41,319 nucleotides of DNA from Bacteroides sp. ET71 (GTDB lineage: Bacteria > Bacteroidota > Bacteroidia > Bacteroidales > Bacteroidaceae): contig NZ_JAMBLS010000027.1 of assembly GCF_023336905.1 (NCBI RefSeq), positions 1-41,319 on the forward strand, read 5' to 3'. The position numbers and the translations under genes were made by a program. Positions 1 to 41,319 of the stretch are shown piece after piece. Below the pieces are notes generated by a model. The model saw only the letters and a list, made by a program, of their open reading frames with translations. It was not told the origin of the DNA and ran no database searches. How positions within the stretch are numbered: the stretch's first letter is position 1; each line of letters begins with the position of its first letter.

Positions 1-47
1 GTAGCTTGCATAGATAGAAATGTCAGCTAAAATAAATCCGTATGACA

Positions 48-122
48 ACTGTCATACAAAAATATTATAGCTGTAATATTTTTATATGTAAACTGTCATA
101 GACAAGTATTTTAGCTGTAATA
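48..122. repeat. 44-bp-spaced AT-rich direct repeat with small palindromes
   Basis: Two copies of a roughly 31-bp AT-rich element (48-78 and 92-122) are spaced 44 bp apart. Both share ACTGTCATA at the left and TAGCTGTAATA at the right, with a few differences between. The first copy overlaps two inverted repeats: GTATGACA/TGTCATAC with a 2-nt gap (40-57), and a 10-bp stem AAAAATATTA/TAATATTTTT with a 6-nt loop (58-83). It could be an operator region or the terminator of a gene left of the window; sequence alone does not decide. Confidence 0.6.
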
Positions 123-246
123 ATAATATATTTAAGGCGCCATAATGCCTTAGTAAGCATAAGCCCACCTGCCTGCCCCTGCCGGGGAGCCTGTACCTGC
201 CACCCTATGCTGCCGGCAGGGTATGCAAGCGTAACGAAATAATGCT

Positions 247-254
247 TATCTTTG
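247..254 (+). promoter_or_regulatory. Bacteroides-type -7 box upstream of the phosphoesterase gene
   Basis: TATCTTTG matches the Bacteroides -7 consensus TAnnTTTG and lies 22 bp before the ATG at 277. No convincing TTTG -33 box is present at the usual 19-21 bp spacing. The GC-rich palindromic stretch at about 168-225 lies just upstream. Confidence 0.5.
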
Positions 255-276
255 CGGCAACCAAACGTATGACTTT

Positions 277-771
277 ATGACACGAATCGGACTCCTGTCG
301 GACACCCACGGGTGGTGGGACGACAGATACCTGCAATACTTCGAGCCGTGCGACGAAATCTGGCACGCCGGCGACATAGGCTCCTTGGAGGTGGCCCAGC
401 GATTGGCCGACTTCCGCCCCCTGCGTGCTGTCTACGGCAACATCGACGGGCAGGAACTACGCCGCCTCTTTCCACAGACCCTGCGCTTCACTGTCGACGG
501 TGCGGAGGTCGTGATGAAGCACATCGGCGGCTATCCCGGACGCTACGACCCGTCCGTTGCCGGCAGCCTGCTGGCACGCCCGCCCAAGCTGTTTGTCAGC
601 GGACACTCGCACATCCTCAAGGTGAAGTACGACAAGACGCTCGGCCTGCTGCACATCAACCCCGGCGCTGCCGGCCGCCAGGGCTTCCACACCGTCCGCA
701 CCCTGGTGCGCTTCTGCATCGACCAAGGGCAGTTCAGCGACCTGGAGGTCATCGAATTGGCTGACCAATAG
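277..771 (+). CDS. YfcE/MJ0936-type metallophosphoesterase
   Basis: A 164-residue calcineurin-like phosphoesterase of the small YfcE/MJ0936 class; family members hydrolyse phosphodiesters with a two-metal centre. The metal-site motifs are in order: SDTHG (residues 8-12), GDIG (32-35), GNID (54-57), then SGHSH (108-112) and NPG (128-130). The length is normal for a stand-alone cytoplasmic member. There is no signal peptide or extra domain. It stands alone before rfbA, which has its own promoter, so no functional link is implied. The physiological substrate cannot be read from the sequence. Confidence 0.9.
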   Translation: MTRIGLLSDTHGWWDDRYLQYFEPCDEIWHAGDIGSLEVAQRLADFRPLRAVYGNIDGQELRRLFPQTLRFTVDGAEVVMKHIGGYPGRYDPSVAGSLLARPPKLFVSGHSHILKVKYDKTLGLLHINPGAAGRQGFHTVRTLVRFCIDQGQFSDLEVIELADQ

Positions 772-791
772 CCATCTTTCCGCCCCGAAAG

Positions 792-823
792 TTTGGCCAT
801 GTCCGTCCTTTTTCCCATCTTTG
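792..823 (+). promoter_or_regulatory. promoter for rfbA
   Basis: TTTG (792-795) is followed after 20 bp by CATCTTTG (816-823), a close match to the Bacteroides TTTG-N19-21-TAnnTTTG promoter. It leaves a leader of about 90 nt before the rfbA ATG, which is preceded by an AAAAGGAA ribosome-binding-like stretch. Confidence 0.6.
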
Positions 824-919
824 CAACCTGAATAAGCAACGAGAGCCGTGGGGCATCGTCCTCCTTCTTAGTTTTGTGCTGACCCATGAGTAATGTATTA
901 CCCTAAAAGGAACTAAGAT

Positions 920-1792
920 ATGAAAGGAATTATTCTTGCCGGCGGCAGCGCCACCCGCCTCTATCCCCTCAGTAAAGCCATCTCCAAGCAAATCATGCCC
1001 GTCTACGACAAGCCCATGATTTACTACCCCCTGTCCACCCTGATGCTGGCAGGCATCCGCGAGGTGCTCGTCATCTCCACTCCCCGCGACCTGCCCATGT
1101 TCCGCGAACTGCTGGGCACGGGCGAAGAGCTGGGCATGAAGTTCTCCTACATCGTGCAGGAGAAACCCAACGGCCTGGCGCAAGCCTTCGTTCTCGGCGC
1201 CGACTTCCTCGAAGGAGGACCCGGCTGCCTCATCCTGGGCGATAACCTGTTCTACGGCCAGGGCTTCAGCGGCATGTTGCGCCGCGCCGCCTCGCAGGAG
1301 AAGGGCGCCTGTATCTTCGGCTACTACGTCAAAGACCCCCGCGCCTACGGTGTCGTCGAGTTCGGCCCCGACGGCCGCGTCCTCTCCCTCGAAGAGAAGC
1401 CCCAGCAGCCCAAGAGCAACTACGCCGTACCCGGCCTCTACTTCTACGACCACACCGTGACGGAGAAAGCCGCTGCGCTCAAGCCTTCTGCCCGCGGCGA
1501 GTACGAAATCACCGACCTCAACCGCCTCTACCTGGAGGAAGGCACCCTGCGCGTCGAACTTTTCGGGCGTGGCTTTGCCTGGCTCGACACCGGCAACTGC
1601 GACAGCCTGCTCGAAGCCTCCAACTTCGTGGCCACCATCCAGAACCGCCAGGGCTTCCGCGTCTCCTGCATCGAAGAGATAGCCTGGCGCAAGGGTTGGA
1701 TAGACCTCGACCAGCTCCACCACCTGGGCCAGCAGATGGGCAAGACCGAATACGGCCAATACCTGATGGAACTGGCTGACTCGCACAGATAA
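920..1792 (+). CDS. rfbA: glucose-1-phosphate thymidylyltransferase
   Basis: RfbA/RmlA makes dTDP-glucose from dTTP and glucose-1-phosphate, the first step toward dTDP-L-rhamnose and other dTDP-deoxysugars. The protein is 290 residues, the usual length. It has the nucleotide-binding signature GGSATRLYP near residues 8-16, then [11 protein letters not shown], and a LGDN metal/substrate motif near residue 110. It is followed by rfbB after an unusual repeat-filled spacer. rfbC and rfbD are not in the window, so the final sugar (rhamnose or another 6-deoxyhexose) is not settled here. The product probably feeds the capsule locus downstream, which contains a rhamnosyltransferase-like enzyme. Confidence 0.96.
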
Positions 1793-1993
1793 GTTGACAA
1801 GTTGACGAGTTGACAAGGCAACGAGTTGACGAGTTGACGAGTTAACAAGTAAACAAGGCCACGAGGGCATAACTTATCCCTTGCCAACTCGTCAACTCGC
1901 CAACTCATTAATTAGATTATTGCAAGACCTTGTTGCCTTGTCAACTCGTCAACTCGTCAACTTGTTGCCTTGTCAACTTATCAACTCGTCAAC
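1793..1993. repeat. inverted array of phased 8-bp units
   Basis: Directly after the rfbA stop, nine octamers run in strict register (1793-1864), variants of GTTGACGA or GTTGACAA. After 16 bp come three octamers in reverse-complement sense (1881-1904), variants of TCGTCAAC. After a 25-bp gap come eight more (1930-1993). The two sides are reverse complements, so the spacer can fold into a long imperfect hairpin between rfbA and rfbB. Unit variants such as GGCAACGA and TTGTTGCC occur on both sides. Confidence 0.85.
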
Positions 1994-2015
1994 TATTAAA
2001 TTATCATTTACTAAT

Positions 2016-3155
2016 ATGAAGACTTACCTCGTAACCGGCGCCGCCGGATTCATAGGCGCCAACTACATCAAGTACCTGCTGCGCATACACGAACACATCC
2101 GTATCGTCGTGCTCGACGCGCTGACCTACGCAGGCAACCTCGGCACCATCGCTGCCGACATCGACAACGACCGCTGCATCTTCGTCCGCGGAGACATCGG
2201 CGACCGTGCCCTGGTGGACGACCTCTTTGCCCGCTACAAGTTCGACTACGTCGTCAACTTCGCTGCCGAGAGCCACGTCGACCGCAGCATTGAGAACCCC
2301 CAGCTCTTCCTCATCACCAATATCCTGGGCACCCAGAACCTGCTCGACGCCGCCCGCCGCGCATGGGTCACTGGCAAGGACGAGACGGGCTATCCCACCT
2401 GGCGTCCCGGCGTGCGCTACCACCAGGTCAGCACCGACGAAGTCTACGGCTCCCTGGGCGACGAAGGCTACTTCACCGAGCAGACACCCCTCTGCCCCCA
2501 CAGCCCGTACAGCGCCTCGAAGACCAGTGCCGACCTCTTCGTCATGGCCTACCACGACACCTACCACATGCCCGTCAGCATCACCCGCTGCAGCAACAAC
2601 TACGGCCCCTATCACTTCCCCGAGAAGCTGATACCGCTCATCATCAAAAACATCCTGGAAGGCAAGCAACTGCCCGTCTATGGCAACGGCAGCAACGTCC
2701 GCGACTGGCTCTATGTGGAAGACCACTGCAAGGCCATTGACCTCGTCGTACGCCAAGGGCGCGAGGGCGAAGTCTACAACGTGGGCGGACACAACGAAAA
2801 GACTAACCTGGAGATTGTGAAGCTGACTATCGCCACCATCCACCGCCTGATGGAGTCGCACCCCGAATACCGCAAGGTGCTGAAGAAGCAAGTGCTGACA
2901 GCCGACGGCGACATCGACATCTCGTGGATTAACGACAGCCTCATCACCTTCGTCAAAGACCGTCTGGGCCATGACCAACGCTATGCCATCGACCCCACCA
3001 AGATACGCGAGGAACTGGGTTGGTATCCCGAGACCACCTTCGAAGTAGGCATCGTCCGCACCATCGAGTGGTACCTCAACCACCAGGACTGGGTGGAAGA
3101 AGTGACCAGCGGTGACTACCAGAAATACTACGAGCGCATGTATGGCGACCGCTAA
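2016..3155 (+). CDS. rfbB: dTDP-glucose 4,6-dehydratase
   Basis: RfbB/RmlB is an NAD-dependent SDR enzyme that converts dTDP-glucose to dTDP-4-keto-6-deoxyglucose. The start is placed at the ATG at 2016, giving 379 residues. An in-frame ATG at 1881 would add 45 residues translated from the octamer repeats, and the Rossmann motif TGAAGFIG sits at residues 7-14 from the chosen start, as in the family. The active-site STDEVYG (139-145) and YSASK (165-169, Tyr/Lys pair) are present. Its stop codon overlaps the convergent menA stop by 4 bp. Confidence 0.95.
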   Translation: MKTYLVTGAAGFIGANYIKYLLRIHEHIRIVVLDALTYAGNLGTIAADIDNDRCIFVRGDIGDRALVDDLFARYKFDYVVNFAAESHVDRSIENPQLFLITNILGTQNLLDAARRAWVTGKDETGYPTWRPGVRYHQVSTDEVYGSLGDEGYFTEQTPLCPHSPYSASKTSADLFVMAYHDTYHMPVSITRCSNNYGPYHFPEKLIPLIIKNILEGKQLPVYGNGSNVRDWLYVEDHCKAIDLVVRQGREGEVYNVGGHNEKTNLEIVKLTIATIHRLMESHPEYRKVLKKQVLTADGDIDISWINDSLITFVKDRLGHDQRYAIDPTKIREELGWYPETTFEVGIVRTIEWYLNHQDWVEEVTSGDYQKYYERMYGDR

Positions 3156-4060
3156 CAGAGCGCCACGCTCAGCAGTATTCCCAAGAACAGCATATTGCAC
3201 GAAGTCTCGCCCAATATGCTGTTCAGCTTTTCCCCCTGCCGGATGAGGCACATGCTGCGCCACGTCATCAGGTGCATGTACAGATAGATGCACGGCGCCC
3301 ACATGAACTCCAGCCACGTCAGTCTCCCGCTATACACGAACCACAGGCAGAGCAGCACGGCCACTATGCCCAGCGCCAGGTAGAACTGCCGCCCGAACGA
3401 AGCGCCGAAGCGCACAATCAGCGTCATCTTGCCGCTCACCCTGTCTTGCTCTATGTCCCGGTAGTTGTTGATGGTCAGCAGCGTGTCTATCACCACGCCC
3501 GACACCAGCGACAGCACCAGCACGTCGACATTCAGCACCCCCGTCTGCACATAATACGTCCCTCCCACGGACACCAGCCCGAAGAACACCAGCACCAGCA
3601 GGTCGCCCCAACCCCGGTAGGAGAGCAGGGTGGTGTACAGGAAAGCAAAGAGCAGGCATACCACTCCCAGCACCACCAGTTCCCAGCCCCCTTGTGGCAG
3701 TTCGTTCCACGTCAGATACACCACAGACAGCCCGCACAGGCAGGCCAGCAACAGCGTCACGCCGATGCCCAGCTTCATGTTCCGGGGCGAAATCCACCCT
3801 TCGGCACAGGCACGCTTCGGCCCCAGCCGGTCTTCGCGGTCGGTCCCTTTCTGGTAGTCGAACAAATCGTTGATGAAATTGGCTGCCACTTGCATCAGGC
3901 AGGCAAAGAGCAGGCACAGCACCGCTTCCGCAGTCTGGAACTTCCCGTCGGAAAAGGCAAGCCCGCTGCCCAGCATCACGGGAATCAGGGCTGCCGTCAG
4001 CGTCTTGGGGCGCGATGCCAGCAGCCAGGCGTAAACTGAATTGGGTCGGATGGTCTTCAT
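3152..4060 (-). CDS. menA: 1,4-dihydroxy-2-naphthoate polyprenyltransferase
   Basis: A 302-residue UbiA-superfamily membrane prenyltransferase that attaches the polyprenyl tail to 1,4-dihydroxy-2-naphthoate in menaquinone synthesis. The Asp-rich prenyl-diphosphate motif is visible as NDLFDYQKGTDRED near residues 64-77, and a second polar motif NNYRDIEQD lies farther on. Many hydrophobic segments fit the usual eight or nine helices. The N-terminus begins WLLASRPKTL, typical of MenA. It is transcribed alone, convergent with rfbB. The matching methyltransferase menG lies at 34 kb in this window. Confidence 0.94.
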   Translation of the reverse strand: MKTIRPNSVYAWLLASRPKTLTAALIPVMLGSGLAFSDGKFQTAEAVLCLLFACLMQVAANFINDLFDYQKGTDREDRLGPKRACAEGWISPRNMKLGIGVTLLLACLCGLSVVYLTWNELPQGGWELVVLGVVCLLFAFLYTTLLSYRGWGDLLVLVFFGLVSVGGTYYVQTGVLNVDVLVLSLVSGVVIDTLLTINNYRDIEQDRVSGKMTLIVRFGASFGRQFYLALGIVAVLLCLWFVYSGRLTWLEFMWAPCIYLYMHLMTWRSMCLIRQGEKLNSILGETSCNMLFLGILLSVALC

Positions 4061-4079
4061 AAGGTTCTGTTTTTATCCC

Positions 4080-4111
4080 CAAAGATAAGCGAAAGCAGGG
4101 AATTGTGCAAC
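4080..4111 (-). promoter_or_regulatory. promoter for menA
   Basis: Reading the minus strand, TATCTTTG (4087 down to 4080) is preceded after 20 bp by GTTG (4111 down to 4108). This is a good Bacteroides -7 box with a near-consensus -33 box, placed about 20 bp before the menA ATG. Confidence 0.6.
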
Positions 4112-4228
4112 AGAAATTCCTTATAATTACACAGCGGGTACGAGAAATGTTACCGGTGCGGACAAACCAGCATGTGCGGTCGGCAAATACATCTTTTTTA
4201 CTATTCAGGTAAGGTTCATATTGCTTCC

Positions 4229-4320
4229 TTATTCGTTTCTTATTCGTGTTTTGTTCGAGTCTAAGGACTCGAACTTGGTACGACTTTGGAACGACTTTGG
4301 TCGGACTTTGGTCTGGATGG
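4229..4320. repeat. inverted array of phased 11-bp units in the menA-rpsA spacer
   Basis: The 598-bp gap between menA and rpsA contains 11-bp units in register: TTATTCGTTTC, TTATTCGTGTT and TTGTTCGAGTC (4229-4261), a 4-bp centre TAAG, then GACTCGAACTT, GGTACGACTTT, GGAACGACTTT, GGTCGGACTTT and GGTCTGGATGG (4266-4320). The two central units are reverse complements over 9 bp (TTCGAGTC.. / GACTCGAA..), giving a hairpin centre. Apart from this array and the two promoters, nothing gene-like was seen in the gap. Confidence 0.8.
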
Positions 4321-4560
4321 ATGTTTTCCGGCCAGATGTTTCTGCCATATTTGGCTGTATGTAAGAACTTTTTGATGCGGATGTCTCTGGCGTTTCTCAA
4401 GCGCTTGTCTAAAAAATGCTTGAGTCATGCTTGGGTGACAATGTGGAGTCGGGATGAACTTCCTGATACCTCTCATGTCCAAGGTGGGTTTGTTGTTTGG
4501 GCTCGGGATGGCAAAATTTGAGCAAGCTCTAAAAACTCTGCGAAAACTTTGCCCTTACTT

Positions 4561-4591
4561 TTTGTCATTCAAGAAAATACTTCTATCTTTG
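4561..4591 (+). promoter_or_regulatory. strong promoter for rpsA
   Basis: TTTG (4561-4564), a 19-bp spacer and TATCTTTG (4584-4591) form a textbook Bacteroides promoter. It gives an AT-rich leader of about 60 nt before the rpsA ATG at 4659. Confidence 0.8.
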
Positions 4592-4658
4592 CAGCCGATT
4601 TATTGAGCCAATATAATGTCTCACTTAATTAATTGAAACTAACCAATTTGTTTTATTA

Positions 4659-6452
4659 ATGGAAAACTTAAAGAATGTAGCTCCCATGGAAGATTTCAAC
4701 TGGGAAGCGTATGAAAATGGCGAAACTACAACCGCTGTGAGCCACGAGGATCAGGAGAAGGCCTATGACGGCACACTGAACAAGGTGGGTGATCACGAAG
4801 TTGTAGACGGTACCGTTATCGCAATGAACAAGCGTGAGGTCGTTGTGAATATCGGTTACAAATCGGACGGAATCATCCCGATGAGCGAGTTCCGTTACAA
4901 TCCTGACTTGAAAGTGGGTGACACGGTAGAGGTGTACATCGAAAATCAGGAAGACAAGAAGGGACAGTTGGTACTGTCGCACCGCAAAGCTCGTGCATCC
5001 CGTTCGTGGGAACGCGTCAATGCTGCGCTGGAGAACCAAGAGATTATCAAGGGTTACATCAAATGCCGCACGAAGGGTGGCATGATCGTAGACGTATTCG
5101 GCATCGAAGCTTTCTTGCCGGGTTCTCAGATCGATGTGAAGCCTATCCGCGATTACGATGTATTCGTGGGCAAGACTATGGAATTCAAGGTTGTCAAGAT
5201 CAACCAGGAGTTCAAGAACGTGGTTGTTTCGCACAAGGCTCTTATTGAAGCCGAGCTGGAACAGCAGAAGAAAGAAATTATCAGCAAGCTCGAGAAGGGA
5301 CAAGTTCTCGAGGGTACTGTCAAGAATATCACTTCTTACGGTGTATTCATCGACTTGGGCGGCGTAGACGGTCTGATTCACATCACCGACTTGTCTTGGG
5401 GCCGTGTCAGCGATCCGCATGAAGTGGTTGAGCTCGACCAGAAGCTGAATGTCGTTATCCTCGACTTCGATGACGAGAAGAAACGCATTGCCTTGGGTCT
5501 GAAGCAACTGACTCCGCATCCTTGGGATGCTCTCGACCCGAACCTGAAGGTGGGCGACCACGTGAAGGGCAAGGTTGTCGTGATGGCAGACTATGGTGCA
5601 TTTATCGAAATCGCTCCGGGCGTAGAAGGTTTGATTCACGTTTCCGAGATGTCTTGGTCGCAGCACTTGCGTTCGGCTCAGGACTTCATGAAGGTGGGCG
5701 ACGAGGTAGAGGCTGTTGTCCTGACACTGGATCGCGAAGAGCGTAAGATGTCTTTGGGTATCAAGCAACTGAAACCGGATCCTTGGGAAACTATCGAAGA
5801 GAAGTATCCTGTGGGCAGCAAGCACACGGCCAAGGTGCGCAACTTCACGAACTTTGGTGTGTTTGTAGAGTGTGAGGAAGGCGTAGACGGCTTGATTCAC
5901 ATTTCTGACCTGTCTTGGACGAAGAAAGTAAAACATCCGTCTGAATTTACGCAGATTGGTGCTGACATCGAAGTCATTGTACTGGAAATCGACAAGGAGA
6001 ATCGTCGCCTGAGCTTGGGTCACAAGCAGTTGGAAGAGAATCCTTGGGATGTGTTCGAAACAGTCTTCACGGTAGGCTCTGTACACGAGGGTACCATCAT
6101 CGAAATGCTGGAGAAGGGTGCAGTTGTCGCTCTGCCGTATGGCGTAGAGGGCTTTGCTACTCCGAAGCATCTGGTGAAGGAAGATGGCACGCAGGCTCAG
6201 TTGGAAGAAAAACTGCCCTTCAAGGTGCTGGAATTCAACAAAGAAGCCAAGCGCATCATCTTGTCTCACAGCCGTGTGTTCGAAGATGCTGCCAAGGCCG
6301 AAGAAAGAGCCGAAAGAAAGGCTGCCAAGAAGTCTAACAGCAAGAAAGAGGAAGTGCCTTCCATTCAGAACCAGGCTGCCTCTACGACGTTGGGAGACAT
6401 CAGTGCTTTGGCTGCGCTGAAAGAGCAAATGGAGGCTGAACAGAAGAAATAA
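4659..6452 (+). CDS. rpsA: 30S ribosomal protein S1
   Basis: A 597-residue S1 protein with six recognisable S1/OB-fold RNA-binding repeats, starting near residues 52, 133, 219, 305, 391 and 480. Repeats 3 to 5 carry the conserved GVFIDLGGVDGLIH-type core and are each followed by a LGLKQL-like linker. The C-terminal 60 residues are Lys/Glu-rich and low in complexity. S1 binds mRNA on the small subunit; Bacteroidota use weak Shine-Dalgarno signals, so S1 is likely important for initiation. It has its own promoter and a strong terminator, so it is monocistronic. Confidence 0.96.
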   Translation: MENLKNVAPMEDFNWEAYENGETTTAVSHEDQEKAYDGTLNKVGDHEVVDGTVIAMNKREVVVNIGYKSDGIIPMSEFRYNPDLKVGDTVEVYIENQEDKKGQLVLSHRKARASRSWERVNAALENQEIIKGYIKCRTKGGMIVDVFGIEAFLPGSQIDVKPIRDYDVFVGKTMEFKVVKINQEFKNVVVSHKALIEAELEQQKKEIISKLEKGQVLEGTVKNITSYGVFIDLGGVDGLIHITDLSWGRVSDPHEVVELDQKLNVVILDFDDEKKRIALGLKQLTPHPWDALDPNLKVGDHVKGKVVVMADYGAFIEIAPGVEGLIHVSEMSWSQHLRSAQDFMKVGDEVEAVVLTLDREERKMSLGIKQLKPDPWETIEEKYPVGSKHTAKVRNFTNFGVFVECEEGVDGLIHISDLSWTKKVKHPSEFTQIGADIEVIVLEIDKENRRLSLGHKQLEENPWDVFETVFTVGSVHEGTIIEMLEKGAVVALPYGVEGFATPKHLVKEDGTQAQLEEKLPFKVLEFNKEAKRIILSHSRVFEDAAKAEERAERKAAKKSNSKKEEVPSIQNQAASTTLGDISALAALKEQMEAEQKK

Positions 6453-6475
6453 TAGGTTTCCATAAGATAAGCGAG

Positions 6476-6518
6476 AAGGCATCTGTGGCTATGAAAGCCC
6501 GGATGCCTTTTTATTTTG
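6476..6518 (+). terminator. rho-independent terminator after rpsA
   Basis: An outer stem AAGGCATC (6476-6483) / GATGCCTT (6502-6509) encloses an inner GGCT/AGCC stem and is followed by a T-rich tail. It starts 24 bp after the rpsA stop. Confidence 0.85.
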
Positions 6519-6591
6519 GGTGATTTTGGCGGCGCAGGCTTGCTTTTCTTGCACAATTTGTGTTCCTTTGTGAAATTATGTTTGTGTCGTT

Positions 6592-7506
6592 ATGGAGAAA
6601 TTCGAGCTATATATCTTGGGTTGTGGTTCAGCCTTGCCCACAACAAGACATTTCCCTACTTCGCAAGTGCTTAATGTACGCGATAAATTATATATGATTG
6701 ACTGCGGCGAGGGTGCGCAGTTGCAGTTCCGCAAGTCGCGTTTGAAGTTCTCGCGCCTGAATCATATTTTTATCTCACACCTGCACGGCGACCATTGTTT
6801 TGGGTTGTGGGGATTGATTTCTACCTTGAATCTGTTGGGGCGGACTGCCGAGCTGCACATCTATTCTCCTCGCGGGCTGGAAGCGTTGCTCCTTCCTACA
6901 TTGGCCTTTTTCAACAGGCAGATGACTTATCGGGTGCTGTTCCATGAGTTTGATACAGACAGACCTGCGTTGATTTATGAAGACCGTTCGTTGACGGTGA
7001 CTACCATACCTTTGCGGCATCGTATTCCTTGTTGCGGTTTCCTTTTTGCTGAGAAGCAGGGCCTCAATCATATTGTTCGTGAGATGGTAGATTTTTATAA
7101 AGTGCCTTTGTTTGAAATGAACCGGATTAAGAACGGGGCTGATTATGTGACTCCCGAGGGAGAGGTTGTACCCAATCGTTTGTTGACGCGTCCGGCAGAC
7201 CCTCCGCGCAGGTATGCCTATTGCTCGGACACTATCTGTCTGCCGGGGCTCGCCGCGCAGCTTCGGGGGGTGGATCTGCTGTTTCACGAAGCTACTTTTG
7301 CCTCGGACAACTTGGGGCGGGCTAAGGAAACTTATCATACTACGGCAGTGCAGGCCGCTGAACTGGCACGTTCGGCAGAGGTAAAGAAGTTGTTGATTGG
7401 CCATTTCTCTGCCCGTTACGAGGATGAATCTGTGTTGTTGGAAGAGGCGCGGGAGATTTTTCCGGAGACTCTGTTAGCCAGCGAAATGCTTTGTGTGCAG
7501 GTATGA
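6592..7506 (+). CDS. rnz: ribonuclease Z
   Basis: A 304-residue metallo-beta-lactamase-fold tRNA 3'-processing endonuclease. The zinc motif HLHGDH sits at residues 63-68. Further ligands are visible in the HRIPCCGFLF, YCSDT and LLIGHFSARY segments, the last being the C-terminal His motif. The length is that of the short bacterial RNase Z. A TATGTTTG box at 6577-6584 lies very close to the ATG at 6592, and its nearest TTTG is at a poor 16-bp spacing, so the promoter is uncertain. Confidence 0.94.
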   Translation: MEKFELYILGCGSALPTTRHFPTSQVLNVRDKLYMIDCGEGAQLQFRKSRLKFSRLNHIFISHLHGDHCFGLWGLISTLNLLGRTAELHIYSPRGLEALLLPTLAFFNRQMTYRVLFHEFDTDRPALIYEDRSLTVTTIPLRHRIPCCGFLFAEKQGLNHIVREMVDFYKVPLFEMNRIKNGADYVTPEGEVVPNRLLTRPADPPRRYAYCSDTICLPGLAAQLRGVDLLFHEATFASDNLGRAKETYHTTAVQAAELARSAEVKKLLIGHFSARYEDESVLLEEAREIFPETLLASEMLCVQV

Positions 7507-7522
7507 TTTTTCTTCCTGTGTT

Positions 7523-7553
7523 TTTGCAGTGTGGGGGAGAAGCCGTATCTTTG
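7523..7553 (+). promoter_or_regulatory. promoter for the ECF sigma operon
   Basis: TTTG (7523-7526), a 19-bp spacer and TATCTTTG (7546-7553) match the housekeeping Bacteroides promoter, about 155 bp upstream of the sigma-factor ATG. This suggests basal transcription by the primary sigma factor; an autoregulated promoter is not excluded. Confidence 0.7.
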
Positions 7554-7594
7554 TCCGTTGAAAAATGGGAATTTATGTGCGCGGAGCACACAAT

Positions 7595-7689
7595 GGTTAA
7601 TGATAAGTGGTTAATAGTCTGTACATGAGCCATTTTGTCACGTATTAACCATTAACCATTTATCATTAACCACTGCGGGCAAAGCCCGC
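7595..7689. repeat. inverted array of phased 7-bp units plus GC hairpin in the sigma operon leader
   Basis: Units GGTTAAT, GATAAGT and GGTTAAT (7595-7615) face ATTAACC, ATTAACC, ATTTATC and ATTAACC (7644-7671). The arms pair over 20 of 21 positions. Immediately after lies a perfect hairpin GCGGGC-AAA-GCCCGC (7675-7689), 20 bp before the sigma-factor start. Both lie downstream of the promoter, so they would be in the mRNA leader. Confidence 0.8.
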
Positions 7690-7709
7690 CAAATTATCAT
7701 TTACAGACT

Positions 7710-8264
7710 ATGGGTTCTTCTTATAATGAAAGTGAAGTCTTGGCCCTTTTGCAAGATGAAAGTACGCAACGGAAAGGATTCGAGATGGTTGTAGCGCAGT
7801 ATAGCGAGCAACTGTATTGGCAAATCCGCCGGATGGTGTTTTCGCACGATGATGCCAACGATTTGCTGCAAAATACATTCATCAAGGCATGGGTCAATAT
7901 AGACTATTTCCGGGCAGAGGCCAAGCTCTCTACTTGGCTCTATCGCATAGCTTTGAATGAGTGCTTGACCTTTCTGAACAAGCAGCGGGCTGCAGCCACC
8001 GTTCCCTTGGATGACCCGGAAGCCGACGTGTTGCAGAGGTTGGAGGGGGACGCTTATTTCTCCGGCGATAAGGCACAGATGCTGTTGCAGAAAGCCTTGC
8101 TTACTTTGCCCGAGAAGCAACGGATGGTCTTCAATCTGAAATATTTCCAGGAAATGAAATACGAAGAGATGTCCGAAATCTTCGGTACTTCCGTAGGCGC
8201 CTTGAAAGCATCCTATCACCACGCCATAAAGAAAATAGAGAAATTTTTGGAAGAAGGACTTTAA
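7710..8264 (+). CDS. ECF-type RNA polymerase sigma-70 family factor
   Basis: A 184-residue two-domain sigma factor. Region 2 (about residues 25-92) shows the typical DDANDLLQNTFIKAWVNI and STWLYRIALN segments. Region 4 (about 125-180) shows LPEKQRMVFNLKYFQEMKYEEMSEIFGTS, an HTH for -35 recognition. It heads an apparent operon with a small single-pass membrane protein and an exported helical protein. This arrangement recalls Bacteroidota ECF units in which the next gene holds the sigma factor inactive. The target regulon cannot be inferred. Confidence 0.92.
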   Translation: MGSSYNESEVLALLQDESTQRKGFEMVVAQYSEQLYWQIRRMVFSHDDANDLLQNTFIKAWVNIDYFRAEAKLSTWLYRIALNECLTFLNKQRAAATVPLDDPEADVLQRLEGDAYFSGDKAQMLLQKALLTLPEKQRMVFNLKYFQEMKYEEMSEIFGTSVGALKASYHHAIKKIEKFLEEGL

Positions 8265-8318
8265 ACCTTTCCTAAGAAGCAGTGTCTAATATTTGAATAA
8301 AAGAATGGAGGAAAGCTT

Positions 8319-8675
8319 ATGACGGAAGAACAATTAAAGAAAAGGATCGGGACGGAAAATCCTTTCCGCGTTCCCGAGGGCTACTTTGAGGGCTTTACTT
8401 CAGGGTTGATGGAACATCTACCGGAGAAAGAACGGGTAGTTACCAACCGTACACCTACGATGTGGGAGAAAATACGTCCGTTGGTGTATATGGCTGCCAT
8501 GTTTGTCGGTGCCATGTTGATTATTCGTATTGCTTCCACACATTATGTGCCGGGGCAGGAGACCACCGGGAATGAAGACATTGATAAGGAGATGGAATAC
8601 ATCAATATGGCGATGGAGAACTCAATGTTGGACGATTACTCGTTGTATGTCTATCTGACCAATGACGATGAGTAA
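8319..8675 (+). CDS. single-pass membrane protein, putative anti-sigma partner
   Basis: A 118-residue protein with an N-terminal cytoplasmic part bearing NPFRVPEGYFEGF (residues 14-26), a motif often seen in small proteins next to Bacteroidota ECF factors. One membrane segment (about 53-69, YMAAMFVGAMLIIRIA) and an acidic C-terminal tail follow. No zinc anti-sigma HxxxCxxC motif is present. It lies 54 bp after the sigma gene and 28 bp before the next gene, so it is probably cotranscribed. The anti-sigma role is inferred from position and topology only. Confidence 0.75.
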   Translation: MTEEQLKKRIGTENPFRVPEGYFEGFTSGLMEHLPEKERVVTNRTPTMWEKIRPLVYMAAMFVGAMLIIRIASTHYVPGQETTGNEDIDKEMEYINMAMENSMLDDYSLYVYLTNDDE

Positions 8676-8703
8676 CTGTGAATTAATTTTTTGAAACTGA
8701 AAG

Positions 8704-9171
8704 ATGATAAAGAAATTACTTGTTTTATGGGTTGTGGCGTGTGGATTCATGCCTTTGCTTTGGGCCGTTGAAGGTTGTGAACAGCACTTGACGAAAGAAG
8801 AGTTTCGTGCCAAACAACAAGCTTACATAACGGAAAAGGCTGGTTTGACGTCCGAAGAGGCAACAGCGTTTTTCCCTTTGTATTTTGAACTGCAGGATCA
8901 GAAACAACAGTTGAATGAAGAGGCATGGACATTGCTTCGTGAGGGTAAAAAGGATAATGTTTCTGAAGAGCGTTACGAGGAAATCTTGAATGGAGTGTAT
9001 GAAGCACGTATCTCTGCCGACCGTTTGGAGAAAAGTTATTTCAGAAAATTTAGAGATATCCTGTCTTGCAAGAAAATTTATTTGGTACAGCAAGCCGAAA
9101 TGCGCTTTCATCGGGAATTGTTGAAAGGTATGCGTGGGAAAGGTGCTCCGCGGAGGAATGTTGAAAAATAA
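8704..9171 (+). CDS. exported Spy/CpxP-like helical protein
   Basis: A 155-residue protein with an N-terminal signal peptide (cleavage likely after about residue 21, LLWAVEG) and an otherwise helical, charged sequence. It contains LTSEEATAFFPLYFELQ, resembling the LTxxQ-type repeats of Spy/CpxP-like periplasmic proteins. In this operon it could be a periplasmic sensor or effector of the ECF response. Alternative: a generic Bacteroidota exported protein of unknown function. Confidence 0.7.
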   Translation: MIKKLLVLWVVACGFMPLLWAVEGCEQHLTKEEFRAKQQAYITEKAGLTSEEATAFFPLYFELQDQKQQLNEEAWTLLREGKKDNVSEERYEEILNGVYEARISADRLEKSYFRKFRDILSCKKIYLVQQAEMRFHRELLKGMRGKGAPRRNVEK

Positions 9172-9180
9172 GCGTCGAAA

Positions 9181-9244
9181 GCGGATTACGCAGATTTCAC
9201 AGACATAAGTTCTAAACTTAGTCTGCAAAATCTGCGTTTAATTT
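9181..9244. repeat. inverted array of 9-bp units, possible terminator
   Basis: Units GCGGATTAC, GCAGATTTC and ACAGACATA (9181-9207) face TTAGTCTGC, AAAATCTGC and GTTTAATTT (9218-9244). The pairing ACGCAGATTT (9188-9197) / AAATCTGCGT (9228-9237) is perfect. A run of seven T follows soon after. It is the likely 3' end of the ECF operon. Confidence 0.7.
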
Positions 9245-9356
9245 ATACCTGTTTTTTTAGAACCTGTTGTTTATTTTTTTGTTTACTTTGCTGTTCAGAA
9301 TGAAGTGAAGAATCTCCCTCTTTCCTTAGGTTGTCCGGCGCCCTTTCGGTTGCTAT

Positions 9357-9549
9357 CATTCTGTCATGTCGAGCGTTGTTCTCCCCCGACAAACGGGGAA
9401 GGTAAGAGGGGGTGTGAAGCGAAGTCGAAACATCTCCCGAAAGACACGATTCCCTTGGGCAGTGCATGTAGTGAGATTCTTCGACTACGCCCTACGGGCT
9501 TCGCTCAGAATGACAGATACCTCATTCTCCATTATAGTATAAACTAATT
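9357..9549 (+). repeat. dispersed intergenic repeat, family B copy 1
   Basis: An element of about 190 bp that contains GTTCTCCCCCGACAAACGGG near its left end, a central GAAGTCGAAACATCTCC, and a right end with GAGATTCTTCGACTACG and CGCTCAGAATGACAGATA. It closely matches the copies at 9727-9949 and, inverted, 25024-25270. It lies in a 1.1-kb gene-free stretch (9172-10271) that holds only repeats and the upxY promoter and leader. Confidence 0.8.
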
Positions 9550-9557
9550 ATGAACAG

Positions 9558-9724
9558 TTAAGTATGTATGCAAAATTAAATGATACTTTAGCAGTAGGAG
9601 GTGCCGCATCCTTGCGGCACACCGTCACATGGGTTCTGAACGCTTATAGTGTGGCACGCATAATGAATGTGCCGCAGGATGCGGCACCTCCTATAACGGC
9701 CCATTCATGTATAAATTAAATTTC
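9558..9724 (+). repeat. dispersed intergenic repeat, family A copy 1
   Basis: An element of about 165 bp whose core is a large inverted repeat: TAGGAGGTGCCGCATCC (from 9595) pairs with GGATGCGGCACCTCCTA (to 9693), extended by GCGGCAC/GTGCCGC. It is flanked by AAGTATGTATGCAAAATTAA and CATTCATGTATAAATTAAAT. A near-identical copy in the same orientation is at 23675-23842 and a decayed one at about 12247-12400. Confidence 0.85.
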
Positions 9725-9726
9725 AG

Positions 9727-9949
9727 TAAGTAGATGTTGAAAATTAGTTTATATGATGTGTGCCTGTCATGTTGAGCATTGTTCTCCCCCGACAAACGGG
9801 GGAGGTAAGAGGGGGTGCGGAGCGAAGTCGAAACATCTCCTTCTTGCGCTGCCAGACGGACAGAGACCTTAGGGAGATTCTTCGACTACGCCCTACGGGC
9901 TTCGCTCAGAATGACAGATACCTCATTCTCTAGTTAGTATAAACTAAAT
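9727..9949 (+). repeat. dispersed intergenic repeat, family B copy 2
   Basis: A second B element abuts A copy 1. Its left 100 bp, including TAAGTAGATGTTGAAAATTA and GTGTGCCTGTCATGTTGAGC, matches the inverse of the 25-kb copy almost base for base. Its right part matches copy 1. The middle differs (CTTCTTGCGCTGCC here), so the inner segment is variable. Confidence 0.8.
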
Positions 9950-10071
9950 ATCAACGGCTACTTACCTACTTACTTATTATATTTTTGTTTGTTAAGTTCT
10001 TGTCGTTTTAAATCATATTTTTTCTTTATCCGAAAAATGCGCTTGAAGGAAAGTTTAAAATCCATAATGGC

Positions 10072-10101
10072 TTGATATAAACATTATTTTGTTTAACTTT
10101 G
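10072..10101 (+). promoter_or_regulatory. probable capsule operon promoter upstream of upxY
   Basis: TAACTTTG (10094-10101) fits TAnnTTTG, with TTGA (10072-10075) 18 bp upstream as a weak -33 box. It leaves a leader of about 165 nt before upxY, with a small CTTC-ttatgt-GAAG hairpin near its 5' end. UpxY proteins act in the 5' leader of their own operon, so this leader is the expected target. No flanking inverted repeats of the invertible-promoter type were found. Confidence 0.55.
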
Positions 10102-10271
10102 CGTCCAAAATACTTCTTATGTGAAGAAAATATGCAGAATCAGCCTCTTCATGCCTACTGCTGAAAATGGGCTTTTGGAGTCCATACTTTGAGAGAATTA
10201 TTTGTAACTGATTGGGATATAGGATTTTATTGTACCTTTCAGGATTAGAAGATTTATCATAAGTTTATTGA

Positions 10272-10871
10272 ATGTCTTTGGAAAATCCTTCTACAAAGTT
10301 TGTGGAATGTGCCGAACTTGAATCGGTTATCAGTCCGCTGCCGACTGTTCCTTTGTCTTGGTTCGTGATGCGTGACCTGAAGCGTCCCAACGCCAAGCAT
10401 CCGGCTTATTTGGAGCTTTCATCTGCCGGTTTCGAGGTTTTCACCCCGTTGAAGAGCCGTCTTGCAGTCCGTGGCGGTCGTCGTATCCGTGAAGAGCACC
10501 CATATCTTCCCGACCTTCTGTTCGTCCATAGTGTCCGCAGTAGTCTGGATGCCTACGTCGAGCTGATACCAACGCTTCAGTACCGTTATGTTCGCGGCGC
10601 TTATTGTGTCCCGATGACGGTGGACGAGCGCGAGATGTCCCGTTTCATCCATGCCGTCCGTTCCTCTGAAAACCCTCGTTTTTACCTTCCCGGCGAGCTG
10701 AATGCCTCGATGTATGGACGTAGTGTCCGCATAGTGGGCGGTGCCCTCGACGGTTATGAAGGCAGCCTGCTTTCCATTCGTGGTACCCGTGTGCGCCGCT
10801 TGCTGGTCGAGATTCCGAACCTGCTGACTGCTGCCATCGAGGTGTCTCCGGAATATGTGCAATTGCTTTAA
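10272..10871 (+). CDS. upxY: UpxY-family NusG-like transcription antiterminator
   Basis: A 199-residue NusG/RfaH-like protein. The NGN-type domain starts at WFVMRDLKRPNAKHPAYLEL (about residue 30) and includes YLPDLLFVHS and TLQYRYVRGAYCVPMTV. The C-terminal part (IRIVGGALDGYEG-like, about 153-165, then VEIPNLLTAAIEVSPEYVQ) is the KOW-like end. This pattern is characteristic of the first gene of Bacteroides capsule operons, where UpxY prevents early termination in the leader of its own locus. The partner gene upxZ, which normally follows, is absent here. Confidence 0.93.
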   Translation: MSLENPSTKFVECAELESVISPLPTVPLSWFVMRDLKRPNAKHPAYLELSSAGFEVFTPLKSRLAVRGGRRIREEHPYLPDLLFVHSVRSSLDAYVELIPTLQYRYVRGAYCVPMTVDEREMSRFIHAVRSSENPRFYLPGELNASMYGRSVRIVGGALDGYEGSLLSIRGTRVRRLLVEIPNLLTAAIEVSPEYVQLL

Positions 10872-11088
10872 AGCCTGTTTGATTTTTTTCTTTTTCTCTG
10901 TCATTTTGGCATGATCGAGAGATTTTACTATGCGTATGAGAAGTGTTAGGAAGATCAGATTATGAAGGCTAACTTTGCTTTCTTTCTAGGCAGAGAGTTT
11001 TTCCGAGTTCCGCAGTGTGAAAACCGGAAATTGCTTGATGCCTTTTCCTGCATAGACCATCGAATAATTTGAATTGATAGTCAATTTT

Positions 11089-12207
11089 ATGGAAAATCTG
11101 TTTTTGATAGCCGGTGCTTTTGTTGTGGCGGTCATCCTGGGGCGGATCATAATCCCCAATATTTTGCTGGTGTCTTTTCGTAAACGTTTGTTCGATGCTC
11201 CGGACGCTCGTAAGATTCACCACAATCTGGTTCCTCGATTGGGTGGGGTGAGTTTCTTTCCTGTGGTGTTGTTTTGTGTCTGCTTGTTCATTGCCTTGCG
11301 TTTGTTGTGGGGGGGAGATGTCGATGCATTGTTTCCATGCCACATCACCATTGAACTGCTGCTGTTTGCTTCTGGCCTGACATTATTGTATATTATTGGT
11401 GTCGCTGACGACCTGGTAGGTGTTCGTTATCGCAAGAAATTCCTGGTTCAGATTTTGGCTGCGCTGATGCTTCCCCTTTCAGGACTTTATATTAACAATT
11501 TGTATGGTCTTTTTGGTATTTATACTGTGATCCCCTTTCTGGGGATTCCGCTGACACTGCTGCTTGTGGTCTTTATTACGAACGCCATCAATCTGATAGA
11601 TGGTATCGATGGACTTGCTTCCGGGTTGAGTATGGTGGCGTTAGTCGTGTTTGGCATCTTATTTGTACTTGAAAACTTATGGGTTTATGCTTTGACTTCG
11701 TTTGTAACTATCGGGGTGCTCATCTCTTTTTTCTCGTATAATGTTTTTGGAAAAGCAGAGCGTGGGCGCAAAATCTTTATGGGCGATACGGGCAGCCTGA
11801 TGTTGGGTTATCTGTTAAGCCTTTTCACGGTGAAGTATTGCATGTTCGCAGGCGATGACGTTTCGATGGATGTAGTCGGATCTCCAGTGTTGGTCGCTTT
11901 CAGTGTGTTATTGATTCCTTCGCTGGACGTTGTACGTGTAGTGCTTCGCAGAGTGCGTAACGGTAAAAATCCTTTCCTTCCCGACAAGACTCATATTCAC
12001 CATAAGTTCCTGGCAATGGGTTTCACTCCCCGTATGGCAATGGTGAGCATTTTGCTGATGTCTGCCTGTTTTTGCGTTTTGAATCTGTTTTTGGCCGGAC
12101 GAATGAATAATACGCTTGTGTTTATCATGGATCTTCTGCTTTGGACTGGGCTGAATATGTGGTTTGATGTGAGGATTAAGCGGAAAGAAGAAAAAGAGGG
12201 GAACTGA
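11089..12207 (+). CDS. WecA/MraY-like undecaprenyl-phosphate glycosyl-1-phosphate transferase
   Basis: A polytopic membrane enzyme of 372 residues that loads the first sugar-phosphate onto undecaprenyl phosphate and so starts the capsule repeat unit. Family motifs: ADD (106-108), NLIDGIDGLASG (168-179), GDTGS (232-236) and the C-terminal THIHHKFL (301-308), which marks the WecA/WbpL side rather than MraY. The ATG at 11089 is preferred; an in-frame TTG at 11074 would add five residues. A TAACTTTG box at 10970-10977 might give an extra promoter. The sugar (GlcNAc, GalNAc, FucNAc or QuiNAc) cannot be told from sequence. Confidence 0.92.
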   Translation: MENLFLIAGAFVVAVILGRIIIPNILLVSFRKRLFDAPDARKIHHNLVPRLGGVSFFPVVLFCVCLFIALRLLWGGDVDALFPCHITIELLLFASGLTLLYIIGVADDLVGVRYRKKFLVQILAALMLPLSGLYINNLYGLFGIYTVIPFLGIPLTLLLVVFITNAINLIDGIDGLASGLSMVALVVFGILFVLENLWVYALTSFVTIGVLISFFSYNVFGKAERGRKIFMGDTGSLMLGYLLSLFTVKYCMFAGDDVSMDVVGSPVLVAFSVLLIPSLDVVRVVLRRVRNGKNPFLPDKTHIHHKFLAMGFTPRMAMVSILLMSACFCVLNLFLAGRMNNTLVFIMDLLLWTGLNMWFDVRIKRKEEKEGN

Positions 12208-12246
12208 TGACAGCTTTTTTGTTCCGTTTTGAGGATGCAAGTGACT

Positions 12247-12400
12247 TCTAATAAATGATAGTTGGGCGGTAGAAAGTGTCGCATCCTTGCAGTATACTAT
12301 TCATGGGTTCTGAATGTTTGTAGTGTGGGCGTGGTGAATGTACCTCTGGATGCGGTATCTTCTATAAATATTCATTTTGTCACTAACCTAAATTTGATTA
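12247..12400 (+). repeat. decayed family A repeat (copy 3)
   Basis: A degenerate copy of the A element: AATAAATGATA, GTCGCATCCTTGC, ATGGGTTCTGAA, GTAGTGTGG and GGATGCGGTATCTTCTATA appear in the right order and spacing, with many substitutions. It abuts the transposase remnant, so this part of the operon looks like old insertion debris. Confidence 0.65.
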
Positions 12401-12404
12401 ATAA

Positions 12405-13125
12405 TTTAGAGTCTATTTAAATTTTATTCAGCAACATTTCTATCGCAGTAAGTTACACCATCCCCTTAGCCGAATTGAACGTGAATTCATAGTTTCTCAG
12501 AGCTTCCTGTAATTGTCGAATCAAGAGAAAGTCCTTTCCACAATCCTTCTTTTGCCTATCGGCTTAAAGCCGTTTGACTCGTCTCCTTTTACAATGATTT
12601 CAAGCGCATATCCGAAAGTCTTTTTTTATTTTGGCAGTTACTTCTCCTTTGTATTCGGTATTTGTTAGGATGACTTTGATATTACAACAGAGTTCTTTCA
12701 AACATCTGACCAGCAAGAAAGTGGCTTCCCTATTGTGTATGCAGGCTATTATAACCATGGCAGCTATCAGGAAACCATTCTTGTCAACAACAACATGATG
12801 TTTGAAGCTCTTCATCTTTTTATTCTCGTCAATGCCATTTAGAGAACGGCTGTCCTCCCAACGTACGCTTTAGCTGTTCATGATACAACACTTACCCGGG
12901 AGTTTTGACCCTTTTTGACACGCATTTTCTCACGCAAGTTATTTAAAAACATGTTAAATTCGTCCAAGGAAGACCATTTGCGATAATGTAATAAACCAGT
13001 TCCCAAAGAGAGGAATGAGAAGGGGCATACGCCATTGGCAACCTGTATTCATGAGATAGAAAATGGCATTCTATATTTTACGTAAACTATATTTTTGTTT
13101 TCTTTCTTACATATTCAAGATTTTC
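12405..13125 (-). pseudogene. decayed IS5-type (DDE) transposase
   Basis: Reading the minus strand across frames, the order of an IS5-type transposase is recovered: KYSLRKI*NAIFYLMNTGCQWRMP, WELVYY, HYRKWSSLDEFNMFLNNLREKMRVKKGQ, IMNS*SV (normally a DSQSV-like motif), then the open stretch KHHVVVDKNGFLIAAMV...LLVRCLKEL (12600-12815), and KPIGKRRIVERTFS. There are several frameshifts and internal stops. The first catalytic Asp is Asn with a stop two codons on, and the second, in TNTEYKGE (usually DxGY), is Asn as well. The element is dead. Terminal inverted repeats were not identified. Confidence 0.85.
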
Positions 13126-13378
13126 TTGATAATTTGTCACTGTGTTTCTTCTAAATCTGTTAAATACATAATTATTTATAGTGTGGAAACTTAAAAATAA
13201 TCATTTTCATGGAAAGAGAAACACACTTTCAATATCAAACTTTAAAATTTAAACGAACTATTGTGACTTTGGTTTTGGAAGCGATTATGTGTATTGCGGG
13301 AAAAATCTGTTTATCGGTGTTCATCCAGATAATAGCTTACAGCTCTGACCGAAAGAGTGCGATATTATAGAAACCAGT

Positions 13379-13762
13379 ATGCCGTCAGATATATATCCTA
13401 CATATATTCTGATACGTGTAAACGAATTTGATCGGTCTCCCGTTACTCCTTTGGAAGAATGGCTGCGTTATTTGAGATATGGTGTTGTCCGTTTGGATAC
13501 CATGGTTCCGGGACTTAAAGAGGCTTGTGGAACATTGCAATATTACTCCATGAGCAAGGAAGAACGTCATGCTTATGATGAGCATCTGAACGCTGTAATG
13601 ATTCAGAATGATGTGCTGAGTACGGCTAAGATGGAGGGGTACGAAGAAGGTCGTATGGAAAGTCTTCGAGAGAGAGCCCGTAAGTTTAAAGAATTTGATG
13701 TTTCCGTTGAGACCATTGCGAAGGCTACGGGGGTGAGTGTAGATGTAATAGAAAAACTTTAA
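13379..13762 (+). pseudogene. truncated Rpn / PD-(D/E)XK nuclease-family gene, C-terminal fragment
   Basis: 127 residues that align with the C-terminal third of the Rpn-family gene at 22751: IYPTYILIRVNEFDR, PLEEWLRYL, PGLKEA, YSMSKEERHAYDEHL and the terminal VETIAKATGVSVDVIEKL. The nuclease core with D...ExQ is missing, and the 200 bp upstream show no recognisable N-terminal half. It starts just past the IS5 remnant, so insertion or deletion probably removed the front. Alternative: a surviving short C-terminal product, since internal C-terminal forms can act as inhibitors in Rpn systems. I think the remnant reading is more likely. Confidence 0.7.
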
Positions 13763-13833
13763 ATGTTTTTATTATTAGGATCAAGGCATTGTCATAGAGA
13801 TCTTGTTATTGTATAATTATTCTTTATTTAATT

Positions 13834-15381
13834 TTGTCAGTTTTATCAAGTAATAAGCGAATTGCCAAGAATACGCTATCGTTATATTTTCGAATGATAT
13901 TAACGATGGCAGTGTCACTTTATACTTCTAGAATTGTACTAGCAACTTTAGGCATTGAGGATTTTGGAATTTATAATGTAGTTGGTGGCATTGTGGTTAT
14001 GTTCGGTTTTTTGAATACAGCCATGAGTGTTGCTACTCAACGATTCCTTTCTTATGAAATAGGGCGTGGTGATCTTTTGCAATTAAACAAAGTATTTAAT
14101 AGCTCAATTCTTATTCATGTAATAATTGCAGCTATTATTCTGTTAATAGCAGAATCCATAGGACTGTGGTTTCTAAATACGCAATTATCTATTTCTCCAG
14201 CAAGGATGAGTGCTGCCAATTGGGTATATCAATTCTCAATTTTTGCATTTGTAGTAAATATCATATCAGTACCATATAATGCTTTGATTGTCTCTCATGA
14301 GGAAATGGGAGTATATGCGTATATCAGTATTCTTGAAGTTGTATTAAAGTTGCTGATTGTTTATTTATTAAATTGTTTTGGATTTGATAAATTGAAATTC
14401 TATTCGTTATTAGTTTTTGTTGTAGCATTATTAATACGTTTGATATATCAATTATATTGCACTAACAAATTCTCAGAATGTCATTTTAGATTTGTTTGGG
14501 ATAAAAGTATATTGAGAAAATTAACAGCCTTTTCTACCTGGAGCTTATTTGGTAGCGTGGCATATATTGCAAAAAATCAAGGGATTAATATTGTGTTAAA
14601 TGTGTTTTTTGGCGCATTACTTAATGCAGCCTGGGGCATATCCCAACAGGTTAATGCGGCTGTTTTGATGTTTGTACAAAATTTTACGACAGCTATAAAT
14701 CCTCCTATCATTAAAGCTTATGCACAAGGAAATCGGGAACGGATGTTTTCATTATTATTTAATGGGATGAAATATACTTTTTTCTTGGCGGCTTGTTTAG
14801 TTATCCCTTTATTATTTGAAACGAATTTTGTATTGTCTTTGTGGTTGAAAAATGTGCCTGAATATACAGTGGAGTTTGTTCAATATGTATTGATTGTTAT
14901 TATGATAGAACTATTTTCTCATGTTGTTGGAACCACTATTCAAGCTACAGGAGAAATTAAGTGGTATCAAATTATTGTAGGGAGCATTTTATTTTTAAAT
15001 TTGCCTTTTTCATATATAGCTATACGTTTGACAGGTTCTCCTATATCATCAATGTACGTGGCTGTTGTCTTATCAATTATTTCAATGATTTTTAGGTTTT
15101 GTCTCCTTCATCGTTTAATACATTTTCCTTTATCTCGTCTGTTTATACTATTTAGGTTGACATTTGTATTGCTGTTATGTATACTTCCTTTGGCTTATTT
15201 TTTGCAAAGTGAGTTGGATGAAGGATTTGTACGTTTTGTGCTAATATTATTGTTGGCTATATTATCGTCTGTGTGTGTATTGCTATTGTTTGGAGTATCG
15301 AAAGAAGAACGCTTGAAAATGCGTGTTTATACATCTAACTTATTACATGGTTATGCTGAACGGTTTAAGCGGAAATTTTAA
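13834..15381 (+). CDS. wzx: Wzx-type polysaccharide flippase (MATE/MOP superfamily)
   Basis: A 515-residue protein with about 14 hydrophobic segments that should flip the undecaprenyl-linked repeat unit across the inner membrane. The N-terminus SSNKRIAKNTLSLYFRMILTM..SLYTSRIVL is typical of Bacteroidales Wzx proteins in capsule loci. The start is TTG at 13834; the first in-frame ATG lies inside the first membrane segment, and an in-frame stop sits at 13795. Base composition drops sharply to AT-rich here and stays low through 22.6 kb, suggesting the cassette was acquired as a block. It overlaps the next gene. Confidence 0.9.
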   Translation: MSVLSSNKRIAKNTLSLYFRMILTMAVSLYTSRIVLATLGIEDFGIYNVVGGIVVMFGFLNTAMSVATQRFLSYEIGRGDLLQLNKVFNSSILIHVIIAAIILLIAESIGLWFLNTQLSISPARMSAANWVYQFSIFAFVVNIISVPYNALIVSHEEMGVYAYISILEVVLKLLIVYLLNCFGFDKLKFYSLLVFVVALLIRLIYQLYCTNKFSECHFRFVWDKSILRKLTAFSTWSLFGSVAYIAKNQGINIVLNVFFGALLNAAWGISQQVNAAVLMFVQNFTTAINPPIIKAYAQGNRERMFSLLFNGMKYTFFLAACLVIPLLFETNFVLSLWLKNVPEYTVEFVQYVLIVIMIELFSHVVGTTIQATGEIKWYQIIVGSILFLNLPFSYIAIRLTGSPISSMYVAVVLSIISMIFRFCLLHRLIHFPLSRLFILFRLTFVLLLCILPLAYFLQSELDEGFVRFVLILLLAILSSVCVLLLFGVSKEERLKMRVYTSNLLHGYAERFKRKF

Positions 15382-16471
15382 AAATATCCTTAAAAGGATT
15401 CTTCCCAATTTTTTATTGGATTTTCTCAAGTCTGTTTTTTATGCGAAAAAGAAAAAACTGTTTATTCAGAATTTCAAAAGAGAAATAACATATATTCATC
15501 AAAAAGGGCATGCTATTATTATTATGGCAACTCCAGTTCATGGTAATTTAGGAGATCATGCCATTGTTTATGCAGAAAAATGCCTTTTGACAGACATCGG
15601 TTTTGGTGAGAATATTATAGAAATTGCTGCTATTGACTATGCATTGTGTAAGAAACAGATAAGAAAATATGTTTCAGATCAAGATTTGGTTATAATTGAT
15701 GGTGGGGGAAATTTGGGGACGCTATGGCCTTGGGAGGATGATAAAATATCAGAAATAATAAATACTTATTGGCAAAATCCTATAGTGTTGTTTCCTCAAA
15801 CTTGTTTTTATGAGGATAGTTTTGCAGCTATGGATAGATTGAAGAGAAATAGAATAGTGTATTCCAAAGCCAATCGTCTATTGATAACATTACGCGATAG
15901 GAAGTCTTTCACATTCTGTTGTACTCATTTCTCAGGAAAAAGGTGTTCTCTTGTGCCAGATATTGTATTATATTTGTCTGGAAAATTGAAACAGACATCC
16001 TTGTCTGGAAGGGAAGGAGTCTTGTTATGTTTTCGTAAGGATGTAGAACGATTGATTTCACAAGAGGATGTGGAGCGTTTAAAAGCCTATTTACGACAGC
16101 AAAAAATCTTATTTACTGAGATTTCAACAGTTAAGGATTATGATGTAGATCGTTTTTCGAGATCTACAGAATTGAATAAAATTTGGGAAGAGTTCGCCTC
16201 TGTTCGTTTGGTGATAACAGACCGTTTGCATGGGATGATTTTTGCAGCTATCAATGGAACTCCTTGTTTAGCTTTAGATAACATTAGTCAGAAAGTAAGT
16301 GGAGTTTATGAAACGGTTCCAGAACTGGACGGTGTGAAATTCTGCACAGATATAGATGAGGTTATGAAAAATATATTGAGTTATTATAAGGGGGATTTCT
16401 CATTTATGGAGACGAAAGGTCTGGAAAGTAACTACCAATTATTAAAGAATTTCATAAAAGAAAATATATAG
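15353..16471 (+). CDS. polysaccharide pyruvyl transferase family protein
   Basis: A protein of 372 residues with the GT-B-like pyruvyl transferase pattern: GNLGDHA (64-70), GGGNLG (117-122) and the C-terminal TDRLHG (289-294). Members (CsaB, WcaK, Pvg1) transfer pyruvate from PEP to a sugar hydroxyl, giving a negatively charged ketal; some relatives have other roles. The start at 15353 overlaps the end of wzx by 29 bp, and ATG codons at 15323 and 15347 are alternatives. It is 8 bp before the radical SAM gene. The acceptor sugar is unknown. Confidence 0.88.
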   Translation: MLNGLSGNFKNILKRILPNFLLDFLKSVFYAKKKKLFIQNFKREITYIHQKGHAIIIMATPVHGNLGDHAIVYAEKCLLTDIGFGENIIEIAAIDYALCKKQIRKYVSDQDLVIIDGGGNLGTLWPWEDDKISEIINTYWQNPIVLFPQTCFYEDSFAAMDRLKRNRIVYSKANRLLITLRDRKSFTFCCTHFSGKRCSLVPDIVLYLSGKLKQTSLSGREGVLLCFRKDVERLISQEDVERLKAYLRQQKILFTEISTVKDYDVDRFSRSTELNKIWEEFASVRLVITDRLHGMIFAAINGTPCLALDNISQKVSGVYETVPELDGVKFCTDIDEVMKNILSYYKGDFSFMETKGLESNYQLLKNFIKENI

Positions 16472-16478
16472 GATTGAT

Positions 16479-17573
16479 ATGGATAAAATTAAGCGAATTA
16501 TTTTGATGTCTGTTCCGATGTCTATTTGTAACTTTCGTTGTAGCTATTGTTATTTGACACATCGAAAGGAGTATTATCAGAATAAGCAACCTCAATATCG
16601 CTATTCTCCGGAACATGTAGCAAAAGCATTATCCAAAGAACGCTTAGGGGGAATTGCTTATATAAATATTTGTGCAGATGGTGAGACCCTTTTGACAAGA
16701 GATATTGATAAGTACACGTATGCATTGTTAAAGGAAGGGCATTATATAGAGTTCGTTACTAACTTGACAATAACTCCAGTCTTAAAAAGGATGTTGTCAT
16801 GGGATAAAGAATTGCTAAAGCATCTTAGTTTTAAATGTTCATTCCATTATTTGCAATTAAAGCAGAAGAACCTTTTAAACATATTTGCAGAAAATGTGCA
16901 TCGGATATGGGATGCTGGATCATCTGCTAATATTGAAATAACTCCTTCTGATGATTTGATACCTTATATAGATGAAGTGAAGGCCTTTTCTATGAAACAA
17001 TTTGGAGCATTGCCTCATTTGACTATTGCACGTAACGATAAAACAAAAAATATTGAATTCTTGACAAATTTGTCTATAGAAGATTACCATAAAATATGGT
17101 CGCAATTTGATTCAAGTTTTTGGTATTTTAAGAAAAGTATATTTGGTTGTCAAAGAAAAGAATTTTGTTATGCTGGAGATTGGGCTTTGCAAGTAGATTT
17201 ATCGAACGGTAATGCAGGTGAGTGTTATAGAAAAAGACATCCTTTCAATATATTCAAGAATATAGATAAACCTATTTCGTTTAAAGCTATTGGGCGTTGT
17301 CTGGAGCCGCATTGTTATAATGGACATGCTCTATTAAGTTTAGGGTGTATTCCACATTTGACTGATGTGAGATATGGTGATATTCGCAATCGTGTGCGGG
17401 CAGACGGTGGAGAATGGCTTCAACCTGAGGTCAAATCATTTTTTAATTCAACATTGGTAGAATCGAACGAAGAATATTCAGAAAGTAAAAAGAAAATAAT
17501 ATTGGCAGAAGATTGCCTATATGATGCGGTGGTAGGGAGTGCTAAGCGAATCTATCATTTAGTAAAAAAGTGA
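16479..17573 (+). CDS. radical SAM protein with C-terminal cysteine cluster
   Basis: A 364-residue protein with the radical SAM signature C17-x3-C21-x2-C24 in SICNFRCSYCYL, and a GET-like SAM-binding motif (residues 68-70, ADGET). The C-terminal third has further cysteines at 224, 230, 249, 274, 279 and 290, suggesting a SPASM- or twitch-like auxiliary iron-sulfur cluster. It sits between the pyruvyl transferase and GT2 genes with gaps of 7 and 3 bp, so it belongs to the capsule operon. Most SPASM enzymes modify peptides. Here a radical modification of a sugar or lipid-linked intermediate is possible, but this is inference. Confidence 0.88.
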   Translation: MDKIKRIILMSVPMSICNFRCSYCYLTHRKEYYQNKQPQYRYSPEHVAKALSKERLGGIAYINICADGETLLTRDIDKYTYALLKEGHYIEFVTNLTITPVLKRMLSWDKELLKHLSFKCSFHYLQLKQKNLLNIFAENVHRIWDAGSSANIEITPSDDLIPYIDEVKAFSMKQFGALPHLTIARNDKTKNIEFLTNLSIEDYHKIWSQFDSSFWYFKKSIFGCQRKEFCYAGDWALQVDLSNGNAGECYRKRHPFNIFKNIDKPISFKAIGRCLEPHCYNGHALLSLGCIPHLTDVRYGDIRNRVRADGGEWLQPEVKSFFNSTLVESNEEYSESKKKIILAEDCLYDAVVGSAKRIYHLVKK

Positions 17574-17576
17574 GAA

Positions 17577-18560
17577 ATGGAACAGGTGAAAGTTTCTATT
17601 ATCATTCCTATCTATAATGTTGCCTCTTATATTGTAGATTGTTTACAAAGTGTATTGCTTCAGACTTATCCAGCAATTGAAGTGATTTTAGTTAATGATG
17701 ACACGCCTGATGATTCGATGGAACAAGCTGCTATTTTGATTAATAAGTTGCAAGAACGCTATGAAGTTAAGGTATTAAGTCATGCACATAATCAAGGACT
17801 ATCAGCAGCTCGAAATACTGGTATAAAAGCAGCAACCTCAGAGTGGATTTATTTTTTGGATTCTGACGATGAAATAATTCCAGAATGTATAGAACTTTTG
17901 GTTGTACAGTTGGGAAAACATCCAGATGTAGATTTTGTAATAGGAGGTGTGAAAATAGTTGGCGCTGATTGGAATTATCCATTAACTTGTAGTTCTTATG
18001 TAAAAGGTAATGAAAATGTTTTGCGTGATTATGTCGCAAATAAATGGTATATGATGTCTGTAAACCATCTGTATAAAAAGGAATATTTGTTAGCTAATAA
18101 TCTCTTTTTTCAAGATGGTTTGTTGCATGAAGATGAACTTTTTTCTTTTAAGTTAGCAACAACAGCTCAATCTATATCGACTGTTTATGAGAATACATAT
18201 ATTTATAAAGTTCGCTCTACAGGTAGTATTATGTCTCAGCGTAAGTTGAGGAATTTTGAAGATATGTTATTTATAAATAGAGAGAAATATGCTTATATTT
18301 TAAAACAATACCAATCTAAGAATTATGTAATATCTTATACTTATGGCTTAGATTGTTTATATAGCTATACTCTCTCTCTTGTTGCAAATACTTTTGTTGG
18401 ACGAAACGATAAAATTCGCTTGTTGTCTGAATCTAGAAGAGCATTTGAACCGTTGTTGCCTTATAAAACCTATTGGCTTGGTTTGAAACATGAACTTTTG
18501 ATGTTGTTGTTTAAAATGCCTGTGCGATTAATACTATTATTGGTAAAATTGCGTGCATGA
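17577..18560 (+). CDS. family 2 glycosyltransferase
   Basis: A 327-residue GT-A enzyme with the N-terminal VSIIIPIYNVASYI strand, NDDTPDD (residues 40-46), GLSAARNTGI (74-83) and the metal-binding DSDD (95-98). The C-terminus has a hydrophobic/amphipathic end (LLMLLFKMPVRLILLLVKL) that may sit against the inner membrane. It probably adds one sugar to the undecaprenyl-linked repeat; donor and linkage are not predictable. It starts 3 bp after the radical SAM stop. Confidence 0.92.
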   Translation: MEQVKVSIIIPIYNVASYIVDCLQSVLLQTYPAIEVILVNDDTPDDSMEQAAILINKLQERYEVKVLSHAHNQGLSAARNTGIKAATSEWIYFLDSDDEIIPECIELLVVQLGKHPDVDFVIGGVKIVGADWNYPLTCSSYVKGNENVLRDYVANKWYMMSVNHLYKKEYLLANNLFFQDGLLHEDELFSFKLATTAQSISTVYENTYIYKVRSTGSIMSQRKLRNFEDMLFINREKYAYILKQYQSKNYVISYTYGLDCLYSYTLSLVANTFVGRNDKIRLLSESRRAFEPLLPYKTYWLGLKHELLMLLFKMPVRLILLLVKLRA

Positions 18561-18588
18561 TAATATTTGCTTAGGACATAGGGATGTT

Positions 18589-19548
18589 ATGAAAGAGGAT
18601 AGTGCTCCCAAAATTTCAGTTATAGTGCCAGTGTATAAGGCGGAAGCCTATTTGCATCGTTGCGTCGATACTTTGTTGGCACAGACTTTTCCTGATTTTG
18701 AGATTTTGTTGATAGATGATGGTAGTCCGGACAAATCGGGAGAGCTTTGTGATGAGTATGCTCGTAAAGATTGTCGTGTATGTGTATATCATAAGGAAAA
18801 TGGGGGGGTTAGTTCGGCGCGTCAATATGGTATAGATCATGCCCGAGGTGAGTATACTATTCATGCCGATCCAGACGATTGGGTGGAGTCTACAATGTTG
18901 GAGGAACTCTATAAAAGAGCTAAAGATGAAGATGCTGACATGGTAATTTGTGATTATTATGTGGATGAAAAAAGTGAGACAAAATATATTGTGCAGCAGC
19001 CATCTTCTTTAAATTATAAAATCGTTATGTGCGAGTTATTCCAGCAATTACATGGTAGTTGTTGTAATAAGTTGGTAAGAAGAGTTTGTTATGATCGGTA
19101 TAATGTAACTTTTCCTTTAGATTTTTCTTATTGTGAGGATCTTTTTGTGAATGTTTGTTTGCTATTAAATGATATAAAAGTAGCTTACTTGCCTAAAGCA
19201 TTTTATCATTATGACCAAATAGTGAATCCTTCTTCACTGGTTCATCGTTCGCCTATTTTTCTTTTGAACCATGAAAAATTGTTATATGAGAGATTGGTTT
19301 GTATGTTACCAAGTGATTTGTTTGCTAAAGTTTATCCATATTTGTTATGGCGTCAGGCAAGATGGGTTTTGATTTGTGGGAAACCTTATACTCATAATTT
19401 TACTGAAAAATTTAGAGACTTAAAGCCATGTTTATCGGAAATGAATATTCCATTTGCACATAAATTCTTTTTAAAAGTTGCATTTGAGTTCTTTCCTCCA
19501 GTAGTACATATCTTTAGTAAATTATGGAATTATACTCATCGTAGATGA
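18589..19548 (+). CDS. family 2 glycosyltransferase
   Basis: A GT-A enzyme of 319 residues with ISVIVPVYKAEAYLHRC at the N-terminus, DDGSPDKSGELCDEYA (43-58), GGVSSARQYGI (72-82) and a DPDD metal motif (94-97) in place of the common DSDD. An in-frame GTG at 18553, overlapping the previous gene, would add 12 residues with no family similarity, so the ATG at 18589, preceded by ATAGGGATG, is preferred. It is a second sugar-adding step in the same operon. A gap of 81 bp separates it from wzy. Confidence 0.92.
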   Translation: MKEDSAPKISVIVPVYKAEAYLHRCVDTLLAQTFPDFEILLIDDGSPDKSGELCDEYARKDCRVCVYHKENGGVSSARQYGIDHARGEYTIHADPDDWVESTMLEELYKRAKDEDADMVICDYYVDEKSETKYIVQQPSSLNYKIVMCELFQQLHGSCCNKLVRRVCYDRYNVTFPLDFSYCEDLFVNVCLLLNDIKVAYLPKAFYHYDQIVNPSSLVHRSPIFLLNHEKLLYERLVCMLPSDLFAKVYPYLLWRQARWVLICGKPYTHNFTEKFRDLKPCLSEMNIPFAHKFFLKVAFEFFPPVVHIFSKLWNYTHRR

Positions 19549-19629
19549 TATTGGCTGAATAAAATCTTTAGTGTGAACAGCTTTATTGATGAGTAAAATA
19601 GATTCTGTTTGTAGTTAAGTAAGTTTTAG

Positions 19630-20688
19630 ATGCTTCCATATTATTGTATATTTTTCTTGCTGTCTTCTTTATCTTGTTTTGATGTTATGCATGTAAAGAA
19701 GAAACAGAAGTTGTTTTTTTTATTCCTATTATGGGGCTTATTAGCTCTTTTTGCTGGCTTTAGGGCAAATAATCCTGATTGGGATGTTTATTATGATACT
19801 TTTGTGGGAATGTCTCTTAATCAAGAAGAAGGGTTTGGAGATGTTGGATTTAACTTATTGAGTAAGATAATTCTTGCTATTTTTAATAGCCCTATAGCCG
19901 TATTTTGGGGAGTAGCTTGTATATCTGTTGCTCTGAATCTTAATTCATTTCGTAAGTATTCTGCTTCGTTCTTAATATGTGTATTGTATTATTTTGTACA
20001 TTTGTATGTATTGAAGGATATGATACAAATTAGAGCAGGTCTGGCTAGTGCTATTTGTTTGTATGCAATTCGTTATTTGGAACTTAGAGAATATAAGAAA
20101 TACATTTTCATTACATGCCTTGCAATATCTATGCACTTTTCGGCAATAGTATGTTTGCTGATATTGCTATTTTATAGATATAGGTGTAATAGAATAGTAT
20201 TGAAGTATCTATTTATTTTATGTCTACTTATTGGATTGGTTTGCCCGTTAGGACAGTTCATTAAAATGTTCCTTTTTGGAATTGACGAACGTCTATCTGC
20301 ATATATTATGTATGGTGATAGTGGATTTGCTAGCGAGTTGGGGATATTTACAAATTTGAATACAGTAAAATCTATGGCGCTATTTTTAATAGCGTATTTT
20401 TTCTATAATAAATTAAATTCTTCGAATAGATATTTCGTTTATATATTTTACATATATGCATTAGGCGTTTATTGGCTAATGATTTTTAATGATTTTGCGA
20501 TTATAGGCGCTCGTATGTCTAATATTCTACTTAGTGTTGAGCCTATTTTGATTTCTTATTTGTTAAGTCTATTTGCAGATAAATCAAGATGGATAATCTT
20601 ATTGGTAATAATTTGTGTAACATATTTAATGTTAGTGTTAAATATGGCACCCAATAAAATAGTTCCATATCAATTCTATTTTTCATGA
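19630..20688 (+). CDS. wzy: EpsG-family polysaccharide polymerase (Wzy)
   Basis: A 352-residue membrane protein with about ten hydrophobic segments. It carries the EpsG-family hallmark near the N-terminus, FRANNPDWDVYYDTF, and a later DMIQIRAGLASAICLYAIRY segment typical of this group. EpsG-type proteins polymerise repeat units on the periplasmic side in Wzx/Wzy pathways, using the glycan delivered by the flippase. Its stop overlaps the next start (ATGA at 20685-20688), indicating translational coupling to the GT4 gene. Confidence 0.87.
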   Translation: MLPYYCIFFLLSSLSCFDVMHVKKKQKLFFLFLLWGLLALFAGFRANNPDWDVYYDTFVGMSLNQEEGFGDVGFNLLSKIILAIFNSPIAVFWGVACISVALNLNSFRKYSASFLICVLYYFVHLYVLKDMIQIRAGLASAICLYAIRYLELREYKKYIFITCLAISMHFSAIVCLLILLFYRYRCNRIVLKYLFILCLLIGLVCPLGQFIKMFLFGIDERLSAYIMYGDSGFASELGIFTNLNTVKSMALFLIAYFFYNKLNSSNRYFVYIFYIYALGVYWLMIFNDFAIIGARMSNILLSVEPILISYLLSLFADKSRWIILLVIICVTYLMLVLNMAPNKIVPYQFYFS

Positions 20689-21740
20689 GAATAGCATATA
20701 TTGTACCTTCTTTGCAAAATCAGGGTCCTATTGTTGTTGTTAGGAACCTAGTCTCTTTTTTGGTGGAATGGGGGCATGATGTTGATGTTTTTTATTTCGA
20801 TAATTTGTCATCAATGAATTTTAAATGTCCGACAAAGTGTATCAAAATGGGCGAAAAGATCGATTTTAATTCTTATGATATCATCCATAGCCATTGTATG
20901 CGTCCTGATATGTATGTTGCAAAATGGAGAAGATATATTACTAAAGCGCGAATTATTTCTACTCTTCATCAAGATACCTATCGTACATTTTGTTACCAAT
21001 ATAATCCACTGTTTTCTTATCTGTTCACAAGATATTGGTGTCATATTCAATCAAAGTTTGATGGGGTAATAAGTATCTCTAAGCAGTTAGAAAATACATA
21101 TAAAAGTCGTATTAAATCTTCACTGACTACCATTTATAACGGATGTTCAATTGCTTTTGACGATAATGCAGATAAAGATATTATTTGTAGCATACAAAAG
21201 TTGAAAGCTAAATATAAAATTTTAGGCACATATTCTTATGTAACTCGTCGTAAAGGATTGAATCAGGTGGTTCATGCACTTAAGATGTTAAAAGATTATG
21301 CTTTTATAATAATAGGAGAAGGTCCAGATATTGAACCTTTAAAACAAATGGTTCAAGATTTAGAGGTCAGTGAACGAGTCCTTTTTTTCCCATATCAGAA
21401 GAATCCGTGTAACTATTTGCCTTATTTTGATGTTTATGTGATGCCTTCTTATTCCGAAGGCTTCGGGTTGGCTATGGTAGAGGGAGCATTAGCTCATAAA
21501 TCTATAGTTTGCTCAGATATTCCTTCTTTTCATGAGATCTTTTCTAATGATGAGGTTCGTTTTTTTGAGTTAGATAATATTTGTTCTTTGAAAGAAGCTA
21601 TTCTTTTAGCTTTTGAGAATAGAGAAGAAAATGGAAAACTTGCTTATTTGAGAGCTAAAGAAAATTTCACTGTAGAGAAAATGGTTCATAATTATTTATG
21701 TTACTATGATGTCATGTTGAATGGTCAAGTTGACAAGTAA
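20685..21740 (+). CDS. family 4 glycosyltransferase
   Basis: A 351-residue GT-B enzyme. The N-terminal domain opens with MRIAYIVPSLQNQGP and contains DIIHSHCMRPD. The C-terminal donor domain has a GTYSYVTRRKGLNQVVHALK stretch, GEGPDIEPL, and the retaining EX7E motif E258...E266 in YSEGFGLAMVEG. It is expected to transfer a sugar with retention of configuration on the cytoplasmic side. It is coupled to wzy by a 4-bp overlap. Confidence 0.93.
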   Translation: MRIAYIVPSLQNQGPIVVVRNLVSFLVEWGHDVDVFYFDNLSSMNFKCPTKCIKMGEKIDFNSYDIIHSHCMRPDMYVAKWRRYITKARIISTLHQDTYRTFCYQYNPLFSYLFTRYWCHIQSKFDGVISISKQLENTYKSRIKSSLTTIYNGCSIAFDDNADKDIICSIQKLKAKYKILGTYSYVTRRKGLNQVVHALKMLKDYAFIIIGEGPDIEPLKQMVQDLEVSERVLFFPYQKNPCNYLPYFDVYVMPSYSEGFGLAMVEGALAHKSIVCSDIPSFHEIFSNDEVRFFELDNICSLKEAILLAFENREENGKLAYLRAKENFTVEKMVHNYLCYYDVMLNGQVDK

Positions 21741-21792
21741 TAGTATCATAGTTCGTTTATGAAAAAATTGCGTTATAAGATAATTTTCAGTT

Positions 21793-22605
21793 ATGGTAAC
21801 AGCATCAATAGTCGCATATCATACGCCAATAGATGAACTTTCGCATTTGTTGGATTGCGTAGTTCAATCTTGTATAGATACTCTTTATTTGATAGATAAT
21901 TCATCTAATGATAGTTTGCGTGGGTTAGTAGGTAAGTACTCTAAAGCAATCTATATTTATAGTGATAACCTTGGTTATGGCCATGGACACAACATTGGGA
22001 TTCAAAAGTCTATAGAACAAGGCGCAGAATATCATGTTGTTATTAACCCCGATGTGTATTGGGATGGGGAAGTGATAGTAGAACTTGCTTCTTTTATGAA
22101 CAAGCATTTGGAATGTGGTTTGGTGATGCCTAAAGTGCTGTATCCAGACGGTGAGATTCAATATTTATGTAAACTATTGCCGACTCCTATGGATTTGTTT
22201 GGAAGGCGTTTCCTACCATTTCGCAGTATTCAGGAGAAAAGGGATGCTAAATATGAGTTGCATTTTACAGGATATGATAAGATAATGGAAGTGCCCTCTC
22301 TTTCTGGATGTTTCATGTTTATGCGAGTAGATGTATTAAAGCAAACGGGTGGATTTGATGAGCGCTATTTTATGTATGCAGAGGATATGGATTTATGCCG
22401 CCGAATAGGAGCTGTTTCTAAAACAATGTATTATCCGAGAGTTTCTATTTATCATGCATATACAAAGGGGTCGTATAAGAGCAAGAAACTTTTAAAATAT
22501 CATGTCTGTTCTATAGTCAAATATTTCAATAAATGGGGTTGGTTTTTTGATAAGAAACGTAAGGAAATTAATCAAGAGTGTTTAAATCGTTTGAGAAGTT
22601 GTTAA
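21793..22605 (+). CDS. WbbL/rhamnosyltransferase-like family 2 glycosyltransferase
   Basis: A 270-residue GT2 of the WbbL-like subgroup: NSSND (36-40), DNLGYGHGHNIGI (58-70), the NPD metal motif (85-87), SGCFMFMR (171-178) and GGFDERYFMYAEDMDLCRR. Characterised members often transfer rhamnose from dTDP-L-rhamnose, which fits rfbA and rfbB upstream, though rfbC and rfbD are outside the window. It is the last gene of the AT-rich cassette. Confidence 0.9.
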   Translation: MVTASIVAYHTPIDELSHLLDCVVQSCIDTLYLIDNSSNDSLRGLVGKYSKAIYIYSDNLGYGHGHNIGIQKSIEQGAEYHVVINPDVYWDGEVIVELASFMNKHLECGLVMPKVLYPDGEIQYLCKLLPTPMDLFGRRFLPFRSIQEKRDAKYELHFTGYDKIMEVPSLSGCFMFMRVDVLKQTGGFDERYFMYAEDMDLCRRIGAVSKTMYYPRVSIYHAYTKGSYKSKKLLKYHVCSIVKYFNKWGWFFDKKRKEINQECLNRLRSC

Positions 22606-22690
22606 ATGATTATGGCCTTGTTGTTTTGTGAGTCTGTGGAACAGTTTGAAAGAAGTTGCTTCGATTTTCATTAAAAGTCTCTTTCTCGAG

Positions 22691-22723
22691 TTTGGCGAAA
22701 TGAAAGAAAGTATGTTATCTTTG
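22691..22723 (+). promoter_or_regulatory. promoter of the intact Rpn gene
   Basis: TTTG (22691-22694), a 21-bp spacer and TATCTTTG (22716-22723) form a full Bacteroides promoter inside the 5' end of the longest open frame. It therefore argues that translation starts downstream, at 22751, and that this gene is expressed independently of the capsule operon. Confidence 0.75.
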
Positions 22724-22750
22724 CAGCTAGATAATCGAATAAAAAAACAG

Positions 22751-23638
22751 ATGGCAAGCTATATACGATTTGACTGGGCTATGAAGCGGCTGTTGCGCAA
22801 TAAGGCAAATTATGCCGTGTTGGAAGGCTTGTTGACAACGCTGCTCAAAGAGAAGGTGACTATTTGTAAGTTGCTGGAAAGTGAGAGTAATCAAGAAGAT
22901 GAGTATGATAAGTATAATCGGGTGGATATGTTGGCAGAAAACTCCAAAGGAGAGTTGGTGCTGATAGAGGTTCAGAATAATAATGAATATGCTTATTTTC
23001 AACGTATGCTTTTCGGTACGTCTAAACTGGTGACTGAATACATTAATCGTGGAGAAGGTTACGAGCAAGTCCGCAAAGTATATAGCGTAAATATCATTTA
23101 TTTCTCGCTGGGGCATGGGAAGGATTTCGTGTATCATGGTAAAACGGAGTTTCGTGGCATCCATGAGGGGGATTTGTTGGAACTGTCTCCTTTCCAGCGT
23201 CAGACTTTCAAGGTGGATGAGGTAAGCCAGCTCTATCCGGAGTATTATATCTTGAAAGTAAATGATTTCAACCGGGTTGCCAAGAGTCCGTTGGAGGAAT
23301 GGATTTATTATTTGAATACCGGAGAGGTGCCGGACAATGCGACAGCCCCAGGACTTGAAACGGTGAAGAAGCAATTGCAATTGGACCGCATGAGCAAGGA
23401 TGACTTGAAAGCGTATTACCGACATCTGGACAATATTGTGATTTTGCGGGATAATATTTACACGGAACGTGCTGAAGGCCGCGCCGAGGGTCGTGCTGAG
23501 GGTCGTGCCGAGGGGCATGCTGAAGGCTTGGTAGAAGGCGTTCAAAAGACTGCCCGCAAGTTGAAGGAAATGGGGATGGACGTGACGTTTATAGAGCAGG
23601 CAACGGGGCTTACTGCGGAAGAGATTGCTGTGCTTTAA
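22751..23638 (+). CDS. Rpn-family PD-(D/E)XK nuclease (putative transposase-like)
   Basis: A protein of 295 residues of the recombination-promoting-nuclease / PD-(D/E)XK transposase-like family. The core motif reads D59...E73-V-Q75 (RVDMLAENSKGELVLIEVQ), with Gln in the usual Lys place, as is common here. The ATG at 22751 begins MASYIRFDWAMKRLL as in homologues; an in-frame start at 22628 lies upstream of the gene's own promoter. Near the C-terminus sit AEGR/AEGH tandem tetrapeptides, then ARKLKEMGMDVTFIEQATGLTAEEI. E. coli Rpn relatives cut DNA and have been linked to recombination and phage defence; the role here is inferred. Confidence 0.85.
   Translation: MASYIRFDWAMKRLLRNKANYAVLEGLLTTLLKEKVTICKLLESESNQEDEYDKYNRVDMLAENSKGELVLIEVQNNNEYAYFQRMLFGTSKLVTEYINRGEGYEQVRKVYSVNIIYFSLGHGKDFVYHGKTEFRGIHEGDLLELSPFQRQTFKVDEVSQLYPEYYILKVNDFNRVAKSPLEEWIYYLNTGEVPDNATAPGLETVKKQLQLDRMSKDDLKAYYRHLDNIVILRDNIYTERAEGRAEGRAEGRAEGHAEGLVEGVQKTARKLKEMGMDVTFIEQATGLTAEEIAVL
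23471..23539 (+). repeat. 12-bp tandem repeat inside the Rpn gene (AEGR motif)
   Basis: Five in-frame 12-bp units (23471-23530) encode Ala-Glu-Gly-(Arg/Arg/Arg/His/Leu), followed by a partial unit encoding Val-Glu-Gly. The units differ at synonymous positions (GCTGAAGGCCGC, GCCGAGGGTCGT, GCTGAGGGTCGT). Copy change keeps the frame, so it could vary linker length without destroying the protein. Confidence 0.85.
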
Positions 23639-23674
23639 GTTTATCGACTTGGATTATTTTAAATCAATAAAACA

Positions 23675-23842
23675 TTAAGTATGTATGCAAAATTAAATGA
23701 TACTTTATCGGTAGGAGGTGCCGCATCCTTGCGGCACACCATCATATGGTTGCTGAACGCTTGTAGTGTGGCGCGCATAGTGAATGTGCCGCAGGATGCG
23801 GCACCTCCTATGACTGCCCATTCATGTATAAACTAAATGTCA
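23675..23842 (+). repeat. dispersed intergenic repeat, family A copy 2
   Basis: Near-identical to the 9558 copy and in the same orientation, with the stem TAGGAGGTGCCGCATCC (from 23712) / GGATGCGGCACCTCCTA (to 23810). Its right end (ATAAACTAAAT then CAACATCTACTTA) runs into the wzz start region, matching sequence beside other repeat copies. It marks the boundary between the Rpn gene and wzz. Confidence 0.85.
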
Positions 23843-23854
23843 ACATCTACTTAT

Positions 23855-24955
23855 ATGGATCAATATCAACAGACAGAAGAACAAGAAATCGACCTGCTGG
23901 AACTTGCGCAGAAGCTATGGCGCAGGCGTAAGACCTTCTACAAGGTGTGCGGCATTGCCGTAGTGGTAGCCTTAGTCATTGCCTACAGCATCCCGAAGGA
24001 GTACACGGTGACGGTGACGCTTTCGCCGGAGTCGGGTGAGAGTGGCAGCGGCAGCCTGGGAGGAATCGCTTCGATGATGGGCATGAATCTGGGCGGTGGC
24101 AATGATGCCGATGCACTGAATATCACGCTTTTCCCCGACATACTTTCGTCCAACCCATTTGCTTTGGAGCTGTATGAGATGCCCGTGACGGTGGAGGATG
24201 AGGAGGAGCTCAAGCAGATGCCTCTGAATGAGTATATCGTGTCGCAGCAGAGTCCGTGGTGGAGCTGGATCATGAGTCTGCCGGGCAAGGCCATTGGGGG
24301 GATTCTTTCGCTGTTCAAGGACGAGGAGGAAGCGGGAGAACGCGTGCTTGACCCGTTCCGGCTGACGCGTGGAGAGAGCTTGAAGCTGGGTGCTATCAAG
24401 TCGTCCATGACTGCCAACGTGGACAAGAAGACGGGCGTGACGACCATTACGGTGACGTTGCAGGACCCGGTGGTGGCAGCTACGGTGGCCGACAGTGTGG
24501 TGCGCAAGCTACAGGATTACGTGACGGACTACCGTACGCGCAAGGCTATTGATGACAGCAAGTACTGGGAGAAGTTGTACCAAGACCGTCAAGCGGAATA
24601 CTATGCGGCCCAGCAGGCGTATGCGTCGTATGTGGACGAGAACAAGAGCCTCTACACCCGCAGGTCGCAGGTGGAGGGCGAACGGCTCCAGAATGACATG
24701 AACCTGGCTTATCAGGTGTACAGCCAGACGGCCCAGCAGTTGCAGTTGGTGCGCGGCAAGATCCAGGAGGCGAAGCCCGTGTTTGCGGTGGTGAATCCGG
24801 CTACGGTGCCTATCACTCCCTCGGCTCCGCGTAAGCTGATGATACTGGTGGGTATCGTTTTCCTGGCTTTCTGTGGAACGGCGGGCTGGATTCTCTTCGG
24901 AGAGGATGCCTGGAGAAAGATGCGGGAAGCGACATTCAATCAGCCTCGGAATTGA
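23855..24955 (+). CDS. wzz: Wzz-type chain-length determinant / polysaccharide co-polymerase
   Basis: An inner-membrane co-polymerase of 366 residues. TM1 is near residues 35-50 (VCGIAVVVALVIAYSI), a long periplasmic, partly coiled region follows, and TM2 near the C-terminus (LMILVGIVFLAFCGTAG) is preceded by the Pro-rich ATVPITPSAPRK motif. It lacks the C-terminal Walker kinase domain of Wzc-type proteins. It controls capsule chain length with Wzy and Wza. The ATG at 23855 is preferred because the one at 23837 lies in repeat-derived sequence, but 23837 is possible. GC content is clearly higher than in the glycan cassette. Confidence 0.9.
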   Translation: MDQYQQTEEQEIDLLELAQKLWRRRKTFYKVCGIAVVVALVIAYSIPKEYTVTVTLSPESGESGSGSLGGIASMMGMNLGGGNDADALNITLFPDILSSNPFALELYEMPVTVEDEEELKQMPLNEYIVSQQSPWWSWIMSLPGKAIGGILSLFKDEEEAGERVLDPFRLTRGESLKLGAIKSSMTANVDKKTGVTTITVTLQDPVVAATVADSVVRKLQDYVTDYRTRKAIDDSKYWEKLYQDRQAEYYAAQQAYASYVDENKSLYTRRSQVEGERLQNDMNLAYQVYSQTAQQLQLVRGKIQEAKPVFAVVNPATVPITPSAPRKLMILVGIVFLAFCGTAGWILFGEDAWRKMREATFNQPRN

Positions 24956-25023
24956 TGCCTATGGAGTGAGGGCGGAGGAGGCCCAACTAATATAAAACGA
25001 AACAAAGTAAGTAATCATTCCTA

Positions 25024-25270
25024 TTTAGTTTATACTATCGATGTATCTGTCATTCTGAGCGTTGTTCTCCCCCGACAAACGGGGGAGCAAAGAGGGGGTT
25101 GAAGCGTAGTCGAAGAATCTCACTACATGCACTGCCCAAGGGAATCGTGTCTTTCGGGAGATGTTTCGACTTCGCTTCACACCCCCTCTTACCTCCCCCG
25201 TTTGTCGGGGGAGAACAATGCTCAACATGACAGGCACACATCATATAAATTAATTTTCAACATCTACTTA
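25024..25270 (-). repeat. dispersed intergenic repeat, family B copy 3 (inverted)
   Basis: A full-length B element between wzz and wza, in the opposite orientation to the copies at 9357 and 9727. Both of its ends carry the GTTCTCCCCCGACAAACGGG block in inverted orientation, so the element is itself a large palindrome. Its inner part (CCCAAGGGAATCGTGTCTTTCGGG) matches copy 1, while its outer flank matches copy 2. No independent gene lies in the 330-bp wzz-wza gap. Confidence 0.85.
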
Positions 25271-25284
25271 TCTCTTAAAAAAAT

Positions 25285-27678
25285 ATGAAACATCGACTTT
25301 TGATAATCCCTGTCGTGCTGTTGCTGTGTAGCTGGTGCGGCAGTGCTGTTGCCCAGTCTATGAGCGACCAGCAGGTGCTGGAGTACGTGCAGGAAAGCGT
25401 CAAGCAGGGCAAGGAGCAGAAACAGATTGCGGCAGAGTTGGCCCGTCGCGGTGTTACCCGTGAGCAGGCCACACGTGTGAAAGAACAGTATGAGCGTCAG
25501 AATGGCGCACAGGCTGCTTCCATGACAGGTACGGAGCAGAACGAGGCCCGTCTCCGTGAGGAGACGCAGGACGAGACGTCGGCCATGCTGGACGAGCAGC
25601 CTACCACGGAGGAACTGTTGCAGGAGGACACGGTCTTTGGACGCAACATCTTCAACACGCGCAACCTGACCTTCGAGCCTAACAACAACCTGCCCACTCC
25701 TCCCAACTACCGCCTTGGCCCCGGTGACGAGGTGGTGATAGACATCTGGGGGGCTAGCCAGAACACCATCCGGCAGACCATCTCGCCGGACGGCACCATC
25801 AACTTGCAGGAGCTTGGCCCTGCCTATCTGAGCGGCATGACGGTGGAAGAAGCCGGCCGCTTCCTGAAAGCCGAATTGGGCAAGATTTACAGCAACGAGA
25901 AGAACCAGATCCGGGTGACGCTGGGCAACACCCGCACCATCCAGGTCAACATCATGGGCGAGGTGGTCCAGCCTGGCACGTATGCCCTGTCAGCCTTCTC
26001 GACCGTCTTCCACGCCCTGTACCGCGCCGGCGGCGTGAACCCCATCGGCAGCCTCCGCGATGTCCGCCTGGTGCGCAACGGCAAGAAGATAGCTTCGGTG
26101 GATGTCTACGAGTTTATCATGGAGGGCCGCATGACGGACGACATCAGCCTTCAGGAAGGCGACGTGGTTATCGTCCCCGCCTATGAGTCGCTGGTGAAGC
26201 TGAGCGGCAAGGTGAAGCGCGCGATGAAGTTCGAGATGCGCAAGGACGAAACGCTGGCCACGCTGCTGGAGTATGCCGGCGGCTTCGAGGCGGATGCCTA
26301 TACGAAGACGCTTCGCATCGTCCGGCAGAACGGCGAGGAATACGAGGTGAAGACAGTCAGCACTTCCGATTATCCGGTGACGGAGCTTCGCGACGGCGAC
26401 GTGGTGACTGTGGGCGCCATCCTGGACCGCTTCACGAACAAGGTGGAGATCAAGGGTGCCGTCTACCGTCCGGACATCTACGAGCTGGACGGCAAGGTGA
26501 ACACGGTGCGCGCCCTCATCGACCAGGCGCAGGGCCTGATGGACGACGCCTTCACGAACCGTGCGGTGCTGCAACGCCAGCGTGACGACATGACCTCTGA
26601 GGTGCTTGCCGTGGATGTGAAGGCCCTGATGGACGGCCGCATCCCCGATATCCCGCTTCGCAAGAACGACATCCTGTACATCCCGAGCATCCACGACCTG
26701 AGCGACCTGGGGAGCGTGAGCATCACGGGCGAGGTGGCCAAGCCTGACACCTATCCTTATGCCGACCACATGACGCTGGAAGACCTGATTATCCAGGCCG
26801 GCGGTCTTCGTGAAGCCGCCTCTCTGGTACGTGTGGACGTCTCCCGCCGCATCAAAGACCCGAAGAGCCTGCATACGACGGACAGCATCGGCCAGATGTT
26901 CTCGTTCGGTCTGAAAGACGGCTTCGTGATAGACGGTCAGCCCGGTTTCGAGCTCCAGCCTTACGACCAGGTGTTTGTCCGCCGGAGCCCCGGCTACCAG
27001 GTCCAGCAGAACGTTTCGATAGGGGGCGAAGTGGTCTTCGGCGGCACATACACGCTGACGAGCCGTGCCGAGCGCCTGAGCGACCTGGTGAAGAAGGCCG
27101 GCGGTGTCACTCCCTCGGCCTACGTGCGCGGTGCCAAGCTGACCCGTGTGGCCAATGACGAAGAGAAGCGCCGCATGCAGGACGTTATCAACCTGATGGG
27201 CCGTGAGCTGGGTGAAGGAGCGCTCGACTCCCTGGGCATCCGTGTGGAAGATACCTATACGATTGGCATCGACCTGGAAGCCGCCCTTGCCAGTCCCGGC
27301 AGTGACGCCGACCTGGTGCTGCGCGAAGGCGATGTGCTCCAGGTACCTGAATATACGAACACGGTGAAAATCAGCGGCGCCGTGATGATGCCCAACACGG
27401 TCTCGTACAGCGAGGGTGAAGGGGTGAAGTACTATTTGGGTCAGGCCGGTGGCTACAGCCAGCACGCGAAGAAGAGCAAGAAGTTCATTATCTACATGAA
27501 CGGTCAGGTGGCGCAAGTGAAGGGTAGTGGCCGCGGCCAGATAGAGCCCGGTTGCGAGATTGTGGTGCCGAACAAGAAGAAGCGGAGCAGTGCCGTCCTC
27601 TCCAACGTCCTGGGCTACGCCACATCTTTCGCTTCGTTGGGAACGATGGCTGCCTCCATCGCCAACCTTGTCAAGTAG
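25285..27678 (+). CDS. wza: Wza-type polysaccharide export protein with SLBB repeats
   Basis: A 797-residue exported protein with a signal peptide (residues 1-23, cut likely at AVA-Q). The Poly_export domain (about 140-215) contains YRLGPGDEVVIDIWG and SPDGTINLQELGPAYLSG. A long series of SLBB domains follows (VNIMGEVVQPGTYALS, KISGAVMMPNTVSYSEG and others), and the end is a Lys-rich tail and a hydrophobic C-terminus. It forms the outer-membrane/periplasmic channel for the capsule. It is longer than E. coli Wza (379 residues) because of extra SLBB units, as is usual in Bacteroidota. No lipobox is evident. The gene is GC-rich, like wzz. Confidence 0.93.
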   Translation: MKHRLLIIPVVLLLCSWCGSAVAQSMSDQQVLEYVQESVKQGKEQKQIAAELARRGVTREQATRVKEQYERQNGAQAASMTGTEQNEARLREETQDETSAMLDEQPTTEELLQEDTVFGRNIFNTRNLTFEPNNNLPTPPNYRLGPGDEVVIDIWGASQNTIRQTISPDGTINLQELGPAYLSGMTVEEAGRFLKAELGKIYSNEKNQIRVTLGNTRTIQVNIMGEVVQPGTYALSAFSTVFHALYRAGGVNPIGSLRDVRLVRNGKKIASVDVYEFIMEGRMTDDISLQEGDVVIVPAYESLVKLSGKVKRAMKFEMRKDETLATLLEYAGGFEADAYTKTLRIVRQNGEEYEVKTVSTSDYPVTELRDGDVVTVGAILDRFTNKVEIKGAVYRPDIYELDGKVNTVRALIDQAQGLMDDAFTNRAVLQRQRDDMTSEVLAVDVKALMDGRIPDIPLRKNDILYIPSIHDLSDLGSVSITGEVAKPDTYPYADHMTLEDLIIQAGGLREAASLVRVDVSRRIKDPKSLHTTDSIGQMFSFGLKDGFVIDGQPGFELQPYDQVFVRRSPGYQVQQNVSIGGEVVFGGTYTLTSRAERLSDLVKKAGGVTPSAYVRGAKLTRVANDEEKRRMQDVINLMGRELGEGALDSLGIRVEDTYTIGIDLEAALASPGSDADLVLREGDVLQVPEYTNTVKISGAVMMPNTVSYSEGEGVKYYLGQAGGYSQHAKKSKKFIIYMNGQVAQVKGSGRGQIEPGCEIVVPNKKKRSSAVLSNVLGYATSFASLGTMAASIANLVK

Positions 27679-27710
27679 GCGGGCCGGGCACGGATTGCAT
27701 GGCATAAAGC

Positions 27711-27748
27711 AGAAAAGCCGGAGACGCATACGCATCTCCGGCTTTTCT
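27711..27748. terminator. bidirectional terminator between wza and mazG
   Basis: A perfect 14-bp stem, AGAAAAGCCGGAGA (27711-27724) and TCTCCGGCTTTTCT (27735-27748), with a 10-nt loop. The A/T ends give a U-run in both directions. It would end the capsule operon from the left and mazG from the right. Confidence 0.9.
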
Positions 27749-27779
27749 GTTGCCCGTCGGGGGAGTAGTTCTTGTCTGT

Positions 27780-28574
27780 TTATATGTCTTTTTCTTGTGC
27801 TTTGGCTTCTTCCCAAAGCTTGTCCATCTCGGCTAAGGACATGTCGTGCAGGTTTTTGCCTTCTTTGATGGAGTGCGCTTCCACGTAGTTGAAGCGGCGG
27901 ATGAACTTTTGGTTGGTATGTTCCAGAGCATTGTCCGGATTGATTTTGTAGAGGCGGGCAGCGTTGATGAGGCTGAACAGCACGTCGCCAAACTCGGCTT
28001 CGGCCTTCTCCTTGTCCATGTGGGCCACCTCGGTCTGGAACTCTTGTATCTCTTCCTTCACCTTGTCCCATACTTGTTCGCGTTCTTCCCAGTCGAAGCC
28101 CACGTTGCGTGCCTTGTCTTGTATGCGGTAGGCTTTGATCAGCGAGGGTAGGGCGGCGGGCACTCCGCTCAGCACGGTCTTGTTTCCGCCTTTTTCTTTC
28201 AGTTTCAGTTGTTCCCAGTTCTCAGACACCTGTCCGGCGGTTTCGGCCTTGACGTCGCCAAAGACGTGCGGGTGGCGGAAGATAAGTTTGTCACACAGTC
28301 GGTCACAGACATCTTTCATGTCGAAATCGCCCGTTTCGCTACCTATTTTTGCATAAAAGGCTACGTGGAGCAGTACGTCACCCAGTTCTTTGCAGATGTC
28401 TGTCTTGTCGTCGCGCATCAGGGCGTCGCACAGTTCATAGGTTTCTTCAATGGTGTTGGGCCGCAGGCTCTCGTTGGTCTGTTTGCGGTCCCAGGGACAT
28501 TTCTCGCGCAGTTCGTCGAGAATATCGAGGAAGCGTCCAAAGGCTTCCATTTGTTCTTGTCGGGTGTGTAGCAT
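27780..28574 (-). CDS. mazG: nucleoside triphosphate pyrophosphohydrolase MazG
   Basis: A 264-residue all-alpha NTP pyrophosphohydrolase that hydrolyses NTPs to NMP and PPi, a housecleaning role linked to nucleotide pools. The N-terminal MazG half has LREKCPWDRKQT and the metal-binding EETYEL ... KELGDVLLHV motif. A second half repeats it weakly (AEAEFGDVLFSLIN). The length equals E. coli MazG. On the minus strand a TACATTTG box (28603 down to 28596) lies about 20 bp before the ATG. Confidence 0.95.
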   Translation of the reverse strand: MLHTRQEQMEAFGRFLDILDELREKCPWDRKQTNESLRPNTIEETYELCDALMRDDKTDICKELGDVLLHVAFYAKIGSETGDFDMKDVCDRLCDKLIFRHPHVFGDVKAETAGQVSENWEQLKLKEKGGNKTVLSGVPAALPSLIKAYRIQDKARNVGFDWEEREQVWDKVKEEIQEFQTEVAHMDKEKAEAEFGDVLFSLINAARLYKINPDNALEHTNQKFIRRFNYVEAHSIKEGKNLHDMSLAEMDKLWEEAKAQEKDI

Positions 28575-28626
28575 GTCTTTTTATTTAATTCGGTGCAAAT
28601 GTACGGAAAATACGATTTCATTTCTT

Positions 28627-28667
28627 ATTTTGATGGATAAAGTGTTGGGCAGTTTATCCATCAAAAT
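28627..28667. repeat. perfect 15-bp inverted repeat upstream of mazG
   Basis: ATTTTGATGGATAAA (28627-28641) and TTTATCCATCAAAAT (28653-28667) are exact reverse complements around an 11-nt loop. It lies just upstream of the mazG -7 box and could be an operator or a terminator-like hairpin. Confidence 0.75.
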
Positions 28668-28708
28668 GATTGATTTGTGTTGTTGCCGGAGAGTCAGTGC
28701 AGAGAGCG

Positions 28709-28906
28709 TCTGACATCACGCGTGAAAGGGTTCTGACATCGCGCGTGTTTTGGTTTGTTAATAGGCGTGATGTCCGGAGGCTTTCACGCGTGATGTCAGA
28801 AAGGTAGCTAGCGTGATGCAAATTGGTAACACCCGTGATGCAGGCGGAAAGCTGGCGTGATGCAAATCGGTAACACGCGTGATGCTGGCGGAAAGCTGGC
28901 GTGATG
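28709..28906. repeat. GCGTGATG array with 22-23-bp period
   Basis: Seven copies of (G/C)CGTGATG start at 28765, 28788, 28811, 28833, 28855, 28877 and 28899, so the period is 23, 23, 22, 22, 22, 22. Two reverse-sense copies (CATCACGC at 28714 and CATCGCGC at 28737) are 23 bp apart. A perfect 20-bp inverted repeat pairs 28709-28728 with 28781-28800. The right part consists of 11-bp words, such as GCGTGATGCAA, ATCGGTAACAC and GCGGAAAGCTG, repeated as a 44-bp block. It fills most of the 447-bp mazG-flavodoxin gap. Confidence 0.85.
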
Positions 28907-28959
28907 CATAAAAAAATCCGGGCTGCGGGGTATCGCATAATCAGCGATTTTCCCATCCC

Positions 28960-28990
28960 TTGACGCTTTGCCGGATATTCCGTACCTTTG
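28960..28990 (+). promoter_or_regulatory. probable promoter of the flavodoxin-fold gene
   Basis: TACCTTTG (28983-28990) is a good -7 box, with TTGA (28960-28963) 19 bp upstream as a weak -33 box. It leaves a leader of about 25 nt before the ATG at 29022. Confidence 0.55.
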
Positions 28991-29021
28991 CGGGACTAAA
29001 CCAATTTATGACTGACTGATT

Positions 29022-29651
29022 ATGAAAGTGCTTTTAGTGAACGGCGGCCCGCACAAGACGGGTTGCACTTATACGGCTTTGGAAGAAGTGGCCTCGACGC
29101 TGCGCGAGGCGGGTGTGGAGACGGAAATCGTGTGGTTGGGCGTGAAGCCCCTGGCCGGGTGTATCGGTTGCGGCAGTTGTGCGGAGAAGAAAGCCTGCTT
29201 CCGCGATGATGTGGTGAATGAGTTTCTGGACAAGGCGGCCACGGCGGACGGTTTTGTGTTCGGCTCGCCCGTGCACTATGCTTCGGCCAGCGGTGCCATT
29301 ACCTCTTTCATGGACCGTGCTTTCTATGCGGGCAACCGCCGGGGCGTGTTTGCCGGGAAGCCGGCTGCGGCCATTGCCAGTTGTCGGCGCGGAGGTGCTA
29401 CGGCCACCTTCGACCAACTGAACAAATACTTCACCATCAGCTCCATGCCCGTGGTATCTTCGCAATACTGGAACATGGTGCACGGCAATACGCCCGACGA
29501 GGTACGCCAAGACCTCGAAGGCCTGCAGACCATGCGCACGCTGGGCCGCAACATGGCGTGGCTCCTGCGCTGCATCGAGGCGGGACGGAAGGCAGGCATC
29601 GACTTCCCCCGCGGGGTGGAGGAACCGTTGCGCACGAACTTCATCCGCTGA
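29022..29651 (+). CDS. flavodoxin-fold NAD(P)H-dependent FMN reductase-like protein
   Basis: A 209-residue flavodoxin-like protein. The N-terminal MKVLLVNGGPHKTGCTYTAL forms the phosphate-binding loop. CIGCGSC (residues 47-53) is the Cys pattern common in the iron-sulfur flavoprotein-like subgroup, and FGSPVHYASASGAITSFMDR contributes to the isoalloxazine site. Members reduce FMN, quinones or nitro compounds; the substrate here is unknown. It is monocistronic, with its own promoter and terminator. Confidence 0.88.
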   Translation: MKVLLVNGGPHKTGCTYTALEEVASTLREAGVETEIVWLGVKPLAGCIGCGSCAEKKACFRDDVVNEFLDKAATADGFVFGSPVHYASASGAITSFMDRAFYAGNRRGVFAGKPAAAIASCRRGGATATFDQLNKYFTISSMPVVSSQYWNMVHGNTPDEVRQDLEGLQTMRTLGRNMAWLLRCIEAGRKAGIDFPRGVEEPLRTNFIR

Positions 29652-29675
29652 GTATTCTCTGTAAGGTAAGGGCAA

Positions 29676-29718
29676 AAAAACCGGAAGCTCGCCCGATGGC
29701 GGGGTTTCCGGTTCTTTT
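29676..29718 (+). terminator. terminator between convergent genes
   Basis: The stem AACCGGAA (29679-29686) / TTCCGGTT (29706-29713) with a GC-rich loop is followed by CTTTTAT. It ends the flavodoxin-like gene 27 bp past its stop and may also serve the convergent minus-strand genes. Confidence 0.8.
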
Positions 29719-29734
29719 ATGACTGTTGACGGAG

Positions 29735-29863
29735 TCAGTTGGCGTGGCGGCGCTCTTCCTTCTTGTCTTTGATGTAGAAATAAAGGAAGCCTGTGATGGC
29801 TATCAGCATGATGGTGCCGCACATGATGAGAAAGCCAATTTCATTGTTGCTCATATATTTCAT
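29735..29863 (-). CDS. 42-residue single-pass membrane protein
   Basis: A tiny protein, MKYMSNNEIGFLIM..., with one membrane span (about residues 10-31, FLIMCGTIMLIAITGFLYFYI) and a basic/acidic tail KDKKEERRHAN. Its ATG overlaps the TGA of the preceding 60-residue gene (ATGA, 29863 to 29860), which supports real translation by coupling. A longer in-frame reading from 29947 would run through the upstream gene in another frame and is unlikely. Function unknown. Confidence 0.65.
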   Translation of the reverse strand: MKYMSNNEIGFLIMCGTIMLIAITGFLYFYIKDKKEERRHAN

Positions 29864-30042
29864 TCCTCTTTTTGTTTGTCCCGTATGAGCCATAGGCCCA
29901 GACCGACGGTAGCTGTTACGATAATTCCGGCGATGACGTACATCCATATTTCACCCATACCGCTGAAGGCTGTCGAAATAATAACAGCCGTCAGCACGTA
30001 TTTGGCGATGTCCATCAGCCATTTCCCAAATTCTTTTCTCAT
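29860..30042 (-). CDS. 60-residue two-span membrane protein (DUF6722-like)
   Basis: A small protein, MRKEFGKWLMDIAKYVLTAV..., with two hydrophobic segments (about 15-27 and 33-53) and a charged end RDKQKEE. It resembles the small Bacteroidales membrane family that I recall as DUF6722; that name is from memory. It is coupled to the following 42-residue gene. A TATCTTTG box (30054 down to 30047) ends only 4 nt before the ATG, so transcription from it would be almost leaderless, or translation would start at Met10. Confidence 0.7.
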   Translation of the reverse strand: MRKEFGKWLMDIAKYVLTAVIISTAFSGMGEIWMYVIAGIIVTATVGLGLWLIRDKQKEE

Positions 30043-30087
30043 TACGCAAAGATACGGTTATTTGCCGGATAATCCATGCGGAGCGGT

Positions 30088-30672
30088 TCAGAATTCCACC
30101 GTCGGTGCCGTCTCCGCTCCGGCTTGTGCCTCGAAGTAGGCGCGCTTCTCGAAGCCGAACAATCCGGCGAGGATATTGCGGGGGAAGCGGCGGATGGCGG
30201 TGTTGTATTTGTTTGCTTCGTCATTGAAGTTCTTGCGTGCCACGTTGATGCGGTTCTCCGTGCCTTCCAGTTGGGCCTGCAGTTCCAGGAAGTTTTGGTT
30301 GGCCTTCAGGTCGGGATAGTTCTCGGTGATGGCCAGCAGTTTGCCCAGAGCCGAGGCCAGTTGTCCTTGTGCGGCTTGATATTCAGCCAGCTTCTCGGGC
30401 GTCAGGTCGGCGGGGTCTACTTTGATTTGCGTGGCCTTGCTGCGGGCTTCGATGACGCCTTCCAGTGTCTCCTGTTCGTGGGCGGCATAGCCCTTGACGG
30501 TGTTCACCAGGTTGGGGATGAGGTCGGCGCGACGCTGGTACTGTGTCTCCACGTTGGCCCACTGGTTGCTTACTTTCTCGTCCATTGATACCAGTCCGTT
30601 GTAACCCGTTACGGCCCAGATGGCCAGTACGGCAATGACGACGATGATGATAATGGTAGATGTCTTCTTCAT
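30088..30672 (-). CDS. lemA: LemA family protein
   Basis: A 194-residue LemA protein with an N-terminal membrane anchor (about residues 6-22), then a long helical domain with the family signature GYNGLVSMDEKVSNQWANVETQYQRRADLIPNLVNTVKG, and ENRINVARKNFNDEANKYNT near the C-terminus. The fold is a helical bundle; the role is unclear. In many bacteria lemA is next to a TPM-domain (YgcG-like) gene. Here that partner (31315-32232) is present but separated by a toxin-antitoxin pair. It starts 6 bp after the toxin stop. Confidence 0.93.
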   Translation of the reverse strand: MKKTSTIIIIVVIAVLAIWAVTGYNGLVSMDEKVSNQWANVETQYQRRADLIPNLVNTVKGYAAHEQETLEGVIEARSKATQIKVDPADLTPEKLAEYQAAQGQLASALGKLLAITENYPDLKANQNFLELQAQLEGTENRINVARKNFNDEANKYNTAIRRFPRNILAGLFGFEKRAYFEAQAGAETAPTVEF

Positions 30673-30678
30673 ACTTTA

Positions 30679-30987
30679 TTATTTATTGGGATTATTGTTT
30701 AATAATTGCTGTAACACTTCGGGGTTTCGTCGGGTGTCCCATATCAGTTCAATGAAAATACGCTCTTTCCTTATTGAATAGAAAATCTTACAGTGTCTTT
30801 TGATAAGGTATCGGTATGGTGTTCCTTCTTCCCGGCTTCCAATCGTAGGAAATATAAGCAGGTATCTGGTTTCTTGGTAAATCTCAGTCCTTATTTTTTC
30901 CGCTACTTCCTTTCCTGCGGTAGCTTTGTAAAATTTGTAAATTTCCCGCAAGCTGTCTCTTGCCTGTTGCAACCAATATATTACCAT
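30679..30987 (-). CDS. RelE/ParE-family toxin
   Basis: A 102-residue ParE/RelE-superfamily protein: YWLQQARDSLREIYKFYK at the N-terminus, FPTIGSREEGTPYRYLIKRHCKIFYSIRKERIFIELIWDTRRNPE at the C-terminus. It has the size and motif order of ParE-type toxins, which usually poison DNA gyrase; RelE-type mRNA cleavage cannot be excluded. Its start overlaps the antitoxin end by 7 bp, a normal antitoxin-first arrangement. Confidence 0.88.
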   Translation of the reverse strand: MVIYWLQQARDSLREIYKFYKATAGKEVAEKIRTEIYQETRYLLIFPTIGSREEGTPYRYLIKRHCKIFYSIRKERIFIELIWDTRRNPEVLQQLLNNNPNK

Positions 30988-31232
30988 GATTTCATATCTT
31001 CTAAGAGTTCTTCGTCCGTGAGATATTGACCGGTTTTGATTTGCTCTTCAGCTATATCCATCAGCTGTTGAAATAATGGTTCTGGTATAGCATGGTATGC
31101 TTCAGACTCTTCTTCCTTGCGGATGATGCTGCAAGCCTCAGCCAATTTTTGCAAGGATTCTTCCGTATTGAAGTGATTGATGATTTCCCGTACAAGAATC
31201 ATCTTGTGGCTGTCCAATTCTGCTGTTGTCAT
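30981..31232 (-). CDS. antitoxin of the ParE-type pair
   Basis: An 83-residue acidic protein starting MTTAELDSHKMILVREIINHFN and ending in EEQIKTGQYLTDEELLEDMKSW, the tail shape of antitoxins that wrap their toxin. No obvious ribbon-helix-helix domain is seen. The ATG at 31232 is preferred over 31262 because a TACATTTG -7 box (31267 down to 31260) overlaps the latter. The promoter shows the pair has its own transcription unit within the lemA-TPM region. Confidence 0.82.
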   Translation of the reverse strand: MTTAELDSHKMILVREIINHFNTEESLQKLAEACSIIRKEEESEAYHAIPEPLFQQLMDIAEEQIKTGQYLTDEELLEDMKSW

Positions 31233-31314
31233 ATCGCTATTGTTTTTATTCTCCTGTTGCAAATGTAGTCATTATGGCTGAAAAGAGAAAGATTCCCGTT
31301 CCTTAATTCTTCAT

Positions 31315-32232
31315 TTAGAACCTGGAGCCTGCTCCTCCGCCTCCTCCGCTTCCGCCGCCAAAGCTGCCTCCGAATCCTCCGCCACCTCCGAATCCTCCGC
31401 CAAATCCTCCGCCGAAGATGACCGGGCCTCCCCAGCCTCCGCCTCGCCCGCGGTTGTTGTCCTGTCCGTGGCGCTCGCGGCGCTTGACGACGTGGCCGCA
31501 GTTGCGGCAGATATACGTCACTTCTTCCGTCTTCACGCCGTTGTGGAAGGAGACCACCTGGCTGCTGGCACGCTTCAGCGTATGTTTCTTGCACCGGGGG
31601 CAACGTGTCTTGCGTCGGGCTGCTGCAATGCTGATAGCTATGGCAAAGAGGATGAAGGCAAAGATGATGGCAACGGCGGTTCCCAAGTCTCCGTCTTCGG
31701 ACGTACTGCTGTCGTTTTCCATCGAACCATCCAGACGGGCACACGTGGCGCGGATACCCGCTACCATGCCTTCGCTCCAGCGTTCGTCTTTCAGGTAGGG
31801 AATCATGTCTTTCGTCTGGATGCGCTTGCAGATGGCATCGGGCAGCACGCCTTCCAGGCCGTAACCTGTGTAGAACTGTATGCAGCGCTGGTCAGTGACG
31901 AGCAGGATGACCAGCCCGTTGTCCTTTCCCTTCTTGCCTACGCCCCACGAATTGAGCAGTTCGTGGCAGAAGTCGAAGCATTCCATGTCACCGATGCAGG
32001 GCACTACAACCACTACGGTCTCGATGCCCGTCTGCTGCTCCAGGCGGTAGAGCATGCGGTCGATGCTGTCCGTGGCGGCGGGGCTGATGATGCCTGCGGG
32101 GTCGCACAGATAGCGGTATTTGTTCTGGATATGCACCTTGGGCAAGTTGTCGGGCGTATAGATGGTTTGCTGTGCCCGCACACAGAGAGGCAGGCACAGC
32201 CATAGGATGAGCAGGGGTATAATTCGTTTCAT
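31315..32232 (-). CDS. TPM-domain (YgcG-like) membrane protein with Gly-rich tail
   Basis: A protein of 305 residues. Signal peptide MKRIIPLLILWLCLPLCVRAQ (1-21), then a TPM domain (about 37-180) with DPAGIISPAATDSIDRMLYRLEQQTGIETVVVVVP, NGLVILLVTDQRCIQFYTGYGLEG and an R/D-rich end. One membrane span follows (about 200-220), then a four-Cys knuckle CPRCKKH..CRNCGH like a zinc ribbon, and a C-terminal Gly/Phe-rich tail ending GAGSRF. The start at 32232 excludes an upstream extension lacking a signal sequence. TPM proteins are linked to lemA and envelope or photosystem maintenance; the role here is unknown. Confidence 0.88.
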   Translation of the reverse strand: MKRIIPLLILWLCLPLCVRAQQTIYTPDNLPKVHIQNKYRYLCDPAGIISPAATDSIDRMLYRLEQQTGIETVVVVVPCIGDMECFDFCHELLNSWGVGKKGKDNGLVILLVTDQRCIQFYTGYGLEGVLPDAICKRIQTKDMIPYLKDERWSEGMVAGIRATCARLDGSMENDSSTSEDGDLGTAVAIIFAFILFAIAISIAAARRKTRCPRCKKHTLKRASSQVVSFHNGVKTEEVTYICRNCGHVVKRRERHGQDNNRGRGGGWGGPVIFGGGFGGGFGGGGGFGGSFGGGSGGGGGAGSRF

Positions 32233-32281
32233 GCAGTCTCTTCTTGATGTTTCGGCGGCTAAGATACGGCTTTTGCGGGAG

Positions 32282-33250
32282 TTATCGGATATATCTTTCC
32301 ACAAAATTCCTTACCCGCCGCGTATATTCCTCTTTATTCTCCTTATAGGACACGGCGTGTTCGGCTCCGGGCACCAGCCACAGTTCTTTTGGGCCGGGCT
32401 TGGCCTCGTAGAGCGGATGTACCATCCACGTGGGTACAAAGGTGTCGGCATCGCCGTGGATGAAGAGCATGGGCAGGGTGCATTGCTTGACTTGCTCCAA
32501 GGCGGATGCCTCACGGAAATTCCAACCGTATCGCCATTGGCAGAACAGGGAGGCGATGTCGAGCAAAGGGAAGGCGGGCAGGCCGAACCGGTTCTTCAGT
32601 TCCCCCTTGAACTCGTCCCACACGGAGGTATAGCCACAGTCTTCCACGAAGCATTGAGGGGGCTGGACGTTCATCCGCTCCACGTCTCCGCTGAACATCA
32701 TCGTAGTGGCCGCCCCCATCGAGATGCCGTGTACCACAGTTCGTATGCTGTCGCCAAAGAGTTGACGCGCCTCGTTGGCCCAGCGTTGTATGTCCAGCCG
32801 GTCGAGCCATCCCATCTGGACGGCATCTCCCTCGCTCAGGCCGTGGGCATGGAGGTCGGGCAGGAGAATATTGTAACCCAGTTGGCGGCTGTACAAATAG
32901 CCGATGGGCATCATGCGGATGGCATTGTCGGTATAGCCGTGGATGATGAGGGCGGTGCGCCGCGTGGGGCGTGCGGCAGGAACGTAGAATGCGTGGAGGC
33001 GTTCGCCCCGTTCATTTTCTATATAGGTTTCTTTCAGGGCATCGACCGTGCGCAGGCTGTCCAGCCACGGACCGAGTTCGGGATAGTCGTGACGCATCTG
33101 CTCCCACGAACCGTTGATGTTACGGCTGCGGGTGGTCAGTTCGCCGGGCTTCAGGGCGTAGTCCACCATGAAGTAGCCTGCGGCAAACAGCACAACAATG
33201 AGTATCAGCACCCCGGCGAGGATGCCGACAAGGAGTCTTTTGTGCTTCAT
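32282..33250 (-). CDS. membrane-anchored alpha/beta hydrolase
   Basis: A protein of 322 residues with an N-terminal anchor (about 5-28) and a serine-hydrolase domain. It has IIHGYTDNA (oxyanion region, 102-110), the nucleophile elbow G-I-S177-M-G, acid Asp in HGDADTFVP (267 or 269) and His298 in GAEHA. The shape is like Bacteroidota YqkD/BEM46-type hydrolases acting at the envelope; the substrate is unknown. The start at 33250 (MKHKRLL) removes a nine-residue extension. It lies 14 bp after aroE, in the same transcription direction. Confidence 0.87.
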   Translation of the reverse strand: MKHKRLLVGILAGVLILIVVLFAAGYFMVDYALKPGELTTRSRNINGSWEQMRHDYPELGPWLDSLRTVDALKETYIENERGERLHAFYVPAARPTRRTALIIHGYTDNAIRMMPIGYLYSRQLGYNILLPDLHAHGLSEGDAVQMGWLDRLDIQRWANEARQLFGDSIRTVVHGISMGAATTMMFSGDVERMNVQPPQCFVEDCGYTSVWDEFKGELKNRFGLPAFPLLDIASLFCQWRYGWNFREASALEQVKQCTLPMLFIHGDADTFVPTWMVHPLYEAKPGPKELWLVPGAEHAVSYKENKEEYTRRVRNFVERYIR

Positions 33251-33264
33251 ACCTGTCTCTGTGG

Positions 33265-34011
33265 TTAGCGGTGCCAAATCTCCCAGGCAGCAAAGGCTTG
33301 CAAGAGTAACATCTCCAGTCCGTTCTTCACCGTGGCGCCCTGGGCGCGGCCTTTCTTCATGAAGAGGGTTTCGTCGGGATTGTATAGCAGGTCGTAGAGT
33401 AGGTGCTGGGGCGTCAGCAGTTCGTAGGGGATGTCCGGGCAGAAGTCTACTTTGGGGTACATGCCCACGGGCGTGCAGTTGACGATGATGGTGTGCTCGG
33501 CCATCACTTCAGGCGTCAGGTCGGCGTAGGTCAATGTTTCGCTGTCCCGCTTGCTGCGCGAGACATAGGTGCTCTCTATGCCCAGGTTGGCCAGGCCGTG
33601 GTAGACGGCTTTCGAGGCGCCGCCCGTGCCCAGCAGCAATGCCTTCTTATGATGGGGTTGCAGCAAGGGTTCGATGGACTGCGTGAAGCCGATGATGTCC
33701 GAGTTGTAGCCCACGAGTTTCACCTTGGCTTTGCCTTGGCGGATGATTTTGATGACGTTCACGGCACCTATCTTGGCCGTGTCCGGGTCGAGTTCGTCCA
33801 GGTAGGGGATGACCTGTTCCTTGTAGGGGATGGTGACGTTGAGGCCGCAGAGATTGATGTTTTCCGTCACTACCTCGGGGAAGTCCTCGATGCGGGGGAT
33901 TTCGAAGTTGACATACTCTGCGTCGATGTTTTCCGACTGGAACTTCTCGTTGAAGTAGGTCACTGAGAAGGAGTGGCCCAGCGGATAGCCGATTAAACCG
34001 TATTTGTCCAT
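33265..34011 (-). CDS. aroE: shikimate dehydrogenase
   Basis: A protein of 248 residues that reduces 3-dehydroshikimate with NADPH in chorismate synthesis, which also feeds menaquinone. Substrate motif GHSFSVTYFN (12-21), catalytic Lys64 in NVTIPYKEQ, and an NADP loop LLGTGGASKAVYHGL farther on. The start at 34011 (MDKYGLIGYPLGHS) is set by the family N-terminus; an in-frame extension reaching 34332 would run through menG. It is 38 bp after menG on the same strand. Confidence 0.95.
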   Translation of the reverse strand: MDKYGLIGYPLGHSFSVTYFNEKFQSENIDAEYVNFEIPRIEDFPEVVTENINLCGLNVTIPYKEQVIPYLDELDPDTAKIGAVNVIKIIRQGKAKVKLVGYNSDIIGFTQSIEPLLQPHHKKALLLGTGGASKAVYHGLANLGIESTYVSRSKRDSETLTYADLTPEVMAEHTIIVNCTPVGMYPKVDFCPDIPYELLTPQHLLYDLLYNPDETLFMKKGRAQGATVKNGLEMLLLQAFAAWEIWHR

Positions 34012-34049
34012 AGTGTGTATGATGAAAGTTAAAGGTGTGATTCTTAGGG

Positions 34050-34784
34050 TTATTTCGTCGCCATATACAGCGTGCAGACCCCGAACGTCAGCCGCCGGAA
34101 CCGTACGTCCGAAAAGCCCGCGCGGCGGATGCTCTCGCTCATCACCTCGCCTTGCGGGAAGGCGCGGATGCTCTGCGGCAGGTAGGTGTAGGCGCTGCGG
34201 TCGTGCGACACGAGGCGGCCCATCAGCGGGATGAGCCGTGAGTAAATCCGATAGAGTTGCTTCATGGGGAAGCGGTCGGGCGTGGAGAGTTCGAGGATGA
34301 CGAGGTGACCGCCGGGACGAAGCACGCGGCACATCTCGCGCAGGCCGCGGTCCAGGTGCTCGAAGTTGCGGATGCCGAAGGCCACGGTGACGGCATCGAA
34401 CGAGGCGTCGGCAAACGTCAGCGCCTCACAGTCTTCGCGGCGGAAGCTGATGCGCTCGTCCAGTCCCGCCTCCCGTGCCTTGCGGCGTGCCACCTGCATC
34501 ATGCCCTCCGAGATGTCCGTGCCCACCAGCGACTGCGGCCGAAGCATCCGGCAGGCCAGCAGGGCGAAGTCCCCCGTGCCTGTAGCTACGTCCATCATCT
34601 GTTGCGGCCGGTGGGGGCGCAACCACTTCAGCGCCGTGCGCCGCCATGAGCGGTCGATGCCCAGCGACATGAGGTGGTTCAGGCGGTCGTAGGCGGGGGC
34701 GATGTGGTCGAACATACGCTCCACCTGCTCCACCTTCTTGCCCTCCTGTCCGTAGGGCTTGACTTTCTCTTGAGGATAGTCCAT
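34050..34784 (-). CDS. menG: demethylmenaquinone methyltransferase
   Basis: A 244-residue class I SAM methyltransferase of the UbiE/MenG family, which methylates demethylmenaquinone in the last step of menaquinone synthesis. Family features: [27 protein letters not shown] (19-44), the SAM loop DVATGTGDF (65-73), [23 protein letters not shown] and the [10 protein letters not shown] end motif. It is followed by aroE. Bacteroides use menaquinone rather than ubiquinone, so menG is the preferred name (ubiE by homology). Confidence 0.95.
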
Positions 34785-34891
34785 TGCAATAATGATATTT
34801 GTTTACAAACTCATGAATCCCGGTATTCGAGGTACAGGCCTCCGACCTCTCCGCATACCCCCCTCCAGAAGTACTTCTGAGCGGGGTTCAA

Positions 34892-35011
34892 ACCCCACGC
34901 GTGGGGTATCAGCAAGGGGCACTCGTGGGGCACCATCACACCCCACGCGTGGGGTATAAAGTGGCCCCACGAGTGGGTGTCGGTCACAGCCCGTCCGTGG
35001 GATTCGGCCGG
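34892..35011. repeat. five tandem 24-bp units with ACCCCACGCGTGGGGT palindromes
   Basis: Five 24-bp units fill 34892-35011 exactly, ending 3 bp before the purC stop codon. Units 1 and 3 start with the perfect 16-bp palindrome ACCCCACGCGTGGGGT. Units 2, 4 and 5 are variants (GGGGCACTCGTGGGGC, GCCCCACGAGTGGG, AGCCCGTCCGTGGG). The palindrome centres are spaced exactly 24 bp. Units 2 and 4 can also pair with each other. It is the whole purC-menG spacer apart from about 105 bp. Confidence 0.88.
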
Positions 35012-35014
35012 GGC

Positions 35015-35959
35015 TTACTGATGGAGATAATTCGTTACATTCCGTTCGATGCGCGCGGCGATGTCCTCCGTGTCCTGCGGCACGAACTTCTCGCCGGTGA
35101 TGTGCTCGTACAGCTCCACGTAGCGGTCGCTGATGCCGCGGACGATGTCGTCCGTCATCTCGGGCACCTGCTGTCCCTCCTTGCCTTGGAAGCCGTTCTC
35201 CATCAGCCATTCGCGCACGAATTCCTTCGAGAGCTGGCGTTGCGGCTCGCCCTTGGCGAAACGCTCCTCGTAGCCCTCGCTGTAGAAGTAGCGGCTGGAA
35301 TCGGGCGTGTGTATCTCATCCATCAGGTAGATTTGTCCGTCGTGCTTGCCGAACTCATACTTTGTATCCACCAGGATAAGTCCTCGCTCGGCGGCAATCT
35401 TCGTACCGCGCTCGAAGAGGCGCAGGGTGTAGTCCTCCAGCACGGCGTATTCCTCGGGCGTGCAGAGGCCGCGCGCCAGGATTTCCTCTTTGGAGATGTC
35501 GGCATCGTGTTCGCCGATTTCGGCCTTCGTCGTCGGGGTGATGATGGGTACGGGGAATTTCTGGTTCTCCTTCATGCCCTCCGGCAGACGCACGCCGCAG
35601 ATTTCGCGCACGCCACTCTTATAGGCACGCCAGGCCGAGCCGCAGAGGTAGCCGCGCACAATCATTTCCAGGGGGAATCCCTCACAGAACACGCCTACGG
35701 TCACCATCGGGTCGGGCGTAGCCAGCTTCCAGTTGGGGCAGATGTCCGTCGTGGCGTCGAGGAACTTTGCGGCAATCTGATTCAGTATCTGTCCCTTGAA
35801 GGGGATGCCTTTGGGCAGGATGACGTCAAAGGCCGAGATGCGGTCCGTAGCCACCATGACGAGTTTCTCACCGTTGATGTTGTACACGTCGCGTACTTTC
35901 CCGTGGTAGACAGATTGCTGTCCGGGGAAGTTGTAGTCTGTTTTAGTTAATGCTTTCAT
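35015..35959 (-). CDS. purC: phosphoribosylaminoimidazole-succinocarboxamide synthase
   Basis: A 314-residue SAICAR synthetase, the ATP-dependent step that joins CAIR and aspartate in purine synthesis. Typical segments: [58 protein letters not shown] and [12 protein letters not shown]. The length matches the longer Bacteroidota/yeast-type PurC rather than the short E. coli form. Its first 17 bp overlap the 3' end of phoH, so the two are cotranscribed. Confidence 0.96.
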
Positions 35960-36950
35960 ATCTTGTTGTTTTAGCTATGGTTTCTTCTTTCTTGCGCTCC
36001 CGTTCCGCCTTCTGCTCCTTCTCGTACTTGTCGTAGGCCTCAACGATGCGGGTGACTAATTTATGTCGCACGATATCCTTCTGGTTCAGTTCGATGAAGG
36101 AGATGCCTTTGACTCCCTTCAATATCTTCATGGCCTGTACCAACCCCGACACCTGCGACGACGGCAAGTCAATCTGTGTCATGTCGCCCGTCACAATCAT
36201 CTTGGTGTTCATGCCCATGCGGGTGAGGAACATCTTGATTTGGGCAGAGGTCGTGTTCTGCGCTTCGTCCAGAATGACCACGGCGTCATTCAGCGTCCGT
36301 CCGCGCATGAAGGCCAGCGGAGCAATCTGTATGACGTTCTGGTCCATGTATTCTTGTAGCTTGGCGGCGGGAATCATGTCCTGCAAGGCGTCGTAAAGAG
36401 GTTGCAGGTAGGGGTCAATCTTCTCCTTCATGTCGCCCGGCAGGAAGCCCAGTTTCTCGCCTGCCTCCACGGCGGGGCGGCTCAGGATAATCTTCTTGAT
36501 CTCCTTGTTCTTCAATGCCCGTACGGCCAGGGCGATGGCGGTGTATGTTTTTCCCGAACCCGCCGGGCCGATGGCAAAAACCATGTCGTGCTCGCGGAAG
36601 GCGTCCACCAGGCGTTGCTGGTTCTCGCTGCGGGGGATGATAGGCTTTCCCGTGACGCTGAACACGATGACATTGCCGCTCTTTTCGGCCTGTGGGGCGT
36701 TGCCTTTGATGATGTCGATGATGACTTCTTCCTTCAGTTGGTTATATTCAGCGCAATATTTCTCCAGTTTGATGATATTCTCCTCGAAGGCGCACATTTC
36801 TTCCTCATCGCCCAGCACCTTGATGACGTTGCCCCGTGCCACGATGCGCAGTTTGGGGTAGAGTGCCTTGATGAGTTGCATGTTGGCGTTATTTACGCCG
36901 TAGAAAATGACGGGGTCTATGTCTTCGAGTACAATCAGTTTTTCTATCAT
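35943..36950 (-). CDS. phoH: PhoH-family ATPase
   Basis: A 335-residue PhoH/PhoL protein. The N-terminal KH-like part (1-100) precedes an ATPase core with Walker A GPAGSGKT (128-135), [19 protein letters not shown], Walker [10 protein letters not shown] (224-232) and an R-finger-like TRMG segment. PhoL-type proteins are linked to RNA and ribosome maturation (YbeZ partner YbeY). The C-terminus is Lys/Glu-rich. It is the first gene of a phoH-purC unit; a TACCTTTG box (36985 down to 36978) lies 28 bp before the ATG. Confidence 0.94.
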
Positions 36951-37037
36951 TCAGTTCGTTTTCTGTGCTATTTTCCGCAAAGGTAGTGAAAGGTTTGCAT
37001 ACTTCGTGCGGAGGCCTCCCGTTTTTTTATGCGGAGG

Positions 37038-37069
37038 TTTGGAGAAAAGGATTGCATCTCCTATCTTTG
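37038..37069 (+). promoter_or_regulatory. promoter of the second toxin-antitoxin pair
   Basis: TTTG (37038-37041), a 20-bp spacer and TATCTTTG (37062-37069) form a full Bacteroides promoter, 47 bp before the antitoxin ATG. Confidence 0.75.
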
Positions 37070-37116
37070 CAAACACTAAGCATTGGAATACAAACAATCT
37101 CTAAGCATCTTGCCCT

Positions 37117-37410
37117 ATGACTACCATGACGTTGGAATCCCTGCAAAATGAAGTAATCCGCGACGTGCTCAATGTCAACGACGTCCATATCCTGAAAAAA
37201 CTGAAGAACTTCTTGCGCCGCGAAGAACGCAAGACGCAGGAGTATGCCACATCCCAGCCAGCCCCTGCCGTGGCCTCCGAAGAAGCGGAACCCTACATGA
37301 CCAAAGAAGAAATCCTGGCCAACTTCGACCAGGCTTGTAAAGAGTTAAAGCTGAACTTGGAAGGAAAACTGGAGTTTAAGACCTTAGAAGAAGCGCTCAA
37401 TGAATTGTAA
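37117..37410 (+). CDS. antitoxin-like protein paired with RelE-type toxin
   Basis: A 97-residue protein with an N-terminal LESLQNEVIRDVLNVNDVHILKKLKNFLRREE helical part and an acidic C-terminus (MTKEEILANFDQACKELKLNLEGKLEFKTLEEALNEL). This layout recurs in Bacteroidales antitoxins located before RelE-like toxins. The gene overlaps the toxin start by 11 bp. No standard DNA-binding motif is evident, so autoregulation is not established. Confidence 0.8.
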   Translation: MTTMTLESLQNEVIRDVLNVNDVHILKKLKNFLRREERKTQEYATSQPAPAVASEEAEPYMTKEEILANFDQACKELKLNLEGKLEFKTLEEALNEL

Positions 37411-37744
37411 AATTACTGTTACCCCAGATTTCCTTCGGGAACTGAAAAGACTATCTAAGCGTTACAGGTCATTGAAGACAGATTTAACCAAACTGGGAGA
37501 AGAACTACGCTTAAATCCTTTTCTGGGCACAGAGTTAGGCCATCGTCTGCGCAAGGTCCGTTTGGCAATCACCTCTAAAGGGAAGGGGAAAAGCGGCGGG
37601 GCCCGGGTAATTACCTATACCGTTATTCTTGCCCAAGCAAATACTGAAGTCAAGCTGATTACTATCTATGACAAGTCGGAGCGTGACAACATCAGCGATG
37701 CCGAATTGCTGGACATCTTGCGCCGGAACGGTATAGAAGTATAG
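37400..37744 (+). CDS. RelE/ParE-superfamily toxin
   Basis: A 114-residue basic protein: VTPDFLRELKRLSKRYRSLKTDLTKLGEELRLNPFLGTELGHRLRKVRLAITSKGKGKSGGARVITYTVIL... then LITIYDKSERDNISDAELLDIL. The K/R-rich core and YDKSE(R)xNI ending are typical of the RelE-like toxins common in Bacteroidales; mRNA cleavage is the expected activity. Its stop codon directly abuts the stop of the convergent B3/B4 gene. Confidence 0.85.
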   Translation: MNCKITVTPDFLRELKRLSKRYRSLKTDLTKLGEELRLNPFLGTELGHRLRKVRLAITSKGKGKSGGARVITYTVILAQANTEVKLITIYDKSERDNISDAELLDILRRNGIEV

Positions 37745-38416
37745 TTATCCAAATAGCAGCACCTTCCCCCCGTCCGATTCCGCATACTTCCTTAGCAACT
37801 CCTGCGTCATCCCGGCCGCCTCGTTCAACCGCTGCTCATCCCCGTCATATCCGTTGATGATAGCCAGTATGCGCCGTGTGCCGACGTCCATTTTGGTACG
37901 CTCGTTATCGCTGGTGGGCGTGCCTATGCCCCCCACTGCGTCGCGAAACACTGGCAATCCCTCGATGTTGAGCGTCCCCCGCCCGATGCCTTCGAACGGT
38001 TCGCCCGCCCGGCCTACTCCCAGACAGAGGTCCGTGCCCTGAATCTTGTCCGCATCGAAGCCGCCGATGCTGTAACCAGTGCGCAGCGAGACAAGGTTTA
38101 TCAAGTCCACCAGCGTATCAATTCTGTACAGTTCCAGTCCGCGCAACAGCCGACGCCGCAGGGCTTCAGCCGAGGGACGATAGCGGCTTGGGTCTTTTCC
38201 CAGGCGACGATAGGCTTCGCGCGTGGCGGCTATGGCAGGATGCTGTTTAATGCTGTCGGCTGTTTCCGAGACGCGCAAGGTTTGAGTAAAAGCGTCTATC
38301 TCCTGCCAAAGTCCTTCGGAATAAGGTGTGTTGGTAACTTCTGCATATACGGCTGCGCCACGATATTCGGGACAGCATGAGTGGAGGTCGGTTGAAAGGG
38401 TGAGGTGAAACTTCAT
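37745..38416 (-). CDS. B3/B4 tRNA-binding-domain protein
   Basis: A 223-residue protein resembling the B3/B4 editing domain of phenylalanyl-tRNA synthetase beta subunit, as a stand-alone gene. Visible features: TREAYRRLGKDPSRYRPSAEALRRRLLRGLELYRIDTLVDLINLVSLRTGYSIGGFDADKI and RTKMDVGTRRILAIINGYDG. Free-standing members are proposed to edit mischarged tRNA or bind amino acids; the exact role is unproven. A TATTTTTG box (38455 down to 38448) may serve as the -7 box. Confidence 0.85.
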   Translation of the reverse strand: MKFHLTLSTDLHSCCPEYRGAAVYAEVTNTPYSEGLWQEIDAFTQTLRVSETADSIKQHPAIAATREAYRRLGKDPSRYRPSAEALRRRLLRGLELYRIDTLVDLINLVSLRTGYSIGGFDADKIQGTDLCLGVGRAGEPFEGIGRGTLNIEGLPVFRDAVGGIGTPTSDNERTKMDVGTRRILAIINGYDGDEQRLNEAAGMTQELLRKYAESDGGKVLLFG

Positions 38417-38573
38417 AGTTTATAAGTGCTTTTAGTTTTTGTAGCGGCAAAAATACGGCTTTCTTCGGTAACTTTTTTGTATGGCTTTCGTTTTCTTTTC
38501 TGTTTTTCTTCTTTTGAGAAAGAGGAGGGGAAGGTTGGTGTAGTGAAAAATGTTGAGGGCATGTTCTTGTTAT

Positions 38574-38658
38574 GTTTGTATCTTGTCCGTACCTCGTCCG
38601 TACCTGGTCCGTATCTATGTGTTTGGACGAGGTAGGGAGCAGGTAGGGAGTTGGTACG
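38574..38658. repeat. inverted array of phased 11-bp units in the B3/B4-lipoprotein spacer
   Basis: GTCCGTACCTC, GTCCGTACCTG and GTCCGTATCTA run in 11-bp register (38585-38617). After an 8-bp centre come GACGAGGTAGG, GAGCAGGTAGG and GAGTTGGTACG (38626-38658), also 11-bp. The second side is the approximate reverse complement of the first (rotated GAGGTACGGAC). The rest of the 468-bp gap (38417-38884) is AT-rich and holds the promoter region; no gene was seen. Confidence 0.8.
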
Positions 38659-38809
38659 AAGCTGTTCGTTTCCGTTTCTGTCTTCTGGGTATTCTGGAAG
38701 ATTATGTTGGTAAATCAGTATGCTTAGGGTGCTTGTGGGTATGACTTATTTTATTGTTCGTGAACCAAAATGAACCATTTTTGAATGTCCTGTTCTTATG
38801 TTTTTGTTT

Positions 38810-38817
38810 TACTTTTG
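38810..38817 (+). promoter_or_regulatory. -7 box of the lipoprotein-nuclease operon
   Basis: TACTTTTG fits TAnnTTTG and lies 67 bp before the ATG at 38885. The nearest TTTG -33 candidate (38780-38783) is 26 bp away, longer than usual. The box overlaps a longer in-frame start at 38798, so that start is unlikely to be used. Confidence 0.5.
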
Positions 38818-38884
38818 CCTCCGAAAACTAAGAATTATAATTGTAATAAAACCACGTAAATGTGCTGAGAAGAAGTTTAAAAAA

Positions 38885-39925
38885 ATGAGGAAATTGTTGT
38901 TACTTTTATTGTTTGTTTCAATGCTACTGATATCTTGTGGGAGTAGAGAACAAGAACCTTCATTTTCTAGGGAAAATGCAATGCAGAAATTTTTGAATAT
39001 GTCTCCAGAACGAGGAGCCTATTTCTATGCTCAAAATAGAAAGACATATAGTTTCTTAGATTCTTTTTATAGGGATTCTATATTCCCGGCGATTGCAGCT
39101 TGTAACTATAAAGAGTTGAAAAATATTAATGCTTCACTCAGATCAACCCCTTTAGAAGGTGTTATGGAAGCTTATTTTCAAGGCGTTCGGAATGAATATT
39201 TGCAAGATATTCAAGCCGAAATTGTGAATTATACAGTTTTGCAAAAGCGATTATTTGAGGATGAGATATTTCCTTTGATAGAGTTTGAGTTAGATTCCAT
39301 GCTTACGGCAGATATAGAAAACTTGATAGATGAATATGCAGGAGGTTTTTTGAATTATAGGAAGTTAGAATTTTTTGTAGGAAAAGATCGTAGTAAATTT
39401 GAGAAGTTGTGGAAAGAAAATATTCGTCCGCAATCTTACAATGAGCATTTAAATAAGTATGTTCAGGCTTATTTAGATAGCATTTGTACTTTTCAAAAAG
39501 AGTATTTCCATACCGTTACAGGACGAAATGTGGAGAAAGAATTAAATATGGATGTTTCTCAAATCTCCATAAATATATCAACTAATATTTTGAATCAGGT
39601 CGATTCTTTTACCTCTGGAGAGAAGATAGCTATGACTACGGAGCTAATAAAAGATTATGCGGCTCCTATTGCTGTAGGTATAGTTACAGGTGGTGTGGGG
39701 GCGATTCTTTATGAAATAGGGAATACCACTTATGATGTATATACTATATATAAAGATATAGAAAACCAAGTTGTGGAGCCAGAAGAACTGTTGCTTTCTG
39801 TTTGCGTGGAAGAAATGAGTCATAATATAGGTACGGCGTATCTACAAAAAATGAAACAAGATGTTCTGAGCAGAATTGATAGTAGTAATAAAGTCTTATT
39901 TAATTTAATAGCATTAGCCTTATGA
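38885..39925 (+). CDS. lipoprotein of unknown function, partner of the secreted nuclease
   Basis: A protein of 346 residues with a lipoprotein signal peptide MRKLLLLLLFVSMLLISC (lipobox LISC, acylated Cys18). The body is helical and acidic. A hydrophobic, glycine-rich stretch near residues 257-278 (AAPIAVGIVTGGVGAILYEIG) resembles a membrane-inserting or glycine-zipper segment. I do not recognise the family. Start at 38885 gives the signal peptide; the longer in-frame start overlaps the promoter. Its TGA overlaps the next ATG (39922-39925), so the two are coupled. AT-rich composition fits recent acquisition. Confidence 0.85.
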   Translation: MRKLLLLLLFVSMLLISCGSREQEPSFSRENAMQKFLNMSPERGAYFYAQNRKTYSFLDSFYRDSIFPAIAACNYKELKNINASLRSTPLEGVMEAYFQGVRNEYLQDIQAEIVNYTVLQKRLFEDEIFPLIEFELDSMLTADIENLIDEYAGGFLNYRKLEFFVGKDRSKFEKLWKENIRPQSYNEHLNKYVQAYLDSICTFQKEYFHTVTGRNVEKELNMDVSQISINISTNILNQVDSFTSGEKIAMTTELIKDYAAPIAVGIVTGGVGAILYEIGNTTYDVYTIYKDIENQVVEPEELLLSVCVEEMSHNIGTAYLQKMKQDVLSRIDSSNKVLFNLIALAL

Positions 39926-41103
39926 AGAAGAGTATTCGAGGAATGGTAGTAATCGTAGTATGGTTTTCTTTTGTTTGTTTGCCTGTGTATTCTCAGGTTG
40001 GTTCAATAGTAAAGACAGTAGGCAAGAATGTGGCAGAAGAAAGTATGGAAAAAGCTTTCAAAAGAGAAATGAAAAATTATGGTCGCCATTCTGTGGAACA
40101 ATCTGTTGTGAATCATGCTTTTAAAAAAGAAGTTCGAGAGAAAATGATGGAACATTTTGGGAAAGAAGGCATTGAATCTTTTTTTGAATATGGCAATAAG
40201 AAAGTTATGCCTAAAGTATCTCGAACTAGGTTCAGTTTGGCAAAAAAGCGGATGGATAAGTCTGAATATAAGAAGGCTTTAAGAGGAAATAATGCAGAGA
40301 AAAAGTCGTTGGAGACGGTTTCAAAAACCAATATAGGTTTATATCGTAATGTGAAAATAATAGCTCGTAAAGAAGGAGATGAAGCTTTGAATTATTTGAT
40401 GCAAAAGCATCCAGATGTTTATAATTTGATAAAGAAGGAAATGATGGAGAATGGAGGACCTTTGCAAGATCCTTATTGGAATAAATTCGTTTGTGAAATT
40501 GGGGATAAAGGAGAGCTTATAATAAGAAATACACGTCCGGAAGCTTCTAATACAGCTATACTTATTAAGGGTAATACGATAAAGGCATATTCAGGTTGTG
40601 CGCAAGATGCTGTACAGCAATCCCCCAATATATTTTTAGATTATCTATTGCCTAATAAAACTTATGTAATAGATGATGGAAAATATGTCTTTGAAGTGGA
40701 TGGATTAAAAAGAACGACATTTGGTAAAGCTGTATATACAAAGGATATGGCGATGAAGACAAATTTGGATAGTGGAAGGCGAAATTATGTTCAACAGTTT
40801 AAGCAAGGACGTGGAACAGATGTAGATGATGCAGGACATATTTTTCAGCGGAATAAAGGAGGAATTAATGAGCTAATAAATTTAGTTCCAATGGATAATG
40901 CTTGGCAACGTAGTGGTGGTGCTTGGAGAACTTTGGAAAAGCAAGAAGAGGATATAATAGAAACTGCTTTAGCTGCGAATAAAGTAGTAACATCAACAAG
41001 ACGTTTGCTTTATGAAGGTAATTCTTTAAGACCATCAAAGATTTTGGTAGAGACATTTGTTGATGGAAAGAAAGTCTTGTCAAAGATTTTGGATTGCCCT
41101 TAA
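39922..41103 (+). CDS. secreted DNA/RNA non-specific endonuclease (Endonuclease_NS_2-like)
   Basis: A 393-residue protein with a signal peptide (1-25, LPVYSQ cut). It has a Lys-rich, helical middle (30-190) and a C-terminal nuclease domain (about 245-345). The domain shows VDDAGHIF (301-308, catalytic His306), GGINELINLVPMD (313-325) and W335/E339. This DDxGH...NLVPMD pattern is that of the His-Me finger nuclease domain found at the ends of many bacterial polymorphic toxins, but here it follows a plain Sec signal and no long delivery module. It is coupled to the lipoprotein. No typical immunity gene is seen directly downstream. Confidence 0.85.
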   Translation: MKKSIRGMVVIVVWFSFVCLPVYSQVGSIVKTVGKNVAEESMEKAFKREMKNYGRHSVEQSVVNHAFKKEVREKMMEHFGKEGIESFFEYGNKKVMPKVSRTRFSLAKKRMDKSEYKKALRGNNAEKKSLETVSKTNIGLYRNVKIIARKEGDEALNYLMQKHPDVYNLIKKEMMENGGPLQDPYWNKFVCEIGDKGELIIRNTRPEASNTAILIKGNTIKAYSGCAQDAVQQSPNIFLDYLLPNKTYVIDDGKYVFEVDGLKRTTFGKAVYTKDMAMKTNLDSGRRNYVQQFKQGRGTDVDDAGHIFQRNKGGINELINLVPMDNAWQRSGGAWRTLEKQEEDIIETALAANKVVTSTRRLLYEGNSLRPSKILVETFVDGKKVLSKILDCP

Positions 41104-41213
41104 ATTGTAAATGAGGGTGGCTTGTTTTTTTATAAGAGTTTGCAATATGTATTATAGAAAAAATATGGAAAATACGATTAGGAATGGCACTATAAAATAT
41201 TTTGTGTAAATGG

Positions 41214-41250
41214 AAATACGGGATTCAAGTTAGAGTCTCGTATTTTTATT
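41214..41250 (+). terminator. terminator of the lipoprotein-nuclease operon
   Basis: The stem AAATACGGGA (41214-41223) / TCTCGTATTT (41236-41245) has one mismatch and a 12-nt loop, followed by a T-rich tail. Confidence 0.7.
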
Positions 41251-41253
41251 TTA

Positions 41254-41261
41254 TACATTTG
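41254..41261 (+). promoter_or_regulatory. -7 box before the gene at the right edge
   Basis: TACATTTG fits TAnnTTTG and lies 4 bp before the ATG at 41266. No -33 box is clear because the terminator stem occupies its place. The short distance would give an almost leaderless transcript, so it is tentative. Confidence 0.35.
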
Positions 41262-41265
41262 CAAA

Positions 41266-41319
41266 ATGAAGAAGCTCATGAAAGAAAAGAATCAAGTAGT
41301 GCCCGATGAGGTGTTAAGT
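41266..41319 (+). CDS. start of a gene cut by the window edge
   Basis: The first 18 codons (MKKLMKEKNQVVPDEVLS) run off the right edge. The sequence reminds me of the start of Bacteroides ORF6N/KilA-N-type DNA-binding proteins, but this is only a memory-based guess. Because it follows the nuclease operon and its terminator, it is probably not the immunity gene. Confidence 0.45.
   Translation, partial: MKKLMKEKNQVVPDEVLS

Follow-up and report, generated by a model that had tools for sequence, protein, structure and literature searches.

Intergenic spacers of Bacteroides sp. ET71 carry arrays of short units that share one design, which is far above chance and recurs over the sampled genome and in congeners. 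An array element is built of, or includes, either two facing arms of an iterated 7-11 bp unit or a row of 21-24 bp, often palindromic, units. On balance, these are probably several families of short non-coding intergenic inverted-repeat elements, namely hairpin arrays formed at the DNA level that would be rewritten by slippage and template switching and partly dispersed by transposition. The seven arrays of the window (the whole analyzed stretch of 41,319 nucleotides) are given in Table 1, together with three copies of a MITE (miniature inverted-repeat element) that lack tandem units.

Table 1. Arrays and MITE copies in the window (LE and RE, left and right MITE ends)
Feature	Position	Strand	Description
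8-bp array	1793..1993	.	AGTTGACR and kin units AGGCAACR, AGGCCACG; right arm is the reverse complement
11-bp array	4229..4320	.	Left TTATTCG-type units; centre GTTCGAGTCTAAGGACTCGAAC; right (ACTTTGGTACG)n
7-bp element	7560..7709	.	Small hairpin, (ATGGTTA/ATGATAA) arm, partly conserved loop, reverse arm, GC hairpin, CAAATTATCATTTA; tandem array itself at 7595-7671
9-bp inverted array	9181..9244	.	GCGGATTAC/GCAGATTTC; strong reverse-complement match, weak periodicity
MITE copy	9559..9726 (right limit approximate)	+	LE at 9559-9590; degenerate right end abuts the next copy
MITE copy	9727..9964	.	RE terminal repeat at both ends
MITE copy	23676..23853	+	LE/RE ends; plain inverted-repeat interior, no tandem units
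22-bp array	28709..28906	.	CACGCGTGATG-type words, both orientations
24-bp palindrome array	34892..35011	.	ACCCCACGCGTGGGGT; between purC-like gene 35015-35959(-) and gene 34050-34784(-)
11-bp array	38585..38658	.	(GTCCGTACCTC)n facing (AGGTAGGGAGC)n

Comparison of each array with 500 dinucleotide shuffles over lags 6-30 returned as the top lag, in 7/7 cases, the period that a sequence-only reading of this DNA had assigned (8, 11, 7, 9, 22, 24 and 11 bp, in order of position). The observed score over all lags was reached by 0/500 shuffles in six of the seven; the 9-bp array is weakly periodic by the same measure (P = 0.032 vs. 500 shuffles) and is not listed by TRF at a score ≥30. Reverse-complement self-match exceeded the shuffles in all seven (P from 0 to 0.018), with a score of 139 vs. 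a shuffle mean of 20.6 for the array at 1793 and the weakest matches at 38585 (P = 0.018) and 4229 (P = 0.004). The arrangement of forward units facing their own reverse complement, as proposed from the sequence, is real but not universal: at an alignment score ≥24, searched over the rest of the spacer, a reverse-complement partner is found for 8/10 own arrays of 6-9 bp units, 10/20 of 10-17 bp and 6/40 of 20-25 bp (null 0-7%). Palindromic units occur in 14/40 own and 13/59 relatives' arrays of 20-25 bp (null 4%).

A sample made up of the window and a further 400 kb from this organism (441 kb, 12% of the genome, 246 spacers) was searched with TRF (score ≥40, period 6-30), yielding 75 arrays in 74 kb of spacer vs. 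30 in 366 kb of coding sequence; some of the "spacer" at 10-24 kb of the window is in fact coding, since our home-made gene caller missed some genes there. By the sequence-only reading, similar array numbers in shuffled sequence would speak against a common mechanism; shuffled spacers gave 0, 2, 2, 4 and 2 arrays in five rounds, which does not refute it. About a quarter of the sampled own spacers of 40-1000 bp bear arrays (56/216). Units in the sample fall into two sizes: 7-16 bp, commonly opposed by their reverse complement, and 21-24 bp, about a third of them palindromic. Weak arrays are overlooked by TRF (G064, L084: scored array-free in the purC spacer though palindromes are visible), and at the place of the 24-bp array other palindromes are held by congeners.

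Dispersed unit families exist, and some are amplified in one lineage. Contrary to the initial impression of seven unrelated arrays with no shared sequence, at least four (1793, 4229, 7595 and 38585) have kin in the sampled 12% of the genome. The triplet of the 8-bp unit occurs at 72 overlapping places genome-wide (~23 loci by eye; reversed control 0) and the 11-bp unit of the array at 4229 at 51 (~26 loci by eye; control 2), with a GTTCG...CGAAC kind of centre in most of 20 inspected stretches of the latter (by eye). The motif TTAAATTATCATTTA follows the 8-bp array and, by eye, also stands beside the 7-bp family. The 7-bp element has an inverted copy, 95% identical, on own contig C2, and a copy search that scored up to 40 candidates per genome, with counts being lower bounds in four genomes, found at least 13 matches in the own genome (self included, ~9 loci by eye) and at least 18 in the sister genome G061; 17 copies were aligned (A1), one of 18 extracted being omitted for an incomplete right arm. 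The array at 38585 has kin at three own loci of the sample. No kin were found by BLAST in the own sample for the 9-bp array, whose unit GCGGATTAC occurs at 17 loci in relatives' DNA, none for the 22-bp array either in the own sample or among 80 loci of relatives, and none in the own sample for the 24-bp array. Allowing at most one mismatch, the 8-bp triplet is found at 34 places in the own genome and at eight in total in four of the other 294 Bacteroidales genomes, a set with only two congeners besides the own genome and with the reversed control matching at 1 and 9 places in two further genomes. Over 713 kb of G061 a 10-bp unit has 21 loci, vs. 0 in 441 kb of the own genome. Other units are not lineage-specific (ATTCTTM in 8/8 groups searched, GAGCTAC in 6/8).

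At orthologous spacers of congeners, arrays tend to remain present and in their size class even as one unit gives way to another. Arrays in two or more genomes were present in 16 of 62 such spacers, and in 14 of these they are of unrelated kinds, with size classes differing in 4 of the 14. Unrelated pairs share the size class in 21/26 cases vs. a permutation mean of 13.8 (P = 0.0006), where relatedness was judged by a shuffle test of tiled units and pairs within a spacer are not independent. An alternative rule of 75% unit identity, which counts some diverged homologues as unrelated, gives 32/39 vs. 22.9 (P = 0.0024). Class fidelity may partly reflect very diverged homologous arrays missed by the relatedness test. 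Between the own genome and G061, array presence is tied to the spacer (both 8, with dissimilar units; own only 3; G061 only 1; neither 31; one-sided P = 9e-6; two related pairs omitted); the tie is not significant for G062, G015 and G016. The unit turnover between relatives that a common mechanism was expected to leave is seen here at the level of species, in the form of the same spacer, mostly the same size class and a replaced unit.

A bolder, rather doubtful reading is that the form of an array is heritable independently of its sequence. At a given gene boundary, descendants would keep the period, the inverted layout and the size, whereas an active process on DNA (template switching between units and arms, or a writer enzyme) would replace the unit completely and in place, and new unit families would spread across the genome and into MITE interiors. 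A slot-for-slot exchange between own 8-bp and G061 10-bp units was not seen in the two cases examined, in which G061 10-bp arrays stand where the own genome has a 23-bp array or none.

An alternative of similar standing, also unlikely to us, is that all arrays are plain MITE-like insertions, and that recurrence of a spacer and size class reflects hot spots of insertion and loss. It draws support from the conserved centres, the lineage-specific copy numbers of some units, the MITE ends near about half of the G061 8-10 bp arrays and one empty site. The MITE data count equally for the favoured account: in part of G061, arrays make up the inside of a MITE family whose ends match an IS of a congener and whose interiors differ between copies. 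Ends of this family lie near 26/53 G061 arrays of 8-10 bp vs. 8/215 array-free spacers (P = 7e-15, spacers >1000 bp omitted), in a test that favours the association, as a margin of 150 bp to either side was granted to arrays, and array-free spacers were scored for internal ends only. Elements with both ends number 14 in 713 kb of G061 and one in the window, and interiors vary between copies with shared ends. At the one empty site, the own genome has GCTCATATATATAATAATG and G061 has GCTCATA, the element and TATTATATATAATAATG; it is compatible with a TA target-site duplication, but lies in a TATATA/TA-rich context. An autonomous element, an IS that combines LE and RE with a DDE_3 transposase, is present in the congener G015, where contig C25 carries LE at 1-21 (90%, contig start), RE at 1089-1114 (88%) and an intervening ORF with DDE_3 (E = 3.7e-28). 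DDE_3 was detected in 2/7 genomes (controls positive in 3/14) and was not found in the own genome; draft assemblies may lose repeated IS.

Most arrays nevertheless lack LE/RE ends. Such ends are near only 7/60 G061 arrays of 21 bp or more and 3/26 of 7/14 bp, and near 0/64 sampled arrays of the own genome. This family therefore does not explain the seven arrays of the window, and a single universal vehicle is rejected. Moreover, unrelated arrays in one spacer mostly keep the size class and once the total length too (98-100 bp with three units, L032:11028-11125). Support for transposition is limited to some arrays of a single sister species.

Returning to DNA-level hairpin arrays, we infer three contributions: (i) arms and units would be built and homogenized by slippage and by template switching in hairpins during replication; (ii) elements may spread by transposition in trans, of IS630 type for some of them; and (iii) certain spacers presumably tolerate or favour arrays. 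Template switching is suggested by the palindromes, by core variants in both orientations within one array (by eye) and by the missing G-U bias described below. Of the earlier proposal of one generating process, the common design stands; the process itself is a matter of inference, with transposition confined to the part named above.

Function at the RNA level, in which the hairpins would serve in mRNA for termination, processing or stability and their form would be preserved by selection for pairing as the sequence drifts, is a less probable account. Orientation of the flanking genes is in its favour: among own spacers of 100-400 bp, arrays occur in 32/86 co-directional, 2/10 convergent and 4/24 divergent ones (co-directional vs. 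divergent, one-sided P = 0.046), and among those of relatives in 37/217, 10/36 and 6/100, respectively (co-directional plus convergent vs. divergent, one-sided P = 0.0014). Over all lengths, however, the divergent deficit is slight (own: divergent 8/33, co-directional 44/158, convergent 4/25; relatives: 16/134, 70/507 and 14/89). In own co-directional spacers 30/44 arrays lie closer to the upstream stop, against just 31/70 in relatives, and the persistence of array presence at a spacer over some species is compatible with this account. Stem mismatches speak against it: with every array spacer entered a single time and the transcribed strand read, there are 94 G-U vs. 125 A-C (two-sided P = 0.042), opposite to a G-U bias. 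Array-free co-directional spacers lean to G-U in the own genome (30 vs. 17, P = 0.079) and not in relatives (68 vs. 82). The missing G-U excess argues against RNA-structure selection as the main driver, and the suggestion of terminators or mRNA structures found no support in this one test. Furthermore, the window yields no Rfam match at gathering score, and the purC spacer separates two genes that in several other Bacteroides stand almost side by side, where a terminator would probably be costly.

CRISPR, in which repeats are parted by unique spacers of about 30 nt, is dismissed, as the sequence-only reading had it, because units of the seven arrays abut or have linkers of ~10 nt or less (by eye). 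The same reading set the arrays apart from classical REP elements. REP/REPIN systems comprise a conserved palindrome family per genome and a Y1 transposase (RAYT); they resemble the present arrays in being short, intergenic, palindromic and lineage-specific, whereas here there are many palindromes and no Y1 transposase (PF01797) was found in the own genome (99.58% complete; 5/14 control genomes positive), which rejects REP/RAYT.

We found no description of such arrays in the open-licence PMC papers searched. If arrays are rewritten with their form kept, template switching and slippage in bacteria would have left a natural record in them, and in Bacteroides they would influence how spacers diverge, where assemblies break and perhaps how genes are insulated; MITE ends shared by copies with differing interiors offer a direct experimental handle. 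A partial parallel is provided by the STRR of Cyanobacteria, which are short heptamers in tandem, and by their small dispersed repeats, which are mobile; both lie between genes. In one study, repeats as short as 3-31 bp were left without annotation by the authors (PMC5771137). Closer in taxonomy is BrickBuilt, a MITE of Porphyromonas gingivalis described as tandem 23-nt repeats without spacers, with a leader, a tail and small inverted ends (PMC4596501). It shares with the present arrays the order Bacteroidales, the intergenic location, tandem units within a MITE and the mix of conserved and variable unit positions; compared by description, it is one unit family in one species, whereas here there are many families of 7-24 bp, arms facing their reverse complement and differing interiors between shared ends. 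The TAACTGA heptamers of Beggiatoaceae, Cyanobacteria and some Bacteroidetes are likewise intergenic direct repeats, sporadic across lineages, whose spreading mechanism is given as not known (PMC4679880). They differ in being one heptamer with 2-6 copies per set in the BOGUAY genome, with one inverted case, mostly located just 5' of start codons (PMC4679880).

The arrays picked out in the window by the sequence-only reading are genuine in all seven cases, with the top lag equal to the reported period in each, although the 9-bp array combines a weak periodicity (P = 0.032 over all lags) with a strong reverse-complement match. In a sample comprising the window and 400 kb of contigs C1 and C2 (simple gene calling, 246 spacers, 74 kb), 75 spacer arrays were called (TRF score ≥ 40), as against 0, 2, 2, 4, and 2 in five shuffles and 30 in coding sequence totalling 366 kb; simple proportion would put the whole genome, a 3.63-Mb draft of 189 contigs (the window being C27), at about 600. 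Arrays are present in 56 of the 216 spacers that separate called genes by 40-1000 bp.

Unit periods of 21-24 bp account for 40 of 70 arrays in these spacers (the remainder fall at 7-16, with none at 17-20 or 25-30) and for 58 of 125 at 80 loci of relatives. The inverted design proposed as common to the window's arrays occurs far over chance yet is not universal, as the partner and palindrome counts indicate. A reverse-complement partner lies within the spacer for 8/10 arrays of 6-9 bp and 10/20 of 10-17 bp (relatives, 17/32 and 11/32; null rate ~0.5-7%), and for 6/40 arrays of 20-25 bp (relatives, 20/59; nulls 0-1.1%), while palindromic units (score ≥ 6) occur in 14/40 and 13/59 of the latter, respectively (null 4%).

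Features of the window and of a fetched locus on contig C1 of the same genome
Feature	Location	Observation
8-bp array	window 1793-1993
11-bp array	window 4229-4320
7-bp array	window 7595-7671
7-bp element	window 7560-7709	13 matches in this genome, itself included
9-bp array	window 9181-9244
22-bp array	window 28709-28906
24-bp array	window 34892-35011
purC spacer	window 34785-35014
11-bp array	window 38585-38658
MITE copies or remnants, side by side	window 9296-9964 and 25245-25270	interiors with GATTCTTCGACTACGCC...CAGAATGACAG inverted repeat
Tandem duplication	window 47-135	44 bp, AT-rich spacer, TRF score 122
Tandem repeat	window 31333-31416	42 bp, glycine-rich codons, inside minus-strand called gene 31315-32232
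7-bp inverted arrays	L032:11028-11125	98-100-bp spacers in four genomes
Conserved spacer	L032:7449-7743	well conserved in G061
Short ORF	L032:7560-7646	MKSFNYAYYFFFYFYFSHKVEREFVCVK, then GC hairpin and T run

By the purC-like protein, the named relatives are Candidatus Bacteroides intestinavium (97%; L081, in sister genome G061), uncultured Bacteroides (93-96%; L082-L087, with L085 in G062, L082 in G063, and L083 in G064), B. gallinarum (90%), and B. clarus (89%). Partly by eye, the purC spacer holds ACCCCACGCGTGGGGT-type palindromes in our genome, G061, and G062, CATCAAACGGCGTTTGATG in G016 and its kin in G063, AAAGGTGCCACCTTT in G015 (L054), yet another unit in L087, and a 7-bp array in B. 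clarus, and is nearly absent in several species. Across our genome, G061, and G062 its linkers are alignable by eye whereas the palindrome cores differ, one core variant being found in both orientations. In those of loci L081-L151 that have purC and menG as neighbours, the length of the spacer between them varies with the Bacteroides species, from a few bases up to ~240 bp. The 7-bp inverted arrays at L032:11028-11125 are built of three unrelated units in four genomes, two of the four spacers being identical.

Unit turnover, which a common process had been expected to leave between strains, is seen between species, and it mostly preserves size class (unit-length class). Arrays were present in at least two genomes at 16 of 62 spacers and were of unrelated kinds at 14. 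Size class is kept by 21 of 26 unrelated pairs (13.8 expected from permutation, P = 0.0006), pairs within one spacer being non-independent, and a single class is seen at 10 of the 14 spacers (6.3 expected, P = 0.006), the mixed ones being L032:17217, L034:18536, L039:921, and L044:13275. Array presence itself is tied to the spacer (both, our genome only, relative only, neither; one-sided P) in G061 (8, 3, 1, 31; P = 9e-6), G064 (5, 5, 2, 18; P = 0.026), and G033 (3, 1, 1, 14; P = 0.016), and not significantly in G062, G015, and G016. For 37 spacers shared with G061, the same counts are 10, 2, 2, and 23; zero alignment across the spacer was found in 4 of the 10 with arrays in both and in 1 of 10 array-free spacers of ≥ 40 bp.

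The description of the seven arrays as unrelated in sequence fails for four, which have kin inside the 441-kb sample. With ≤ 2 mismatches, the 8-bp unit triplet matches 72 overlapping places in the genome, ~23 loci by eye (reversed control, 0), with units such as AGTTGACR, AGGGGACR, AGTTAACR, and AGGCTACR that by eye combine a constant ACRAG frame with three variable bases. An 11-bp unit matches 51 overlapping places (~26 loci by eye; control, 2), and most of 20 fetched stretches have, by eye, a GTTCG...CGAAC-type centre. Some units are lineage-specific and others are shared between lineages. With ≤ 1 mismatch the triplet occurs at 34 places here and, among 294 other Bacteroidales genomes that included just two congeners, at 8 places spread over 4 genomes; a 10-bp GGAGTTA unit has 21 loci in 713 kb of G061 and 0 in our 441 kb, and our two 11-bp units have 0 in fetched DNA of G061 or any other group. 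ATTCTTM, in turn, occurs in 8/8 groups of fetched DNA, GAGCTAC in 6/8, and GCGGATTAC in 7/8, and the 7-bp element, with a loop partly conserved in a 17-copy alignment, has 18 matches in G061, 13 in G015, 3 apiece in G033 and in G062, 2 in G064, and 0 in G016, the counts for this element being lower bounds in four genomes.

In G061, 10-bp arrays have outer sequences in common with 7-bp and 9-bp arrays. A search with these left and right ends (LE/RE) of a MITE family recovered a single paired element from the window, with a plain inverted repeat as interior, and 14 from 713 kb of G061, which measure 183-378 bp; by eye, the G061 interiors are 10-bp (5), 8-bp (4), mixed 8-/10-bp (1), 9-bp (2), 7-bp (1), and composite with a 22-bp array (1). 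RE alone was sought with ≤ 3 mismatches across 15 genomes, its control giving 0 in each; the counts are 65 (G061), 17 (our genome), 15 (B. rodentium), 8 (G033), 6 (G015), 3 (G064), 2 (B. clarus), and 1 (G062), the remaining seven genomes having none. RE lies inside the first 140 bases of G061 contigs C15, C31, C34, C44, C51, and C126 and G033 contigs C8, C71, C72, C99, and C121, which suggests that these elements interrupt the assemblies, and MITE copy numbers may be lower bounds. By eye, a G015 element contains AAAGGTGGCACCTTT palindromes resembling the G015 purC spacer, and a B. rodentium stretch with the right end has an 11-bp array resembling that at window 38585. One G061 element faces an empty site in our genome compatible with TA duplication, and in G015 a 1.1-kb element bearing both ends contains an ORF with a DDE_3 match (3.7e-28); from DDE_3 and the TA site we presume it to be of the IS630 family. 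A DDE_3 transposase end (73-aa frame) also lies at the edge of L336 (G061 contig C117), with LE/RE absent from the 1.6 kb covered.

G061 arrays near an end number 15/33 (9-10 bp), 11/20 (8/16 bp), 3/26 (7/14 bp), 7/60 (≥ 21 bp), 0/5 (11 bp), and 0/3 (others), compared with 8/215 array-free spacers (P = 7e-15, 0.025, and 0.10 for the 8-10 bp, ≥ 21 bp, and 7/14 bp arrays, respectively); in our genome, ends are near 0/64 sampled arrays and in 0/132 array-free spacers. The LE/RE vehicle is therefore unsupported for the window arrays and most long-unit arrays.

We lean slightly towards a combined DNA-level account, in which hairpin-mediated template switching and slippage would build palindromes and homogenise units and transposition would disperse arrays, as is supported for one family. 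A purely mutational view is disfavoured by the lower frequency of arrays in divergent spacers of 100-400 bp (the deficit is slight over all lengths) and by their tendency to persist at a given spacer, perhaps owing to tolerance or mild selection. Selected RNA pairing in the stems should tolerate G-U over A-C, but co-directional array spacers, each counted once, give 36 vs. 57 here and 58 vs. 68 in relatives (pooled 94 vs. 125, P = 0.042 against G-U), compatible with symmetry at the DNA level, array-free spacers giving 30 vs. 17 in our genome and 68 vs. 82 in relatives.

The closest known system is BrickBuilt of P. gingivalis, a 23-nt minisatellite inside a MITE with 19 copies in ATCC 33277, intergenic in every case (PMC4596501), and the closest heptamer case is that of TAACTGA (PMC4679880). 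Many units sharing one design, facing arms, shared ends with differing interiors, and class-preserving unit replacement between species are new as far as our searches go. The short ORF at L032:7560-7646, with the hairpin and T run behind it, resembles a Phe/Tyr leader peptide attenuator.
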